A program made the translations under genes and the position numbers. The notes under the pieces are model-generated. The model saw only the letters and a program-made list of their open reading frames with translations, made no database searches and was not told the origin of the DNA. Source: Comamonas sp. GB3 AK4-5 (GTDB taxonomy: Bacteria > Pseudomonadota > Gammaproteobacteria > Burkholderiales > Burkholderiaceae_C). Taken from it: 64,000 nucleotides of DNA. The DNA lies in assembly GCF_041320665.1 (NCBI RefSeq), contig NZ_CP166730.1, positions 124,001-188,000 of the forward strand, given 5' to 3'. This document shows positions 1 through 64,000 of this stretch, piece after piece; within the stretch, counting starts at the first letter, position 1, and each line of letters begins with the position of its first letter.

Positions 1-277
1 GGACAACGGCCAGACCACCATCGACGCCCAGGGCCATTTGGCCCAGGCATGCAGCGTGGACGGCGACCCGCGCACGGCCAGCCTCTATGACAGCATGCAA
101 AACCAGGGCTTGTCCCTGGAGGCGCTGGAAGACGGCCTGCTGCAAGAGGCCGTGCGCCGCGCGGGTGGCAATCTCGCGGCCGCAGCCCGTGCCCTGGGCA
201 TGACACGTCCCCAGCTCAGCTACCGGCTCTCGCGCATCAGAGAACGCAGCGAAGGCGCTACCGATTCAAGAGAGTGA
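1..277 (+). CDS. Sigma-54-dependent Fis-family regulator, C-terminal fragment (5' end outside window)
   Basis: The reading frame is open from base 2 and stops at 277, so only the last 91 residues are visible. The final 45 residues contain a Fis-type helix-turn-helix ([20 protein letters not shown], then RPQLSYRLSR), the usual DNA-binding end of sigma-54 (RpoN) activators. The AAA+ and sensor domains would lie upstream, so the inducing signal cannot be assigned. It stops two bases before the next gene's ATG, which suggests co-transcription. Confidence 0.7.
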   Translation, partial: DNGQTTIDAQGHLAQACSVDGDPRTASLYDSMQNQGLSLEALEDGLLQEAVRRAGGNLAAAARALGMTRPQLSYRLSRIRERSEGATDSRE

Positions 278-279
278 GC

Positions 280-1032
280 ATGGCCAAAAAATCCTTTGTA
301 CAGCAGCTGCTGCATGCAGACATCGACGCTCCGGATGGCGGCGCATCGCGCACCCTGACCGAGCAAACCTATGCGCAGCTGCGCACCGACATCATCGAAG
401 GCCAGCTGCTGCCCGGCAGCAAGCTGCGCATAGAGCATTTGCGCCAGGCCTATGGTGTGGGTGCGGGCACGCTGCGCGAGGCTTTGACGCGCCTGGTCAG
501 CGACGCCCTGGTCACTGCCGAAGGCCAGCGCGGCTTTCGCGTCTCGCCCATCGCCATGGACGATCTGCAGGACATCACCCGCCTGCGCGTGCACATCGAA
601 ACCCATGCCCTGCGCGAATCCATACGCCATGGCGATGCGGCCTGGCGCGCCCAGCTGCAGGCCAGCTACGAGGAGCTTTCTGCGGCCGAGCAGCCCCTGT
701 CCAGCGAGAATCGGCGCCAATGGGAGGCCTTGAACGTGCGCTTTCACGACAGCCTGCTGGCCGGTCATGCATCGCAGTGGACGGTCAAGGTGTTGCGCGT
801 GCTCGCGCGCCACAGCGAGCGCTACCGCTGCTACGCCATGGGCCTGCCATCGCTGACGCGCGATGTGCATGCCGAGCACACCGAGATCTTTGAACTGGCC
901 ATGGCCGGCCAGGAGGCGCGTGCGGCTCTGGCCCTGGAAGCCCATATCTGCACCACCCCTCACCTGCTGCTGCAAGCCATGCGGGAGGGCAAGCTGGTGT
1001 TGCCGGGGAGGGTGCAGGAAGGGGAGGATTGA
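280..1032 (+). CDS. GntR-family transcriptional regulator, FCD (FadR C-terminal) domain
   Basis: A 250-residue cytoplasmic DNA-binding protein. About residues 25-85 form the winged helix-turn-helix (TYAQLRTDIIEGQLLPGSKL, then GVGAGTLREALTRL), with the PGSKL and REAL signatures of GntR proteins. About residues 95-230 form an all-helical FCD ligand-binding domain with conserved histidines (RFHDSLLAGH, HAEHTEIFELA, ALEAHI). FCD proteins usually repress catabolic genes and respond to organic acids; the ligand here is unknown. I chose ATG 280 because it gives MAKKSFVQQL. A GTG six bases upstream is in frame but overlaps the preceding stop. Confidence 0.88.
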   Translation: MAKKSFVQQLLHADIDAPDGGASRTLTEQTYAQLRTDIIEGQLLPGSKLRIEHLRQAYGVGAGTLREALTRLVSDALVTAEGQRGFRVSPIAMDDLQDITRLRVHIETHALRESIRHGDAAWRAQLQASYEELSAAEQPLSSENRRQWEALNVRFHDSLLAGHASQWTVKVLRVLARHSERYRCYAMGLPSLTRDVHAEHTEIFELAMAGQEARAALALEAHICTTPHLLLQAMREGKLVLPGRVQEGED

Positions 1033-1068
1033 GCAGACATTGCGCGCCTGCCCGCTTTGCCAAGCGCT

Positions 1069-1848
1069 TCAGCGCAGGGCCGCGCTGTCGCTCCAGTGAA
1101 AGTGAATCCGCGGCGTGATGTCGGCGATTTCTGCGCGCAGCAGGCCATCCAGGCGCGCGGCCTCGCGGTGGGTGAGGCGGGCCTGGGTGGTGGACAGGCT
1201 GATGGCCGCAAAGGCCTGGCCGGCGGCGTCGCAGGCCGTGTGGCCCACGGCGGCGGTGTTGGTGTTCAAACAGCCGCCGCTGCGCGCATAGCCCAGGGTG
1301 CGGGTCTGCTCCAGCAGCTCGCGCAGCCGCGGTGCAGTGAGGCCGCCGTAGCGGCCCAGCACCTCGGCATGCTGTGCCAGGGCCTGCTCCACCAGGGCGT
1401 CATCCTGTGCCGCCAGCAGGGCCAGGCCGGCGGCGCCCACGCCCAGCGGGCGGCGGCCGCCCACGGTGACGGTGAGGGGGGCATCGGGGCGGCGCGTGGC
1501 GGTGTGGGCATAGCACACGGCCTCGGTGCCGCTGCGCACAAACAAATAGGCCGCGTAGCCGGTGGCGGCCGTCAGCCGCTCCAGGTTGGGAGTGAACAGG
1601 CCGGCCACATCGTGGCGGCTGCGCGCGGCCAGGCCGTATTCAAAGGCCAGCCGCCCCAGCACATAGCCGCGGCCATCGGGCTCGCGGGCCACCAGGCGTG
1701 CGGCCAGCAAATCCTGCAGCAGCCGGTGCACGGTGGCATGGGGAATGCCGGACTGGCGCGCCAGCTCCGACAGCGACTGGCCGCGCGCGTCGTAGCGCGA
1801 GAGCTGATCGAGGATGCGCAATGTGCGTTCCAGCACCACCGTTGCCAT
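1069..1848 (-). CDS. IclR-family transcriptional regulator
   Basis: A 259-residue regulator. The N-terminal winged helix spans about residues 1-65 (ERTLRILDQLS, LSELARQSGIPHATVHRLLQ). The C-terminal IclR effector domain follows (GLFTPNLERLTAATGYAAYL, VGGRRPLGVGAAGLALLA). The start at 1848 was chosen because the preceding in-frame residues do not look like this family. It is divergent from a Bug solute receptor 90 bp away and just upstream of fahA, so control of that receptor or of aromatic/organic acid uptake is plausible. That target is an inference from position. Confidence 0.88.
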   Translation of the reverse strand: MATVVLERTLRILDQLSRYDARGQSLSELARQSGIPHATVHRLLQDLLAARLVAREPDGRGYVLGRLAFEYGLAARSRHDVAGLFTPNLERLTAATGYAAYLFVRSGTEAVCYAHTATRRPDAPLTVTVGGRRPLGVGAAGLALLAAQDDALVEQALAQHAEVLGRYGGLTAPRLRELLEQTRTLGYARSGGCLNTNTAAVGHTACDAAGQAFAAISLSTTQARLTHREAARLDGLLRAEIADITPRIHFHWSDSAALR

Positions 1849-1937
1849 GTTTGTCCACCTGATGGAAAAAGCGATTGTAGGCGGCGCCTTCTTGCGAAGA
1901 ATGCAGACCAACAACAACCAACCTCAGGGAGACAGAC

Positions 1938-2906
1938 ATGACAACCCGTCGCATTTTCATGGCCACGGCCGCATTGACCTTGGCCACCACCTCGGCCGCA
2001 TGGGCGCAGAGCTTCCCGTCCAAGCCCATACGCTTCATCGTGCCCTACACCGCCGGTGGCACCACCGACCTGGTGGCCCGCACCGTGGGCGCCCACATGG
2101 CGCAGTCGCTGGGTCAGCCCGTCATCATCGAGAACCGGGGCGGCGCGGGCGGCAACATCGGCATGGATGCCGTGGCCAAGGCCGCACCCGATGGCTATAC
2201 CGTGGGCATGGGCGCCATCTCGACCAATGCCCTCAACCCCCATATCTACCGCAAGACGCCTTTCGATCCGCGCAAGGACTTCAGCGCCATCAGCCTGCTG
2301 GGCAACTCCACCATCGTGCTCGAGGTCAACCCCGCCTTCCCGGTGAAGACCGTGGCCCAACTGCTGGACCATGCGCGCAAGCACCCGGGCGAAGCCTATT
2401 CCACGGCCGGTGCCGGCACTTCCATGCACCTGGCCGGCGTGCTGTTTGCGCAGATGAGCAAGACCGATTGGTCGCATGTGCCCTACAAGGGCAGCGCGCC
2501 GCTGCTCAACGATCTGCTGGGTGGCCAGGTGAATGTGGCCTTCGACAATCTGCCCGCCTCGCTGCCCCATATCCAGGCCGGCAAGCTGCGTGCCCTGGCC
2601 GTGGCCGGCAGCCAGCGTTCGCCCGCCCTGCCCAATGTGCCCACCATGGCCGAAGCCGGCCTGCCCGGCTATGACGTCGAGCCCTGGTTTGGCGTCTACG
2701 GCCCGGCAGGTCTGCCCGCAGCCGTGGTGCAGCGCCTGAATACCGCCCTGGTGGCGGCGCTGGCCGACCCCGCCATCAAGGACAAGCTGGCGCTGGCTGG
2801 TTTCACGCCGCGCAGCTCCAGCGCTGCCGATCTGCAGGCACTGACCCTGCGTGAATACGAGCGCCTGGGTGCCGTGGCCAAGTCCGCGCAGATGGTGTCC
2901 GAGTAA
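1938..2906 (+). CDS. Bug-family (TctC) periplasmic solute-binding protein
   Basis: 322 residues with a signal peptide in the first 24 (TTRRIFMATAALTLATTSAA, cleavage near AWA-QS). The Bug-family core follows: FPSKPIRFIVPYTAGGTTDL, then GQPVIIENRGGAGGNIGMDA and ADGYT-like PDGYTVGMG. These receptors bind carboxylates or amides for tripartite tricarboxylate transporters and are greatly expanded in Burkholderiales, often as orphans. No TctA/TctB membrane genes are visible here, so this is an orphan receptor. It is preceded by a good ribosome-binding site (cagggagac) and is 19 bp from fahA, so the two are probably co-transcribed. Confidence 0.92.
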   Translation: MTTRRIFMATAALTLATTSAAWAQSFPSKPIRFIVPYTAGGTTDLVARTVGAHMAQSLGQPVIIENRGGAGGNIGMDAVAKAAPDGYTVGMGAISTNALNPHIYRKTPFDPRKDFSAISLLGNSTIVLEVNPAFPVKTVAQLLDHARKHPGEAYSTAGAGTSMHLAGVLFAQMSKTDWSHVPYKGSAPLLNDLLGGQVNVAFDNLPASLPHIQAGKLRALAVAGSQRSPALPNVPTMAEAGLPGYDVEPWFGVYGPAGLPAAVVQRLNTALVAALADPAIKDKLALAGFTPRSSSAADLQALTLREYERLGAVAKSAQMVSE

Positions 2907-2925
2907 TTTTTTCGAGAGTTTGCCC

Positions 2926-4248
2926 ATGTCCCCCCTGATCGATCACACCCATGACGCGCAGCTGCAAAGCTGGGTCCCATCGGCGAATGCGCCGGACTGC
3001 GACTTTCCGCTGCAAAACCTGCCGCTGGCTATTCTTCGCCGCGCCGGCAGCAGCGAGGCCTGGCGGCCGGGCGCGGCCATTGGCGATCAGGTGGTGGACC
3101 TGCTGGCCCTGCGCGATGCCGGCCTGCTGCCCCAGGCCGCTGCCGATGCCCTGGCCGGCACCGAAAACGGCACGCTGAACGCGCTGATGGCGCGGGGCAA
3201 GCCTGCACGTGTGGCCCTGCGCCAGGCGCTGTCGGCCGGTCTTGCCGCCGGCGCGGCCCAGCAGGCACAGTGGCAAGCCCATTTGCTGGCCCAGGCCGAG
3301 GTGGAATACACGCTGCCGGCCCGCATAGGCGACTACACCGACTTCTACACCGGCATACACCACGCCACCACGGTGGGCAAATTGTTCCGCCCCGACAACC
3401 CGCTGCTGCCCAACTACCAATGGGTGCCGATTGGCTACCACGGCCGCGCGTCCTCCATCGTGGTCAGCGGCCAGGCCGTGCGCCGCCCGCTGGGCCAGAC
3501 CAAGGGCCCGGATGAAGCCGTTCCGCAGCTGCGCCCCTCGCAGCGCCTGGACTATGAGCTGGAGCTGGGTATCTTCACCAGCCAGGCGAATGCCCTGGGC
3601 ACACCCGTGCCCATGGAGCAGGCAGAGGACCATATCTTTGGCGTCAGCCTGTTCAACGACTGGTCGGCCCGCGATGTGCAGGCCTGGGAATACCAGCCGC
3701 TAGGCCCTTTTCTGGCCAAGAACTTTGCCTCCACCCTGGGCCCCTGGGTGGTGACGCTGGAGGCCTTGGAGCCCTTCCGCATTCCCTTTGTACGCCCCGA
3801 AGGCGACCCCCAGCCCCTGCCCTATCTGGACAGCGCCGATACGCGCGCACGCGGCGGGCTGGATCTGCAGCTGGAGGTCTGGCTGCAGACTGCTGCCATG
3901 CGCGCCCAGGGCCAGCCCCATGTGCGGCTGATGCAGTCCAACTTCCGCCACTCCTATTGGACGCTGGCGCAGCTGATTGCCCACCACACCATCAACGGCT
4001 GCAATCTGCAGCCCGGCGATCTGCTGGGCTCGGGCACCCAGTCCGGCCCCGAGGCCGGCCAGGGCGGCTCGCTGCTGGAGCTGAGCATGGGCGGCAAACA
4101 GCCTTTGAGCCTGCCCAATGGCGAGCAGCGCAGCTTTTTGCAGGACGGCGACAGCGTGCAGCTGCGGGCCTATGGGGAACGCGCGGGCTTTCGCCGCATT
4201 GGCCTGGGTATCTGCGAAGGGCAGATCCTGCCGGCGCTCTCGCTCTGA
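2926..4248 (+). CDS. fahA: Fumarylacetoacetase
   Basis: 440 residues, the usual family length (EC 3.7.1.2). It hydrolyses 4-fumarylacetoacetate to fumarate and acetoacetate, the last step of the homogentisate pathway of tyrosine/phenylalanine breakdown. The N-terminal domain is followed by the catalytic FAH fold, including YTDFYTGIHHATTVGKLFRP, WVPIGYHGRASSIVVSG, LDYELELGIF with metal-binding acidic residues, and WEYQPLGPFLAKNF. ATG 2926 gives the proper N terminus, MSPLIDHTHD. The usual partner hmgA (homogentisate dioxygenase) is not in the window. The released acetoacetate could feed aacS 1.7 kb downstream. Confidence 0.95.
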   Translation: MSPLIDHTHDAQLQSWVPSANAPDCDFPLQNLPLAILRRAGSSEAWRPGAAIGDQVVDLLALRDAGLLPQAAADALAGTENGTLNALMARGKPARVALRQALSAGLAAGAAQQAQWQAHLLAQAEVEYTLPARIGDYTDFYTGIHHATTVGKLFRPDNPLLPNYQWVPIGYHGRASSIVVSGQAVRRPLGQTKGPDEAVPQLRPSQRLDYELELGIFTSQANALGTPVPMEQAEDHIFGVSLFNDWSARDVQAWEYQPLGPFLAKNFASTLGPWVVTLEALEPFRIPFVRPEGDPQPLPYLDSADTRARGGLDLQLEVWLQTAAMRAQGQPHVRLMQSNFRHSYWTLAQLIAHHTINGCNLQPGDLLGSGTQSGPEAGQGGSLLELSMGGKQPLSLPNGEQRSFLQDGDSVQLRAYGERAGFRRIGLGICEGQILPALSL

Positions 4249-4390
4249 AATCTTGGTGGGTGATCCGTTTTGTGGCACCCATACAGCGCTTCATGCTTTG
4301 TGGAGTGGGATTCATAGCCCGCTGCGCTGCGAAGGACCGCCCCGGCTGCCTGTAGCGTTCTAAAAACGATAGCTACCTGTGCAAATTGAA

Positions 4391-4425
4391 AAAGGCTTTG
4401 CGAATCTTTTGACTCGCAAAGCCTT
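4391..4425 (-). terminator. Rho-independent terminator of the ubiM-like gene (minus strand)
   Basis: A 12-bp perfect stem (aaggctttgcga / tcgcaaagcctt) encloses a 10-nt loop. Read on the minus strand it is followed by five T residues. It lies 33 bp past the stop of the minus-strand hydroxylase gene and about 150 bp past the fahA stop. Confidence 0.85.
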
Positions 4426-4457
4426 GTCGCATCAGCGGTGACTGCTATGCAAGGGAT

Positions 4458-5738
4458 TTAGCCGCGGGCAATCCAGGGCGGTGGCGGCAGCTGGGACAGA
4501 ATCATTTTCCAGGGGCTGCGACCCGTCAGCTGGGCTGCGATGGCGGCTTTGAGCGGCGGCAGATGGCGCGCGCCCTGCAGCACCACCTGGCGCACGATGC
4601 GGGGCAGGGGGCGGGCGTCGGTGTAGAGCTTCACCACGGTGTTGGTGCCGGCAAAAATCGGGAAGGCATGGCGGTGGTGGCCCTGGGAATAGGGTTGCAG
4701 CACGGCGGCATCGCCCCAGTCCTGGCCGGCCAGGCGTGTTCCTTGAATCGCCGCGGTGAGACGTTCCACACCGGCCAGCCCCAGGTTGAAGCCATGGGCC
4801 GTCACCGGGTGCATGCCCACGGCGGCATCGCCCAGCAGCGCCCAGCGCGCACCGCTGAAGCGGTGGGCATAGGTGGCCACCAGGGGGTAGCTGTGGCGCA
4901 AGCCAATCAGCTCCATGGGGCCTAGGCGGTCCTGGAATTCGCGCTGCACATGGGCCGCAAAGTCGGCGGGCTCCAGCTGCATCAGCTGCTGGGCGTCGGC
5001 CGAGTCGGTGGTGATCACGGCCGAGCACAGCAGCTCGCCGGTGTCGGGGTCGGGCTGCAGCGGCAGGATGGCCAGCGTGCGCTCGTAGCCAAAGCATTCG
5101 TGGGCGATGTCTTCATGCGGCAGCGTGTGGCGCAGACGGCAGACGATGACGGTGCGGCCAAAGTCCGTCATCTGCGCGCCCACGCCCAGCATGCGGCGCA
5201 TGGCGGAAAAGCGGCTGTCGGCGGCCACCACCAGCGGGGCGGTGAGGGCCGGCGCTTCGCAGCGCGCGCCCTGGTCCTGGCGGGTGTAGCGCACTTCGGC
5301 ATGCGTGGGGTGTATGGCCACGCCGGTGACCTGGGCCTCGGTGATGATCTCCACCCCCGGGGTGCGGCTGGCCACTTCCCAGGCCGTGCGGCGCAGTGCG
5401 TGGTTGGGCACGATATGGCCCAGCTGGTCCAGGCCGCTGCCCGTGGCTTCGATGGCCAGCATGGGGCGTTGGCCTACCGGGCCGTCATGGATCTGGGCTT
5501 CGCGAATCTGGCCGCGTTCATGGGGCTGCAGCAGCTCCCAGCTTCCCAGGCGCTGCAAGGTGTGCACGCTGGGATGGGTGAGGGCGATTTCGCGGCCGTC
5601 GGGCTGGGGTTGCTGCAGCGCTGCGGCTGCCTGCTGCTCCAGCACCGTCACCTGCAAACCGGCTTGGGCCAGGGAAATGGCAAGCGAGAGCCCCGCAGGG
5701 CCTGCGCCGACGATAAGGGCGTCTGTGTGCATGGACAT
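4458..5738 (-). CDS. ubiM: UbiH/UbiM-family FAD-dependent hydroxylase (probable ubiquinone-ring hydroxylase)
   Basis: 426 residues of the class A flavin monooxygenase family. It has an N-terminal Rossmann FAD motif (DALIVGAGPAGLSLAISLA, about residues 6-24), a middle DG-type segment (LVVAADSRFSAMRRMLGV) and the second FAD motif GDAAVGMHPVTAHGFNLGL near residue 300. That last motif is characteristic of the UbiH/UbiF/UbiM/UbiI group acting in ubiquinone biosynthesis. The GMHPVTAHGFN variant suggests UbiM, but the paralogues are hard to separate by eye, so the symbol is tentative. The start was placed at 5738 because GAGPAG must lie near the N terminus; ATG 5732 is an alternative. Confidence 0.72.
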   Translation of the reverse strand: MSMHTDALIVGAGPAGLSLAISLAQAGLQVTVLEQQAAAALQQPQPDGREIALTHPSVHTLQRLGSWELLQPHERGQIREAQIHDGPVGQRPMLAIEATGSGLDQLGHIVPNHALRRTAWEVASRTPGVEIITEAQVTGVAIHPTHAEVRYTRQDQGARCEAPALTAPLVVAADSRFSAMRRMLGVGAQMTDFGRTVIVCRLRHTLPHEDIAHECFGYERTLAILPLQPDPDTGELLCSAVITTDSADAQQLMQLEPADFAAHVQREFQDRLGPMELIGLRHSYPLVATYAHRFSGARWALLGDAAVGMHPVTAHGFNLGLAGVERLTAAIQGTRLAGQDWGDAAVLQPYSQGHHRHAFPIFAGTNTVVKLYTDARPLPRIVRQVVLQGARHLPPLKAAIAAQLTGRSPWKMILSQLPPPPWIARG

Positions 5739-5887
5739 GGGCAAATGGCAACGGAAAAAATCAACACAAGCAACCCTGTCAACAGGTTCTCGGGCTGCCG
5801 GGCGATTGTGAACGCATCCGCGCAGCCAGGGCTTGCACTGCCTCAAGTATGACAAGAACAGACAAGGCGGCAGAGGTGGTATGGCTT

Positions 5888-5922
5888 TGTCAATTGGTGC
5901 TCCTAGCATGGCGACAATTGGC
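5888..5922. promoter_or_regulatory. Paired CAATTGG direct repeats in the ubiM-aacS divergent region
   Basis: Two copies of caattgg (5891-5897 and 5915-5921) start 24 bp apart, and each holds the palindrome CAATTG. The flanks also match (gtCAATTGGtGC and gaCAATTGGcGC). They sit 23-57 bp upstream of the aacS start. The arrangement suits a dimeric regulator binding twice, but no regulator can be named. Confidence 0.3.
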
Positions 5923-5944
5923 GCCCCTGCCTACGCTGGCAGGC

Positions 5945-8029
5945 ATGGCCTCTACGCTCTCCTCCCCCCGCCCTCCCCATATCCCCCAGATTCGCCTCTA
6001 CCAGGAATGGCTGGCCCGGCAGCATGGGCTGCGCTTTGACAGCTATGACGCGCTGTGGCGCTGGTCCACCACCGAGCTGGATGCTTTCTGGCAAAGCATC
6101 TGGGATTTCTTTCGCATCGAATCCCCCACGCCCCACAGCGCCGTGCTGGCCCGCAATGTCATGCCCGGTGCCCAATGGTTTCCCGGCGCCCAGGTGAACT
6201 ATGCGCGCCAGGTGCTGCGCCATGTGCAGCCGGCCCATGCTGCCGGCATGCCGGCCGTGGTGGCCGAGAACGAGCTGGGCCAGGTGACGGAACTCAGCTG
6301 GCCCGCGCTGCAGCAGCAGGTGGCTGCCCTGGCCCTGCATTTGCGCGCCCAGGGCGTGGGCCGGGGCGACCGCGTGGCCGCTTATTTGCCGAATATTCCC
6401 GAGGCCATGGTGGCCTTGCTGGCCGTGGCCAGCCTGGGGGCGGTGTGGAGTGTCTGCGCTCCCGATATGGGCACGGCGGCCGTGCTGGACCGCTTTCAGC
6501 AGATTGAACCCAAGGCCTTGATTGCCGTGGACGGCGTGTACTACGCCGGCAAGCCGCTGGACCGCAGCGAGGTGGTCAACGCGCTGCGTGCCCAGCTGCC
6601 CACATTGCAACATGTGGTGGTGTTGCGCTCGCCCCATGCGGCCCAGCCGGTGGCGGACAGCGCCGACCTGGCCCAGGTGCTGGCGCGCGACGATGCCGCC
6701 ACCGCCGCCTTCGAGCCCGAATGGCTGCCCTTTGACCACCCGCTGTGGATCGTCTATTCCAGCGGAACGACCGGCCTGCCCAAGCCCATCGTCCACGGCC
6801 ATGGCGGCATGCTGCTGGTGGCCATGTGCCTCAAGGGCCTGCACAACGATGTGGGCCCCAGCTACGAGGCCAACAGCTGGGGCGAACGCTTTCACTGGTA
6901 CAGCTCCACCGGCTGGGTGATGTGGAACTCGCAAGTGGGCGGCCTGCTGGGTGGCACCACCTGCGTGATCTATGACGGCAGCCCCAGCGGCAGCAAGGCC
7001 AACCCTGATTGGGGCGTGCTGTGGCGCTTTGCTGCCCGCCATGGTGTGAGCAACTTCGGCGCTGGCGCTGCTTTTTACAGCGGCTGCATGAAGGCCGGGG
7101 TGGATTTGTCGGCCTGCGGCGATCTGTCGCATGTCCGCAGCCTGGGCAGCACGGGCTCGCCCCTGCCTGCCGATGTGCAGCAATGGGGCACGGAGCAGTT
7201 CGCCCAGTTGGGCACGCCCGGCATGTGGTGGAACAACCTCTCCGGTGGCACCGATTTTTGCGGCGCCTTCATCGGCGGCAACCGCGAGCTGCCCTTGCTG
7301 GCCGGCGAGATGCAATGCCGCCAGCTGGGCGCGGCCGTGGAGGCCTGGGACGAACAGGGCCGCCCCGTGGTGGATGCGGTGGGCGAGCTGGTCTGCACCC
7401 AGCCCCTGCCGTCGATGCCGCTGTATTTCTGGGGAGACAAGGATGGCAGCCGCTACCTGTCCAGCTATTTCGACAGCTATGCCCCCGGCCATGGCCGCCG
7501 GCCCGGAGGGGGCGATGCACCGGCCGAGGCCGGCGCCGTGTGGCGCCATGGCGACTGGCTGCGCATAGCCGCCCACGGCGGCTGCACCATCTATGGCCGC
7601 AGCGACGCCACCATCAACCGCCATGGCCTGCGCATGGGCACCAGCGAGATCTACAGCGCCGTGGAGGCCTTGCCCGAGGTGCTGGACAGCCTGGTGGTGG
7701 ACCTGGAATACCTGGGCAAGGAAAGCTTTATGCCCATGTTTGTGGTGCTGCGCGAAGGCCTGGTGCTGGACGAGGCATTGCGCCAGCGCCTGGCCGCCGC
7801 CATACGCACCGCGCTGTCCCCCCGTTTTGTGCCGGACGAAATCGTGCAGGTGGCCGAGGTTCCGCGCACGCTGACCGGCAAAAAGCAGGAGCTGCCCATC
7901 AAGAAACTGCTGCAGGGCCAGCCGCTGGCCAAGGTGGTGAACCCCGACACCATGGCCAATGCCGGCTGCCTGCCCTGGTATGCCGACTACGCCCGGCGCT
8001 ATCTGGCGCAGCAGGCGCAGACCGCATAA
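5945..8029 (+). CDS. aacS: Acetoacetate--CoA ligase
   Basis: 694 residues, a cytoplasmic ANL-superfamily enzyme (EC 6.2.1.16) activating acetoacetate to acetoacetyl-CoA. The N-terminal ACAS-type region (YQEWLARQHGLRFDSYDALW, WDFFRIE) is typical of acetoacetyl-CoA synthetase. The AMP-binding P-loop reads YSSGTTGLPKPIVHGHGG. WYSSTGWVMWN and the C-terminal catalytic-lysine segment PRTLTGKKQELPIKKLL are present. ATG 5945 was chosen because upstream in-frame residues do not resemble the family. It may recycle acetoacetate from fumarylacetoacetate or ketone-body/PHB turnover. Confidence 0.93.
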   Translation: MASTLSSPRPPHIPQIRLYQEWLARQHGLRFDSYDALWRWSTTELDAFWQSIWDFFRIESPTPHSAVLARNVMPGAQWFPGAQVNYARQVLRHVQPAHAAGMPAVVAENELGQVTELSWPALQQQVAALALHLRAQGVGRGDRVAAYLPNIPEAMVALLAVASLGAVWSVCAPDMGTAAVLDRFQQIEPKALIAVDGVYYAGKPLDRSEVVNALRAQLPTLQHVVVLRSPHAAQPVADSADLAQVLARDDAATAAFEPEWLPFDHPLWIVYSSGTTGLPKPIVHGHGGMLLVAMCLKGLHNDVGPSYEANSWGERFHWYSSTGWVMWNSQVGGLLGGTTCVIYDGSPSGSKANPDWGVLWRFAARHGVSNFGAGAAFYSGCMKAGVDLSACGDLSHVRSLGSTGSPLPADVQQWGTEQFAQLGTPGMWWNNLSGGTDFCGAFIGGNRELPLLAGEMQCRQLGAAVEAWDEQGRPVVDAVGELVCTQPLPSMPLYFWGDKDGSRYLSSYFDSYAPGHGRRPGGGDAPAEAGAVWRHGDWLRIAAHGGCTIYGRSDATINRHGLRMGTSEIYSAVEALPEVLDSLVVDLEYLGKESFMPMFVVLREGLVLDEALRQRLAAAIRTALSPRFVPDEIVQVAEVPRTLTGKKQELPIKKLLQGQPLAKVVNPDTMANAGCLPWYADYARRYLAQQAQTA

Positions 8030-8165
8030 GGCCCCACCTCGCCCCCGGCATGGCTGGCAGGCCGGGGCGATGTTACGTACCGTGACCGGTGATGGAGCGT
8101 GCGGGGTACACTTTGCCGCTTTGAGATGGCGTCCCTACCACCCACTTCACACCTGCATCCACTCC

Positions 8166-8897
8166 ATGGCCGTTGAATCCGCTCGTTCCAGCTTCGATCT
8201 GAGAAGCGCCCAGCTGCCCGTGGTGGCCGTGGTTCTGAAGGACACCAACATCCGCGTGCTGGAGGTCGAACTGGCCGAACGCCTGGCGGCTGACCCTGAT
8301 TTTTTCGACCATGACCCGGTGCTGATCGACCTGACCCAGGTGCGCGAGGCCACCGATCCCGTGGACTTTGTTGCTCTGCGGCAGGTGCTGCGCAGCCACC
8401 ACACCCAGCCGGTGGCGGTGCGCGGCGGATCGGCCGAGCAAATGGCGGCAGCCCATGCCGTGGGCCTGATGGCGGCACCCGACGCCATGCCCGCACGCAG
8501 CGCGGCCGCCGAGGTGCGGGAAGTCATACGCGAGGTGGAGGTGGTGCGCGAAGTGCCGGCCCCCCTGTCCAACGCCCTGGTGATCGACCGGCCGCTGCGC
8601 TCGGGCCAGCAGGTCTATGCGCGCAACACCGATGTGGTGGTGCTGGGCATGGTGAGCTATGGCGCTGAGGTGATTGCCGATGGCAATGTGCATGTCTATG
8701 CACCCTTGCGTGGCCGGGCCGTGGCCGGGGCGCGGGGCAATACCGAGGCCCGTATCTTCAGCACCTGCATGGAGCCGCAGCTGCTGTCCATTGCCGGTGT
8801 CTACCGCGCCATTGACTCCGCCTTGCCGGCCGATGTGGCTGGCAAGCCCGCCAAGGTCCGTCTCGAGGGCGAGAAGATCATCATCGAATCCCTGTAA
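8166..8897 (+). CDS. minC: Septum site-determining protein MinC
   Basis: 243 residues. The N-terminal half carries the FtsZ-antagonising MinC_N domain (FDLRSAQLPVVAVVLKDTNI). The C-terminal beta-helix MinC_C, which dimerises and binds MinD, begins near residue 140 (RPLRSGQQVYARNTDVVVLG, then DGNVHVYAPLRGRAVAGARG). With MinD it blocks FtsZ ring assembly at the poles. The start at 8166 gives MAVESARSSF. It is the first gene of a minCDE operon, 74 bp before minD. The 136 bp upstream contain a GC-rich dyad but no convincing promoter by eye. Confidence 0.95.
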   Translation: MAVESARSSFDLRSAQLPVVAVVLKDTNIRVLEVELAERLAADPDFFDHDPVLIDLTQVREATDPVDFVALRQVLRSHHTQPVAVRGGSAEQMAAAHAVGLMAAPDAMPARSAAAEVREVIREVEVVREVPAPLSNALVIDRPLRSGQQVYARNTDVVVLGMVSYGAEVIADGNVHVYAPLRGRAVAGARGNTEARIFSTCMEPQLLSIAGVYRAIDSALPADVAGKPAKVRLEGEKIIIESL

Positions 8898-8971
8898 GCT
8901 TCGGGGTAGATAGATTTTTTTCGACGCTTCACAAGCAACCACGCATTCAGTCTCTAAGGAAAAGTGCAAAC

Positions 8972-9784
8972 ATGGCCAAAATCGTCGTTGTGACCTCCGG
9001 CAAAGGTGGTGTCGGCAAGACCACTACCAGTGCAAGCTTTGCATCCGGCCTCGCCCTGCGTGGCCACAAGACGGCAGTGATCGACTTCGACGTCGGCCTG
9101 CGCAATCTGGACCTGATCATGGGCTGCGAGCGCCGCGTGGTGTATGACTTGATCAATGTGATCCAGGGCGAAGCCAATCTGAACCAGGCACTGATCAAAG
9201 ACAAGCAGTGCGACAACCTGTTCGTGCTGGCCGCTTCGCAGACGCGCGACAAGGAAGCGCTGACGCAGGAAGGCGTGAAGAAGGTCCTGGATGACCTGAG
9301 CGCCATGGACTTCGAGTTCATCATCTGTGATTCGCCCGCCGGCATCGAAAGCGGTGCGCTGATGGCCATGCACTACGCCGACGAGGCCCTGGTGGTGACC
9401 AACCCCGAAGTCTCTTCCGTGCGCGACTCGGACCGCATCCTGGGCATGCTCAGCTCCAAGACCGACCGCGCCACCCGGGGCGAGAGCATCAAGGAGCATC
9501 TGCTGATCACCCGCTACAACCCCAACCGCGTGGAAGACGGGCAGATGTTGTCGCTGGAAGACATACAGGACATTTTGCGCATCGAGCTGATCGGCGTGAT
9601 TCCCGAATCCGAAACCGTGCTGCAAGCTTCCAACCAGGGCCTGCCTGCCATCCACATTCAGGGCAGCGATGTGTCTGAAGCCTATGGCGATGTGGTGGCT
9701 CGCTTCCTGGGCGAGGACAAGCCCATGCGCTTCACCGATGCGCAAAAGCCCGGTTTCTTCAAACGTATTTTTGGTGGGAGGTAA
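8972..9784 (+). CDS. minD: Septum site-determining ATPase MinD
   Basis: 270 residues, the usual length. It is a ParA/MinD ATPase with the deviant Walker A motif GKGGVGKTT at residues 10-18, switch I DFDVGLRNLDL and switch II CDSPAGIE. The C-terminal amphipathic membrane-targeting helix is visible as KPGFFKRIFGG. It recruits MinC to the membrane and oscillates with MinE. The ribosome-binding site (ctaaggaaa) is well placed. Confidence 0.98.
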   Translation: MAKIVVVTSGKGGVGKTTTSASFASGLALRGHKTAVIDFDVGLRNLDLIMGCERRVVYDLINVIQGEANLNQALIKDKQCDNLFVLAASQTRDKEALTQEGVKKVLDDLSAMDFEFIICDSPAGIESGALMAMHYADEALVVTNPEVSSVRDSDRILGMLSSKTDRATRGESIKEHLLITRYNPNRVEDGQMLSLEDIQDILRIELIGVIPESETVLQASNQGLPAIHIQGSDVSEAYGDVVARFLGEDKPMRFTDAQKPGFFKRIFGGR

Positions 9785-9790
9785 GCGGGC

Positions 9791-10054
9791 ATGTCGCTGA
9801 TTTCGATGCTGTTGGGCGAGAAGAAAAAATCTGCCTCGGTTGCCAAGGAGCGGCTGCAGATCATCCTGGCCCGCGAGCGCGTGGGTGGCAGCGCCAACCA
9901 GCCGGACTATCTGCCGGCGCTGCAAAAGGAGTTGATGGCCGTGATCTCCAAGTACGTGGACATCAACCCGAATGACATCAAGGTCCAGCTGGAACGCCAG
10001 GACAACCTGGAAGTGCTGGAAGTGAAGATCGAGCTGCCCGACGCCCAGCGCTGA
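9791..10054 (+). CDS. minE: Cell division topological specificity factor MinE
   Basis: 87 residues. The N terminus ([20 protein letters not shown]) is the membrane/MinD-contact region, LQIILARER the anti-MinCD helix, and the C-terminal beta domain ([20 protein letters not shown]) the topological specificity part. It stimulates MinD ATPase activity and confines MinCD to the poles. It starts six bases after the minD stop codon and ends the operon. Confidence 0.97.
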
Positions 10055-10075
10055 GCGCGGCAGGGTCCAGACCAC

Positions 10076-10110
10076 AAAAAAGCCTGACTCCGCAAGGAGT
10101 CAGGCTTTTG
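10076..10110 (+). terminator. Rho-independent terminator after minCDE (bidirectional)
   Basis: An 11-bp perfect stem (agcctgactcc / ggagtcaggct) with a gcaa tetraloop has A5 on one side and T4 on the other. It lies 27 bp after the minE stop and 25 bp beyond the stop of the converging flavin-reductase gene, so it can serve both strands. Confidence 0.93.
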
Positions 10111-10134
10111 TTATTGGGAGGTGCCGTGCGCGTC

Positions 10135-10677
10135 TCAATCTAGATAAGGCGCGGGCGGCACGCCATGCTGGGCGTACATATGGCCGCCATGGTAGAGCAG
10201 GGGGCGTGCGCCCTGCAGGTGCTGGCAGTGCTGCACCTGGCCCACAAAAATGGTGTGGTCGCCCTCGTCATAGCGGCTGCGGTGGGTGCATTCAAACACG
10301 GCGGCGGCGCCGGCAATCAGCGGCACGCCCTGGGCGCTGGGCTGCCAGTCCAGGTGGGCGAACTTGTCCGCCCCGCGTGTGGCAAAGCGCTGGGCCAGCG
10401 CCTGCTGCTCGGCCGCCAGCACATGGATGGCGTAATGCGTGCATTGCTGGAACATGGGCAGCGAGGCCGCACGGTGGCCCAGGCTCCACAGCACCAGCGG
10501 CGGATCCAGCGAGACGGAGTTGAAGGAGCTGACCGTGAGCCCCACGGGGCGGCCTTGGGCATCGGCCGTGGTGACAATGGTCACGCCCGTGGCGAATTGG
10601 CCCAGGGCATGGCGGAAATCACGGGAGGTAAAGGCGGCAGAAGCAAGCAAGGGGCTGGTCGGTGGTGGCACAAACAA
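10135..10677 (-). CDS. Flavin reductase family protein (FMN-binding split barrel)
   Basis: 180 residues of the short-chain flavin reductase (DIM6/HpaC-like) family. Recognisable segments are FRHALGQFATGVTIVTTADA, GLTVSSFNSVSLDPPLVLWS (flavin-binding loop) and the end DHTIFVGQVQHCQH...PLLYHGGHMY. Such proteins supply reduced flavin to two-component monooxygenases or are oxygenases themselves. No monooxygenase partner is adjacent, so the substrate is unknown. It converges on minE. Confidence 0.88.
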   Translation of the reverse strand: MFVPPPTSPLLASAAFTSRDFRHALGQFATGVTIVTTADAQGRPVGLTVSSFNSVSLDPPLVLWSLGHRAASLPMFQQCTHYAIHVLAAEQQALAQRFATRGADKFAHLDWQPSAQGVPLIAGAAAVFECTHRSRYDEGDHTIFVGQVQHCQHLQGARPLLYHGGHMYAQHGVPPAPYLD

Positions 10678-10857
10678 AAAATTTGATGCCGATCAAACGA
10701 ACAGCAACGCCCACCATTATCGGTGTACTGGGCCGTACTGCCCAATGTGGGCCGCATGGCCCCGCTGTGGGTGCGGTTCCGCAGGGCCTGAACCCGCATC
10801 GCCTCCCCTATCAGGAGCAGCGCGCAAGGGCCTGCTCCGGCCTGCCTTGCAGGCGAC

Positions 10858-11421
10858 TCAGGCGGTGCTTTGCAAGAACCCCGCCGCAGCCCGTACCGCC
10901 TCGGCATCGGCCTGCACGGCGTCCGGCGCACCGCCCTTGCCCCACAGTGCACCGCCCCAGGGCATGGCCATGAATTCGGCGCACAGCAAGGCGGCATCGA
11001 TGGAGGGCTGGGCCTTGCGGCGCTCGCCGCCGGTGCTGACCAGGTACAGGGGCTTGCCCGCCATGCGGGCCTTGAAGTCCAGCCCTGGCACGCGCAGCCA
11101 GCCGCTCCAGTGGTCCAGATAGGCCTTGATGGCCGTGGGCAGGCTGAACCAGTACACCGGGCAGACCAGCACCAGATGGGTCGCGTCCAGCGTGGCCTGC
11201 AGCAGCTCGGCCATGCGGCCCTCGGGAGGCGGATAAGTGCCGGGAGCGTTATGGCGCACATCCACAAAGGCGGGGATGGGTTCCTGGGCCAGCTGAATCC
11301 AGGTTTGCTGCACCGCGTCCGGCAGATGGCGGGCAGCCTCGCGGGCCAGCCATTCGGTGTTGCCCACGACATGGGGTTGGCGGGCCGAGGCGGTCAGAAA
11401 AAGATAGTGGTCTTGGCGCAT
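10858..11421 (-). CDS. Flavodoxin-fold NAD(P)H-dependent oxidoreductase
   Basis: 187 residues with a flavodoxin-like fold. An N-terminal FMN phosphate loop resembles LFLTASARQPHVVGNTE, then LVLVCPVYWFSLPTAIKAYL (the PVYW...P motif typical of NADPH-dependent FMN reductases and quinone reductases) and LYLVSTGGERR. It acts in the cytosol; the acceptor is not predictable. The start at 11421 was preferred because MRQDHYLFLTAS begins directly with the first beta strand. The minus-strand sequence after its stop resembles a degenerate copy of the 3'-end repeat found elsewhere in the window. Confidence 0.82.
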   Translation of the reverse strand: MRQDHYLFLTASARQPHVVGNTEWLAREAARHLPDAVQQTWIQLAQEPIPAFVDVRHNAPGTYPPPEGRMAELLQATLDATHLVLVCPVYWFSLPTAIKAYLDHWSGWLRVPGLDFKARMAGKPLYLVSTGGERRKAQPSIDAALLCAEFMAMPWGGALWGKGGAPDAVQADAEAVRAAAGFLQSTA

Positions 11422-11545
11422 GCCGCGATGGTAGCGTGGCAAAAACAGGAGCAGGTTCTGCTTTTGCTATGCCAGTCTGCGTAACAAATCACGGTGAAAG
11501 TGTGAGGGTTTGCCCAGCAGCTGCTACGCAAACCGGAGCAAAAGT

Positions 11546-12886
11546 TCAGGCTTCCAGCGGGCGCTGCTGCCAGGCGGCGGCGTTGCTGTCCTGGCCCAGG
11601 AAGTGGAACTGCATGTCCGGACGCTCGCCGCAGACCAGGGCCGCCATGGCCTTGCCGGAGCCGGCGCCATGGGTCCAGCCCAGCGTGCCATGGCCGGCAT
11701 TCACCCACAGCTTGCCCACGCCGGTATGGCCTATGAAGGGGATGTTGGTGGGCGTGGCCGGGCGCAGGCCGCACCAGTACTGCGGGTTGCCGCCTTGCGC
11801 GGGGCTGCGGGTGTCGCAGACGCCGGGCAATATGGTCTCGATGCGCTCGCTCAGCATGCGGCAGCGGGCCTGGGCGATGGGGCTGTCCAGCGACAGATCA
11901 AAGCCGCCCAGCTCGATGGTGCCGGCCACGCGCAGCTCGTCGCCAAAGCGGCTCATGGCGATCTTGCGGGCGTCGTCTATGCAGGACACAAAGGGCGCGG
12001 CATTGGGCTTGAGGATGCGGAAGGTGGCGCTATAGCCCTTGCCGGGGTAGATGGGCAGGTCCACGCCCACGGTGCGCAGCAGCGGCGCGCTGTAGGAGCC
12101 ACAGGCCACGACATAGGCGTCGGCCGTCAGCGTTTGCTCGGGGCCGGGGCCGTCATCTCGCAGCGGGCGTACTGTCACGCCATGGATCTCGTCGCTGCCG
12201 TGGTCAAAGCGCACGATGTCGTGGCCGTAGAGAAACTGTGCGCCGCGGGCTGCGCACAGCGCGGCCAGTTGCTGGGTGAAGGCACGGGCATCGCCGCTTT
12301 CATCGGTGGGGGTGAAGGTGCCGCCAAAGATGTGGTCGCGGTAGGGCGTGAAGGCTGGCTCTATGCGCAGCAGCTCATCGCGGCTGACCAGCTGGCGCTG
12401 CACGCCGTGCTGGCGCATGATGTCCACAGCCTCGCCGGCCTCTTCGAAGGCCTGGGCGCTGGAGTAGAAATGCGCAATGCCGCGCTCCAGGCGGTGGTAT
12501 TGAATACCGGTGTCGGCCACCATGTGTTTGAGCGCGCTGTGGCTGTAGGCGCCCAGGGCCACGATTTGCTGCACATTGCGCGCAAATGCCTTGTCGTTGC
12601 ACTGGCCCAGAAACTGCAGGGCCCAACGCCATTGCTGCCAGTCCAACTGGGGACGGAACAACAAAGGAGCCTGGGAGTCAAACATCCACTTCAGCGCTTT
12701 GAGCGGTGCCTCGCGATTGGCCCAGGGCTCGCAGTAGCTGACGGAAATCTGCCCCGCATTGGCAAAACTGGTTTCCAGTGCGGCATCGCTCTGGCGATCA
12801 ATGACGACGACGTCATGGCCACGCAAAAGCAGGTGCCATGCCGTGCTGATGCCGATGATGCCGGCGCCGAGAACAATGGTTTTCAT
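11546..12886 (-). CDS. dadA: D-amino acid dehydrogenase
   Basis: 446 residues, a membrane-associated flavoprotein that oxidises D-amino acids (classically D-alanine) to 2-oxo acids and passes electrons to the respiratory chain. The first residues are the FAD dinucleotide-binding motif (MKTIVLGAGIIGISTAWHLL), with ETSFANAGQISVSYCEPWAN as in DadA. The C terminus has the second FAD contact (WVNAGHGTLGWTHGAGSGK). No alanine racemase gene (dadX) is next to it. It is divergent from an ArgP-like LysR gene 108 bp away, which may control it. Confidence 0.92.
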   Translation of the reverse strand: MKTIVLGAGIIGISTAWHLLLRGHDVVVIDRQSDAALETSFANAGQISVSYCEPWANREAPLKALKWMFDSQAPLLFRPQLDWQQWRWALQFLGQCNDKAFARNVQQIVALGAYSHSALKHMVADTGIQYHRLERGIAHFYSSAQAFEEAGEAVDIMRQHGVQRQLVSRDELLRIEPAFTPYRDHIFGGTFTPTDESGDARAFTQQLAALCAARGAQFLYGHDIVRFDHGSDEIHGVTVRPLRDDGPGPEQTLTADAYVVACGSYSAPLLRTVGVDLPIYPGKGYSATFRILKPNAAPFVSCIDDARKIAMSRFGDELRVAGTIELGGFDLSLDSPIAQARCRMLSERIETILPGVCDTRSPAQGGNPQYWCGLRPATPTNIPFIGHTGVGKLWVNAGHGTLGWTHGAGSGKAMAALVCGERPDMQFHFLGQDSNAAAWQQRPLEA

Positions 12887-12994
12887 AGCCGCGTAGTGTG
12901 GTTTGCCCGCTGGCGGTCACCAAGCCGGATTACATTCCATGCGGTTGCATCAGAACAGCTAATACAAAGCATATACACAGGGGGAGGAGACCCT

Positions 12995-13912
12995 ATGCAG
13001 CATTGGGATCCGGTGGCCTTGGAGTGCCTGGCCGCCATTGTTGAGTCCGGTGGTTTCGAGAAGGCCGCGCAACGCCTGCATGTCACGCAGTCTGCCGTGT
13101 CGCAGCGGCTGCGGGCGCTGGAAGAGCAGGTGGGCTCGGTGCTGGTGGTGCGCAGCCGCCCGCTGCGGCCCACACGTGCCGGTCAGTTGCTGCTCAAGCA
13201 TGCGCAGCAACTGCGTTTGCTGCGGGCCGATCTGGCGCGCGACATGCAGGAGCTGGCCCCCCATGTTGCAGGCAGCAGCGCAGAGGCCAGCATGGCCGTG
13301 GCCGTGAATGCCGACAGCATTGCCACCTGGGCACTGGACGCCTTCACCTCGCTGGTGCAGGCCGGCCTGCCGCTGGAGGTGATTACCGATGACCAGGACT
13401 TCACCCAGGAATGGTTGCGCTCGGGCGCGGTGCTGGGCTGCGTGACCACGCTGGGCCAGGCGCTGCAGGGCTGCCAGGTGCTGCCCCTGGGGGCCATGCG
13501 CTATGTGGCGGTGGCCGCTCCAGACTATGCAGCCCAGCATTTGCCGCAGGGCCTGCAGGCCCACAATTTTCACCAGGTGCCGTTTCTGTGTTTCAACCGC
13601 AAGGACGATATGCAGGCCGAATTTGTGGCCCGGCTATTGGGGCTGTCACGGGTGGTGTTGCAGAGTCTGTATCTGCCCAATTCGGAAGCCCAGGTGCGGG
13701 CCGTGGAGGCTGGCTGGGGCGTGGGTGTGCTGCCCGAGCTGCTGGTGCGCGAACGGTTGACACACGGACGACTGGTGGATGTGGCCCCAGGTACCATGCT
13801 TTCCATCGATTTGTACTGGCATTGTTGGAACTTGGACTCCGCTTTGTTGCGCCAACTTACACAGGCTCTGCAAATGCACGCTAAAAGTATGCTGGAAGAC
13901 AATCGTTCATAA
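12995..13912 (+). CDS. LysR-family regulator, ArgP/IciA-like
   Basis: 305 residues. The N-terminal LysR helix-turn-helix (ALECLAAIVESGGFEKAAQR, HVTQSAVSQRLRALEEQVG) has the ArgP-type spacing. The effector domain includes NADSIATWALDAFTSLVQAG and EAQVRAVEAGWGVGVLPELL, both strongly ArgP-like. ArgP proteins sense lysine/arginine and often activate an exporter (lysE/argO), but here the divergent neighbour is dadA. ATG 12995 follows a strong Shine-Dalgarno (gggggagga). The target is an inference from gene order. Confidence 0.83.
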   Translation: MQHWDPVALECLAAIVESGGFEKAAQRLHVTQSAVSQRLRALEEQVGSVLVVRSRPLRPTRAGQLLLKHAQQLRLLRADLARDMQELAPHVAGSSAEASMAVAVNADSIATWALDAFTSLVQAGLPLEVITDDQDFTQEWLRSGAVLGCVTTLGQALQGCQVLPLGAMRYVAVAAPDYAAQHLPQGLQAHNFHQVPFLCFNRKDDMQAEFVARLLGLSRVVLQSLYLPNSEAQVRAVEAGWGVGVLPELLVRERLTHGRLVDVAPGTMLSIDLYWHCWNLDSALLRQLTQALQMHAKSMLEDNRS

Positions 13913-13980
13913 ACTCAGGTGGGTGTCTGATAGTTTTTTTCTGGGTGCAGTGTTACTTTGTGTGTACGCGATAAAAATTA

Positions 13981-14690
13981 ATGACCGTGACGAACAGACC
14001 GCCCTTCAACCATGTCTCCTTTCGCGACATGATGCACCGGGCCCGCAAGGAAGCCATCCTGGAAGAATGCACGCGCTTGCTCAGTGACCGTGGCTATGAC
14101 GCCATGACGCTGGACCAGGTGGCGGAAGCCGCAGGCATGGCCAAAGCAGTGCTCTACAAGCATTTCAAGGGCAAGGAAGACCTGTGCTGTGAAGTGATGG
14201 TGCGCGGCCTGGAGCGGGCGCAGGAGTTTCTGGACGGCCTGTCACCGCGTCTGGAGCCCAGCCAATGCCTGCAGGCCTTTGTGCGCTGGGTGTTGCAGGC
14301 CCAGCTCAACTCCGATGCGCCGCTGCTGCCGGAGCGCAAATCCGAAATACGCCATGCACTCAAGGCCTCGGAAACCTACCAGGCCGCCCTGGCGCGCCTG
14401 TGCGGACGGCTGGAGGCCTGGATTGTCCAGGCCCAGGAGCAGGGGCATATCCATATCGATTGGCCGCTGCTGGTGGCGCGGCAGATGCTGCTGTCGCGGG
14501 CGGTGGACCCCATGGTCGATGCCTTGCTGCAGACCCAGTCCTGCACGCATGAAGAGGTGGTGGACTGGTGCGCACGCGCCTGCATGGCCATGCTGCGGGC
14601 ATCGCCCCTGGTCTGCCCCTGGCTGCAAGGCGGGGCCATGGATGAAAACCATGGCCGCCGTGCCGTGCCGTGCCGTGCGGCGTGGCTAAG
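13981..14690 (+). CDS. TetR-family transcriptional regulator, with no in-frame stop before its terminator
   Basis: The N-terminal TetR helix-turn-helix is clear at about residues 22-70 (AILEECTRLLSDRGYDAMTL, then AGMAKAVLYKHFKGKEDL), followed by a helical ligand domain ending near residue 215 (MLRASPLVCPW). The frame has no stop at the expected place. It passes the tandem repeat TGCCG (14661-14680) and the terminator at 14698-14726, then runs antisense through uspA to 15228 (415 residues in all). Both other frames stop at 14689 or 14696, so a change of one repeat unit would give a protein of about 236 residues. The end given here is that inferred boundary, not an observed stop. Confidence 0.72.
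14661..14680 (+). repeat. Pentanucleotide tandem repeat (TGCCG)3 plus TGCGG near the TetR 3' end
   Basis: Three perfect TGCCG units (14661-14675) are followed by one variant, TGCGG. Five is not a multiple of three, so gain or loss of one unit shifts the reading frame. Either shift brings a stop codon into frame just before the terminator. Confidence 0.8.
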
Positions 14691-14697
14691 GCATAAA

Positions 14698-14726
14698 AAA
14701 ACCTGCCAGGGATATGGCAGGTTTTT
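14698..14726. terminator. Bidirectional Rho-independent terminator between TetR and uspA
   Basis: The inverted repeat aaaacctgcca / tggcaggtttt surrounds a 6-nt loop and has A- and T-runs on both sides. It lies between the expected 3' ends of the convergent TetR and uspA genes and so marks where the TetR coding region should have ended. Confidence 0.88.
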
Positions 14727-14772
14727 GGCGGTGCAGGCCTTGGCACCGGGGTGCAGGGCCTGTGGCAGCTGC

Positions 14773-15195
14773 TTAGCGGATCAGCAGCACCGGCACGCTG
14801 CAATTGGCCAGCACCTGGGTGCTGACCGAACCCATGACCAGTTTACCCAAAGCGCCCAGGCCGTGCGTGCCCATGACAACCAGGTCGTAATTGCCTTCCA
14901 CGGCTTCCTTGGCGATCAGCTCGCCAGCAGGGCCGACCTTGGTGATGCGCTGGGGATTGAGCTTGTGGCGCTCCAGGAACTCACACACCGGATCCAGCAC
15001 CTTGGCGGCTTCTTCGGCGTAGTAGGCATCCACGGTGTCTTTGCCAAGCGCGGCGCGGGCGCGCGGAGGCAGGGCGGACTGCACCGAGATGGCGCTGTAC
15101 GACTGGGCGCTGGCAATCAATTCTTCGTGTGTGGCCAGGTAGGCCAGCATCTTTTTGGTGTAGGGGCTACCGTCGACGGCGAGCAGGATTTTCAT
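14773..15195 (-). CDS. Universal stress protein, UspA family
   Basis: 140 residues, a single Usp domain. It begins KILLAVDGSPYTKKML. The C-terminal ATP-binding signature GTHGLGALGKLVMGSVS (G-2x-G-9x-G-S type) is followed by the last strand, SVPVLLIR. These are cytoplasmic nucleotide-binding stress proteins of unclear mechanism. The gene has its own Shine-Dalgarno (ggagaccctccc on the minus strand) and converges on the TetR gene. Confidence 0.93.
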   Translation of the reverse strand: MKILLAVDGSPYTKKMLAYLATHEELIASAQSYSAISVQSALPPRARAALGKDTVDAYYAEEAAKVLDPVCEFLERHKLNPQRITKVGPAGELIAKEAVEGNYDLVVMGTHGLGALGKLVMGSVSTQVLANCSVPVLLIR

Positions 15196-15319
15196 GGGAG
15201 GGTCTCCAGGTTAACGCTCTCAGATTAGGCGGCCCGCTGTGGTTTTGTCTTGACGCAAGTCATGTTTTTGCGCGGGCAGCCGTCTTAGAGCGAGTTGATG
15301 ATCTTCGGGTCTCGCGACC

Positions 15320-16174
15320 CTACAGGCTGATGCTGCGGGCCGATTGGAAATGCACTTGCTCGCCCTTGCGGGCATAGCCCAGTGGGTTGGCGTGGACGCG
15401 GCAGCGCCAGGGGCTGCCGTCGGGGTGCTGCCCCTGGGCCAGGTAATCAATCGGTGTATGCACATGGCCATGCAGCCACAGCTGGGCGGCGGGCAGCAAA
15501 TCGTCCAGCTGGTTGCAAAAGCCCGCCGTGCCGGCGGCCAGCCCATAGCGCGGGTCATGGCTGCGCAGGCTGGGGGCGAAGTGGGTCACGGCCACCGTGG
15601 GGCCGTCATGCGGCTGGGCCAGCGCGCTGCGCAGCCAGTCATGGCACAGCAGTGCCTGGGCGCGCATGGGCTCGGCCAGAAAGTCCTGGCCATGGCGTGT
15701 GCCGCCGGTTTTTTGCAGATAGAAATTGGCGGCACGAAAGGACTTGTCGCGCAGCTTAAGCATCCGGCCCAGATCGCCGGCCTGCACCTGCTCGTCCAGC
15801 AGGGCAATGGCATCGAAGTCGGTCCACAGCGTGGTGCCGACAAAGCGCACCCCGTCCAGCACGGTGGTTTCGCGCTCCAGCCAGATCAGCCCCAGGCGCT
15901 CGCACAGGCGCTGCAGCCGCAGATGGGCCTCATCCCAGTCCTGGGCGTCGTACTCGTGGTTGCCGGGCACAAAAATCACCGGGCAGGGCCAGCCCGCGTA
16001 CTGGGGCAGGGGGGAAAACCGTTCCAGGCCGAAGTCGTCGCCCGAAAGCAGGCTGCCGCTTTGGTAGGAGCCAATATCGCCCGCCAGCACCAGCACCTGG
16101 GCGTCGGAGGCCGGTTCGGGCTGGAATTGCGGGTGGACTTCCAAATGCAGGTCGGACAGAAGCTGGATGCGCAT
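15320..16174 (-). CDS. Metallophosphoesterase
   Basis: 284 residues of the calcineurin-like phosphoesterase fold. The metal-binding blocks appear in order: QLLSDLHLE (D-x-H), LAGDIGSY (GD), FVPGNHEYD (GNHE), VTHFAPSLRS (H) and LHGHVHTPIDY (GH-x-H). It is probably cytoplasmic, as no signal peptide is seen. The phosphodiester or phosphomonoester substrate is unknown. Confidence 0.9.
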   Translation of the reverse strand: MRIQLLSDLHLEVHPQFQPEPASDAQVLVLAGDIGSYQSGSLLSGDDFGLERFSPLPQYAGWPCPVIFVPGNHEYDAQDWDEAHLRLQRLCERLGLIWLERETTVLDGVRFVGTTLWTDFDAIALLDEQVQAGDLGRMLKLRDKSFRAANFYLQKTGGTRHGQDFLAEPMRAQALLCHDWLRSALAQPHDGPTVAVTHFAPSLRSHDPRYGLAAGTAGFCNQLDDLLPAAQLWLHGHVHTPIDYLAQGQHPDGSPWRCRVHANPLGYARKGEQVHFQSARSISL

Positions 16175-16219
16175 GGCTGCCTATTGTCGGCCATGGCCGG
16201 TGCACGCGGCGGTATGTGC

Positions 16220-17203
16220 TCAAACTGTGCGCAGCGGGCCTGCCTGCACAGACCCCAGGGCGCGGTGGGCGGCGCGGCCCAGAGCCTGGACCATCCAGGC
16301 ATAGGCCATGTGGTTGGCGCCGCGCTTGTGCCACAGCGCATCCACATGCACGGCCATCACTTCAAGGGGCAGCGGGGCGATATGCAGCTGCTCGGCCATA
16401 TGGGTCAGGGGCACGAAGTGCCGGGGCATGACGGTCACCAGATCGCTTTGCGCCACCACGCGGGCGGCGGTGCCGTACTGGTTCACGGTCAGTGCAATGT
16501 GGCGGGTGCGGCCCAGAGAGGCCAGGGCCTCGTCGATAAAGCCCCAGGCCCGGCCCGAGAAACTCACCAGCGCATGGCGGGCCGCGCAATAGCCCTCCAG
16601 CGTCAGCGGCCCCTTGGCCAGCGGATGGTCATGGCGCATGGCGGCCATGTATTCACCGTCATACAGGCGCCGGCTTTCATAGGCCACCAGGGCGCCGGAC
16701 TGGGCACGGGCCGTCAGATCGGCCAGCACAGCGGGAAAGTTGCCAATGGCCAGGTCGGCATTGTCCTCATCCAGGAGTCCGCGTGGGTCGCGCGTGGTCA
16801 GCGGCAGGGTGCGCACCGTCACGCCCGGGGCCTCGGCCTCCAGAATGGCCACCAGATGGGGGATCAGCGTGGCCGAGGTGGCATCGGCCATGGCCAGCAC
16901 CAGCGTGGTCTTGGCGGTGGCCGGGTCAAAGCGCTCGGGGGCCAGGTTGTCGGCCAGGCTGGCCAAGGCCTCGCGCACCACAGGCCACAGCGCCTGGGCG
17001 CGGGGCGTGGGTTGCACGCCCTGGCCCTGGCGCACCAGCAGATCGTCGCCCACGGCATCACGCAGGCGCCGCATGGCGTTGCTGACGGCGGGTTGGGTGA
17101 TGGCTAACTTTTCTGCAGCGCGTGTCAGGCTGCGCTCGGCCATGACTTCATCGAAGACGCGCAGTAGGTTCAGGTCCAGGGAGCGGAAGTTGAGTGGCGT
17201 CAT
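16220..17203 (-). CDS. LysR-family transcriptional regulator
   Basis: 327 residues. The helix-turn-helix lies at about residues 8-65 (LDLNLLRVFDEVMAERSLTR, then ITQPAVSNAMRRLRDAVGDD), in the NodD/LinR-like group where DLLVR follows. The periplasmic-binding-like effector domain follows. It is divergent from a small membrane-protein gene 127 bp away. A dyad just upstream of its own start (17208-17226) fits LysR autoregulation. The effector is unknown. Confidence 0.9.
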   Translation of the reverse strand: MTPLNFRSLDLNLLRVFDEVMAERSLTRAAEKLAITQPAVSNAMRRLRDAVGDDLLVRQGQGVQPTPRAQALWPVVREALASLADNLAPERFDPATAKTTLVLAMADATSATLIPHLVAILEAEAPGVTVRTLPLTTRDPRGLLDEDNADLAIGNFPAVLADLTARAQSGALVAYESRRLYDGEYMAAMRHDHPLAKGPLTLEGYCAARHALVSFSGRAWGFIDEALASLGRTRHIALTVNQYGTAARVVAQSDLVTVMPRHFVPLTHMAEQLHIAPLPLEVMAVHVDALWHKRGANHMAYAWMVQALGRAAHRALGSVQAGPLRTV

Positions 17204-17207
17204 GACA

Positions 17208-17226
17208 ATTCATCACTAAAATGAAT
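17208..17226. promoter_or_regulatory. Candidate LysR-type operator
   Basis: The interrupted palindrome ATTCAT-cactaaa-ATGAAT lies 5 bp upstream of the LysR gene's start codon, in the AT-rich divergent region shared with the 143-residue membrane-protein gene. LysR-type sites are typically interrupted dyads of this size. Binding is not shown. Confidence 0.45.
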
Positions 17227-17330
17227 AATGTAGATTCAAAATATAAATTTGAGAATGCATGGGGTAAACCCTATAGTTCCTCTGTCGCCTGGCATTTCGC
17301 CACCGGCGCTGTCCACGGGGTATCAACACC

Positions 17331-17762
17331 ATGAGCCATTTCATCTACAACTCTTACTGTGTCGTGCACGCCGGTGCTGTGCGTGTGGCCCAGGTGCCCG
17401 AAGGCGTGCAGGCCCAACTGGCCCAGCAGCAGGCCGCCGAATCGGCTGGCATTGCAGAGGCAAAGGTGTCCGTGACCATGCTGACCATGGCGGCCATCGC
17501 CATGTTGGCAGCGCTGGCCATTGGTGCGGGTGACGATGCCGATCCCCTGGCCAGCATGGCGCTGTGGGTGTCCGCCGGCCTGTCGCTGGTCTGGAGCCTG
17601 AGCCCTGTGCGCCACGTAGTTGAACGCCTGGACTCCGCCCTGGGACGCTGGCAACTGGCCCGCGAACGCGCCGCCGCTGACGAGGCCACCTGGAACGTAG
17701 CCCTGCAGGACGCACGCCTGATGGCCGACCTGGCCCGTGCCATGGACCGCCAGGAACGCTGA
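17331..17762 (+). CDS. Hypothetical protein with two predicted membrane segments
   Basis: 143 residues; no family recognised. A hydrophilic N-terminal 45 residues (QAQLAQQQAAESAGIAEAK) precede two hydrophobic stretches, about residues 47-66 (VTMLTMAAIAMLAALAIGAG) and 75-92 (SMALWVSAGLSLVWSLSP). A charged helical tail follows (ERLDSALGRWQLARERAAAD). The topology suggests a small inner-membrane protein with both ends cytoplasmic. It has its own terminator and is divergent from a LysR regulator, its most likely controller. Codon use looks like its neighbours'. Confidence 0.7.
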   Translation: MSHFIYNSYCVVHAGAVRVAQVPEGVQAQLAQQQAAESAGIAEAKVSVTMLTMAAIAMLAALAIGAGDDADPLASMALWVSAGLSLVWSLSPVRHVVERLDSALGRWQLARERAAADEATWNVALQDARLMADLARAMDRQER

Positions 17763-17786
17763 ACCTAGCGACCACCGCCCACACGC

Positions 17787-17817
17787 AAAAAGCCGCATCC
17801 CAGGATGCGGCTTTTTT
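17787..17817 (+). terminator. Rho-independent terminator after the 143-residue membrane protein
   Basis: A 10-bp perfect stem (agccgcatcc / ggatgcggct) with a 2-nt loop is followed by T6 and preceded by A4. It begins 25 bp after the stop codon. Confidence 0.93.
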
Positions 17818-17923
17818 GTTTTGGAAGAATCAAAACATATAGCGCCATGTGCTTATGGAATAAGCATATGCGGCCCTTATTCATGAGAATGGAGCACGCC
17901 GCATAAAACTGGCACAGCCTTAT

Positions 17924-17968
17924 CAGGGCACCGCGCAAGGGCCGCCCCGCAGCGCCTCAGGGGGGTGT
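17924..17968 (-). repeat. 3'-end repeat, copy 1 (short form), downstream of pckG
   Basis: Read on the minus strand it gives cccccctgaggcgct joined directly to gcggggcggcccttgcgcgg and tgccctg. It therefore has the head and tail of the element without the central C/G-tract hairpin. It begins within a few bases of the pckG stop codon and has the same orientation as pckG. Confidence 0.8.
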
Positions 17969-17969
17969 C

Positions 17970-19838
17970 TCAGGCACCCAGCCGCTGTTCCAACTGCACC
18001 TTGGCATCCAGCAAGGCCTGGGGCAGGCCCTGGGCCAGCTGCTCAAAATGGGCGCTGTGCAGCTGCAGCTCTTCGGCCCAGGCAGCCTTGTCGATGCTGG
18101 TCACGCTGGCGAACTGCTCGGCCGAGAAGTCCAGGCCGGTCCAGTTGATTTCGGCGTACTGCGGAGCCACGCCAAAAGCGGTGGTCTGCCCCTGCACGCT
18201 GCCTTCGATGCGGTCGATCATCCACTTCAGCACGCGCATGTTCTCGCCATAGCCGGGCCAGACGAACTTGCCGTCGGCATTCTTGCGGAACCAGTTGGTG
18301 GTGAAGATCTTGGGCAGCTGGGCGCCTTGCGCTTCGATCTTGGCGCCCAGGTCCAGCCAGTGCTGGAAATAGGCGCTCATGTTGTAGCCGGCAAAGGGCA
18401 GCATGGCGAAGGGGTCGCGGCGCACCACGCCCTGGGCGCCAAAGGCGGCGGCCGTGGTTTCAGAGCCCATGGTGGCGGCCATGTAGACGCCCTCGGTCCA
18501 GTTGCGGGCCTCGGTCACCAGCGGCACGGTGGTGGAGCGGCGGCCGCCAAAAATCATGGCGTCGATCTTCACGCCCTTGGGGTCGTCCCAAGCCTCGTCC
18601 AGCGCCGGGTTGTTGGTGGCGGCCACGGTGAAGCGGGCATTGGGGTGGGCTGCCTTGGCACCGGTTTCCTTGGCGATGGCGGGCGTCCAGTCCTGGCCCT
18701 TCCAGTCGATCAGGTGGTCAGGCAGCTTGCCCTGGTCTTTTTCCAGACCTTCCCACCACACATCGCCGTCGTCCGTCAGCGCCACGTTGGTGAAGATGAC
18801 GTCCTTGTCCAGGCTCTTCATGCAGTTCGGGTTGGTGAGCAGATTGGTGCCCGGCGCCACGCCGAAATAGCCCGCCTCGGGGTTGATGGCGCGCAAGCTG
18901 CCATCGGCCTGGGGCTTGATCCAGGCGATGTCGTCGCCAATGGTGGTGACGTTCCAGCCCGCAAAACCGGCAGGTGGCACCAGCATGGAGAAGTTGGTCT
19001 TGCCGCAGGCGCTGGGGAAGGCCGCTGCCACGTGGTATTTCTTGCCCTCGGGGTTGGTGACGCCCAGGATCAGCATGTGCTCGGCCAGCCAGCCTTGGTC
19101 ACGGCCCATGGTGGAGGCAATGCGCAGCGCAAAGCATTTCTTGCCCAGCAGGGCGTTGCCGCCGTAGCCCGAGCCATACGACCAGATCTCGCGCGTTTCC
19201 GGGTAGTGCACGATGTACTTGGTCGTGGGGTTGCAGGGCCAGCTGGTCTTGTCGGTCTCGCCTGCGGCCAGCGGTGCGCCCACGGTGTGCATGCAGGGCA
19301 CGAACTCGCCGTCTTCGCCGATCACGTCGTACACGGCACGTCCCATGCGCGTCATGATCTTCATGTTCACCGCCACATAGGCGCTGTCGGACAGCTCGAT
19401 GCCGATGTGGGCAATGGGCGAACCCAGCGGGCCCATGGAAAACGGCACCACATACATGGTGCGGCCTGCCATGCAGCCGTCAAACAGCGGCTGCAGCGTG
19501 GCGCGCATTTCGTTGGGCGCCATCCAGTTGTTGGTCGGGCCTGCGTCTTCCTTCTTGGCCGAGCAGATATAGGTGCGGTCTTCCACGCGGGCCACGTCCG
19601 AAGGATCGGACCAGGCCAGATAGCTGCCGGGGCGCTTGGCGGGGTTGAGCTTCTTGAAGGTGCCTGCATCCACCAGTTGCTGGCACAGCGCGTCGTATTC
19701 CGCTTGCGAGCCATCGCACCAATGGATCTTGGCGGGCTTGCACAGTGCGGCCATCTCGGCCACCCAGGCGATCAGCTTGGGGTTTTTGACGTAGGCAGGG
19801 GCTTGTACCTGCAGGGCCTGGGGGGCGTGGGCATTCAT
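17970..19838 (-). CDS. pckG: Phosphoenolpyruvate carboxykinase (GTP)
   Basis: 622 residues, the size of the GTP-dependent class (EC 4.1.1.32). It converts oxaloacetate + GTP to phosphoenolpyruvate for gluconeogenesis. The kinase P-loop [14 protein letters not shown] is at residues 273-286 and includes the hyper-reactive cysteine of this class. [20 protein letters not shown] and the guanine-binding region [19 protein letters not shown] also match. It is preceded by a clear ribosome-binding site (aggagac) and about 275 bp of non-coding DNA. It is probably monocistronic. Confidence 0.97.
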
Positions 19839-20023
19839 CGAAAGGTCTCCTGATTGTGATTCAACGTGCTTGCCGAACCAGACTCAAAAAAAACGTGAGC
19901 GGGAGGGTGGTTGGGCAAGGGCGCTGACCTGCTGCATTGGCAGGAGCTGATCCGTGGGCGGTAGCTGGGAGAGCCATTCTAGGAAGGCAGCCGCAAAAAG
20001 CCAGTAGGGCGAAGGCAAAAACT

Positions 20024-20038
20024 ATGCATCATATGCAT
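20024..20038. promoter_or_regulatory. Perfect palindrome ATGCAT-CAT-ATGCAT upstream of pckG
   Basis: Two ATGCAT hexamers flank a central CAT, in an AT-rich patch 186 bp upstream of the pckG start and beyond the terminator of the small gene on its other side. It is a candidate operator or AT-rich promoter element. No known regulator's consensus was recognised. Confidence 0.35.
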
Positions 20039-20070
20039 CGATATATGTCTTTTTTGCGAATGCCGGGCGC

Positions 20071-20091
20071 AAAAAAAGCCCCTTGCGGGGC
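20071..20091 (-). terminator. Rho-independent terminator of the 50-residue membrane protein
   Basis: On the minus strand the stem gcccc / ggggc with a gcaa loop is followed by T7. It begins 25 bp after the stop of the small gene. The stem is short but the T-run is strong. Confidence 0.78.
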
Positions 20092-20115
20092 GGGGATGCG
20101 GCCGGGTGTGGGGCC

Positions 20116-20268
20116 TCAAGCCATGTTCACGGCGATAAAGGCCAACAAAAACATCATGATGGCTCCCACCAAGGGGATCACATAGGGGATGTAGGGCACC
20201 ACCGCTTCGGCGGCGTCGTCCGGGTCGATCTGGGGCTGGGCATCGTGGGCGGTGTGCTCATGGCTCAT
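20116..20268 (-). CDS. Small single-pass membrane protein, unknown function
   Basis: 50 residues from ATG 20268, which follows a Shine-Dalgarno-like aaggagtg. The N-terminal half is hydrophilic and acidic with histidines (SHEHTAHDAQPQIDPDDAAE). The C-terminal half is one hydrophobic helix (YVIPLVGAIMMFLLAFIAVN). Support for a real gene comes from the ribosome-binding site, its own terminator, and a plausible acidic-tail plus transmembrane design. It lies between pckG and ilvA on the same strand. No function can be assigned. Confidence 0.65.
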   Translation of the reverse strand: MSHEHTAHDAQPQIDPDDAAEAVVPYIPYVIPLVGAIMMFLLAFIAVNMA

Positions 20269-20400
20269 GCGTTCACTCCTTGCTCGGTGGCGCGGCGCAC
20301 CACATGCCAGCATTGTGAAAGCGCCGCTGACCCCTTGGCTACAGGGTTATCCACGCAGCGGTGTCGTCCTCCGCATGAAACTGGCGGGGCCCAAGTCAGA

Positions 20401-20475
20401 GACAGCGAGCAAGGGCCGCCCCGCAGCGAGGCTGTCGTCCCCTGGGGGAAGGCGCCGTAGGCGACTCAGGGGGGG
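20401..20475 (-). repeat. 3'-end repeat, copy 2, downstream of threonine ammonia-lyase
   Basis: On the minus strand it reads ccccccctgagtcgcctacg, then gcgccttcccccaggggacg, acagcctcgctgcggggcgg and cccttgctcgctgtc. It abuts the stop codon of the gene with no spacer and has that gene's orientation. The central cccccagggg forms a short hairpin. Confidence 0.85.
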
Positions 20476-21675
20476 TCAAGCTCGTTCTGCTTGCATCCCC
20501 GCCGCGCGCAGCGCCTCCAGCACCTGCTCCACATGCTGGGGGTTGCGGGTCTGCAGCACAAAGTCGATTTCCACATTCTGGGCGGCCAGCAGCGTGAAGG
20601 CACGCTGGTGGTGCACCTCCTCGATGTTCGCGCCGGCAGCGGCCACGGTGGCGGTGATCTGGGCCAGCACGCCGGGCACGTCGCGGGCGCTGACGCGTAT
20701 GCGTGCCAAGCGGCCGGAGCGCACCATGCCGCGCTCGATGATGGCGGCCAGCAGCAGCGGGTCGATGTTGCCGCCGGACAGGATCAGGCCCACTTTCTGG
20801 CCCAGGAACTTGTCGCGGTGGCGGATCAGCGCTGCCAGGCCCGCAGCGCCCGCGCCCTCCACCAGGGTTTTTTCAATCTCCAGCAGCATCAGCACGGCCT
20901 GCTCCACATCGCCCTCGTCCACCAGCAGCAGCTCGTCCACCTGCTGGCGCACGACTTCGCGGGTGATGAGCCCTGCCGTGGCCACGGCAATGCCCTCGGC
21001 AATCGTGGACTGGCCCATGGGCAGCTCCGTGCCCTGCACGGCGTTGAGCATGGACGGAAAGCGCTGCGTCTGCACGCCCACCACGCGTATGCCGGGTTTG
21101 AGGGCCTTGGCTGCGGTGGCCACGCCGGCAATCAAGCCGCCGCCGCCCACGGCCACTACCAGGGTCTCCAGATCGGGTTGTGCGGCCAGCATTTCCATGG
21201 CCACCGTGCCCTGGCCGGCGGCCACGGCCTCGTCGTCAAACGGGTGCACAAAGGTGAGGTTGTGTGCCTCGGCCAGTTGGTAGGCATGCTGGCGGGCTTC
21301 TTCCAGCGTGTCACCGTGCAGCAGCACCTCGGCGCCAAAGCCGCGGGTGCGCTCCACCTTCACCCCGGGCGTGAAGCGCGGCATCACGATCACGGCGCGC
21401 AGGCCCATGCGCTGCGCGTGATAGGCCACACCCTGGGCGTGGTTGCCGGCGCTCATGGCAATCACGCCGCGTGCTTTTTCCTCGCTGCTTAACAGCTGCA
21501 GGCGGTTGCTGGCGCCGCGCTCCTTGAACGAGGCGGTGAACTGCAGGTTCTCGAACTTGAGAAACACCTGGGCGCCCACGATGTGCGAGAGCGTCTGCGA
21601 TTCGACGCAAGGGGTTTGCAGCACCTGGTCACGCAGGCGGGTGGAGGCAGCTTGGATGTCGGCGTAGGTCAGCAT
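20476..21675 (-). CDS. ilvA: Threonine ammonia-lyase
   Basis: 399 residues: a PLP fold-type II catalytic domain (about 1-320) plus one C-terminal ACT domain (about 325-399, RIRVSARDVPGVLAQITATV). The PLP lysine is in TASFKERGASNRL and the phosphate loop is VGGGGLIAG. It deaminates threonine (and serine) to 2-oxobutyrate (EC 4.3.1.19). The single short ACT domain and the length resemble the TdcB/catabolic-like type rather than the 500-residue biosynthetic IlvA, so its role (isoleucine supply or catabolism) is open. Confidence 0.9.
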   Translation of the reverse strand: MLTYADIQAASTRLRDQVLQTPCVESQTLSHIVGAQVFLKFENLQFTASFKERGASNRLQLLSSEEKARGVIAMSAGNHAQGVAYHAQRMGLRAVIVMPRFTPGVKVERTRGFGAEVLLHGDTLEEARQHAYQLAEAHNLTFVHPFDDEAVAAGQGTVAMEMLAAQPDLETLVVAVGGGGLIAGVATAAKALKPGIRVVGVQTQRFPSMLNAVQGTELPMGQSTIAEGIAVATAGLITREVVRQQVDELLLVDEGDVEQAVLMLLEIEKTLVEGAGAAGLAALIRHRDKFLGQKVGLILSGGNIDPLLLAAIIERGMVRSGRLARIRVSARDVPGVLAQITATVAAAGANIEEVHHQRAFTLLAAQNVEIDFVLQTRNPQHVEQVLEALRAAGMQAERA

Positions 21676-21767
21676 GGTGCGGCCATTGTGGCGCAGGCCG
21701 GCCGGGCATGGAGGCCGGCCTGAATGTGGCTTTTGCTGCCAAGGGGGCGGGCGGCAGGCTTGTTATC

Positions 21768-21786
21768 TAAAATAGGAATCATTATC
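21768..21786 (+). promoter_or_regulatory. Fur-box-like site upstream of the AraC regulator gene
   Basis: taaaataggaatcattatc matches 14 of 19 positions of the Fur consensus GATAATGATAATCATTATC. The right half is perfect. It lies 20 bp before the ATG at 21807, consistent with iron repression. Confidence 0.72.
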
Positions 21787-21806
21787 AAAAACTTGTTGGG
21801 CAGGGC

Positions 21807-22823
21807 ATGGCTTCTCTCTTGGCTTGCCGCCCGCCGCGCTGGATGGGGCTGGGCACTTTGCGCGCATGCGACTTTGGCGCGCCGGACCTCAGTTTTCTCG
21901 ATGCCGAGGTCCAGGCGCAACAGGTGTTGATGGCAGGCCATGTGCAGGCCCTGCAACTGCAGCGCGGTCTGTGGTTGCATGGGGTGGAGGCCAGCGATTT
22001 GTGTACGCTGCGCTCCAGCGTACCGGCCGAACCCGGCCTGCATCTGGTGGTGCTGCTGGAAGGACGGGTGGACGTGGCCTTTGGCGGGCAGCGCCTGCAG
22101 ATGCAGGTCGACCCGCTGGCAGGGCCCCAGACCGGGGCCTGCGGAGCCGTGGTGCACTCACGTCCCGGCGATGCCTTTGTGCGCCGCTGGCAGCGTGGCA
22201 AATACGAGCGCAAGCTCAGCCTGAGCGTGGAGCCCTGCTGGCTGGAGGCCCAGACCCTGGATGGGGCCGCCCTGCCATTGCTGCGCCACTGGCGTCAACA
22301 CCAGCAGTTGGTCATCCGCCCATGGCAGCCTTCGGTGCGTGCCGTGGCCGTGGCCGAGCAAATCATCCAGCTGGCACGTGAAGGCAAGGCGCCGGTGCTG
22401 CTGCTCAGCCGTGCGCTGGAGCTGGTGCATGAGGCCTTGCAGTCGCTGGTGGAAAGCGGTCAGGCCCTGAAAGCACAGAGCGCCCCGCCAGTGCTGGGCC
22501 TGCGCGAGCACCAGCGCCTGATGCGGCTCAAGGCGGTGTTGGACAGCGAGACCGAGTGCTTTCGGCCCCTGGCCGATATTGCGCGGGACATCGGCCTTAG
22601 CCCCAGCGCGCTGCAACGCCAGTTTCGCCAGGTGTTTGGCAGCAGCATGGACGAGTACCGCCGCGATCAGCGCCTGGAACGCGCCTGGGCCCAGCTGGAG
22701 CAGACCGGGCGCAGCGTGTCCGAGGTTGCCCATGCGGCCGGCTATACCAGCGCGGCCAATTTCTCCACGGCCTTCAAACGGCGCTATGGCATATCGCCGA
22801 AGTGGGTGCGGGGGAAAATTTAA
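21807..22823 (+). CDS. AraC-family transcriptional regulator (PchR-like)
   Basis: 338 residues. The last 100 form the double helix-turn-helix AraC domain (PLADIARDIGLSPSALQRQF, VSEVAHAAGYTSAANFSTAF, then RRYGISPKWVR). The N-terminal 220 residues form an effector domain like that of PchR-type regulators, which activate siderophore-receptor genes on binding a ferric siderophore. The Fur-like box upstream and the TonB receptor plus siderophore reductase downstream support that role. The inducing siderophore is unknown. Confidence 0.85.
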   Translation: MASLLACRPPRWMGLGTLRACDFGAPDLSFLDAEVQAQQVLMAGHVQALQLQRGLWLHGVEASDLCTLRSSVPAEPGLHLVVLLEGRVDVAFGGQRLQMQVDPLAGPQTGACGAVVHSRPGDAFVRRWQRGKYERKLSLSVEPCWLEAQTLDGAALPLLRHWRQHQQLVIRPWQPSVRAVAVAEQIIQLAREGKAPVLLLSRALELVHEALQSLVESGQALKAQSAPPVLGLREHQRLMRLKAVLDSETECFRPLADIARDIGLSPSALQRQFRQVFGSSMDEYRRDQRLERAWAQLEQTGRSVSEVAHAAGYTSAANFSTAFKRRYGISPKWVRGKI

Positions 22824-22902
22824 CCCCCTGAGGCGCTTTGCGCCTTCCCCCAAGGGGGGGGACGGCATCTTCGCTGCGGGGCGGCCCTTGCTGGATGCCT
22901 CT
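22824..22902 (+). repeat. 3'-end repeat, copy 3, after the AraC gene
   Basis: It starts at the base after the TAA stop: ccccctgaggcgctttgcgc, cttcccccaagggggggacg, gcatcttcgctgcggggcgg, cccttgctgg. It opens a 508-bp non-coding stretch (22824-23331) that also holds a detached repeat tail (23014-23056) and a Fur-like box (23171-23191). Confidence 0.87.
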
Positions 22903-23013
22903 GAGATGGGCTCTGCCAGTTTGGAATGCTGCGAGCTATGGATTGGCTCTTTGCCCTGTTGAGGCTATCCCGGTGGGCACTGCCTTTGTGGAAAAGACAG
23001 CATCCACGTTGCA

Positions 23014-23056
23014 GGGAGGCGGCCCTTGCTCGCTGTCCCAGGCTGGGGGCGTGCGG
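23014..23056 (+). repeat. Detached tail fragment of the 3'-end repeat
   Basis: gggaggcggcccttgctcgc followed by tgtcccaggctgggggcgtg closely matches the tail of the copy after the FliK-like gene (about 57006-57048). The head is missing. It suggests an older copy truncated or split by rearrangement. Confidence 0.6.
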
Positions 23057-23170
23057 GTTTAGACGCCGTGGAGATGGTGGCAGGTGATGAGGGCGTGGAG
23101 AGTTGAGTGGGCGCGGCATGTCTGCTCGATGGAGCAGAGGGTGTGCTTGCTTGGACTTTGCTGAAAACGC

Positions 23171-23191
23171 AAATGAAAATCGTTTTCGATT
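23171..23191 (+). promoter_or_regulatory. Fur-box-like palindrome upstream of the FepA/CirA-like receptor
   Basis: aaatgaaaatcgttttcgat is a near-palindrome (GAAAATCGTTTTC core) resembling Fur hexamer arrays. It lies about 140 bp before the receptor ATG. A long leader of that size leaves room for an AraC/PchR-type activator site. Confidence 0.6.
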
Positions 23192-23331
23192 GTGGCGCAA
23201 ACATCTGCGCGGCTGGCGCAAACCACGGGGTGGGAGGGCGGTGCTGGAATCGACGGCTGTCATGCCGGGCCGTTGGGGTCCGGCGCATCCATGGCCCGGA
23301 GTGGGGTCATGCAACAGCGCGTGGAACAGCT

Positions 23332-25416
23332 ATGCAAACAAAGAAAAAAACGGCGGCGGCAGCTGCCTGGGGCCTGAAGGTAGGGGTGATGACCTTGGCG
23401 AGTGCCGCGACAGCGGCCTGGGGTCAGCAGGCGTCGTCGGAGGCGGATGCCCAGCTGGAGGCCGTGGTGGTCACGGCCAGCGGGGTTCAGCAGCGCATCA
23501 AGGATGCGCCGGCCTCGATCAGCGTGCTCACCCAGGAAGACCTGCAAAAGGGCAATTACCAGTCGGTGGCCGATGCTGTGCGCCATGTGGAAGGCGTGGC
23601 CGTGGTCGGGGACGGACCCAACACCACGGACATCATGATCCGCGGCCTGCCCGGCGAATACACGCTGATTCTCATCGACGGCCAGCGCCAGAACACGCGC
23701 GAGACCATGAACCGTGGCACCACGGGCGTGCAGGCCAATCTGCTGCCGCCGCTGTCGGCCATCGAGCGCATCGAGGTGGTGCGCGGCCCCATGTCCTCGC
23801 TCTATGGTGCCGATGCCATGGGTGGTGTGATCAACATCATCACCAAGAAAGTGCCGGCACGCTGGAGCGGCAGCGTGGCCGGCTCCATGACCCTGCAGGG
23901 CGACCATGACTATGGCAACACGCGCGGCGGCGAGTTCTGGCTGGGTGGCCCCATTCAAAGCGATGTGCTGGGCCTGCAGGTCTGGGGCAAGACCGAAAAC
24001 CGCAGCGAGGCCGGCAACCATTACCCGGCGGCCGACAGCGCCTTTGGCCGCGACAACCGCAGCCTGGGCGCCAAGCTCACGGCGCGGCCCGACAGCCGCC
24101 AGGAAATCGTGTTCGACGTGGGTACCGAAGACACCACCACCGAAACCACACCGGGCCGCTCCATCCTGCCCAGCCAGGACTGGAGCAAGACGCGCCACAC
24201 GCGCGAGCATTACGGCATCACCCACAACGGGCGCTGGAGCTTTGGTCAGAGCAAGCTGGCGCTGTACCGCGAAGTGGGCAAGAACGAGAGCTGGCCCCAG
24301 GCCCAGAACTACAGCCAGCGTGAAGTGACCAACACCACCTTGGACGGCAATCTGACCCTGCCCGTGGCCAACCACCTGCTGCGCCTGGGCGGCCAGTACC
24401 AGCGCGTGGCCCTGGATGGCATTCGCAACGAGGCCACGGTGGGCGGCTACCCGGTCAACGTCAACAGCGTCTCCCTGAACAACTATGCATTGTTCCTGGA
24501 AGACGACTGGCTGCTGACCGAACGCCTGACCCTCACCGGTGGCGTGCGCATGGATGATGACGAGCGCCATGGCCGTCACTGGTCGCCGCGCCTGTATGGC
24601 GTCTACCACGCCAGCGATGCGCTCACGCTGCGCGGCGGCGTGACCACGGGCTTCAAGGCCCCTTCCATACGCCAGAGCACGGCCGGCTATTGCATGAGCA
24701 CAGGTGGGAACTCGGGCTTTCGCGGCCCGCTGTGCGGCAACCCCGACCTCAAGCCCGAAACCAGCACCACCCAGGAGCTGGGCTTGGGCTATGAATGGGC
24801 GCCGGCCAGCCGCTTCACGGCCACGCTGTTCAACACCAACTTCAAGAACAAGGTCGTGAGCTTTGACACCGGCAAGCCCGACCCCATGAACCCTACTTCC
24901 GCCAACCACCTCTATGTCTACGACAACGTGGACAAGGTGCGTATACGCGGTCTGGAAATGGGCCTGCAGCTGCCGCTGGCCAAGGCCTTGAGCCTGAATG
25001 CCAACTACACCTACACCCAGTCGCGCCGCAAGGGTGGCACGGAGACGGCGTTTGACGGTTCCTCACTGGATGGCAAGCCGCTGGAGAAAACGCCCAAGCA
25101 CATGCTCAACGCCCAGCTGGACTGGCAGACCACGGAGCGTTTGAACAGCTTTGCGCGCCTGAACTTCATGGGCAAGGCCTCTTATGCCGCCTTCCGCAAC
25201 GGCGCGCGCGGCGTGCGCGAGCGCGGCAGCTCGGCCACGCTGGACTTGGGCGGCAGCTACCAGCTGGTCAAGGATGTGTCGCTGCGCTTTGCCCTGCTCA
25301 ATCTGACCGACCGCAAGGTGCCGGTGGATCTGCGTGAACGCAACACCGGCCTGAGCGGCAACTGGATGGCGGATGAAGGTCGACGCCTGTGGGTGGGCGT
25401 CAACGCCAGCTTCTGA
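23332..25416 (+). CDS. TonB-dependent outer-membrane receptor (FepA/CirA type)
   Basis: 694 residues. A signal peptide covers about residues 1-32 (WGLKVGVMTLASAATAAWGQ). A TonB box/plug region follows (LEAVVVTASGVQQRIKDAPA, IERIEVVRGPMSSLYGADAM, GGVINIITK), then the 22-strand barrel ending in the typical aromatic C terminus (RLWVGVNASF). No N-terminal signalling (STN) domain is present, so control probably comes from Fur and the AraC regulator. FepA/CirA-like plugs usually take catecholate siderophores, but ligand assignment by sequence alone is weak. The siderophore-reductase gene follows after 44 bp. Confidence 0.93.
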   Translation: MQTKKKTAAAAAWGLKVGVMTLASAATAAWGQQASSEADAQLEAVVVTASGVQQRIKDAPASISVLTQEDLQKGNYQSVADAVRHVEGVAVVGDGPNTTDIMIRGLPGEYTLILIDGQRQNTRETMNRGTTGVQANLLPPLSAIERIEVVRGPMSSLYGADAMGGVINIITKKVPARWSGSVAGSMTLQGDHDYGNTRGGEFWLGGPIQSDVLGLQVWGKTENRSEAGNHYPAADSAFGRDNRSLGAKLTARPDSRQEIVFDVGTEDTTTETTPGRSILPSQDWSKTRHTREHYGITHNGRWSFGQSKLALYREVGKNESWPQAQNYSQREVTNTTLDGNLTLPVANHLLRLGGQYQRVALDGIRNEATVGGYPVNVNSVSLNNYALFLEDDWLLTERLTLTGGVRMDDDERHGRHWSPRLYGVYHASDALTLRGGVTTGFKAPSIRQSTAGYCMSTGGNSGFRGPLCGNPDLKPETSTTQELGLGYEWAPASRFTATLFNTNFKNKVVSFDTGKPDPMNPTSANHLYVYDNVDKVRIRGLEMGLQLPLAKALSLNANYTYTQSRRKGGTETAFDGSSLDGKPLEKTPKHMLNAQLDWQTTERLNSFARLNFMGKASYAAFRNGARGVRERGSSATLDLGGSYQLVKDVSLRFALLNLTDRKVPVDLRERNTGLSGNWMADEGRRLWVGVNASF

Positions 25417-25460
25417 GAGTGTGAACACGCTCTAAGTTCATCCCAAGTTATGGAGAAAGA

Positions 25461-26555
25461 ATGGAAACGACATGGCTGAAAGCCCAGACCTCGGTGCTGC
25501 AGGAAAGCGCCGGGCAGGCCCTGGCGCTGATCGTCGAGCATATGCAGGAGCATGACCTGGCCGTGCGCCAGGAGGGCGAGCTCTGGCTGGTGGACTACGG
25601 GCAGGGCCAAGGCATTCTGTGGCACGAAGCGGACGGTGTGCATGCGATTGCCAAGGCCCCCAGCATGGAGGGTCTGCAGGACATGAAGCTCATGCTGGCC
25701 CACCTGATCCTGGAGGCCACGGGGGGCGCCGATAACTCCCTGGCATGGGAGGGCGATGGTGCGGCCCTGCAACGCCCGCCGGCCTTCAGGCTGCTCACGG
25801 TGCTGCAGGTGCGGGACCTGACCCCGCATATGCGGCGCGTGCGCTTTGGCTGTGACGACCTGGCGCGCTATGCCCAGGACGCCAACATCCACTGCAAGCT
25901 GCTGTTTCCCCAGCAGGGCGAGCAGGCCCCCGAATGGCCCACGCTGTCGGCCAGCGGCATGCTCAAGCTGCCCCAGGGCGACAAGCGCCTGGACATGCGC
26001 ACCTACACCATACGGGCCATTGATGGCGCTGCGGGCTGGCTGGAGGTGGACTTTGTGCTGCACGCGGATGCCGGCCCGGGATCGGCATGGGCCACCAATG
26101 CCCAGCCCGGGCAGTTGGTGGGCATGAGCGGCCCTGGCGGGCGCACGGCCACGCCTGCCGACTGGATGCTGCTGGCTGCCGACGACACCGGTCTGCCCGC
26201 CATGCTGCGTGTGGCCGCCAGCCTGCCGGCCCATGTCTGCGGCCATGTCTTCGCGGAAGTCCACGACGGGCGCGACGAGCAAGTCGTTGCAGCCCCTGCG
26301 GGCCTGCAATGGCACTGGCTGCACCGCGGCCAGGCCAGGGCCGGCTCGCTGCTGCTGCCCGCTCTGCGCAGCGTAACTTGGCCTGCCCAGGGCGAAGGTC
26401 ACAGCCGCTTTGTCTGGGCCGCAGGCGAGTTCGAGGCCGCCCAGTCCATACGCCAATGGGCGCGCGATGCATGCGGCCTGGCCAAGAACGAGCAACTGGT
26501 CGTGGCGTACTGGCGCCAGGGGATGAGCGAGGCGGAGTTCAAGCGCGCTGCCTGA
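25461..26555 (+). CDS. Siderophore-interacting protein (ferric-siderophore reductase) with N-terminal DUF2218 domain
   Basis: 364 residues in two parts. Residues 1-90 (TTWLKAQTSVLQESAGQALA, ending MLAHLILEAT) resemble DUF2218. From about residue 108 is a SIP flavoreductase: FAD-binding barrel with RTYTIR (near 178) and NAD(P)H-binding C-terminal domain (ADDTGLPAMLRVAASLPAH, FVWAAGEFEAAQSIRQW). It releases iron from imported siderophores in the cytosol using NAD(P)H. It follows the receptor and is probably co-transcribed with it. Its TGA stop lies inside the first bases of a 3'-end repeat. Confidence 0.88.
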   Translation: METTWLKAQTSVLQESAGQALALIVEHMQEHDLAVRQEGELWLVDYGQGQGILWHEADGVHAIAKAPSMEGLQDMKLMLAHLILEATGGADNSLAWEGDGAALQRPPAFRLLTVLQVRDLTPHMRRVRFGCDDLARYAQDANIHCKLLFPQQGEQAPEWPTLSASGMLKLPQGDKRLDMRTYTIRAIDGAAGWLEVDFVLHADAGPGSAWATNAQPGQLVGMSGPGGRTATPADWMLLAADDTGLPAMLRVAASLPAHVCGHVFAEVHDGRDEQVVAAPAGLQWHWLHRGQARAGSLLLPALRSVTWPAQGEGHSRFVWAAGEFEAAQSIRQWARDACGLAKNEQLVVAYWRQGMSEAEFKRAA

Positions 26556-26625
26556 GGCGCTTTGTGCCGCCTCCTGGAAAGGGGGCGGCATTCTCACAGC
26601 GGGCAGCCCTTGCTGTATGCGATCC
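26551..26625 (+). repeat. 3'-end repeat, copy 4; it supplies the stop codon of the siderophore reductase
   Basis: cctgaggcgctttgtgccgc, ctcctggaaagggggcggca, ttctcacagcgggcagccct, tgctg is a diverged copy. The TGA inside its conserved cctgag head is the stop codon of the preceding gene, so the element overlaps coding sequence. Confidence 0.78.
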
Positions 26626-26657
26626 CCGCGCCGTAGCGCTGGGATCGCAGCTGCGCT

Positions 26658-29099
26658 TCAGAAGTGGTATTTCAGGGTCAGCATGGCTTTGCGTGGTGCG
26701 CCGTAGTAAATCTGGGAGCCGGCAAAGTCGTAGTAGTGCTTGTCGAACAGGTTGCTGACATTGAGCTGGCCGCTGAGCTGGGGCGTGAAGGCATAGCCCA
26801 GCATCAGGTCGGCCTGCACCACCGACCCCTGATCACGCCGTGCCTGAATGCCTGTGGAGGTGGTGGATGTGGCATAGGTGCCACCGCGCCATTGCAGGCC
26901 GGCACCGATGGTCAGCTGGTTCCACGCGCCTGGAAGGCGGTAGGAGGTGAACACATGGGCCAGGTTGCGCGGCCGCTGGGGCTGCAGGCGTGCGCCGGCA
27001 GCGTCCTGCGCCAGGGTGCGTGCAAAACCGGTCGAGATCTGCCAGCCCTTGGCCAGCTCGCCTGACAGCTCGGCCTCGAAGCCCTTGCTGCGCACCCCTT
27101 TTTCGCCGCGGTAGGCCTGGTTGGCCGTACCGCTGACCAGGGCGTTGTCATCCAGCACGGCCACGTTGTCCTGGTTGATGCGGAACACGGCGAACGATGC
27201 GTTGAGGCGGCCATCCAGGTAGGCGGCCTTGATGCCTGCCTCGTAGCTCTTGCCTATCACCGGGTCCAGGTAGGCGCCGCGGGTGTCCTGGTAGTTCTGG
27301 GGCTGGAAGATGTCGGTGTAGCTGGCATAGACCGAATAGGTGGGATCCAGGTCATAGATCACGCCGGCATAGGGTGTGAACACGTCGTGCTGGCGCGTGG
27401 CCGTCAGGCTCTTCGCTTCCCAGCGGGTCTGCCGGCCGCCGACGATCAGCTTCAGTGCATCGGTCACGGACAGGCGCGCGGCGCCATACAGAGCATTCTG
27501 GCGGGTGCGGTCGTTGCCCAGCGCACGGAAGTCGCCCCATACGGGCTCGGGGTAGGAGCCGTCCCAGTCGAAGATGCTGCCCAAGGCTGCGGTCGTGGAG
27601 GCAAAGTTGCCATAGGTGTAGCGCGACTGGCTGCTGGCCAGCCCCACTACGGCCTCGTGGCGGCGGCCCAGCAGATCAAACGGCCCCGTGGCCTGCACAT
27701 TGCCGCTGTTCTGGTTGAACTCCTGACGGGAGTAGTTGACGTAGGGGGTCACGCCCACGCCGGTGACGCGGTCGGGCTGGCCCAACAGATAGAAGAGCTT
27801 GGACTGGTAATCGCTTTCCAGCCGGCTGATATTGGCATTGAGGGACCAGCCGTTGTCAAAGCGGTGCTCCAAGCCGGCATACACGGTGTCGTTGGTGGTG
27901 TTCCAGAAGGTCCAGTCGGCACCGATGCTGAAGGACCGGTGCCAGTGGCTGGCCGTGCCGTCCGTATAGACCATGGGCAGCCCGCCCCAGGTCACGCTGC
28001 GGGGGCGTTTGGTCTGGTGCTCCCAGCCGATGCGCACGGTAGTGGCAGGAGTCAGGTCGGCCTCCACGGTGGCCAGCAGCGCCTGGTTTCGGCTGTGATA
28101 GCGGTCAAGGTGCGAATCACGCTCCTCGGCCATGGCCGCGATCCGGGCCCGGACACGCCCGTCCTCGGTCAACGGGGTCGACAGGTCTACGGCGCCGCGG
28201 TGGTGGTTCCATGAACCGATGCCCAGCGACGCCGAGCCGGTGAACTCCTTGCTGCTGGCGCGTTTGCGCACCAGGTTGACCGAGGCACCCGGACTGCCTG
28301 CACCGGTCATCAGCCCCGTCGCGCCACGCACGACTTCCAGGCGGTCGTACAGCGTGGGATCGAACATGGAGGTGCCGAAGAAGTCGTTGCTCGCCATGGT
28401 CGGCATACCGTCGTATTGGTAGGTATCGATATAGAAGCCGCGCGCATTGAGGTCGGTCCGGTCGCTGTCGGAGCTCACGGTGCTGATGCCCGTGATGTGC
28501 TTGACCGCTTCACCCAGCGTGATGAGGTTCTGGTCGTCCATTTGCTGGCGGGTGAGCACGCTGACCGACTGTGGTGTCTCGCGCAGCGACAGAGTCAACC
28601 CCGTGGCCGCTGCAGTGCTGCGCGTGGTGTAGCTGCCCGTGCCTTCGGTGGTGGTGCTGCGTGTGGCTTCGGCGGTTACCTGCACCTCGGCCAGGGTGGC
28701 TGCTGCGGCGCCCGCTGCAGACGTGGGGCGCACGGTGGCAAGGCGGCGTAGCGCATAGCTGCCGCTGGCATCGGGCTGGGCCTCCAGCTCGGTGCCGGCC
28801 AGCAGGGCTGCCAGTGCCTGCGGCACGGTGTAGTGGCCATTCAGTCCCTGGGTGCGCTCGCCTGCGGTGAGTGCGGGCGAGAAGGTGATCAACACCCCGG
28901 ATTCACGCCCCAGCCGGTTGAGTGCACCCGCCAGCGGGCCTGCGGGAATGGCGTAGCTGCGGGCTTCGGCAACCGATGTGGTCGGGGCCGGCTGTGCCTG
29001 TGCAGTGCAGGCATACAGGGCCAGGCTGGCGCACAGCAGCTGCGCAGCAAAGGCGGTGCTGCGTGCGGCAGCTCCGGTGGTGAAAAAGTGGCGGCTCAT
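26658..29099 (-). CDS. TonB-dependent siderophore receptor with N-terminal signalling (STN) domain
   Basis: 813 residues. Signal peptide about 1-37. STN domain about 45-115 (RSYAIPAGPLAGALNRLGRE, SGVLITFSPALTAGERTQGL), which touches FecR. Plug about 145-300 (TLSLRETPQSVSVLTRQQMD, EVVRGATGLMTGAGSPGASV, NLVRKRA). The barrel ends LTLKYHF. STN plus plug of this type match FpvA/FecA-like transducing receptors for ferric siderophores. It is the last gene of a minus-strand sigma factor-FecR-receptor cassette. The ligand is unknown. Confidence 0.94.
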   Translation of the reverse strand: MSRHFFTTGAAARSTAFAAQLLCASLALYACTAQAQPAPTTSVAEARSYAIPAGPLAGALNRLGRESGVLITFSPALTAGERTQGLNGHYTVPQALAALLAGTELEAQPDASGSYALRRLATVRPTSAAGAAAATLAEVQVTAEATRSTTTEGTGSYTTRSTAAATGLTLSLRETPQSVSVLTRQQMDDQNLITLGEAVKHITGISTVSSDSDRTDLNARGFYIDTYQYDGMPTMASNDFFGTSMFDPTLYDRLEVVRGATGLMTGAGSPGASVNLVRKRASSKEFTGSASLGIGSWNHHRGAVDLSTPLTEDGRVRARIAAMAEERDSHLDRYHSRNQALLATVEADLTPATTVRIGWEHQTKRPRSVTWGGLPMVYTDGTASHWHRSFSIGADWTFWNTTNDTVYAGLEHRFDNGWSLNANISRLESDYQSKLFYLLGQPDRVTGVGVTPYVNYSRQEFNQNSGNVQATGPFDLLGRRHEAVVGLASSQSRYTYGNFASTTAALGSIFDWDGSYPEPVWGDFRALGNDRTRQNALYGAARLSVTDALKLIVGGRQTRWEAKSLTATRQHDVFTPYAGVIYDLDPTYSVYASYTDIFQPQNYQDTRGAYLDPVIGKSYEAGIKAAYLDGRLNASFAVFRINQDNVAVLDDNALVSGTANQAYRGEKGVRSKGFEAELSGELAKGWQISTGFARTLAQDAAGARLQPQRPRNLAHVFTSYRLPGAWNQLTIGAGLQWRGGTYATSTTSTGIQARRDQGSVVQADLMLGYAFTPQLSGQLNVSNLFDKHYYDFAGSQIYYGAPRKAMLTLKYHF

Positions 29100-29297
29100 G
29101 CGGTGGTTCCCTCGGCGTGTCGTGGCCTCAATGGCGTTGCGGGTGGCGCACCGCGCAGATCGCAGCGGTGTGTCTGTTTGGCTTGACACGCAGGGCGGCG
29201 CAAATGGCCGGGCTTTTTGTCGATTGACAGGGAAAAGGTCTGTGGCGCTCATGGATAAAGCACCGATAGCTATGAATTTGAAAGCGTTGGATCGGAC

Positions 29298-30338
29298 TCA
29301 GTCGCGCCGCACCACCGTCACCCACCAGCGGGTACGGGTGTGGATGTCCACCGGCAACGAGCGTGTGAGCGCGGCCAGCACGCGGTCGGTATCAGCCAGG
29401 GGGTAGGAGCCGGAAACGCGCAGCTGCGCCGCATCGGGCGCGCAGCGCAGCACGCCGCTGCGGTGGCGGGACAGCTCGGCCAGAAACTCGGCCAGGGGCA
29501 TGTCGTCGGCCACCAGCATGCCCTCGCTCCAGGCGGCGCCGGTTTCCTGCAGGGGCTGGGCCTGGCCCACCTCCTGGGCCGTGAAATGGCTTTGTTCACC
29601 AGCCTCCAGCCGCAGGCCGCGTTGCGGGTGCTGGGCGGGCCGTAGCTCCACCGCGCCCTGGAGCACGGCCACGGCCGTGCGGCCCTCCTGCTGGTGCACG
29701 GTAAAACGCGTGCCTATGGCGCGCACCAGGCCTTCTGCCGTGCGCACGTGCAAGGGGCGGGGTGCGCCGGTGGCCGCATCCGGCTGGTGGTCAGGGGCAC
29801 TTTGCACCAGGATCTCGCCTGCGCGCAGCACGATCAGGCGCTCCGTGGCCGTGTAGTGCACATCCATGGCGCTGGCGGTGTTGAGCAGCACCCGCGTGCC
29901 ATCGGCCAGCACGGCCTCGCGCCGCTGCCCGGTGGCCGTGGACCAGTCGGCGGCCAGCTGCTGCCAGGCTTGTTGGCCCAGGCCGCTGTGCTGTGCAGCC
30001 AGCAGGCCGCCGGCACCGGCAGACAGCAGCACGGCCAGGCGCACGGCATGGCGGCGGCCCATGCTGGGGGCTGCCAGCGTCTGCAGCGCCACCGGCGTGG
30101 GCAGGTCGCGCAGCTGGGCATCCACTTCGGCAATGCGCTGCCAGGCGCGGGCGTGCAGCGGATCGGCCGCCAGCCAGGCTTGCCACTGCTGGCGAGTACG
30201 TTGGGCTGCAGGTCCAGTTGCTGCCTCTCCCAGCTCCAGCAGCCAGTGCACCGCCGCACGTGCCACGGTGGGCGGGATAGGCGCCGTACTTGCCGGTGCG
30301 CCGGCATTCGCAGCATCCACAGTGCTTGCATCGAACAT
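29298..30338 (-). CDS. FecR-family anti-sigma/signal-transfer protein
   Basis: 346 residues. An N-terminal cytoplasmic domain of unknown-FecR-N type (ARAAVHWLLELGEAATGPAA, WQAWLAADPLHARAWQRI) is followed by one membrane segment near residues 95-112 (AVRLAVLLSAGAGGLLAA). The periplasmic FecR domain then follows (GQRREAVLADGTRVLLNTAS, IGTRFTVHQQEGRTAVAVLQ, GAVELRP). It transmits receptor occupancy to the sigma factor encoded 9 bp upstream. It is paired with the STN receptor at 26658-29099. Confidence 0.93.
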   Translation of the reverse strand: MFDASTVDAANAGAPASTAPIPPTVARAAVHWLLELGEAATGPAAQRTRQQWQAWLAADPLHARAWQRIAEVDAQLRDLPTPVALQTLAAPSMGRRHAVRLAVLLSAGAGGLLAAQHSGLGQQAWQQLAADWSTATGQRREAVLADGTRVLLNTASAMDVHYTATERLIVLRAGEILVQSAPDHQPDAATGAPRPLHVRTAEGLVRAIGTRFTVHQQEGRTAVAVLQGAVELRPAQHPQRGLRLEAGEQSHFTAQEVGQAQPLQETGAAWSEGMLVADDMPLAEFLAELSRHRSGVLRCAPDAAQLRVSGSYPLADTDRVLAALTRSLPVDIHTRTRWWVTVVRRD

Positions 30339-30347
30339 GGTGGTGCT

Positions 30348-30860
30348 TTATTCCATGCCGAAGAAGCATTGCTCGGCTGCCGCTGCCAAATGCCGGCGCA
30401 CCGAGGTACGCGAGATGCCCAGCTGCGCCGCGATCTGCTCTTGCGTCATCTCTTCCAACCGCCACAGCAAAAAAGCCTTGCGCGCCACCACGGGCAGGCC
30501 GTCCAGCAGGCGGTCTATGGCCACCAGGGTCTCCAACACCATCAGGCGCACATCGGGAGGTGGGGCCACGGGCTCGGGCTGCAGGGCCAGCGCATCCAGA
30601 TAGGCGCGTTCGATCTGGCGGCGGCGCAGATGGTTGGCCAGCAGGCGCTGTGCAATCGTGGTGAGGTAGGCGCGGGGCTCGGCCAGTTGGTCCAGCGCCG
30701 GCCCGCGCGCGGTCAGCAGTCGCAAAAAAGTGTTTTGCGCCAGATCGGCCGCATCCCAGGCGCAACCGATCTTGCGGCGCAGCCTGGCCACCAGCCAGCT
30801 GTGGTGCTGCAGATACAGGGCCTGGGTGGCTTGGGCGTGGGCAGAAGAGGGGGCGGACAT
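30348..30860 (-). CDS. ECF RNA polymerase sigma factor, FecI type
   Basis: 170 residues. Region 2 (YLQHHSWLVARLRRKIGCAW, DAADLAQNTFLRLL) and region 4 (VARKAFLLWRLEEMTQEQIA, AQLGISRTSVRRHLAAA) are clear, with the FecI-type sequence between. It is expected to transcribe the adjacent receptor gene when the matching FecR signals. The start at 30860 (MSAPSSA) was preferred to an upstream in-frame ATG lying in the Fur-like box region. Confidence 0.92.
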   Translation of the reverse strand: MSAPSSAHAQATQALYLQHHSWLVARLRRKIGCAWDAADLAQNTFLRLLTARGPALDQLAEPRAYLTTIAQRLLANHLRRRQIERAYLDALALQPEPVAPPPDVRLMVLETLVAIDRLLDGLPVVARKAFLLWRLEEMTQEQIAAQLGISRTSVRRHLAAAAEQCFFGME

Positions 30861-30872
30861 GGTGTGGTTGCA

Positions 30873-30891
30873 AATGCGAACGAATCGCATT
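30873..30891 (-). promoter_or_regulatory. Fur-box-like palindrome upstream of the second FecI-type sigma factor
   Basis: aatgcgaacgaatcgcatt is a near-perfect 19-bp palindrome resembling the beta/gamma-proteobacterial Fur form AATGAGAATGATTCTCATT. It lies 13 bp upstream of the sigma-factor start on the minus strand, fitting iron repression of the cassette. Confidence 0.75.
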
Positions 30892-30916
30892 CTATATGTC
30901 ATGTACCCCCGGGGGG

Positions 30917-33382
30917 CTAGAAGTCGTAGCGGGCGCTGACGTTCAGGCTGCGTGGTGCGCCCCAGGTGTAGAACAGGCCCTGGGCATTGAAGTTGGTCAC
31001 GCCGGAGAAATAGCGCTTGTCGAAGGCGTTGTTCACATTGGCGGCCACGCTCCAGTGGCGATCGATCTGGTAGCGGGCCATCAGGTCCAGCAGCCAGTAG
31101 GCATCCTGGCGCAAAGTGGCCGTGCCCCGGCTGGCGGAGATGGCGCTTTGCCAGCGCGTGGCGGCGCCCACGGTCAGGCCTTGCAGGGCCGAGTCCCGGA
31201 ACTGGTAGGTGGTGCCCAGCTTGAACTGGTATTTGGGTGTGGTGCTGGCGGTGTTCAGCGTGCTGCTGTTCATCACCACGCCGCCCTGGGCTTGCCAGCC
31301 GCGAGCCAGCTCGCCCGACAGCTCCAGCTCCCAGCCGCGCCGGGAGGCTCCGCTGACCGCGCGCGAAATGGTTTCGCCATTGGGTGTCTGGCCCACGGTT
31401 TCGGCCGTGTTGTCGGTCTTCATCCAGAAGTAGGCTGCGCTGGCGTTCAGGCGCTTGTCAAAGAACTCGCCCTTGGCGCCCAGCTCGTAGGTTTTGCCTT
31501 CTTCCGGCGGCAGGCTGCGTTCGTTGGCGTCCTTGGCGCTTTGGGCCTGGAAGATGCTGGCGTAGCTGGCATAGAGCGATATATCGCGGGCCACATCCAC
31601 CACCACACCCGCATAAGGTGTGACCACACCGCGCTCGCGCAGCTTGTAGTTGTACCAGCTGACATCGGAGACGTCTTTCTGGTCGTAGTTGGTGGCGCGC
31701 GCGCCGACGATGAGCTTGAGCGGATCGGCCAGGTTGAAGCGGCCTGCGGCATAGACGTAGTTGCGCTTGCGGCTGAACAGATCGTTGGAGTAGTTCAGGC
31801 CGTCCATATCGGGCCTGGCCAGCATGCCGCCGCCTTGTGCATAGTCCAGGCCGAGGGCACCCAGCGTGGTGTTGCCGCCATCGCCACGCAGCAGCTTGAT
31901 GCGGCTCTTGGAGGCGCCGGCACCCAGCAGCAGGTCATGCTCGCGGCCGAACAGCGTGAACGGCCCTTGCACATCCAGCTGCAGGCTTTGGTTGCGCGTG
32001 GTGTTGTCCTGATAACGGCCATAGTTCACCAAGCCGGGGATGGCGTTGTTCATATAGCCCAGCAACTGGTCGGGCACCTCGATTTCTTCATGCACCAGCT
32101 GCAGCTTGGCTTTCCAGCCTCGGCCAAAGTTGTGTTCCACGCGGGAGAACAGATTGATGCCTTTTTGGTCGTAGCCGGCCCAGCGTGCGCCGTTGTTGTA
32201 GGAGCGCGGCATCCAGCCCACGAAGGCACCGGAGCCGGAATAGGCCTGTATGGGCGTGGTGGCACTGGAGCCGCGCAGCGTGCGCTCGCGGTAGGTGAGG
32301 CCTGCGCTGACCAGGGTGTCGGGTGTCAGCTCGTACTCCAGCGTGCCATACAGCAATCTGCCGCTGGAGCGCTCGAAGTCGCGGAAGTTGTGAGCACGTT
32401 TTTCTGACACCACCAGGCGCCCGCGCAGACTGCCTTCGGCATTCAGCGGGCCGGCAATGTCGGCATCGGCGCGGTAGCTGTCCCAGCTGCCGGTGCTGGC
32501 TTCCACATGGGCCTGGAAATCCTTGGTGGGGCGCTTGCGGATCAGGTTGATGGTGGCGCCATAGTTGCCGTCGCCATTCATGAGGCCCGAAGAGCCCTTG
32601 AGCACCTCGACACGGTCGATGTCAGCCAGGTCGTCCGCGCTGTAGAGCGTGTGGGTGTTGAAACCCCAGCCACTGGAGAGTTGGCGCGAGCCGTCCACCT
32701 GCAGGTTGGCGGTGGTGCCGCGCACGTTGAAGGTGGCCCATTGGCTCTGGCGGCTCACCGTCAGGCCCGGGGTCTGCTCCATCACCTCGGTCAAGGTCTG
32801 CAGCTTGAAGTCTTCCATGCGCTGGCGGGTGAACACCGTGACGGACTGTGGTGTCTCGCGCAGCGTCAGTGCCAGGCCGGTGGCTGCAGCGCTGGGGCCG
32901 GCGGCGGTGTAGCGGCCCGTGCCTTCGGTGCTGCCGTCGCTGCGTTCAGCCTGGGCCTGCACTGTCACTTCCTGCAAGGCGGGCGAGGTGGACGATGGGG
33001 AGGCAGAGCGCACGGCGGGCGCGGTCTGCAGCATGTAGCCGCCGCCGGATGCCGCCACGGCCCGCAGGCCGGTGCCGGCCAACAACTGGGCAAAGCCTTG
33101 CTCTACGTTGAACTTACCTTGCAGGCCGCTGGTGCGTAGCGCCTGGGTTTGTTCCGGCGTGAAGGACAGCGACACACCGGATTGGCCGGCAAAGGCCGAC
33201 AGGGCCGGGCCCAGCGGGCCAGGGGCGATATGGTAGCTGCGTGCCGTGGCCGCTGCGGGCTGCTGGGCCCGGGCAGATGGGGTGTAGCTGCTGGCGCCGG
33301 CCGCCAAGGCCAGCAGGCAGGCCAGGGAGGCCTGGGCTATGGGATGCAATGCGGGGGAGGCGGAGGTGGAAGATGCAGTCAT
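30917..33382 (-). CDS. TonB-dependent siderophore receptor with STN domain
   Basis: 821 residues. Signal peptide about 1-40 (ASLACLLALAAGASSYTPSA). STN domain about 47-115 (RSYHIAPGPLGPALSAFAGQ, SGVSLSFTPEQTQALRTSGL). Plug about 150-300 (LTLRETPQSVTVFTRQRMED, EVLKGSSGLMNGDGNYGATI, NLIRKRP). The barrel ends LNVSARYDF. It is a transducing ferric-siderophore receptor of the FpvA/FecA kind, the third gene of the first minus-strand cassette, and is diverged from the receptor at 26658-29099. It stops about 25 bp before the Fur-like box of the next cassette. Confidence 0.94.
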   Translation of the reverse strand: MTASSTSASPALHPIAQASLACLLALAAGASSYTPSARAQQPAAATARSYHIAPGPLGPALSAFAGQSGVSLSFTPEQTQALRTSGLQGKFNVEQGFAQLLAGTGLRAVAASGGGYMLQTAPAVRSASPSSTSPALQEVTVQAQAERSDGSTEGTGRYTAAGPSAAATGLALTLRETPQSVTVFTRQRMEDFKLQTLTEVMEQTPGLTVSRQSQWATFNVRGTTANLQVDGSRQLSSGWGFNTHTLYSADDLADIDRVEVLKGSSGLMNGDGNYGATINLIRKRPTKDFQAHVEASTGSWDSYRADADIAGPLNAEGSLRGRLVVSEKRAHNFRDFERSSGRLLYGTLEYELTPDTLVSAGLTYRERTLRGSSATTPIQAYSGSGAFVGWMPRSYNNGARWAGYDQKGINLFSRVEHNFGRGWKAKLQLVHEEIEVPDQLLGYMNNAIPGLVNYGRYQDNTTRNQSLQLDVQGPFTLFGREHDLLLGAGASKSRIKLLRGDGGNTTLGALGLDYAQGGGMLARPDMDGLNYSNDLFSRKRNYVYAAGRFNLADPLKLIVGARATNYDQKDVSDVSWYNYKLRERGVVTPYAGVVVDVARDISLYASYASIFQAQSAKDANERSLPPEEGKTYELGAKGEFFDKRLNASAAYFWMKTDNTAETVGQTPNGETISRAVSGASRRGWELELSGELARGWQAQGGVVMNSSTLNTASTTPKYQFKLGTTYQFRDSALQGLTVGAATRWQSAISASRGTATLRQDAYWLLDLMARYQIDRHWSVAANVNNAFDKRYFSGVTNFNAQGLFYTWGAPRSLNVSARYDF

Positions 33383-33523
33383 GCGGTGGTCAGGGCAGTC
33401 GGTGAAAAAGCGGCCTGTGAACCAGGCCATCCCTCTCTTGCCGAACCAGGGACGGGCAAAGTGCCAGATGGCTCAAAAAATATGGCGCAAAAATAAATCA
33501 GCGCTGGCGCAGCGACACCGGCC

Positions 33524-34522
33524 TCATGCCTGCAAGGGGCCAACCATGACCCACCAGCGCGTGCGCTGGATCAGCGCGACCGGTAAGGTGGCGGCCAGCA
33601 TGCGCAGCACCTGGTCGGTATCGGCCAGCTGGTAGGCGCCCGAGATGCGCAGCCCGGCCACTTCAGGGGCGCAGCGCAGCGCGCCGGGGCGGTAGCGTGC
33701 CAGCTCGGCCAGGAAGTCGTCCAGCCGCATGCCGTCGGCATAGAGCACGCCCTGGGCCCAACCGGGCTCGCCGGCCGCCAGACTGGCCTCGTCGGGGCTG
33801 GGCTGCAGCGGGCCGAATGTGCTGGCCGTGAAGCGCAGGCCCTGGCCCGCAGACACGATCTGCGGTGGCGCCGAGCCTGCGGCTGGCGTGACCTCGACGC
33901 GGTGCTCCAGCACCTGCAGCGCGGTGCTGGCGCTGCCGTCTTTCGCCGCACCGTGCAGGCGCACGGTAAACCGGGTGCCCAGGGCGCGCAGCTGGCCCTG
34001 GGGTGTGACGACCAGAAACGGCCGCTGCAGCGGGTCGGGCGCGGTCTGCACCAGAATTTCGCCGCGGTGCAGGCGCACTAGGCGTTGCCTGGGGCTCCAG
34101 TCCAGGTCGACGGCACTGGCGGTGTTGAGTGCAAGTCGGCTGCCATCGGGCAGATCCAGATGGCGGCGTTCGCCCGTGGCTGTGGCGTAGTCGGCGGCCC
34201 AGCTTTGCCAGGGGGCGTGCCGCCATCCCATCCAGGCCGTGGGTGCGACCACGCCCAACACGGCCAGGGTTTGGAACAGGGCGCGGCGCTGCACGACGGG
34301 AGTTTTGCGCGTCAGCACGGGCACGCCCAGTGCGGGTGGCACAGTGCCAAATTGGTGTGCCAGGCGCTCGGCTTTTTGCCAGGCCTGTTCATGGGCGGGG
34401 TGGGCCGCACGCCAGCGGGCACAGGCCGCATGGTCTTGTGCAGTTACGGGGCCTGCGTGCAGACGCACCAGCCACTGCGCGGCCTGGCGAATGACGGCGG
34501 GGTCCAGTGTGGGGCTGTGCAT
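33524..34522 (-). CDS. FecR-family signal-transfer protein
   Basis: 332 residues from ATG 34522, two bases after the sigma-factor stop; a GTG at 34546 is an alternative that would overlap. N-terminal cytoplasmic FecR_N-like segment (AVIRQAAQWLVRLHAGPVTA, WRAAHPAHEQAWQKAERLAH), a membrane stretch near residues 83-100 (LFQTLAVLGVVAPTAWMGW), then the periplasmic FecR domain (GERRHLDLPDGSRLALNTAS, LGTRFTVRLHG) and a C-terminal receptor-contact region. It pairs with the sigma factor at 34525-35046 and the receptor at 30917-33382. Confidence 0.92.
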   Translation of the reverse strand: MHSPTLDPAVIRQAAQWLVRLHAGPVTAQDHAACARWRAAHPAHEQAWQKAERLAHQFGTVPPALGVPVLTRKTPVVQRRALFQTLAVLGVVAPTAWMGWRHAPWQSWAADYATATGERRHLDLPDGSRLALNTASAVDLDWSPRQRLVRLHRGEILVQTAPDPLQRPFLVVTPQGQLRALGTRFTVRLHGAAKDGSASTALQVLEHRVEVTPAAGSAPPQIVSAGQGLRFTASTFGPLQPSPDEASLAAGEPGWAQGVLYADGMRLDDFLAELARYRPGALRCAPEVAGLRISGAYQLADTDQVLRMLAATLPVALIQRTRWWVMVGPLQA

Positions 34523-34524
34523 GT

Positions 34525-35046
34525 TCAATCCATCAGCGTCAGACACAGCTCGAAACCCTGGGCCATATAGCGTTTGACGGTGCGTTCGCTCACGTTCAGT
34601 TGAGTGGCAATCTGTGCATAGCCCAGGCCTTGCAGCTGCGAGAGCACAAAGGCCTCTCTGGCCTTGGGCGCCAGGCGGCCCAGCATATCGTCGAGCTGCT
34701 GCAGGGTTTCCCGCAGGGACTGGGTCTCTTCGGGGCTGGGCACCATGTCCTCGGGCAGGGCGGCCAGCGTGTCCAGCCAGACCTGCTCGAGAGAACGGCG
34801 GCGCCAGTGGTCATGCAGCAGACCCCGGGCGATGGTGGTGAGGTAGGCGCGTGGCTCGCGCAGATCGGGCACGACCTCGGGCCTTTGCAGCACGCGCACA
34901 AAGGTGTCGTGTGCCAGGTCGGCCGCGCCATGGGGGCAGTTCAGGCGGCGGCGCAGCAGCCCCAGCAACCAGCCGTGGTGGGCGGTGTACAAGACCTGTA
35001 CCGGATCGGCCGAGGTCTGGCTGCGAGGAGGGGAGCCGGCGGGCAT
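34525..35046 (-). CDS. ECF RNA polymerase sigma factor, FecI type
   Basis: 173 residues. Region 2: YTAHHGWLLGLLRRRLNCPH, GAADLAHDTFVRVLQRP. Region 4: KAREAFVLSQLQGLGYAQIA, TQLNVSERTVKRYMAQG. The RYMAQGFE-type end is characteristic of FecI/FpvI iron-starvation sigma factors. It is the first gene of the minus-strand cassette sigma-FecR-receptor and starts 18 bp from a perfect Fur-like palindrome. Confidence 0.94.
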   Translation of the reverse strand: MPAGSPPRSQTSADPVQVLYTAHHGWLLGLLRRRLNCPHGAADLAHDTFVRVLQRPEVVPDLREPRAYLTTIARGLLHDHWRRRSLEQVWLDTLAALPEDMVPSPEETQSLRETLQQLDDMLGRLAPKAREAFVLSQLQGLGYAQIATQLNVSERTVKRYMAQGFELCLTLMD

Positions 35047-35063
35047 GGAATACAAATGACTGC

Positions 35064-35084
35064 GAATGAGAACTTTTCTCATTC
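35064..35084 (-). promoter_or_regulatory. Fur box upstream of the first FecI-type sigma factor
   Basis: GAATGAGAA-ctt-TTCTCATTC is a perfect 9-bp inverted repeat, very close to the known Fur form GAATGAGAATnATTCTCATTC. It covers the region 18-38 bp upstream of the sigma-factor start, where RNA polymerase would bind. Confidence 0.85.
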
Positions 35085-35214
35085 TATATGCAGTATTTCA
35101 TTTCTGCACATCGGGTCGTGGCTTGCTCTTGAAGCAGGAGCATTCATCGCTGATGTAGAAAGCCAAAGCGGTCAGTTTGACCCTGCTGCGCAACTGCAGT
35201 TGGCGGTGCTGCGC

Positions 35215-36882
35215 TCAGGCCGGCAGTGCGCGCTCCAGCAGGGCCGCCGTATCCAGCGCTCGGACATCGATGGCGCCCAGCACGCGGGCATCGGCCTGCA
35301 CGACGCGGGTGGCGATAAAGGCATCGGCCACGGCCGCCGGTGCATGGCGGCGCAGCAGACAGGCCTGGGCCAGCAGCACCAGTTGCTGCGCGATGCGGCG
35401 GGCCAGCAGCTCCTGCTCGTCGGCGGGGCGTTGCAGCAAGGCCTGCAGGTTCTGTATGGCGGCGCGCAGTGCGGCGTCGTCACCTGCGGCATCGATCAGG
35501 TCGGCCAGCAGCGCCTGGGTGCATTCCGGCTCGCGCGCCATGGCGCGCAACAGGTCCAGGCACATGATGTTGCCGGAGCCTTCCCAGATGCTGTTGACCG
35601 GCGCGTCGCGGAACAGCCTGGCCACCACGGCAGGCTCCACATAGCCGTTGCCGCCCAGCACCTCCATGGCCTCGCCGGTCACCTCAATCGCGCGCTTGCA
35701 TACCCAGAATTTGGCGGCCGGTGTCATCAAGTGCTTCCAGGCGCGTTCGGCAGGTGCAGGGGCCATGCCCTCGCAGGCCTCAAAGGCGGCAGCCAGGTGC
35801 ATGGCCAATGTGGTGGCGGCTTCGCTTTCCAGTGCCAGATCCGCCAGCACCGCGCGCGCCAGCGGCTGTTGTGCCAGGGGTTTGCCAAACACATGGCGGT
35901 GCCGGGCGTAGTGCAGGGCCTGGACCAGAGACTGGCGCAACACCGCGCTGCTGCCCAGCACGCAGCACAGCCGGGTGGTGGTGGCCATCTCGATGATGGT
36001 GGGAATGCCCTGGCCGGGCTCGCCCAGCAGCAGGCCATAGGCACCATGGAATTCCACCTCGCTGCTGGCATTGCTGCGGTTGCCCACTTTTTCCTTGAGC
36101 TGCTGTATCCGTACGGCGTTGCGCGTGCCATCGGGTTGCCAGCGCGGGACCCAGAAGCAGGCAGGGTCGGTATCCGGGGTCCGCGCCACCACCAGGTGGG
36201 CATCGCTCATGGGGGCGGAAAAAAACCATTTGTGTCCAGTGAGGCGGTAGGCCTGGCCACGGCCGCCGGCGCCATCGGGTGTGGCCAGCGTGGTGCTGGC
36301 GTGTACGTCTGAGCCGCCTTGTTTTTCCGCCATGCCCATGCCCACCCACAGCGCTTGTTTTTCGGGCCAGGGGCGGTCCTGGGCATCGAACTGGTGGGAC
36401 AGCAGGCCGGCTTTGACCTGGGGCCACAGCGCTTCCCGGCGCAACACGCCAATGGCAGCGGTGGTCATGGTGGGTGGGCACAGCGAGCCTTGCTCCACCT
36501 GGCCGTGCAGGTAAAAACCTGCAGCCCAGGCGCTCCAGCGGCCAGGGCGGCTGCTTTCATAGGGCAGGCCGACCAGGCCTTGCTCGCGGTACAGCGTCAG
36601 CAGCGCATGCCAGCAGGGGTGGTAGTGCACGGTGTCTATGCGCCGCCCGCGTGCATCAAAGCTTTGCAGCTTGGGCATGTGGGCGTTGGCCTGTTGCGCC
36701 CATTGCCAGGTCGAGGGCGCGGTGACGTGCTGGGCGTAGTCGTGCAGAGAGGGCTGGGCCCAGGCTGCGTGGCTGTGGAGCAGGGCATGGAGCAGGGCCG
36801 CGTCGTTGTGCAGCAATGCCTGCTGGCAGGGCTCGTCAACCTGGTTGAGCACCTGGTGCGTGTCGAAAGAAGTCATGGCCAT
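35215..36882 (-). CDS. AidB-like acyl-CoA dehydrogenase family protein
   Basis: 555 residues, longer than ordinary acyl-CoA dehydrogenases (about 380) and matching the AidB group. The N-terminal HQVLNQVDEPCQQALLHNDA and TVHYHPCWHALLTLYREQG are AidB-like. The dehydrogenase core is seen in GMGMAEKQGGSDVHASTTLA, HKWFFSAPMSDAHLVVART, and the helical end IEVTGEAMEVLGGNGYVEPA. AidB proteins bind FAD and protect DNA from alkylation or act as isovaleryl-CoA dehydrogenases; the role here is not settled. alkB lies 7 kb away and is not linked. Confidence 0.88.
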   Translation of the reverse strand: MAMTSFDTHQVLNQVDEPCQQALLHNDAALLHALLHSHAAWAQPSLHDYAQHVTAPSTWQWAQQANAHMPKLQSFDARGRRIDTVHYHPCWHALLTLYREQGLVGLPYESSRPGRWSAWAAGFYLHGQVEQGSLCPPTMTTAAIGVLRREALWPQVKAGLLSHQFDAQDRPWPEKQALWVGMGMAEKQGGSDVHASTTLATPDGAGGRGQAYRLTGHKWFFSAPMSDAHLVVARTPDTDPACFWVPRWQPDGTRNAVRIQQLKEKVGNRSNASSEVEFHGAYGLLLGEPGQGIPTIIEMATTTRLCCVLGSSAVLRQSLVQALHYARHRHVFGKPLAQQPLARAVLADLALESEAATTLAMHLAAAFEACEGMAPAPAERAWKHLMTPAAKFWVCKRAIEVTGEAMEVLGGNGYVEPAVVARLFRDAPVNSIWEGSGNIMCLDLLRAMAREPECTQALLADLIDAAGDDAALRAAIQNLQALLQRPADEQELLARRIAQQLVLLAQACLLRRHAPAAVADAFIATRVVQADARVLGAIDVRALDTAALLERALPA

Positions 36883-36936
36883 ACCTCTCAACTGCTGGAG
36901 TCGATCAGTATGGCGGATGGAATATGACGGCCTGGA

Positions 36937-38817
36937 TTAGAAGGTTTCCCAGTCGGCGTCGGAGCCTGCGGTGGCAGGCGCCGGGGCTGGCGCTGCGGCG
37001 CTGGCCGTCGATTTTTGCAGCTGGCGGGGAGGGCTGCTGGGGCGTGCCGCCGCAGACTGGGGGGCGGTGCGGGGTGCATTGGCCGGGCGGCTGCCACCAG
37101 CAAAGGACGGCGCATGTGAGGCATTACCCTGGGGGCTGTGCATGCTGGCAGCAGCGCGGTTGTCCAGCTGGAACACGGCCACGGCCTGGACCAATTTTTC
37201 GGCCTGGGATTGCAGATTGGAGGCCGCAGCGGCGGACTCCTCCACCAGGGCCGCGTTCTGCTGCGTGGTGTGGTCCATCTGTGTGACGGCCTCGCCCACC
37301 TGGGCCACGCCCTGGCTTTGCTCGCTGCTGGCGGCGCTGATCTCACCCATGATGTCGGTCACGCGGCGGATGGCGCTGACCACCTCGGTCATGGTGGTGC
37401 CAGCCTGGTCCACCAGCTGCGTGCCCTGGTCCACCTGCTGCACGCTGGCGTCGATGAGCTGCTTGATTTGCTTGGCCGCATCGGCACTGCGCCCGGCCAG
37501 GGTACGCACCTCGGTAGCCACCACGGCAAAGCCCCGGCCCTGCTCGCCGGCACGTGCGGCTTCCACGGCGGCATTCAGCGCCAGGATATTGGTTTGAAAG
37601 GCAATGGAGTCGATCACGCCAATGATGTCGGCAATGCGCTGTGAGCTGCTCTGTATGCCCTTCATGGTCTCGACCACGCGGTTCACCACATCACCGCCTT
37701 CCACCGCCACGTTGGAGGCGCTGCATGCCAGCTGGTTGGCCTGCTGGGCGTTCTCGGCGTTCTGGCGCACGGTGGAGCTGAGTTCTTCCATTGAGGCCGC
37801 CGTCTCTTCCAGCGCACTGGCCTGCTGTTCGGTGCGTGCGCTCAGGTCGTTGTTGCCCTGGGCAATCTCGGCGCTGGCGGTGGCCACGCTTTCCGCGTTC
37901 TGGCGCACGGTGTAGACCACGCCGGTCAGGCTGTCGCGCATGGCCGAGAGCGAGGACAGTACGAGAGCCACCTCGGCCAGCCCTCTGACTTCGATCTGCT
38001 GCGACAGATCGCCATGGGCCATCCGATCGGCAGCGCCGCCGGCCGTGGCCAGCGAGGTGGTGATCTGCCGGTACATATACCAGAGGATGGCCGCCATGAT
38101 GACCACCATCAGGGTCGCCATCGTGCCCAGGGCCACAAACCACAGGCCTTTCTCGGCCTCGGCCGCTGCCACGGCACCGGAGGTGCGCTGGTCCAGGGCG
38201 GTCAGAAACTCGTCCACCGGCTTCATGATCTTGGCCTTGATGGCGTGGTATTCGAGGCCGTGCACCATCTTGCGGGCCTCTTCCAGATTGGGCTCGCGCT
38301 TGACGGTGAACTTGCCCGTGCCATCGTCGTACAGGCCTTTTACCATGAACATGGCCGCAGTCTCCAGCTTGACCAGGGCATTGGATTGGTCTTCCGCCTG
38401 TTTGAGCAGGTGAAACTCTTGCTCGGTGAAGCCTGCTTTTTTCATCAGATCGTTCAGTGCGGCCGCTTGATCGAAGCCTTTGCCAGGGTCGATGTCGGCG
38501 GCCCGGAAATCCCAGTAAATCTTCTCGTACTGTTTGGGCCGGGGCTTGGCGCCGTTGCGTATGTCCAGAATCTCCTGGTATTGCTGCTCCCAGCGCGGGT
38601 CACCGGTGACCACATAGGTGCGGGCCAGCCGGGTCAGATCGTCCGAGCTCTGGCGCATTTCATCGGCCAGCAGATAGGAGTTGTAGCGCGCGGCCTGCGC
38701 CTCGGTCAGGTGGAGTGAGGCCTGGGAGAGCTGAAAGATGCAGAACCCACCCAAGGCCAGCACCAGGGCCACCGTGGCCAGTGCAAAGGTGAAAAGTTTT
38801 TTGATGCTTGGCTGCAT
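36937..38817 (-). CDS. Methyl-accepting chemotaxis protein (Tar/Tsr type) with CheR/CheB tether
   Basis: 626 residues. First membrane helix about 8-30, a periplasmic sensor of about 175 residues (no ligand family recognised), second helix about 205-228 ([20 protein letters not shown]), a HAMP domain, then methylation helices and the conserved signalling tip [20 protein letters not shown] near residues 410-430. The C terminus, after an Ala/Pro-rich linker, ends DWETF, the xWxxF pentapeptide that tethers CheR and CheB. It is an orphan receptor; no che genes are adjacent. Confidence 0.95.
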
Positions 38818-38949
38818 GACCCTACCCTGCTGTTGATTCCACAGAAAAACAGTGTAGGAGCCGGCCTTGCGTAGGTGCAGGCTGGCTTGATGGGCGGCAC
38901 TCCGCTGTCACCGCCAACCCACAGTGTGTGGATGGCCAGGGTGGTGTGT

Positions 38950-40818
38950 TCAGCCCGCGTGGGCAGCGATGACGCGCAGCACCTCGCTGCCATAGGCATC
39001 GAGTTTTTTGCTGCCAATGCCGCTGATATGGCCCAGGGCCTCCAGCGATTGCGGGCATTGCTCGGCAATGGCTGCTAGCGTGGCGTCCTGGAAGATCACA
39101 TAGGCCGGCAGATTGTGCGATTTGGCCACCTCGGAGCGCCAGGCCTTGAGGTTGATGAAGCGGGCCTGTGCATCCGGCCCCAGATTGGCCGCTGCCGCAT
39201 TGGGTTGGGTGCCGCGCTTGCTGTTGCGGCTGCGTGGGGCAGCGGTGGTAGCGCGCAGGTGCACGCTCAGATCGCCGCGCAGCACGGCGCGCGAGCCTGG
39301 GGTCAGGCACAGGGTGTCGAAGACATGGCCGCTGTTCTCGCTGGTCACCTTGTGCAGGCCCAAAGCGCCCGTGGCCAGCAGCTGGCGCATCACGCCGCGC
39401 AGCTGGGGCTCGCTGTACTCCTTGCCAATGCCGAAGGTGGAGATTTTGTCGTGCAAAAACTGGCGCACCTTGTCGGTGTCCTTGCCACGCAGCACGTCCA
39501 TGATGTGGCCGGCGCCAAAAGTGAGTTGGCTCATCTCGTGCACGCGGTAAATGGTGGACAGCAGCTTGCGCGCCGCATCCGTGCCATCCCACACGGTGGG
39601 TGGCTGCAGGCAGTTGTCGCAGTTGCCGCAGGCATGGGAGGCCTCGCCAAAATACTGCAGCAAACGCACCCGCCGGCAGTCCGTGGCCTCGGCCAGCGAC
39701 AGCAGGGCATCCAGCTTGCCGCGCAGCACCACCTTGAACGGCTCTTCGGCATTGCCTTCGTCGATCATGCGGCGCTGGTTGACCACGTCGGACAGGCCAT
39801 AGGCCATCCAGGCATGGGCGGGCAGGCCATCGCGGCCGGCGCGGCCGGTTTCCTGGTAGTAGCCCTCGATGTTCTTGGGCATGTCCACATGGGCCACAAA
39901 GCGCACATCGGGCTTGTCTATGCCCATGCCAAAGGCGATGGTGGCCACCATCACAATGCCGTCTTCGCGCAGAAAGCGGTCCTGGTGCTGTTGGCGCACT
40001 TCCGAAGGAAAGCCCGCGTGGTAGGGCAGGGCGTTGATGCCGGCCTGTTGCAGGGTCTGGGCAATTTCCTCCACACGCCGGCGCGACTGGCAATACACCA
40101 CGCCGGCCTCGTCCGTATGCTCGTTCTGTATGAAGCGCAGCAGCTGGTTGGTGACGTCTTTTTTCTCGACGATGGTGTAGCGGATATTGGGCCGGTCAAA
40201 GCTGCTGACGAACTGCTGTGCCTGCTCCAGGTGCAGGCGCTCCACGATGTCGGCATGTGTCAGGCTGTCGGCCGTGGCGGTGAGGGCAATGCGCGGCACG
40301 CCGGCATAGCGCTCGTGCAGCACCGACAGTGCCCGGTATTCGGGGCGAAAGTCGTGGCCCCACTGGCTCACGCAGTGGGCCTCGTCGATGGCAAAAAGGC
40401 TCAACTGGCCCTGGGCATGCAAATCGTCCAGCAGGCCCAGAAAGCGCGGGGTCACCAGGCGCTCGGGCGCCACATACAGCAGCGTCAGCTGGCCGCTTTG
40501 CAGCTGCCACTCCACCTGCTGGGCCTCGTCATAGCTCAGCGATGAATTGAGAAAGGCCGCATCCACGCCGGCCTCATGCAGCGCACCCACCTGGTCGTGC
40601 ATCAGTGCAATCAGCGGCGACACCACCACGGCCACGCCTTGACCCGCACGCTGGCGCACAATGGCCGGCACCTGGTAGCACAGGCTTTTGCCACCGCCGG
40701 TGGGCATCAGCACCAGGGCATCGCCCCCTCCAATGACATGGTCGACGATGGCTGCCTGGGGGCCGCGAAAGGACTGGTAGCCAAAAACGTCGTGGAGAAC
40801 GGACAGGGCAGCGGACAA
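38950..40818 (-). CDS. recQ: ATP-dependent DNA helicase RecQ
   Basis: 622 residues from a TTG start at 40818; no ATG gives a plausible N terminus. Helicase motifs in order: GYQSFRGPQ (motif 0), [16 protein letters not shown] (Walker A), [20 protein letters not shown] (DEAH), ALTATAD (III), and [10 protein letters not shown] (VI). The RQC zinc site follows (LLQYFGE...CGNCDNC), and the C terminus is an HRDC domain ([20 protein letters not shown]). It unwinds DNA 3'-5' in RecF-pathway repair. The open frame extends antisense into the next gene, but that part is not RecQ-like. Confidence 0.93.
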
Positions 40819-41169
40819 GGGAAACTCGAAAAAGTGAGCGCTTAGAGCGTGGTGCTTGCTTGAGAACGCGATAAAGCACTCAAGTGCGGGGCCGGAGCAG
40901 GCGAGGGCAGCAGGGCAGCAGGGCTGCGCTGCTGCCGCTATTGTGCGCCGACCAAGGCCACAGCCCATCCGCAGGGGCAATGCCTGAGTGCAAGGCAGCA
41001 GCGCCCAGCCCGCGCATTCCGTGCACGCCCGCCTGCCTGATGGGCAGCCACGGAATGGCCCCGATGCAGGCAGCCTGCCGCGCATGGCGTGACAATATGT
41101 AGAGGCACTCTCCCATAGCTCCCGCACCATTCCGGGGGCTGTGTGCCGTTTGAAAAAGGTTTTTCTTTC
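40819..41169. other. 351-bp gene-free divergent region between recQ and the FAD dehydrogenase
   Basis: No coding potential is convincing. Two secondary structures are visible: an 8-bp stem ggcagcag/ctgctgcc at 40914-40936, and a nested dyad at 41016-41056 with outer arms attccgtg/cacggaat and inner stem ctgcc/ggcag. Upstream of the plus-strand gene is gacaatatg (about 41090), a possible -10-like element without a clear -35. It presumably holds the promoters of both genes. Confidence 0.5.
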
Positions 41170-42555
41170 ATGTCCCACGACTCCTTTCTTTCCGCCCTGG
41201 TACAGCAACTGGGTGCGGATTGCGTGCACATCGGCTCCCAGGTGGAGGCGCGCTTTCACACCGACTGGAGCGGTCAGCCCCCTGTGGCGCCGCTGGCCCT
41301 GGTGCGCCCCCGCAGCACCGAGGCGGTGGTCAGCCTGCTGCGCCTGTGTCATGCGCACCGCATCCCCGTGGTGCCCCAGGGTGGGTTGACGGGCCTGGCC
41401 GGTGCTGCCGTGCCCACGCCGGGCTGTGTGGCCCTGTCGCTGGAGCGCATGCAGGCCATAGAGGACATCACCCCCCGCACCGCGCTGATGACGGTGCAGG
41501 CCGGCGCCACGCTGCAGTCCGTGCAAGAGGCCGCCGTGGCCGCCGGCATGGTGTTTGGTGTGGACCTGGGCGCGCGCGGCAGCTGCCAGATTGGTGGCAA
41601 TGTCTCCACCAATGCCGGCGGCAACGGCGTGCTGCAGCACGGCATGATGCGCGAGCAGGTGCTGGGCCTGGAAGTGGTGCTGGCCGACGGCACGCTGTTG
41701 CCCATGTTGCGCCCCATGCTGAAGAACAACACCGGCTACGACCTCAAGCAATTCTTCATCGGCGCCGAAGGCACGCTGGGTGTCATCACCCGCGTGCTGC
41801 TGCGCCTGCGCCCCGCACCGCAGGCCAAGGCCACGGCTCTGGTGGCCATGCCGGACTTCGACGCTGCCCTGGCCGTTTTGCAGCGCATGCAGCGCCACTT
41901 CGGCAACAGCGTGGCCGCTTTCGAGCTGATGTGGGACAGCTTTGTCCAGGCCTCCATCCGCTGGCAAAAGCTGCAGCCGCCTTTTGCGCAAAGCCATCCG
42001 CTGCTGGCGCTGATCGATGTGGATGGCAAGGACGAAGCCAGCCTGCGCGCAGCCGTGGAGGAAGCCCTGGGCGAAGCCATGGAAGCGGGCGAGGTGGTGG
42101 ATGCCGTCATCGCCCAGTCCCAGGCCCAGGCCAAAACGCTGTGGAAGCTGCGTGAGGCCCCGGCCGAGCTGAACACCCAGATGCACCCGCCCATCAACTT
42201 CGACGTCAGCCTGCCCCAGGCCGACATCGGTCGTTTTGCCGATGCGGTGCAGGCCGCCTTCGATGTGCGCTGGCCCGGCCACCACAGCCTGTTCTTCGGC
42301 CATGTGGGTGACGGCAATCTGCATGTCTCCACCGATGGCGCCACGGTGAATAGCGAATGTGAAGCGGTGGAGGCCGAGCTTTACCGCCTGGTGGGCGAAT
42401 TCCGCGGCAGTGTCTCGGCCGAGCACGGCATAGGCCTGCACAAAAAGCCGTTTCTGCATGCCAGCCGCACGCCGCAGGAGCTGGCCGCCATGCGCGCCAT
42501 CAAGGCCGCGCTGGACCCACTGGGGCTGATGAACCCGGGCAAGGTCTTCGACTGA
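41170..42555 (+). CDS. FAD-binding oxidoreductase, D-2-hydroxyglutarate/D-lactate dehydrogenase family
   Basis: 461 residues of the FAD-linked oxidase (PCMH/GlcD-like) family. The PP-loop is [20 protein letters not shown] near residue 75. FAD contacts continue in [20 protein letters not shown] and [20 protein letters not shown]. The C-terminal domain has the catalytic metal/histidine signature [11 protein letters not shown] and ends [12 protein letters not shown]. Such enzymes oxidise D-2-hydroxy acids (D-2-hydroxyglutarate, D-lactate) and pass electrons to ETF or quinone. The exact substrate is uncertain. Confidence 0.87.
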
Positions 42556-42589
42556 CCCGCCGCTCTTTCTTTTCTTTTTGACAAGCAAT

Positions 42590-42620
42590 GCCCCGGGTTC
42601 GCCCGGGGCGCCCAGATTTT
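42590..42620 (+). terminator. GC-rich UUCG-loop hairpin between the FAD dehydrogenase and hisC
   Basis: An 8-bp perfect stem gccccggg/cccggggc with loop ttcg is followed ten bases later by T5 (gatttttgg). It sits 34 bp after the FAD-dehydrogenase stop and 6-36 bp before the hisC start. It could terminate, attenuate or mask the hisC translation start. Confidence 0.6.
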
Positions 42621-42625
42621 TGGCC

Positions 42626-43747
42626 ATGACCGTGAATTCCGCCGCCCTGGCACGCGCCGAAGTGCCTGCCCTGCCCGCCTATAACGCCGGCCTGTCCTCC
42701 GACGCCGTGCGTGCCCGCTATGGCGTGGCCCATATTGCCCGACTGGGCAGCAATGAAAATCCCTATGGATGCAGTCCGCGTGTGGTGGCTGCCATGGGGG
42801 ATCTGGCACGCCAGATCCCCTACTACCCGGACGCCAGCTGCAGCGCGCTGCGCGAGGTGCTGGCCGTGCGCCATGGCGTGCAGCCTGAGCAACTGGTGCT
42901 GGGCAATGGCTCGGAAGACATCATCCAGATGCTGTGCCAGGCCTTTACCGGCCATGGCGATGTGGTGCTGACCCAGCGCCCCTCCTTTGGCCTGCACGAA
43001 ATCTACCCACGCATGATGGGCGCCACCGTGGAACTGGTGGCGTTGACGGCAGACCTGGAGTTTGACCTGGCCGCCTGGTGCGCGGCCCTGCAACGCGCGC
43101 CCAAGCTGGCTTTCATTTCCAACCCCTCCAACCCCGTGGGCTGCATGTGGACGGCGGAGCAGTTTGCCCAGCTGTTGCAGGCTGCATCGCCCGACACCTT
43201 GCTGGTGGTGGACGAGGCCTATGTGGAATACGCCCAGCACACCCCAGGCTACCCCGACACCCTGGCCCTGCTGCAAGGCTGTGGCAAGCCCTGGGTAGTG
43301 TTGCGCACCTTCTCCAAGGCCTGGGGCCTGGCCGGTTTGCGCGTGGGCTATGGCGTGGCGGGTGACGCCGCCACCATCGCCCTGCTGGACCGGGTGCGCA
43401 CGCCCTTCAATGTGAACCAGGCGGCACAGATTGCCGCCCTGGCCGCCCTCAAGGACGAGGCCTTTATGCGCCGCAGCGTGCAGGCCACCGTGACCGAGCG
43501 CGATGCCCTGGCTCAGCGCCTGCGCGCGGCCGGGCTGCGGGTGGCGTCGTCGGCCACCAATTTTCTGTTCATGGACCTGGGCCAGGATGCGGCCGTGGTG
43601 GCCGAAGGCCTGCTGGCCCAGGGCATCATCACCAAACCCTGGAAGGAGCCTGGCTTCAGCCAGTTTTTGCGCGTGTCCGTGGGCCTGGCGGAAGACAACA
43701 AGCGCTTTGCCCTGGCCCTGGCCTCGGTGCTGGGCCGGCCTATCTAG
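42626..43747 (+). CDS. hisC: Histidinol-phosphate aminotransferase
   Basis: 373 residues, PLP fold type I (EC 2.6.1.9). [14 protein letters not shown] is the HisC N-terminal signature, [12 protein letters not shown] the cofactor-contact region, NPSNPVG the substrate loop, VVDEAYVEY the PLP Asp/Tyr, and [16 protein letters not shown] carries the PLP lysine. It makes histidinol phosphate in histidine biosynthesis. No other his genes are adjacent, so this may be a second copy (some such proteins act on tyrosine/phenylalanine). ATG 42626 is preferred over the upstream TTG, which would translate the hairpin. Confidence 0.92.
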
Positions 43748-43758
43748 GCGCAGCTATC

Positions 43759-44451
43759 ATGACGGCCTCGCTGTTCGATGACCCGCCCCAGTCCGTGGAG
43801 CGGATCGCTATCGACGACGGGGCCTGGCTGTTGCGTGGTTGGGCGCTGGCCGCGCAAACGCAATGGCTGGCCACTGTGCAGCAGGTGCTGGCAGCCCAGC
43901 CTTTTCGCCGCAGCCTCACGCCCGGTGGCCGGCCCATGTCGGTGGGCATGAGCAACTGCGGTGCCTGGGGCTGGGTGACCGACCGCGCAGGCTACCGCTA
44001 CAGCCCCACCAACCCGGACACCGGCCTGCCATGGCCCGCCATGCCTGTTTTTCTGCGGCAGCAGGCGGTGGATGCAGCGCTGGCTGCGGGCTACCCCGGC
44101 TATGCGCCCGATGTCTGCCTGATCAACCAGTACCAGCCGGGCGCCAGAATGGGTCTGCACCGCGATGCAGACGAGATGGACTGGCAGGCCCCCATCGTTT
44201 CTGTCTCGCTGGGCCTGCCCTGCACGTTTCTATGGGGTGGGCTGGAACGCAGTCACCCGGTGCGCCGCCTCTCGCTGCTGCATGGCGATGTGCTGGTTTG
44301 GGGCGGGGCCACACGCATGGCCTACCACGGCGTGCAGCCGCTGAAAGACGGCCAGCATGCGCTGCTGGGGGCGCAGCGCTGGAATCTCACCTTTCGCATG
44401 GCACGCACAGCCTTGGCGGGCGGTCTGCCGCGTTGCAAATCCGCGCAATAG
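43759..44451 (+). CDS. alkB: DNA oxidative demethylase AlkB
   Basis: 230 residues of the Fe(II)/2-oxoglutarate dioxygenase family. The iron ligands are in LHRDADEMD (H-x-D) and YHGVQPL (distal His), with RWNLTFRMAR as the 2-oxoglutarate-binding arginine segment. NQYQPGARMGLH matches the AlkB nucleotide-recognition strand. It repairs 1-methyladenine and 3-methylcytosine. It starts 11 bp after the hisC stop and is probably co-transcribed with it. Confidence 0.95.
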   Translation: MTASLFDDPPQSVERIAIDDGAWLLRGWALAAQTQWLATVQQVLAAQPFRRSLTPGGRPMSVGMSNCGAWGWVTDRAGYRYSPTNPDTGLPWPAMPVFLRQQAVDAALAAGYPGYAPDVCLINQYQPGARMGLHRDADEMDWQAPIVSVSLGLPCTFLWGGLERSHPVRRLSLLHGDVLVWGGATRMAYHGVQPLKDGQHALLGAQRWNLTFRMARTALAGGLPRCKSAQ

Positions 44452-44520
44452 CAGGCTATTGCTGTGGTGTTGCGCCTTGCATCCCATCCCGCAAAGGCAG
44501 TGCGTCAGGTGCTGTAGCGC

Positions 44521-44988
44521 TCACTCCGCCGTAGGCATTGCATCGCCCAGCCAGCGCCTGGGCCCGGGTCCGTTTTGGGCACACAGGTCACCGGGGTTGG
44601 TAAACATGCAGGTCTTCATGGACAGGCAGCCGCAGCCTATGCACTGGTTGAGGCCGTGGCGCAGGCGCTGCAGTTCGGCAATGCGCTCGTCCAGTCGCGC
44701 CTGCCATAGACGCGACATCTTCTGCCAGTCGCCACCCGTGGGCACATGGCGGTTGGGCAGGCTGGACAGTTGCTCGGCGATTTCTTCCAGCGTAAAGCCC
44801 ACGCGCTGGGCAAAGACGATGAAGGCAATACGCCGCAAACAAGAGCGGTGGTAGCGCCGGTGGCCGCTGCTGCTGCGCACGGCCTCGATCAAACCCAGTG
44901 ACTCGTAAAAGCGCAGGGCCGAAGCCTTGACGCCGCTGCGCTGGGCGATTTCACCAATGGCGATCAAAGGATCATCCTCAATTTTCAT
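44521..44988 (-). CDS. soxR: Redox-sensitive transcriptional activator SoxR
   Basis: 155 residues, MerR family. The N-terminal winged helix reads IGEIAQRSGVKASALRFYES, then SGHRRYHRSCLRRIAFI. The C-terminal part carries the [2Fe-2S] ligands Cys116, Cys119, Cys121 and Cys127 in the SoxR pattern C-x2-C-x-C-x5-C. Oxidation of the cluster by redox-cycling compounds activates target promoters with long spacers. No soxS is present. The gene is divergent from an RND efflux operon whose promoter region holds a SoxR-box-like palindrome. Confidence 0.96.
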   Translation of the reverse strand: MKIEDDPLIAIGEIAQRSGVKASALRFYESLGLIEAVRSSSGHRRYHRSCLRRIAFIVFAQRVGFTLEEIAEQLSSLPNRHVPTGGDWQKMSRLWQARLDERIAELQRLRHGLNQCIGCGCLSMKTCMFTNPGDLCAQNGPGPRRWLGDAMPTAE

Positions 44989-45008
44989 AGCGGTATTCCT
45001 TTGTGGGT

Positions 45009-45039
45009 TTGACTTAAAGTTTACTTGAACTTGAAGAAT
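45009..45039 (+). promoter_or_regulatory. SoxR-dependent promoter of the RND efflux operon (-35, SoxR box, -10)
   Basis: TTGACT at 45009-45014 (-35) and AAGAAT at 45034-45039 (-10) are separated by 19 bp, the over-long spacing typical of MerR/SoxR promoters. CTTAAAGTTTACTTGAAC at 45013-45030 is an imperfect palindrome resembling the SoxR box CCTCAAGTTAACTTGAGG. The layout is seen in the sequence; SoxR binding is inferred. Confidence 0.78.
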
Positions 45040-45098
45040 CCAGGCATCGGTTTGCAGCAGCGCTGCAGTGGCCAAGGATTTCTTTGAGGAGTGTGGAG

Positions 45099-46319
45099 AT
45101 GAGGTTTTTGCAAGTGCCGATCAGGCACACCACGCTGGCGGTGGCCTTGGCTGCCGCAGCGGTATTGGCAGGATGTGGTCGCCAGGGCGTGGACCAGGCC
45201 CATGCGGCCGGCGCACCACCTGCGCCCGAGGTGCTGGTGGCCCAGGTGGCCGCCAGCAGCACCCAGGTGTGGGACGCGTTCAACGGCCGCATCGAGGCCG
45301 TGCAAGCGGTGCAGCTGCGCCCGCGCGTCTCGGGCTATATCGAGCGTGTGGCCTTCAGCGAAGGCCAGGAAGTGGGCAAGGGCCAGCTGCTGTTTGTCAT
45401 TGACCAGCGCCCCTACCGCGCAGCCCTGGCCAGCGCCCAGGCCCAACTGGAGCGTGCCCGTGCAGCCGCCGGGCTGGCACGCAGCCAGGACGAGCGTGCG
45501 CGTTCGCTGATGGCAGGCCAGGCCATCTCGCGCGAGGAGGCAGAGGCCCGCGCGGCCGAGCTGGCCCAGGCCGTCGCCCAGGTGCGTGCCGCCGAGGCCG
45601 AGTTGGCTGCCGCGCAGCTGAATCTGGACTTCACCGAGGTGCGGGCCCCCGTGGCCGGCCGCGTGGGCCGCGCCCTGCTGACCATGGGCAATATGGCCCA
45701 GGCCGACCAGAGCCTGCTGACCAGCCTGGTCTCGCAAGACCCGGTCTATGTGTACTTCGATGTCGATGAGCACAGCTATCTGCGCTATCAAAAGCTGAGC
45801 CGCGAAAGCCGCAAGGGCCATGACGCCCGCCCCGTGCGCGTGGGCCTGGCCGGCGAGGACGGCTTTGTGCACGAGGGCGTGCTGGACTTCACCGACAACC
45901 AGCTCAACGCCGACACCGGCAGCATGCGTTTGCGTGCCCGCCTGGCCAATCCCGAGCGCAGACTCACTCCGGGCCTGTTTGCGCGTGTGCAGCTGCAGGG
46001 CGGCGGTAATGCCCAGGAGCTGCTGCTCATCGACGACAAGGCAGTGCTCACCGACCAGAGCCGCCAATACGCCTATGTGGTCGAGAGCGTTGAAGGGCAG
46101 GGCCATGTGGCCCAGCGGCGCGAGCTGCAACTGGGCCGCCTGGTCGACGGCCAGCGCGTGGTGGAGCAGGGCCTGAGCGCGGGCGACCAGCTGGTGGTGG
46201 GTGGGCTGCAGCGCATTTATTACCCGGGCATGCCGGTCAGCCCCAAGGCCGTGGAGCCTGCCAAGAAGGCCCCCGCAAAGACGCCTGTTGAGCCCCAGCC
46301 TCAGGCTGCGGCCCAGTGA
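45099..46319 (+). CDS. RND efflux periplasmic adaptor (membrane fusion lipoprotein)
   Basis: 406 residues. A lipoprotein signal peptide has lipobox LAGC near residue 26. The family order follows: beta-barrel/lipoyl half (RPRVSGYIERVAFSEGQEVG, KGQLLFVIDQRPYRAALASA), a coiled-coil hairpin (about 100-170, Ala/Glu-rich), second lipoyl half (LDFTEVRAPVAGRVGRALLT), and C-terminal barrel/proximal domain. It links the inner-membrane pump to the outer-membrane channel. It is first in a three-gene operon under the SoxR-type promoter. ATG 45099 follows gaggagtg, a good ribosome-binding site. Confidence 0.94.
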   Translation: MRFLQVPIRHTTLAVALAAAAVLAGCGRQGVDQAHAAGAPPAPEVLVAQVAASSTQVWDAFNGRIEAVQAVQLRPRVSGYIERVAFSEGQEVGKGQLLFVIDQRPYRAALASAQAQLERARAAAGLARSQDERARSLMAGQAISREEAEARAAELAQAVAQVRAAEAELAAAQLNLDFTEVRAPVAGRVGRALLTMGNMAQADQSLLTSLVSQDPVYVYFDVDEHSYLRYQKLSRESRKGHDARPVRVGLAGEDGFVHEGVLDFTDNQLNADTGSMRLRARLANPERRLTPGLFARVQLQGGGNAQELLLIDDKAVLTDQSRQYAYVVESVEGQGHVAQRRELQLGRLVDGQRVVEQGLSAGDQLVVGGLQRIYYPGMPVSPKAVEPAKKAPAKTPVEPQPQAAAQ

Positions 46320-46333
46320 AGAAGAGAGGGCAT

Positions 46334-49300
46334 ATGGATTTTTCCAAATTCTTCATAGACCGGCCGATTTTTGCGGTCGTGCTGTCCATCATCTTGTTCG
46401 CCGTGGGTCTGGTCGCAATTCCGCAGCTGCCCGTGGGTGAGTACCCCGAGGTTGTGCCCCCCAGCGTGGTGGTGCGCGCCACCTATCCCGGCGCCAACCC
46501 CAAGGATGTAGCCGAGTCGGTGGCCGTCCCCCTGGAAGAGGCCATCAACGGCGTGGAAGGGTTGATGTATATGAAATCCGTGGCCGCAGCCGATGGCAGC
46601 TTGCAGGTGGTGGCCACCTTCCGCCCCGGTGTGGATCCGGACACCGCCGCCGTGCGCGTGCAAAACCGCGTGAGCCAGGCGCAAAGCCGGCTACCAGAGG
46701 AGGTGCGCCAGTACGGTGTGACCACGCAAAAGCAGTCTTCCACCCCGCTGATGTTTGTGGGCCTGACCTCCAAGGACGGCAATCACGACGCCCTGTACCT
46801 GCGCAACTACGTGACGCTTAACGTCAAGGACCAGCTGGCCCGCATTCCCGGCATCGGCGATGTGGGCGTGTACGGCGCGGGCGACTATGCCATGCGCGTC
46901 TGGCTGGACCCGCACAAGGTGGCGGCGCGCCAACTCTCGGCTTCCGAAGTGATTGCCGCCATTCGCGAGCAGAACATCCAGGTCTCGGCTGGCCAGTTGG
47001 GGGCCGAACCCAATCCCCAGGGGGCGGACAAGCTGCAGTCCATTCATGTGCGTGGGCGCCTGAAGACGCCCGAGGAGTTTGGCGACATCGTGCTCAAAAG
47101 CGGTGCCGATGGCCAGGTGGTGCGTCTGGCCGATGTGGCCCGTGTGGAGCTGGGCGCCAGCGACTACACGCTGCGTTCCTGGAGCGACGACAAAAACATG
47201 GTGGCCCTGGGCATTTACCTCTCGCCCGGCGCCAATGCCCTGGAGGTGGCCGATCAGGTCTATGCCAGCATGGACAGGCTGTCGGCCAAGCTGCCCGAGG
47301 GGGTGACTTTTGAGTCGGTCTGGGACCCCACGGTGTTTGTGCGCGACTCCATCAAGGCCGTGCAGACCACGTTGATCGAGGCCGTGATCCTGGTGGTGCT
47401 GGTGGTCATCGTCTTCCTGCAGACCTGGCGCGCCTCCATCATTCCGCTGCTGGCCGTGCCGGTGTCCATCATCGGCACCTTTGCCGGCCTGTATCTGCTG
47501 GGCTACTCCATCAACACGCTGACCTTGTTCGGCCTGGTGCTGGCCATAGGCATTGTGGTGGACGACGCCATCGTGGTGGTGGAAAACGTGGAGCGCTTCA
47601 TCGAGGCCGGCCACACACCGCGTGAGGCCGCTCACCTGGCCATGCGCGAGGTGTCGGGCCCCATCATCGCCATCGGCCTGGTGCTGTGCGCGGTCTTTGT
47701 GCCCATGGCGTTTTTGAGCGGCGTGACGGGGCAGTTCTACAAGCAGTTTGCGGTGACGATTGCGATCTCCACCGTGATCTCCACCATCAACTCATTGACG
47801 CTGTCGCCGGCCCTGGCCGCCAAGCTGCTGCAGCCCCATGGTGCCCCCCGCGATGCGCTTGCGCGTGGCCTGGACAAGGCCTTTGGCTGGCTCTTCCGCC
47901 CCTTCAACCGCTTCTTTGACCGCAGTGCCCAGGGCTACCAGGCCACGGTAGGCCGTTCGCTGCGCCGGCGCGGCCTGGTCTTTCTGGTTTATGCAGGCCT
48001 GCTGGCCGGCACGGCGCTGCTGTTCCAGGCCGTGCCCGGCGGTTTTATCCCGCTGCAGGACAAGCTTTATCTCTTCGGCGGCGCCAAGCTGCCCGAGGGT
48101 GCCTCGCTGGCCCGCACCGACGCGGTCACGCGCCAGATGGTGGAAGCCGCCAAGAGCGTGGAAGGCGTGGACAAGATCGCGGCGTTTGCAGGCTTCAATG
48201 CCCTGCAGGCCACGACCACGTCCAACCTCACCAGCGCCTACATCATGCTCAAGCCCTTTGGCGAGCGCACGCGCAGCGCCGAGGACATCAACGCCGAGCT
48301 GGGTGCCAAGTTCGCGCAGATCGAGGGCGGCTTTGCCTATGCGCTGATGCCACCACCCATACAAGGCCTGGGCAATGGTTCGGGCTATTCGCTGTTTCTG
48401 CAGGACAAGGCCGGCCTGGGCTATGCGGCCCTGCAGCAGGCGCTTTCGGCCTTTCAGGCCGAAGTGGCCAAGACGCCGGGCATGACCTACCCGGTCAGCA
48501 GCTACCAATCCAATATCCCGCAGCTGGAAGTCAAGGTGGACCGCACCAAGGCCAAGGCCCAGGGCGTGGCATTGACCGATCTGTTCCAGACCTTGCAGGC
48601 CTATCTGGGTTCGGTCTATGTGAACGACTTCAACGCCTTCGGCCGCGTCTGGCGCGTGATGCTGCAGGCCGATGCCGACTACCGCCAGACCGTGGAAGAC
48701 ATTGCCCAGCTGCGCACGCGCAACGCCAACGGCGAGATGGTGGCCATTGGTTCCATGATCACCGTGGAGCCCAGCTTCGGCCCCGATCCCGTGCTGCGCT
48801 ACAACGGCTTTGCGGCGGCCGACCTGATCGGTGACTCCGACCCGCATGTGCTGTCCTCGGCCGAGGTGCTGACCAAGCTGGAAGAGATTGCCGAGCGCAC
48901 GCTGCCGCGCGGCATCGAGTTGGCCTGGACCGATCTGAGCTACCAGCAGGTGGAGCAGAGCAATGCCGCTGCCGTGGTCTTTGTGATCGCCGTGATGCTG
49001 GTGTTCCTGGTGCTGGCCGCGCTGTACGAGAGCTGGACTTTGCCGCTGGCGGTGATTCTCATCGTGCCGGTGTGTATCTGCGCGGCGCTGTTCGGCGTCT
49101 GGCTGGCCGGGGGGGACAACAACGTCTTTGTGCAAGTGGGCCTGGTGGTGCTGATGGGCCTGGCCTGCAAGAACGCGATCTTGATCGTGGAGTTTGCGCG
49201 CGAGCTGGAGATGCAGGGCACGGACATGGTCACTGCCGCCCTGCATGCCTGCCGCCTGCGCCTGCGCCCCATCGTGATGACCTCCATCGCCTTTATCGCG

Positions 49301-49513
49301 GGTGCTGTGCCGCTGCTGATTGGCAGCGGCGCCGGCAGCGAGGTGCGTGCCGCCACGGGCGTGACCGTGTTCTCCGGCATGTTGGGCGTGACATTGTTCG
49401 GCCTGTTCCTCACGCCGGTGTTTTATGTGGCGTTGCGCAAGCTGTCGGGCCGTTCACTCGTGGTCCACAAGGCTGCGGTGCCCGCTGTTGTTTCGGAGGC
49501 CAAGCATGACTGA
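46334..49513 (+). CDS. RND multidrug efflux transporter permease (HAE1/AcrB type)
   Basis: 1059 residues, 12 predicted transmembrane helices. It begins MDFSKFFIDRPIFAVVLSII as in AcrB/MexB-like pumps. The proton-relay aspartate pair is in GIVVDDAIVVVENVERFI (about residues 410-411) in TM4. Large periplasmic loops (PN/PC and docking domains) follow TM1 and TM7. It exports toxic compounds using proton motive force. Among known pumps the SoxR link recalls MexI of MexGHI-OpmD, but the substrate cannot be read from sequence. ATG 46334 follows agaggg. Confidence 0.96.
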   Translation: MDFSKFFIDRPIFAVVLSIILFAVGLVAIPQLPVGEYPEVVPPSVVVRATYPGANPKDVAESVAVPLEEAINGVEGLMYMKSVAAADGSLQVVATFRPGVDPDTAAVRVQNRVSQAQSRLPEEVRQYGVTTQKQSSTPLMFVGLTSKDGNHDALYLRNYVTLNVKDQLARIPGIGDVGVYGAGDYAMRVWLDPHKVAARQLSASEVIAAIREQNIQVSAGQLGAEPNPQGADKLQSIHVRGRLKTPEEFGDIVLKSGADGQVVRLADVARVELGASDYTLRSWSDDKNMVALGIYLSPGANALEVADQVYASMDRLSAKLPEGVTFESVWDPTVFVRDSIKAVQTTLIEAVILVVLVVIVFLQTWRASIIPLLAVPVSIIGTFAGLYLLGYSINTLTLFGLVLAIGIVVDDAIVVVENVERFIEAGHTPREAAHLAMREVSGPIIAIGLVLCAVFVPMAFLSGVTGQFYKQFAVTIAISTVISTINSLTLSPALAAKLLQPHGAPRDALARGLDKAFGWLFRPFNRFFDRSAQGYQATVGRSLRRRGLVFLVYAGLLAGTALLFQAVPGGFIPLQDKLYLFGGAKLPEGASLARTDAVTRQMVEAAKSVEGVDKIAAFAGFNALQATTTSNLTSAYIMLKPFGERTRSAEDINAELGAKFAQIEGGFAYALMPPPIQGLGNGSGYSLFLQDKAGLGYAALQQALSAFQAEVAKTPGMTYPVSSYQSNIPQLEVKVDRTKAKAQGVALTDLFQTLQAYLGSVYVNDFNAFGRVWRVMLQADADYRQTVEDIAQLRTRNANGEMVAIGSMITVEPSFGPDPVLRYNGFAAADLIGDSDPHVLSSAEVLTKLEEIAERTLPRGIELAWTDLSYQQVEQSNAAAVVFVIAVMLVFLVLAALYESWTLPLAVILIVPVCICAALFGVWLAGGDNNVFVQVGLVVLMGLACKNAILIVEFARELEMQGTDMVTAALHACRLRLRPIVMTSIAFIAGAVPLLIGSGAGSEVRAATGVTVFSGMLGVTLFGLFLTPVFYVALRKLSGRSLVVHKAAVPAVVSEAKHD

Positions 49514-50936
49514 GATACGTCGACTTCTTTCCCGCCACGCCGTGAGCATGGCCTGCGCCACCCTGATCGCGGGCTGCGCCGTGGGCCCGGATTTCAAGGC
49601 GCCAGCATTGCCGGAGACCGGCGCGCATTTTGTGCGCGATGCGGCGCAGGCAGAGCCTCGCCATGCTGTTGCAGACCAGGCCTTCTGGCGCCAGTTCAAC
49701 GATGCCGAGCTCACGCGGCTGGTGGAGCGTGCCTTGCAGGCCAACCAGGATCTGCGCCAGGCCATGGCCCGGCTGGATGGTGCCCAGGCCTTGCTGCGCC
49801 AGGCACGCTTTGACCAGATCCCCACGCTCACGGCCTCGGCCCAGGGCCAACAGCAAAAGCGCAGCGAAAGCCAGGCAGCAGGTGGAGCGCGCAGCCAGCG
49901 CAGCTATGGTGCCAACCTGCAGGCCAGCTGGGAGATCGATGTCTTCGGCCGCGTACGCCGCAATATCGAGGCCCATGGCGCCGATCTGCAAGCCGAAACG
50001 GCAGACCTGGCGGCCCTGCAGCTGGCGATTGCCGCCCAGGTCACGGCCAGCTATGCAGACCTGCGCGGCTGGCAGCAAAGGCTGGCGGTGGCGCATGCCA
50101 ACGCAGACAGCCAGGAGCAGACGGTGCAACTGGTCCAGCTGCGGCTGGCACTGGGCCGTGACACCCAGTTCGATCTGGCGCGAGCCCAGGCACAGCGGGA
50201 TGCCACGCGCTCGCGCATTCCCGCGCTGCAGGCCCAGATCGCCGTGGCCCAGCACCGGCTGGCCGTGCTCACGGGCCAGCAGCCCGGCGCCCTGGTGGAA
50301 CGCCTGGATGCCGCAAGCCCTTTGCCCACATTGCCGGAGGCCATGGCCCCCGGCACGCCGGCCGATCTGCTGCGCCGCCGCCCCGATGTGGCTGCGGCAG
50401 AGGCCAGGCTGCATGCGGCCACGGCACGCATCGGCGTGGCCACGGCCGATCTGTTTCCGCGCCTGTCTCTGGGCGGGCTGCTGGGCAGCGCGGCCCTGGG
50501 CAGTGGCAGCCTGTTTGAAGGCACCAACGCCACAAACAGCGTGTTCTTGGGCGTGGACTGGTCGTTTCTGGACGTGGGCCGGGTGCGGGCGCGCATCGCG
50601 GCCAGCGAGGCCGGAGGCCAGGCCGCGTTGGCCGGCTACCAACAGACTGTGCTGCTGGCGCTGGAAGACACGGAAAACGCCCTGGTGCGTCTGCAGCGCA
50701 CGCGGGATGAAGACCAGCACCTGGCCCAGGCCGCTGCACAGCGCCTGGTCGCCGAGCAACTGGCCCAGCGCCGCTACCGGGCCGGCGCCATAGGCTTGTA
50801 TGAAGTGCTGGACGCCCAGCGCGACCTGTATGCCGCACAGGACGCGGCTTTGGAGAGCCGCACGCGTGGTCTGCACGCAGCCGTGAGCCTTTACCAGGCC
50901 CTGGCCGGAGGCTGGAAGCCAGCAGAAAAATCGTGA
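49506..50936 (+). CDS. Outer-membrane efflux channel lipoprotein (NodT/OprM type)
   Basis: 476 residues. Lipobox IAGC at residues 21-24 is followed by VGPDFKAP, typical of NodT-family TolC-like proteins. Two outer-membrane-efflux repeats of long helices form the barrel and periplasmic tunnel (PADLLRRRPDVAAAEARLHA marks the second repeat). It starts eight bases before the pump gene's stop, showing translational coupling, and completes the tripartite efflux operon. Confidence 0.94.
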   Translation: MTEIRRLLSRHAVSMACATLIAGCAVGPDFKAPALPETGAHFVRDAAQAEPRHAVADQAFWRQFNDAELTRLVERALQANQDLRQAMARLDGAQALLRQARFDQIPTLTASAQGQQQKRSESQAAGGARSQRSYGANLQASWEIDVFGRVRRNIEAHGADLQAETADLAALQLAIAAQVTASYADLRGWQQRLAVAHANADSQEQTVQLVQLRLALGRDTQFDLARAQAQRDATRSRIPALQAQIAVAQHRLAVLTGQQPGALVERLDAASPLPTLPEAMAPGTPADLLRRRPDVAAAEARLHAATARIGVATADLFPRLSLGGLLGSAALGSGSLFEGTNATNSVFLGVDWSFLDVGRVRARIAASEAGGQAALAGYQQTVLLALEDTENALVRLQRTRDEDQHLAQAAAQRLVAEQLAQRRYRAGAIGLYEVLDAQRDLYAAQDAALESRTRGLHAAVSLYQALAGGWKPAEKS

Positions 50937-50967
50937 ACAGGGTCTGACTTCCAGACCGGTTCCCCCC

Positions 50968-50991
50968 AAGGCGGCATAGGCCGCCTTTTTT
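50968..50991 (+). terminator. Rho-independent terminator of the efflux operon
   Basis: The 8-bp stem aaggcggc/gccgcctt with a 4-nt loop is followed by a run of T. It lies 32 bp after the channel-gene stop. Confidence 0.92.
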
Positions 50992-51029
50992 ATGTGTCCA
51001 CCCCGGTGTAAACCACGATTTGCTCAAAA

Positions 51030-51061
51030 TTTTCCTATCCGATAATTTTCCCATCGGAAAA
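51030..51061. promoter_or_regulatory. Tandem 16-bp direct repeats upstream of the DauA-like gene
   Basis: ttttcctatccgataa is followed immediately by ttttcccatcggaaaa, identical at 13 of 16 positions. They also contain an inverted repeat ccgat/atcgg with 9-bp spacing. They end 13 bp before the gene's ATG. They look like an operator, possibly for the XRE-cupin regulator encoded 2.4 kb downstream. Confidence 0.5.
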
Positions 51062-51074
51062 ATGTGAGAGAAAA

Positions 51075-52235
51075 ATGGAGCAAGCAATCTTCGATTTCGC
51101 CGTGGTCGGCGCGGGTATGGCTGGGGCCTCGGTGGCCTATCGCCTGGCGCAGGCGGGTGCTTCGGTGTTGGTGCTGGAGCGCGAGAGCCAACCCGGCTAC
51201 CACGCCACGGGCCGCTCGGCCGCCATGTTCATGGAGAGCTATGGCACGCAGCAGATTCGGGCGCTCACAAGGGCCAGCCGCGCCTTCTACAGCCAGCCGC
51301 CGCTAGGATTTTGCGAGCATGCCTTGCTGCAGCCACGCAGTGTGCTGTATGTGGGCGCAGAGGGGCAGGAGGCGCTGCTGTCGGACGCCCTGTCCATGTA
51401 CCTGCGCGAGGGCCTGCGGGCCGAGCACCTGGACGCACAGGCCGCTTGCGCGCTGGCACCCTGCCTGGAGGAGAAACAGCTCATAGGCGCGGTGCACGAT
51501 ATCGATGCCATGGACATCGACGTGGCCGAGCTGCACCAGGGCTTTTTGCGCGGCATGACACAGGCCGGAGCCCAGCTGCGCTGCAACGCGGTGCTCCGCG
51601 AGGCCGAGTGCAGCGATGAAGGCCTGTGGGCCTTGACCTTGGGGAATGGTGAAGTCGTGCGGGCCCGCTCCGTGGTGAATGCCGCAGGCGCCTGGGCCGA
51701 TGAGGTGGCCCAGGTGTGCGGAGCCCAGGCCCTGGGCATACAGCCCCGGCGCCGCTCCGCCTTCACCTTTGCCGCGCCCGAAGGTGTGGCCGTGCAGGAC
51801 TGGCCCGCTGTCATCGGTGTGGACGAGAGCTTTTACTTCAAGCCCGATGCGGGCCAGTTGCTGGGCTCGCCCGCCAATGCCGACCCTGTGGAGCCGCACG
51901 ACGTGGTGGCCGAGGAGCTGGATGTGGCCACCGGCATTTACCGCATCGAGTCCATGACCAGTCTGCGCATACACAGGCCGCGCCATGTCTGGGCGGGGCT
52001 GCGCAGCTTTGCCCCGGACGATGACTTTGTCATGGGCTGGGATGCGCAATGCCAGGGCTTTTTCTGGCTGGCGGGCCAGGGCGGCTATGGCATTCAGACG
52101 GCGGCCGGCGCCTCCGAGGCCGCCTGCGCCCTGCTGCTGGGCCAGGCGTTGCCTGAGGCCCTGCTGGCCCAGGGCGTGGATGCCGCCCAGCTCAGCCCGG
52201 CGCGCTTTGCCAGCCCGGCCAGTGCGCAGGGCTGA
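51075..52235 (+). CDS. D-arginine dehydrogenase-like FAD oxidoreductase (DauA family)
   Basis: 386 residues. FAD motif VVGAGMAGASVAYRLAQAG at residues 10-28. GYHATGRSAA places the conserved active-site His at 43 and YGTQQIRALTRASRAFY follows, closely resembling DauA of Pseudomonas aeruginosa. So do DESFYFKPDAGQLLGSPANA, DPVEPHD and GLRSF (substrate-binding Arg). DauA oxidises D-arginine and other D-amino acids to iminoacids, with FAD reoxidised by an acceptor other than oxygen. It is followed by a transporter gene 57 bp away and an XRE-cupin regulator, forming a likely D-amino-acid module. Substrate identity is inferred. Confidence 0.82.
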   Translation: MEQAIFDFAVVGAGMAGASVAYRLAQAGASVLVLERESQPGYHATGRSAAMFMESYGTQQIRALTRASRAFYSQPPLGFCEHALLQPRSVLYVGAEGQEALLSDALSMYLREGLRAEHLDAQAACALAPCLEEKQLIGAVHDIDAMDIDVAELHQGFLRGMTQAGAQLRCNAVLREAECSDEGLWALTLGNGEVVRARSVVNAAGAWADEVAQVCGAQALGIQPRRRSAFTFAAPEGVAVQDWPAVIGVDESFYFKPDAGQLLGSPANADPVEPHDVVAEELDVATGIYRIESMTSLRIHRPRHVWAGLRSFAPDDDFVMGWDAQCQGFFWLAGQGGYGIQTAAGASEAACALLLGQALPEALLAQGVDAAQLSPARFASPASAQG

Positions 52236-52292
52236 GAGCGTAAACACGCTCTGAACCACTTTCACACACCCTAAAAATCAAAGGAGACAGAG

Positions 52293-53369
52293 ATGCATGC
52301 GTTCAAGGAGATATGCAAGATCGCCGGGGCTTTTGTCGGCGTCATCGTGGGCGCGGGCTTTGCCTCGGGCCAGGAAATTCTGCAGTTCTTTGCCAGCTTC
52401 GGCAGCCAGGGCCTGTGGGGTTGCGTCGTGGCAGGGCTGGCGTTTGTGTTTCTGTCCATGGCGTTTTCCACCATGGGCCAGCGCCTGCGGGCCGAGTCGC
52501 ACAAGGAAGTGGTGCAGGCCTTGCTGGGCAAGCATGTGGGCTGGGTGTTCGATGTGCTGATCACCTTCTTTTTGTTTGCCATCACCGTGGTCATGTTGGC
52601 GGGGGCGGGCTCGCTGCTGCACCAGTGGCTGGGTATTTCCGAGGTCTGGGGCAGCGTGCTGGCCACCGTGGCCACGGCGCTGATCGTCTGCCTGGATGTC
52701 GGCCGTGTCATCGCCTTCATTGGCGCGGTCACACCGCTGCTGATGTTCATGACCGTGGTCGTGGCCGGCTATGTGCTGGGCACACCCCATGCCGATGTGG
52801 CCACGCTGCAGGCCGCTGCGACCGAGCAGCCCAAGGGTGCGAGCCACTGGCTGGTGGCGGCCCTGCTCTATGTCTCCTACAACGTGGTGGCGGGTATGCC
52901 TTTTCTGGTCATCATGGGCGGCCAGGCCAGCTCGCGCCGCGTGGCCCTGTGGGGCGGGGTGCTGGGGGGCTTGCTGCTGGGCCTGCTGATGCTGCTGATT
53001 GCCGCCGCCATGTACTGGCGCATGGACACACTGGGCGGCCTGTCCATGCCCATGCTGTCGCTGGCCACGCAGATCTCGCCCTGGTTGGGTCACCTGATGT
53101 CCCTGGTCATCTTCGGCATGATCCTCAACACGGCCGTGGGCATGCTCTACGCCTTCATGGCCCGCATCGTGCCGGTGGCCACGCCCAAGTTCCGCTGGGG
53201 CACAGCCCTGGCCTCGGTGCTGGCCCTGGGCGGCAGCTTTGTGGGCTTCATCGCCCTGGTGGGCATGGTCTACCCCATCTACGGCTATATCGGCTTTGCG
53301 CTCATGGCCTGCGCCTTGCTGGGCTGGCTGCGCATGGACCGTAGCCAGGTGGTGCCCGGGCGGGCCTGA
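52293..53369 (+). CDS. YkvI-family membrane transporter
   Basis: 358 residues with about ten hydrophobic segments. It begins KIAGAFVGVIVGAGFASGQE, the signature start of the YkvI/neurotransmitter-symporter-like family, where the unwound first helix binds sodium and substrate in relatives. Further segments are VVMLAGAGSLLHQWLGI and VSYNVVAGMPFLVIMGG. Probable amino-acid or amine uptake at the inner membrane, with the substrate plausibly the one oxidised by the adjacent DauA-like enzyme. It has a good ribosome-binding site (aggagac). Confidence 0.8.
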   Translation: MHAFKEICKIAGAFVGVIVGAGFASGQEILQFFASFGSQGLWGCVVAGLAFVFLSMAFSTMGQRLRAESHKEVVQALLGKHVGWVFDVLITFFLFAITVVMLAGAGSLLHQWLGISEVWGSVLATVATALIVCLDVGRVIAFIGAVTPLLMFMTVVVAGYVLGTPHADVATLQAAATEQPKGASHWLVAALLYVSYNVVAGMPFLVIMGGQASSRRVALWGGVLGGLLLGLLMLLIAAAMYWRMDTLGGLSMPMLSLATQISPWLGHLMSLVIFGMILNTAVGMLYAFMARIVPVATPKFRWGTALASVLALGGSFVGFIALVGMVYPIYGYIGFALMACALLGWLRMDRSQVVPGRA

Positions 53370-53472
53370 TCGCGGGGGCGAGGCAGGGGCCGAAAGCCTG
53401 GCGGGAGGGCCGGGGCGCTGGGGCATCAACAGGCCCTAGAATCTGCGCATCACAAGCCCCACCACGCCCCGC

Positions 53473-54129
53473 ATGCCAGGCCCTGGTTCTCGTCCATCGC
53501 CCAACCAAATTCTTGCCTCCGTCCTGCCCGGTGCGGCAGGTGCGGCCCCTGTTTCTGCACCCGTGGGCAAGCAGGAGGTGGGCGCCAAGCTGCGCAAGGA
53601 ACGCAAGCAGCGCGGCATGACCTTGCAGCAGCTGGCCGAGCGCAGCGGGCTGGCCGTCTCCACCATCTCCAAGGCCGAGCGCGGAGCGATGGCGCTGAGC
53701 TACGAAAAAATGCTCAAACTGGGCGCGGCCCTGGACATCGACATGACGCGGCTGTTCATGGGGGCCGATGCCGTGGTGCCACCCAAGGGCAGCCGGCCCA
53801 CGGTGGTCAAGGACTGCTTTGACGATGTGCAGCGCTACGAGACCGATCAGTATGTGTACAGCGTGCTGTGCGGTGCCTACCCGGACAAGAAAATGCAGCC
53901 GCTGATGGCGGTGATCAATGCCCGTGAGGCGGCCGATTTCTCCGAAACCATACGCCACCCGGGCCAGGAGTTCGTCATCGTGCTCTCGGGGCGGGTGCGC
54001 ATTCTGTTTGAGAACGGGGAAGTGCTGGAGCTGGGCCGCCATGAGGCCGCCTACTTCGACAGCGGCATAGGCCATGTGTATGTCAGCCTGAGCAAGCAGC
54101 CGGCCCAGGTGGTGAGTGTGTGCTGTTGA
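53473..54129 (+). CDS. XRE-family regulator with C-terminal cupin domain
   Basis: 218 residues. Helix-turn-helix at about residues 38-92 (GAKLRKERKQRGMTLQQLAE, GLAVSTISKAERGAMALS). The C-terminal cupin at about 120-215 (RHPGQEFVIVLSGRVRILFE, ELGRHEAAYFDSGIGH) is presumably the effector-binding part. This architecture is common in local regulators of amine and amino-acid catabolism (PuuR-like). Its position after the DauA-like and YkvI genes suggests it regulates them. Confidence 0.9.
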   Translation: MPGPGSRPSPNQILASVLPGAAGAAPVSAPVGKQEVGAKLRKERKQRGMTLQQLAERSGLAVSTISKAERGAMALSYEKMLKLGAALDIDMTRLFMGADAVVPPKGSRPTVVKDCFDDVQRYETDQYVYSVLCGAYPDKKMQPLMAVINAREAADFSETIRHPGQEFVIVLSGRVRILFENGEVLELGRHEAAYFDSGIGHVYVSLSKQPAQVVSVCC

Positions 54130-54232
54130 GACCCCCTGAGTCGCCTGCGGCGCCTTCCCCCTGAAAGGGGGATACAAGGGGACGGCAGCCTCGCTGCGGG
54201 GCGACCCTTGCGCGGTGTCTCTGGCTTGGGGG
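54130..54232 (+). repeat. 3'-end repeat, copy 5, after the XRE-cupin gene
   Basis: It begins at the base after the TGA stop: accccctgagtcgcctgcgg, cgccttccccctgaaagggg, gatacaaggggacggcagcc, tcgctgcggggcgacccttg, cgcggtgtctctggcttggg. This is a full-length form with the C-tract/G-tract hairpin (ccccctgaaaggggg). The rest of the 190-bp gap before the MetH-module gene shows nothing else recognisable. Confidence 0.88.
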
Positions 54233-54320
54233 TGCCCGTGTGGCCTTGCTGGGAGGGTAAGGTCGTTGCAGCAAGCCGTGGCTGGGCAGGGTCTGTGCGG
54301 AGTTCCTACAATCTCGGGCC

Positions 54321-55385
<1,065 letters not shown>

Positions 55386-55492
55386 CACCCCCCTGAGGCG
55401 CTGCGCGCCTTCCCCTGGAATAGGGAGACAGGGGGACGCTGCCGGCGCTTACCAACCGTACAAGGCGGCCCTTGCGCTGTGCCCTGGTGTGG
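55386..55492 (+). repeat. 3'-end repeat, copy 6, after the MetH module
   Basis: It starts after the TAA stop: cacccccctgaggcgctgcg, cgccttcccctggaataggg, agacagggggacgctgccgg, then a diverged centre, and the tail ggcggcccttgcgctgtgcc. The tail is longer and looser than in other copies. The remaining 144 bp to the next gene show no other feature. Confidence 0.83.
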
Positions 55493-55636
55493 GCGGGGCA
55501 GGGCAGTGTGGATAGTGGGCAACACAAAATGCCGCAGAGATAGGTACAGGGTTTTTTGTAGATAAAAAGCGCTGAAGCACATAGCCATAGGGATTGTGTA
55601 GCTCCTTTTTGCAGAGCAGATTCCCATCTGCCGAAG

Positions 55637-56926
55637 ATGGCGCCTGCTGCCCGGCCCGCCACTTTCCCCTACAGTCGCACCGTGACCTCTAGCTTGCCCC
55701 CTTCCATGCCCAGTACCGCAGCGCCGGTAGCGTCTCCCGTGCCTGGGGCGGGCACGGCGAGTCCGGTGGCGGGCGTGACGCAGACGGTCCCGACGCCGGC
55801 CGTATTCAGCGTGCCCGGCGTGTCTGGGGTGGCCGCTGCTGCCCAGGTGGCGCCGATTCTGGCGGCTGCCCAGGCGGCGCTGGCCAGCCAGGTCAATCTC
55901 TCGCCCCAGGCGCAGCAGGCCATCAAGGCCGAGGCCTTTGCCCAATTGGTGGCCCAGCTGGTGCAGCAAATCCAGGGCAGCAATGTGCAGCAGCCAGCCA
56001 ACTGGCCGGCCGGGGGCGTGACGCCCCAGTGGCAGGCCCTGCTGCAGGCCCTGGTGCAACAGGCATCGGCCGGCCAGCCCCTGCCCCAGCAACTGGTCAG
56101 TGCCCAGTCCTGGCCATCGACCCTGGTGCAGACCGTGCTGCAGAACCTGGGCGCCGGGGCCCCGCCGGCCCCATCACCACAGGTGCCGGCCCAGCCTCCG
56201 CCTTCGTTGACGGCGCAGCTGCCCGCTGCAGCGGGCAACGCGGTGCCGCCAGGCAGCGGGCCAGCCGGCATGCTGCGCCCGGCTCTGCCGCCGTTGCAGA
56301 ACTGGCTGGTGCAGCAAGGCGTGTTGCAGGGGCCAGATGGTGACCGGGCCTTCACGCTGACGCTGCGCGTGCCCGTGGCCTGGGCCCAGGCGCAAAGCGT
56401 GCTGGGCCAGGCGCTGGGTGCGCAGCCTGCAGCCAGCCCGGCCTTGCTGGGCGGTGGCAGCGGCCCATTGGGAGCAGGCAGCGCATTGGGGGCGTTGCTG
56501 CTGCCCTATGGCAGCAGCGTCCAGCCCTTGGCCAACACCAGCTTTGGTTTGGTATTGCAGCCCCAGGGCCTGCCTGCTGCCCAGGCGCAGGCCATGCGCA
56601 CCAGTGCCGTGCTGCAGCTGGAGTTTCAGCCGCTGCCCAATGCGGCGGCCAGTGCGGCCCAGCAATCGGTGGCTGCCGCCCTGCTGCCCGCCGGCATGCT
56701 GCCGCAAGAGGCCTACCAGGCCTTGCTGGCGCGCGGCGGCGATCCCTGGCTGCACATGGCCCAGCAACAAGCCAGCGGCCAGTTGCCACGCGAGCGCCAG
56801 CACCATGGTGAGGGCCAGCAATGCGACCGCGCCGGCTGCCAGTATCAGGGCCGGGCCGAATGTGCCCAGCCGTTTTGCGCCGAGATGAACAGCATCTGGG
56901 CGGCGGATAGGGCGGGGAGACGGTGA
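55637..56926 (+). CDS. FliK-like (flagellar hook-length control-related) orphan protein
   Basis: 429 residues, very rich in Ala, Gln and Pro, especially 1-250 (VQQPANWPAGGVTPQWQALL). This low-complexity N-terminal region followed by a more ordered part (QLEFQPLPNAA-type strand, about 330-360) resembles FliK-type proteins. The last 45 residues are different: C-x3-G-x3-C and QPFC spaced within CQYQGRAECAQPFCAEM, suggesting a conserved metal- or disulfide-binding tail. No flagellar genes are adjacent, so a flagellar role is unproven. The exact start is uncertain; MPSTAAPVAS further in is an alternative. Confidence 0.6.
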   Translation: MAPAARPATFPYSRTVTSSLPPSMPSTAAPVASPVPGAGTASPVAGVTQTVPTPAVFSVPGVSGVAAAAQVAPILAAAQAALASQVNLSPQAQQAIKAEAFAQLVAQLVQQIQGSNVQQPANWPAGGVTPQWQALLQALVQQASAGQPLPQQLVSAQSWPSTLVQTVLQNLGAGAPPAPSPQVPAQPPPSLTAQLPAAAGNAVPPGSGPAGMLRPALPPLQNWLVQQGVLQGPDGDRAFTLTLRVPVAWAQAQSVLGQALGAQPAASPALLGGGSGPLGAGSALGALLLPYGSSVQPLANTSFGLVLQPQGLPAAQAQAMRTSAVLQLEFQPLPNAAASAAQQSVAAALLPAGMLPQEAYQALLARGGDPWLHMAQQQASGQLPRERQHHGEGQQCDRAGCQYQGRAECAQPFCAEMNSIWAADRAGRR

Positions 56927-57048
56927 CACCCCCCTGAGGCACTACGTGCCTTCCCCCCGCTCTCGCGTCGCTGCGCTCGCGGGCAGGGGGACGACAGCCT
57001 CGCTGCGAGGCGGCTCTTGCTCGCTGTCTCTGGTTGGGGGCGGTGCGA
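56927..57048 (+). repeat. 3'-end repeat, copy 7, after the FliK-like gene
   Basis: Immediately after the TGA stop: cacccccctgaggcactacg, tgccttccccccgctctcgc, gtcgctgcgctcgcgggcag, ggggacgacagcctcgctgc, gaggcggctcttgctcgctg. The longest copy; its centre has an extra hairpin from an inverted ctcgcg/cgcgag-type arm. Confidence 0.86.
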
Positions 57049-57103
57049 GCGCTGTGCCGGGGGCAGCGCTTTTTGGTAGGTCCGAACGAGGCGCTATGAG
57101 CGC

Positions 57104-57835
57104 TTAAAAACTTCCTGTGAACTGGTAGCGCGAGGCGGGGTGCCACAGCGCCGATACCGAGGCAACCTGGCCTTGCGAGTGGGTGCGTCGGCGCAGCACC
57201 AGGCAGGGTTCCTGGGCTTCCATGCGCAGCAGCTCGGCCATTTCTGCGCTGGGCATGCCGGCCTCGATGGAGAACTCCACCCCTTGCAACGGCGCCACGC
57301 GCATCAGGTAGGCGTTGGGGGTCTGGCTGGCAAAGTCCTGCGACAGGTAGTCGGGCGCCACGGCGGGGTTGACGTAGCGATCTTCCAGCTGGATGGGTAG
57401 ATCGTTTTCGTAGTGCACGACCACCGAATGGAACAAGGTGTGCGGCAGCTCCAGCTTGAATTCGTGCATCAGCGCGGGCTCGGCCTTGCAGCGTTCCAGC
57501 CGCTGCAGCTCACCGCGGTGCAGATGGCCGCGTGCCGCGATCTCGTCCGCAATATTGCGCAGCTGCACCAGGGTGGACTGGTATTTGTGCTGGGCCACAA
57601 ACGTGCCCGATCCCTGGACCCGCGTCAGTGTCTGGTCGTCGCTGAGTTCGCGCAGCGCGCGGTTCACCGTCATGCGTGCCACGCCGAACTGCTTGGCCAG
57701 CGCGGCCTCGCTGGGGATGGCCTGGCCCTGTTGCCACTGCCCGCTTTGAATTTGCTGCAGCACATAGTCCTTGATGCGCTGGAATGCAGGGGCTGCGGCA
57801 GAGGGCGATGGGTCAGGTTGAGAAGGCGGACGCAT
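57104..57835 (-). CDS. hutC: Histidine utilisation repressor HutC
   Basis: 243 residues, GntR family, HutC subfamily. Winged helix at about 15-80 (AFQRIKDYVLQQIQSGQWQQ, GVARMTVNRALRELSDDQTL, VQGSGTFVAQ). The UTRA effector domain (about 95-240) includes ALMHEFKLELPHTLFHSVVV, ENDLPIQLEDRYVNPAVAPD and ends RYQFTGSF. HutC is released from DNA by urocanate. It is divergent from hutU across 178 bp holding two candidate operators. The start at 57835 (MRPPSQP) was preferred. Confidence 0.95.
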   Translation of the reverse strand: MRPPSQPDPSPSAAAPAFQRIKDYVLQQIQSGQWQQGQAIPSEAALAKQFGVARMTVNRALRELSDDQTLTRVQGSGTFVAQHKYQSTLVQLRNIADEIAARGHLHRGELQRLERCKAEPALMHEFKLELPHTLFHSVVVHYENDLPIQLEDRYVNPAVAPDYLSQDFASQTPNAYLMRVAPLQGVEFSIEAGMPSAEMAELLRMEAQEPCLVLRRRTHSQGQVASVSALWHPASRYQFTGSF

Positions 57836-57899
57836 AGGGTTTGTCAGGAGCAGAAAGTGGTCGCAGGAGATTGACGTTGCCCGCAAGTGAATCACAGAA

Positions 57900-57947
57900 T
57901 TGGTATAGACAACTTATGAATTTTCAATTGTTTGTTGTATGTATCAG
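57900..57947. promoter_or_regulatory. Two HutC-operator-like sites between hutC and hutU
   Basis: ttggtatagacaactt (57900-57915) is a near-palindrome resembling HutC sites such as TTGTATAGACAA. A second, weaker match ttgttgtatgtatcag (57932-57947) follows, centred about 32 bp from the first. Both lie in the divergent region and could repress hutC and hutU together. Confidence 0.6.
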
Positions 57948-58013
57948 TTTGGTCCGGGCAGGCACGCCGCTTTCGTCGCCTGACAAGCCAAACCGCTTTG
58001 CCACCTTTCTCTG

Positions 58014-59741
58014 ATGGACACCACCATGAACGCCAATGACGCCATCCTCCACACCGATCCCCGTTACGACGCCAGCCGCGTGATCCGTGCCCCCCGTGGC
58101 AATACCCTGCATTGCAAAAACTGGCTGGCCGAAGCCGCCTACCGCATGCTGCAAAACAATCTGGACCCCGATGTGGCCGAGAACCCCAAGGCCCTGGTGG
58201 TCTACGGGGGCATAGGCCGTGCGGCGCGCAACTGGGCCTGCTTTGACGAGATCCTGGCCCAGCTGAAAAAGCTGGAGGCCGACGAGTCGCTGCTGATCCA
58301 GTCCGGCAAGCCCGTGGGTGTGTTCAAAACCCATGCCGATGCACCGCGCGTGCTGCTGGCCAACTCCAATCTGGTGCCCAAATGGGCCACCTGGGAGAAG
58401 TTCAACGAGCTGGACCAGAAGGGCCTGTTCATGTACGGCCAGATGACGGCGGGCAGCTGGATTTACATCGGCAGCCAGGGCATTGTGCAAGGCACGTTCG
58501 AGACCTTTGTCGAGGCCGGTCGCCAGCACTACAACAACGACCTCACAGGCAAATGGATTCTCACCGCCGGCCTGGGCGGCATGGGCGGTGCCCAGCCCCT
58601 GGCCGCCACGCTGGCCGGTGCCTGCTCGCTGAACATCGAGTGCAAGCAATCCAGCATCGACTTCCGCCTGCGCACCCGCTATGTGGACAAGCAGGCCAAG
58701 GATATTGATGACGCGCTGGCGCTGATCAAGCACCACACAGGCCGGGGCGAGGCGGTCTCCATCGCCCTGCTGGGCAATGCCGCCGAGGTGCTGCCCGAGC
58801 TGGTCAAGCGCGCCAAGGCGGAGGGCCCCCGCCCCGACATCGTGACCGACCAGACCTCGGCCCACGACCTGGTCAACGGCTACCTGCCCGTGGGCTGGAC
58901 CGTGGTGCAATGGGAGGCTGCAGCGGCCGATCCTGCCCAGCACGCCAGGCTCACCAAAGCCGCAGCCCAAAGCTGTGCCCAGCATGTGCAAGCCATGCTG
59001 GACTTCCAGGCCATGGGCATTCCCACGGTGGATTACGGCAACAACATCCGCCAGGTGGCCCTGGATGAAGGCGTGAAAAACGCCTTCGACTTCCCTGGCT
59101 TTGTGCCGGCCTATATCCGCCCGCTGTTCTGTGAAGGCAAGGGCCCGTTCCGTTGGGTGGCCCTGTCCGGCGACCCCGAAGATATTTACAAGACCGACGC
59201 CAAGATCAAGGAATTGTTCCCCGAGAATAAGCACACACATCGCTGGCTGGAAATGGCCCGTGAGCGTATCGCTTTTCAGGGACTGCCTTCACGCATCTGC
59301 TGGTTGGGCCTGGGCGAGCGCCACAAGGCGGCCCTGGCCTTTAACGAGATGGTGAAAAACGGCGAGCTCAAAGCACCCATCGTCATCGGTCGCGACCACC
59401 TGGACTGCGGCTCCGTGGCCAGCCCCAACCGTGAAACCGAAGCCATGAAAGACGGCACCGATGCCGTCTCCGACTGGCCGCTCTTGAACGCCCTGCTCAA
59501 CACCGCAGGTGGCGCCACCTGGGTCAGCCTGCACCACGGCGGTGGTGTGGGCATGGGCTACTCCCAGCACTCGGGCGTGGTCATCGTCGCCGATGGCACG
59601 GAGGAAGCCGCGAGGCGCCTGGGCCGCGTGCTGTGGAACGACCCGGCGACCGGTGTGATGCGCCATGCCGATGCGGGTTATGACATTGCCGTGGAAGCCT
59701 CCAAGCGCCATGGTTTGAACCTGCCGATGGTGGGGGAGTGA
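58014..59741 (+). CDS. hutU: Urocanate hydratase
   Basis: 575 residues, an NAD+-containing hydratase (EC 4.2.1.49), step two of histidine degradation (urocanate to imidazolone propionate). The NAD-binding signature [20 protein letters not shown] is near residues 184-203. The catalytic-cysteine segment [16 protein letters not shown] and [17 protein letters not shown] are strongly conserved. It is the first gene of the plus-strand hut genes. The start at 58014 is used; ATG 58026 is in frame. Confidence 0.97.
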
Positions 59742-59852
59742 GATGCACCCCCTGAGCCGCTTCGCGTCGTCCCCCTCTCTGGCGCTGCGCGCCGGAGGGG
59801 GACGGCACCAGCGCGGCGGGGCGGCCCTTGCGCGGTGCCCTGGCATGGGCCG
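59742..59852 (+). repeat. 3'-end repeat, copy 8, after hutU
   Basis: It starts right after the TGA: gatgcaccccctgagccgct, tcgcgtcgtccccctctctg, gcgctgcgcgccggaggggg, acggcaccagcgcggcgggg, cggcccttgcgcggtgccct. The centre differs (two short GC hairpins) but head and tail match. It lies in the 322-bp hutU-hutH gap, which also contains the second repeat at 59919-59957. Nothing else is recognisable there. Confidence 0.85.
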
Positions 59853-59918
59853 CGCTGGTTTTTGCGTCTGTTGGCTTGGATTGCGTCGGTGTGACGCGTT
59901 GGGTTCTCTCTGTCTTAC

Positions 59919-59957
59919 TCCCTCGCCCCTTTGGGGAGAGGGTGGGGGTGAGGGGCC
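59919..59957 (+). repeat. Short intergenic repeat (ctccctcgcccctttgggga...gggtgagggg type)
   Basis: ctccctcgcccctttgggga followed by gagggtgggggtgagggg folds as a strong hairpin (cccctttgggg core). Similar sequence is familiar as a dispersed intergenic repeat in many Proteobacteria. It sits between hutU and hutH and might reduce or stabilise read-through. Confidence 0.6.
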
Positions 59958-60063
59958 TGTCAAGCACAGCGCCATAGATGGCGGACATATCCGTTGCTGA
60001 GCGGCCCCTGCCGCAGCGAATTTCTTCATACCGCGCCGCATTGGCGGCGCCCAAGGAACCAAG

Positions 60064-61596
60064 ATGAACAATCTGCACATTCACCCCGGACAGCTGAGCC
60101 TGGCCGATCTGCGCCACTGCTATGCCCAGCCTGTGAAGCTCACGCTGGACGCCAGTGCCGGCGCAGGTATCGATGCCTCCGTGGCCTGCGTGGAAGCCAT
60201 CATTGCCGAGGGCCGCACGGCCTATGGCATCAACACCGGTTTTGGTCTGCTGGCCTCGACCAAGATTGCCCCCGAAGACCTGGCCAAGCTGCAGCGCTCG
60301 CTGGTGCTGTCCCACGCTGCCGGTGTGGGCGAGCCTTTGGATGACGCCATGGTGCGTTTGATCATGGTGCTCAAGATCAACAGCCTGGCGCGCGGCATTT
60401 CCGGTATTCGCCGCGTCGTTATCGACCATTTGATCGCCCTGGTGAATGCCGGGGTCTATCCGCATATTCCGCTCAAGGGTTCGGTGGGCGCATCGGGTGA
60501 TCTGGCGCCGCTGGCCCATATGTCGCTGGTGTTGCTGGGCGAAAGCCAGGCCCGCTATCGCGGTGAATGGCTGCCCGCCAAGGAAGCGCTGGCCAAGGCC
60601 GGGCTCCAGCCTTTGACGCTGGCCGCCAAGGAGGGCCTGGCCCTGCTCAATGGCACCCAGGTGTCCACGGCCTATGCGCTGCGCGGTCTGTTCGAAGCTG
60701 AAGACCTGCTGGCCGCCGGCCTGGTGTGCGGCAGCCTCAGTGTGGAAGCGCTGCTGGGCTCGCGTCTGCCTTTTGATGCGCGCATTCATGCGGCGCGCGG
60801 GCAGAAGGGCCAGATCGATGCGGCAGCGGCTTACCGTGACCTGCTGACGGCACACAGCGAAGTGGGCCAATCGCATGAGCGCTGCGAAAAAGTGCAAGAC
60901 CCCTATTCCCTGCGCTGCCAGCCCCAGGTCATGGGCGCATGTTTGACCCAGCTGCGCCAGGCCGCCGAGGTGCTGGCGGTGGAGTCCAACGCCGTGTCCG
61001 ACAACCCGCTGGTGTTTGCCGAGCAGGGCGATGTGGTCTCTGGCGGCAATTTCCACGCCGAGCCGGTGGCCATGGCCGCCGACAACCTGGCGCTGGCGCT
61101 GGCCGAAATCGGCGCGCTGTCGGAGCGCCGCATCTCGCTGATGATGGACAAGCATATGTCGCAGCTGCCCCCGTTTCTGGTGGACAACGGCGGGGTCAAC
61201 TCCGGCTTCATGATTGCCCAGGTCACGGCAGCGGCCCTGGCCTGCGACAACATCTCCCTGGCTCATCCCGCCAGCGTGACCAGCCTGCCCACATCGGCCA
61301 ACCAGGAAGACCATGTCTCCATGGCACCCAACGCCGGCAAGCGCCTGTGGGCCATGGCCGAGAACGTGCGCGGCATTCTGGCCATCGAGTGGCTGGGGGC
61401 CTGCCAGGGACTGGACTTCCGCAAGGGCCTGAAGACCTCGCCCAAGCTGGAAACCGCCCGCAGCCTGCTGCGCGCCAGCGTCCCCTACTACCAGGAGGAC
61501 CGCTTTTTTGCCCCGGACATCGAAGTCGCCAGCAGCCTGCTTGCCAGTGGTCAGCTGAACGCCTTGGTTCCCGCCGGGCTGCTCCCCAGCCATTGA
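60064..61596 (+). CDS. hutH: Histidine ammonia-lyase
   Basis: 510 residues (EC 4.3.1.3). It deaminates histidine to urocanate, step one of the pathway. The Ala-Ser-Gly triad that forms the MIO cofactor is at residues 143-145 in [28 protein letters not shown] and QEDHVSMA also match the family. It is separated from hutU by 322 bp but is in the same direction. Confidence 0.97.
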
Positions 61597-61685
61597 GACC
61601 CAGCGTGTGACGACAGGCTCGGCGTCCAGGCATGCCCTGGGCCCGGGCCATGCAGCCGCGAAAAAAACCAACACAAGGAGACAAC

Positions 61686-63116
61686 GTGGGAAACGCCTTG
61701 CATAGAAAACTGGGAGCCAGACACATCAACTTTCTGGCATTGGGCTCGGCCATCGGCACGGGGCTGTTCTATGGCGCTGCGGAGGCCATCAAGCAAGCCG
61801 GGCCATCGGTCATCCTGGCCTACATGATTGGTGGTGCGGCCATCTATATGGTGATGCGGGCCCTGGGGGAAATGGTGGTGCACGAGCCGGTCTCCAGCTC
61901 CTTTGGCCACTATGCGGCCGAGTACCTCAGCCCATTGGCCGGCTTTCTGACCGGATGGACCTATGTGCTGGAAATGGTCATCGTGGCCCTGGCCGATATC
62001 ACGGCCTTTGGCATCTATATGAGCTTCTGGTTTCCGGACACGCCGCAGTGGATCTGGGTGCTGGGCGTGGTGGTCATCATCTGCGGCCTGAACCTGTGCC
62101 ATGTGCGTATTTTTGGCGAGATGGAGTTCTGGCTGACGCTGGTGAAAGTCACGGCCATTGTGGCCATGATCGTGGGCGGGGTGGCCATCTTGTTCGCCGG
62201 CATCAAGCTCAACGGCAACAGCGCGCCCAGCCTGGGCAACCTGGTCAACCATGGCGGTTTTTTTGCCAATGGCATACAGGGTTTCATTGCCTCGTTCGCG
62301 GTGGTGATGTTTGCCTACGGCGGCATTGAGATCATCGGCCTCACGGGGAGCGAGGCGCAGCAGCCGGAAAAAGCCATACCCAAGGCCATCAGCGTGATTC
62401 CTGCGCGCATTTTGCTGTTCTATGTGATGACCATCACCGTCATTCTCAGCATCATGCCGTGGACGGAAATCGGCACGCAGGGCAGCCCCTTTGTGCAGAT
62501 CTTCCAGGGTCTGGGCATCCACTCCGCCGCCACGATTCTCAACATCGTCGTCATCACCGCTGCGGTGTCCGCCATCAACAGCGACATCTTTGGCGCCGGC
62601 CGCATGTTGTTTGGCCTGGCCGCGCGCGGCCATGCGCCGCGGGCGTTGACCAAGGTGTCGCGCTTTGGTGTGCCCTGGGTCACGGTGCTGTGCATGAGCC
62701 TGGTGCTGTTGGGCGGGGTGCTGCTGAACTACCTGATCCCCGAGCAAATCTTTTTGCTCATTGCCTCGCTGGCCACCTTTGCCACGGTCTGGGTCTGGCT
62801 GATGATTTTGCTGTCGCAAATTTCCATGCGCCGGCGCCTGTCGGCCCAGGATGTGGCCGCGCTCAAGTACAAGGTGCCGTTCTGGCCGCTGGGTCCGGCC
62901 CTGGCCGTGCTCTTCATGGTCTTTGTGATGGGTGTGCTGGGCTATGTGGAAGCCACGCGCATCTCGCTGTACGTGGGCATTGTGTGGATGGTGTCGCTGT
63001 CGGTGCTGTGGATCTGGGTGGTGCAGCCACGGTTGATGGCGCGCAAGGCCGCCGTATCGGAAGCGCCGCGACACCACGGCCCGTCTGCCGATCTGCTTCA
63101 GCAGGAGGCTTTGTGA
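61686..63116 (+). CDS. Amino acid permease, probable histidine permease (ProY/HutT type)
   Basis: 476 residues from GTG 61686, preceded by aaggagacaac, a much better ribosome-binding site than that of the upstream ATG at 61632. About 12 transmembrane helices of the amino acid-polyamine-organocation family; the first helix contains [20 protein letters not shown], the conserved substrate-binding unwound region, and [20 protein letters not shown] follows. Its place inside the hut genes makes histidine (or urocanate) the likely substrate. The specificity is inferred from context. Confidence 0.88.
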
Positions 63117-63715
63117 TGCCGCTGGAAGCGCAAACCATGCACGGCTTTGATTGGCAGCAGATCGTGCCCACGCGCTGGAAAAACGGAGGCGGCAGCACGC
63201 GTGAGATTGCCTGCGGGCCCCGGGGCGCGGGCCTGGACGACTTTGGCTGGCGCATCAGCGTGGCCGAGATTGCAAAGGCAGGCCCGTTCTCCGTCTTCCC
63301 CGGCATAGACCGGCACATCATGCTGCTGGAGGGCGATGGCGTGCAGCTGCACAGCAGTGCAGCAGGCATAGACCATGCGCTTGCGCAGCGCTGGCAGCCT
63401 TTTGCCTTTGCCGGCGATGTGGCGCTTTCCTGCAGCCTGTTGGGTGGACCTTCCACCGACTTCAATGTCATGACCCGGCGCGGCCTGTGGAGCGCCCAGG
63501 TCCAGGTGGTGCAACAAGCCCAGTTGCTGGGTGTCAGCCCGGCCGGCCTGGTCATGGTGTTGCAAGGGCAATGGCGGCGCGCCAGTGCGGCGCCGCCCTT
63601 GCTGCCCGGCCAGGGTTGCTGGTGGTCGGCGTCAGATGCCGGCAGCGGATTGCTGGTGCCGCAATCTGGTGATGCCCGTTTGGTGCATGTGGCACTCCAC
63701 CCGGCCCAGCCTTGA
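63116..63715 (+). CDS. hutD: HutD family protein
   Basis: 199 residues, cupin-like fold. It begins [10 protein letters not shown], with WKNGGGSTREIACGP and WRISVAEIAKAGPFSVFPGI, hallmarks of HutD. HutD is needed for full growth on histidine in Pseudomonas and is proposed to limit Hut activity through binding of a pathway metabolite; its mechanism is not settled. Its ATG overlaps the permease stop (TGATG), showing translational coupling. Confidence 0.93.
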   Translation: MPLEAQTMHGFDWQQIVPTRWKNGGGSTREIACGPRGAGLDDFGWRISVAEIAKAGPFSVFPGIDRHIMLLEGDGVQLHSSAAGIDHALAQRWQPFAFAGDVALSCSLLGGPSTDFNVMTRRGLWSAQVQVVQQAQLLGVSPAGLVMVLQGQWRRASAAPPLLPGQGCWWSASDAGSGLLVPQSGDARLVHVALHPAQP

Positions 63716-63748
63716 GTCCAGGCGCTTCTCACGCTTTACCTGATTGCA

Positions 63749-64000
63749 ATGCATGCTATGAATTTTGAATCTGACCCACACGCTAGCGCCGACGGCCGCT
63801 GGCAGCCCGTGCGCCTGGCCCCTGGCTTGTTTCAGGCCGATCAGGTCGTGGCCGAGCAGGAGCCGGCTTGCATCGTGGTGCAGCAAGGCCGGGTGGTATG
63901 GGTGGGGCCGCAGGCCGCCGTGCCTGCCGCCTATGCCTCGCTGCCCGTGCACGATGGACAGCAAATGCTGGTCACCCCCGGCCTGGTGGACTGCCACACC
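63749..64000 (+). CDS. hutI: Imidazolonepropionase, N-terminal part (continues past window)
   Basis: 84 residues visible before the window ends, starting at ATG 63749 or, as likely, ATG 63758 (MNFESDPHAS). The reading frame shows the amidohydrolase beginning: VVQQGRVVWVGPQAAV, then VTPGLVDCHT, where the metal-binding H-x-H should continue. HutI (EC 3.5.2.7) opens imidazolone propionate in step three. The family call rests on this motif plus the hut gene order, since related amidohydrolases share it. Confidence 0.85.
   Translation, partial: MHAMNFESDPHASADGRWQPVRLAPGLFQADQVVAEQEPACIVVQQGRVVWVGPQAAVPAAYASLPVHDGQQMLVTPGLVDCHT

Follow-up and report, generated by a model that had tools for sequence, protein, structure and literature searches.

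A REP-like repeat element that directly follows stop codons in bacteria of the Comamonas type and in certain relatives

The DUS/USS sequences of Neisseria and Pasteurellaceae are words of about 9-12 nt that occur in inverted-orientation pairs, and they resemble the element described here in that a repeated word doubles as a structure 3' of genes. That REPs lie close to stop codons has been described before (PMC3733652; PMC12306157). In E. coli, REPs less than 16 nt from a stop have been reported to stall ribosomes and to lower translation, and while 260 of 496 REPs had been proposed to act in this way in an earlier study cited by the same source, a later count gave 446 of 4,072 as stop-proximal (PMC12306157). 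The ends of GTAG REPs often provide a TAG stop (Di Nocera et al., 2013; PMC3733652). The Beta-proteobacterial repeat element (BRE) was described from Betaproteobacteria, including Comamonadaceae, as a unit of 75-91 bp that is often tandem and has some copies in ORFs, and it was without assigned function in 2011 (Hot et al., 2011; PMC3110155).

A preliminary description of a 64-kb window of the Comamonas sp. GB3 AK4-5 genome (the whole stretch of DNA analysed) had listed eight intergenic copies of a repeat, six on the plus and two on the minus strand, each close to the stop codon of a gene in its own orientation. All eight were recovered on the strands given, each matching the gene that ends there: six are near full length, one is internally deleted and one is decayed. 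The copies and related features, with the distance of each copy from the stop, are as follows:

17903-17964, minus strand: internally deleted copy, 3' of the gene for a GTP-type PEP carboxykinase, which has its stop at 17970, +5 nt
20375-20473, minus strand: full element, short class, 3' of a PALP/ACT (threonine dehydratase-like) gene, +2 nt, E 2e-17
22824-22925, plus strand: full element, short class, 3' of an AraC-type regulator gene, 0 nt, E 3e-19
22995-23061, plus strand: headless partial copy, the ninth in the window, in the same gap as 22824-22925, E 1.7e-6
26548-about 26625 (3' limit approximate), plus strand: degenerate copy at the end of a siderophore-interacting protein gene, -8 class
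54132-54235, plus strand: full element, 3' of an HTH-cupin regulator gene, +2 nt
55389-55499, plus strand: full element, 3' of a homocysteine S-methyltransferase gene, +3 nt
56930-57046, plus strand: full element, long class, 3' of a gene without a Pfam match, +3 nt
59748-59863, plus strand: full element, 3' of the urocanase gene hutU, +6 nt
59818-59831, plus strand: example of the apex motif GGGGCGGCCCTTGC, in the hutU copy
59859-59863, plus strand: example of the positioned T-run at the 3' end, in the hutU copy
59918-59942, plus strand: hairpin of a second repeat family, downstream of the hutU copy

In the 17903-17964 copy the head joins the apex motif directly, with the head, the apex and the GCCAGTTTT end all kept, and the orthologue of the PEP carboxykinase gene in the sister species G184 carries a full element. 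The headless copy consists only of the long stem and the tail, and its GACAGC/GCTGTC stem is intact. The long-stem arms of the 54132-54235 copy are mismatched (GGCAGC/GGTGTC), and the apex of the 56930-57046 copy is compensated (GAG/CTC). The decayed copy at 26548 fell below the profile threshold (E<1e-3), and the TGA stop of the siderophore-interacting protein gene lies within its degenerate head.

The element is about 100-130 nt long and displays the following features in order: (i) a head hairpin, (ii) C5/G5 tracts, (iii) a long stem that covaries and has GGGGCGGCCCTTGC as its cap, and (iv) a 3' end, GCGCCAGTTT(T), which is located ~45 nt downstream of the start of the apex motif and lies beyond the limit that the preliminary description had given to the repeat. 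Across the 5.05 Mb of the genome, the apex 14-mer was counted 268 times and its reversed control 0 times. The long-stem arms were fully paired in 113 of 158 copies against a shuffled mean of 32 and a maximum of 51 (1000 shuffles), and the head hairpin, in the register tested, in 71 of 155 copies against a mean of 35 and a maximum of 46, with controls that leave the relatedness among copies in place. RNAalifold predicted 17 pairs from 47 copies. Seven of these pairs showed double changes, which were seen in 11-14 sequences apiece for four pairs and in 7 sequences for one pair of the apex. Covariation contributed little to the energy of this alignment (-1.38 of -24.5 kcal/mol) and is owed in part to a few founder stem types common to copies, and the head and terminal hairpins were both absent from the prediction. 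The repeat had been said to lack a consistent T-run. We observed a short one at a fixed place, with TTT present in one 12-nt window in 53% of the own copies (n=100) and 62% of those from relatives (n=58), and in 2-26% of copies in the remaining windows scanned.

A sister family with a similar layout was found in other Comamonadaceae and in Bordetella and is referred to here as likely BRE, a name given by its features and not by the published BRE sequence. By eye, it has the C5 head, a hairpin, a second C5 plus G5, and a stem with a GGGCGGCC apex, and its repeat spacing is 76-87 bp. Compared by eye, the element shares this layout with likely BRE, and the two may be homologous. Our element is longer, mostly single and locked to stops, unlike BRE with its shorter, often tandem and partly intragenic unit of about 75-91 bp; a few element pairs about 150-170 nt apart were seen among the matches listed. 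When ORFs were called from codon usage with a home-made program, 20 of the 30 loci of likely BRE in Comamonadaceae were within called ORFs, and in Bordetella it was not tied to stops (20 loci, three of them one tandem array). The element suggests that BRE belongs to a wider class of repeats, and it also gives an example of repeats that hold their position while their sequence changes.

The likeness to stop-proximal E. coli REPs lies in a hairpin directly 3' of the stop in many genes, and the position of the element fits the REP stalling distance (within 15 nt of the stop). E. coli REPs are short palindromes of which only a part are stop-proximal, whereas the present element is about 100-130 nt long, has several helices and one orientation, and is stop-proximal in about 90% or more of its copies. 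As with GTAG REPs, the repeat itself can supply the stop: the head CCCCCTGAG provides a TGA in one class of copies, where GTAG REPs provide TAG. However, no GTAG tag by a 20-40 bp palindrome was found in the 47-copy consensus, nor was a RAYT gene flanked by copies, and the head-to-head dimers of GTAG and CGTC REPs are not the rule here. On the reverse strand, CGTC is found directly beside the C5 tract. The CGTC superfamily, however, has an 8-9 bp stem whose first two pairs contain A/T, a loop of 4-5 nt and a CCA-type tail, whereas the stem at this place consists of C/G alone and its loop varies in length between a few nt and about 30 nt. In the broad sense the element is a REP, namely a high-copy structured repeat near gene 3' ends, and the REP-like character suggested earlier is borne out in its behavior. 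RAYT-driven mobility was not supported; the sole Y1_Tnp gene found (C1:893121) has no recognisable copy in the surrounding 3 kb. Searches of the open-access literature, also by sequence words and with print partly covered, found no paper naming the element, in agreement with the earlier statement that no description was known. Its sister repeat BRE was nevertheless described in 2011, and both a similar architecture (BRE) and the closeness to stops (REPs) are already known.

The stop-tied element extends beyond the window to other Comamonas-type bacteria and some relatives. Genes were called here from codon usage by a home-made program, for which the window served as training set, and not taken from public annotation. 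On this basis, 93 of 103 full copies in the 1.22 Mb searched of the own genome start between -12 and +20 nt from the stop of a same-strand gene, while a random intergenic base and strand satisfies this criterion with a probability of 0.050; hits with a weak score or no head had been dropped (16/119 own, 4/48 in G184 and 3/20 in the second sister species, G169). The claim that copies always follow a stop holds for the eight copies of the window and, more widely, for about 90% of these 103 copies. Copies were not equally frequent upstream of genes or in antisense in the parts of relatives searched either, as evidenced by sense, stop-adjacent placement in 42/44 copies of G184, 17/17 of G169, and 27/30 of three other genera among the matches listed, the 30 being the first ten listed per genome (exact matches there were 63, 35 and 80). 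Two of the three misses had no recognisable head and one had an antisense upstream gene. Three plasmid copies with public CDS annotation were all sense as well, next to a thiolase (-8), RidA (-8) and a catechol 2,3-dioxygenase (+4). Among the 10 own exceptions, four adjoin the end of an uncalled sense ORF of at least 100 aa and two lie, by eye, directly 3' of an intrinsic-terminator-like hairpin and not of a stop. Only 1 of the 103 own copies was flagged inside a called ORF. Since 89 of 935 called gene ends in the 1.22 Mb (approximately 1 in 10) bear the element, any effect it has would be genome-wide, and the pattern of copies at unrelated genes points to a shared control element at message ends.

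A role at the DNA level would presumably not require the sense orientation. We consider it probable, on balance, that the element is a multi-copy structured RNA of 3' UTRs and co-directional gaps that acts by the terminating ribosome in a REP-like manner. It would be transcribed within the message of the upstream gene, and its hairpins, 0-17 nt past the stop, may keep 3' exonucleases off the upstream cistron and/or delay the ribosome as it terminates, and may insulate the downstream cistron. Where a gene end has no terminator, transcription may in addition stop at the 3' hairpin with its T-run. Copies would spread and then stay similar through gene conversion, and those at other places or orientations would not be retained. 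At 29 classifiable shared sites the stem arm was the same at 12 and the size class at 16; the frequent difference in stem type suggests gene conversion. With its almost constant orientation and distance, and with element-free sites available in the sister species, the element offers a cleaner natural test than the E. coli REPs of the effect of a structure directly 3' of a stop.

Among the alternatives, a Rho-independent terminator cassette, copied genome-wide and kept where termination is useful, ranks first in probability, though we regard it as unlikely. It would account for the positioned T-run after a hairpin, and at convergent ends, where a home-made scanner called canonical terminators at 1/26 ends with and 64/219 without the element (p=0.004), the element seems to replace terminators, which speaks for the main reading as well. 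By eye, the element at 1054130 stands where the G184 orthologue (93% protein identity) has a terminator-like hairpin plus T-run, those at 237565 (81%) and 473226 (62%) are opposite such structures in G169, as read from an orthologue table that had no identity floor, and 254996 and 352809 are further exchange cases with weak gene matches (43-47% identity). T-runs of 4 or more were more frequent away from tight gene pairs (53/117 vs. 12/56, crude p=0.003; p=0.096 after stratifying by genome). However, the terminal hairpin is weak, with a mean of -5 kcal/mol and 4.4 T in 8 nt in the 53 own copies matching GCCAGTTT with at most one change; convergent ends are not clearly enriched among element-bearing ends (29/92 vs. 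245/935); and the G169 gene at 373928 bears the element and then a separate terminator-like hairpin farther downstream. A point against the main reading is that at co-directional ends with gaps >150 nt the scanner's terminator rate did not differ (14/56 with and 53/205 without the element). Moreover, measured from the apex motif, the start of the next co-directional gene is no more than 130 nt away in 21/27 copies of the three other genera among the matches listed, in 12/17 of G169, 15/90 of the own genome and 8/39 of G184. Since many copies outside the own genome stand between such closely spaced genes, strong termination is unlikely as a general role. Some copies lie inside what we take to be operons (hutU/hutD-like, scoA-scoB-like, lipB-lipA-like and a catechol-degradation cluster). 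The earlier view that these are not ordinary terminators was supported, on other grounds, namely the shortness of the T-run and the relatives' copies between close co-directional genes.

Position at stops alone could arise from targeted insertion without function. The element might then be small, mobile and selfish, placed by an insertion machinery directed at the stretch immediately past stops and without a host function; this reading is doubtful, but the distribution brings it to mind. Presence/absence differed at 18/48 sites between the own genome and G184 and at 16/19 between the own genome and G169, both with an identity floor of 60%. The exact 14-mer is patchy in the family, with at least one copy in 53/150 sampled genomes and counts of 1 to 268; three plasmid records bear the element (E 1e-5; no phage record at this value); and it occurs at gene pairs that overlap or almost touch when empty (gaps of -4, -1, 10 and 26 nt). 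Against the main reading, tight pairs are not preferred in Comamonas, since an empty co-directional gap of ≤40 nt was found at 4/34 polymorphic sites versus 104/381 element-free gene pairs. Against mere mobility, no transposase is linked to the element, the few polymorphic sites inspected by eye showed no clean target duplication, and if neither selection nor templated repair is at work, it is difficult to see how the stem would be maintained. In addition, the own genome retained a remnant at at least 4 of 13 sites where only G184 has the element, so loss forms part of the polymorphism signal.

The tracts allow a bolder proposal, one that we hold to be improbable, in which the element works as an RNA switch and senses the terminating ribosome by letting two C5 tracts compete for one G5. 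The head, 0-17 nt after the stop, is inside the footprint of a terminating ribosome. A ribosome on the stop would mask the head and let the second C5 pair with the single G5, and its release would let the head C5 pair instead; if true, hundreds of genes would have their 3'-end processing, stability or read-through governed by the switch. The C5 tracts, in the head and after the head hairpin, were each intact in 121 of the 138 copies with all tracts found (20 of 158 were left out), and the same layout of two C5 and one G5 was seen by eye in likely BRE. Among the 30 copies with a changed G tract, full pairing was kept with the head C5 in 1 and with the second C5 in 4, and these variants did not separate the two pairings. 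It is most improbable that the stems are kept merely by palindrome-templated repair or gene conversion at a site that is the least harmful: the unlike stem types at shared sites, mismatched hybrids such as 54132 and the many different long-stem sequences seen by eye in likely BRE would agree with this, but harmlessness fails to explain the sense orientation (93/103 against 5% expected) or why copies hardly ever lie midway in long gaps.

A replication-strand polarity of the KOPS type was also rejected; among the matches listed, copies were on the minus strand before and on the plus strand after 142 kb, but strands are mixed throughout the genome. The dnaA gene lies roughly 1 kb into the contig, DnaA-box words in the window showed no excess (13 vs. 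15 expected), and no dif-like site was found in the window with up to 3 mismatches to a consensus.

Rfam covariance models gave 0 matches in the window at the gathering score, and none of four sub-threshold matches (53000-60500) overlaps an element. At the hutU stop, the element was present at 15 of 20 loci in the genus (the 20 best hutU matches); eight further listed matches end at or before the gene end, and there the element is probably absent or diverged. As for the second repeat family, seen downstream of the hutU copy, 29 of its 32 repeats in 1.22 Mb are located 12-128 nt 3' of an element.

The stop-codon element, a folded repeat of about 100–130 nt lying just 3' of stop codons in the sense of the gene, is present at all eight places named in the preliminary description, each copy being on the same strand as the gene that terminates beside it. 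Six of these eight copies are approximately full length. Other features of the window are as follows:

17903-17964: stop-codon element copy with an internal deletion
26548: stop-codon element copy, decayed
22995-23061: ninth piece of the stop-codon element, headless
59918-59942: repeat of a second family (CTCCCTCGCCCCTTCGGGGAGAGGGTTGGGGTGAGGGG)

The host genes of the eight copies are mutually unrelated, encoding PEP carboxykinase, a PALP/ACT enzyme, an AraC regulator, a siderophore-interacting protein, an HTH-cupin regulator, a homocysteine S-methyltransferase, a protein without a Pfam match, and urocanase. In the 5.05 Mb source genome, the exact 14-mer GGGGCGGCCCTTGC gave 141 forward and 127 reverse matches, and its reversed control gave 0 exact matches.

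Sixty-six copies of this genome, chosen on head and apex with gene position ignored, went into a DNA profile, which was scanned over 1.22 Mb of the same genome and over 460 kb and 320 kb of two sister-species genomes, G184 (a close relative) and G169. Matches with E<1e-8 and a head present were scored; 16, 4 and 3 were dropped, respectively. The head starts between −12 and +20 nt from a same-strand stop in 93/103, 42/44 and 17/17 copies, with observed distances spanning −8 to +17, as against 5.0% when an intergenic base and a strand are drawn at random from the source genome. In the −8 class (17, 7 and 3 copies), the TGA within CCCCCTGAG is itself the stop of the gene. Across three other genera, 27 of 30 loci (the first ten listed from each of 63, 35 and 80 exact matches) are stop-adjacent and sense. 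The same placement is seen in three publicly annotated plasmid copies, those of the Comamonas odontotermitis thiolase (−8), the Diaphorobacter RidA (−8) and the Achromobacter pestifer catechol 2,3-dioxygenase (+4). On these counts the stop-bound sense placement proposed earlier is sound, and stronger than had been claimed. Among the 10 exceptions in the source genome, four have a sense ORF of ≥100 aa, absent from the gene calls, that terminates beside the head. Two others, near 570520 and 1093431, lie by eye directly 3' of a terminator-like hairpin with a T-run, with no called stop. The near absence of copies away from stops could reflect either targeted insertion or selective retention.

The element extends from CCCCCTGAG to GCGCCAGTTT(T) and comprises a head hairpin, of which several types occur, a pair of C5 tracts with a single G5 tract, an insert in three size classes, a long stem (its arms include GACAGC/GCTGTC, GACACC/GGTGTC, GGCACC/GGTGCC and GCTGCC/GGCAGC) and an apex that is either GGGGCGGCCCTTGC or the compensated form GAGGCGGCTCTTGC. 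The long-stem arms are fully paired in 113/158 copies, against a mean of 32 and a maximum of 51 in 1000 shuffles of partners; the head hairpin is less clean (71/155 in the tested register; shuffled mean 35), and since shuffling leaves kinship between copies in, independent changes are fewer than these counts. With 47 copies, RNAalifold predicted 17 pairs, seven of them with double changes, in the outer C5/G5 stem, the long stem and the apex, and predicted neither the head hairpin nor the terminal hairpin; the covariation term was small (−1.38 kcal/mol). The earlier statement that there is no consistent T-run needs correcting, as one 12-nt window at the 3' end holds TTT in 53% of the 100 own copies and in 62% of the 58 from relatives, compared with 2–26% for the other windows scanned. 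This T-run is short and its hairpin weak.

Orientation, distance to the stop and covarying stems argue for an element that would act within the upstream cistron's RNA. PMC12306157, citing an earlier study, reports that stop-proximal REPs (short palindromic repeats) of E. coli affect translation only if less than 16 nt away. Such action in the upstream cistron, together with this precedent, leads us to favor a REP-like role, in which the element would act when translation terminates and would affect the stability of the mRNA; by analogy, it would work most like REPs. Membership in the tagged REP families tested was rejected.

Occupancy varies among relatives. At the hutU stop, the element is present in 15/20 fetched loci of the genus and absent in 5/20, the next gene starting roughly 22–39 nt past the stop where it is absent; in eight further matches, listed only, the alignment reaches no further than the gene end. 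Of 80 named loci, three are labelled Comamonas, and these alone carry it at this stop. Comparison with G184 gave 30 common, five own-only and 13 G184-only sites, at least four of the latter with element remnants in the source genome; comparison with G169 gave three common, 10 own-only and six G169-only. At sites common with G184, mean element identity is 87.5%, which lies between that of random pairs (82%) and that of adjacent coding DNA (91%), and of 29 classifiable sites, the stem arm is unchanged at 12 (shuffled pairs 4.7) and the size class at 16 (9.6). The simplest reading of these alignments is that places are stable and that sequence may often be exchanged between copies; independent insertions at the same stops, instead of such exchange, could also have produced the pattern.

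Transcription termination would be a secondary effect, at some sites only. Canonical terminators occur at 1/26 convergent ends with the element versus 64/219 without, and at 1054130, 237565 and 473226 the element of one genome corresponds in position to a terminator-like hairpin beside the orthologue; two more such cases rest on weak gene matches, and at 373928 a relative carries both. Co-directional ends with gaps >150 nt do not differ in terminators (14/56 with the element versus 53/205 without), and convergent neighbors are not clearly enriched (29/92 copies versus 245/935 gene ends). A long gap follows most co-directional copies in the source genome, where the next start lies no more than 130 nt from the apex motif in 15/90 copies (8/39 in G184), as against 12/17 in G169 and 21/27 in the three other genera. 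Copies lie inside likely operons, which we take, partly from gene order and sequence, to be hutU with a hutD-like gene and scoA-scoB-like and lipB-lipA-like pairs, and within a catechol-degradation cluster, also a likely operon, on the Achromobacter plasmid. T-runs of ≥4 are rarer in tight pairs (12/56 versus 53/117), but the difference is not significant on stratification by genome (p=0.096). At 4/34 polymorphic sites the co-directional gap, when empty, is ≤40 nt, versus 104/381 element-free pairs, which speaks against a tight-pair preference in Comamonas. On these results, the element may end transcription at some places, but it probably does not serve as a terminator in general.

A sister repeat, CCCCCACGCTC..CGCT.CGC...CGCTGCCCCCCGAGGGGGC...CTTGGGGCGGCCC, is carried by 30 of the 150 family genomes sampled; of 30 loci, 20 lie within called ORFs and seven of the other 10 sit 3–15 nt past a sense stop. 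Its core is present in 9/15 genomes from the genus to which a Bordetella MAG belongs, with tandem spacing of 76–81 bp. Among 20 loci there, three belonging to one array, no stop-locking was seen: 16 are intergenic, and of these seven have a sense upstream gene and three lie within 2–14 nt. Its size, its hosts, its tandem arrays and its copies inside genes all match those of the Beta-proteobacterial repeat element (BRE), to which the available text of Hot et al. 2011 (PMC3110155) assigns no function. We infer that the two are the same, matching them by features because that text prints no sequence. The stop-codon element has a layout in common with this likely BRE; its identification as BRE proper was rejected. 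By eye, the sister repeat has a long stem with many differing, well-paired sequences. At three loci (L349, L353 and L345) its 3' arm extends, again by eye, to the next start codon, as if the stem had been copied from host sequence, and in L349 the arm covers a ribosome-binding-site-like AGGAGG.

Within the 1.22 Mb, 29 of 32 copies of the second repeat family lie 12–128 nt downstream of a stop-codon element on the same strand, the two forming an ordered two-module 3' region; a literature search on sequence words found no paper on the second family. Some copies of the element carry, by eye, extra GC-rich hairpin-loop inserts of about 12–16 nt (G184, G169 and the comparison loci L140-L142, L144 and L148), of TGCGGCCGGCRTAGG type in the apex and CCTAGGCGGCCCC in the head loop; the L144 apex has a related insert word, reversed. 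A single Y1-transposase-family (RAYT-like) gene was found, at C1:893121-893390 (L132), with no flanking repeats in 3 kb; from their protein sequences, we take its neighbors to be an IclR-type regulator and a glutamate-synthase-like gene.
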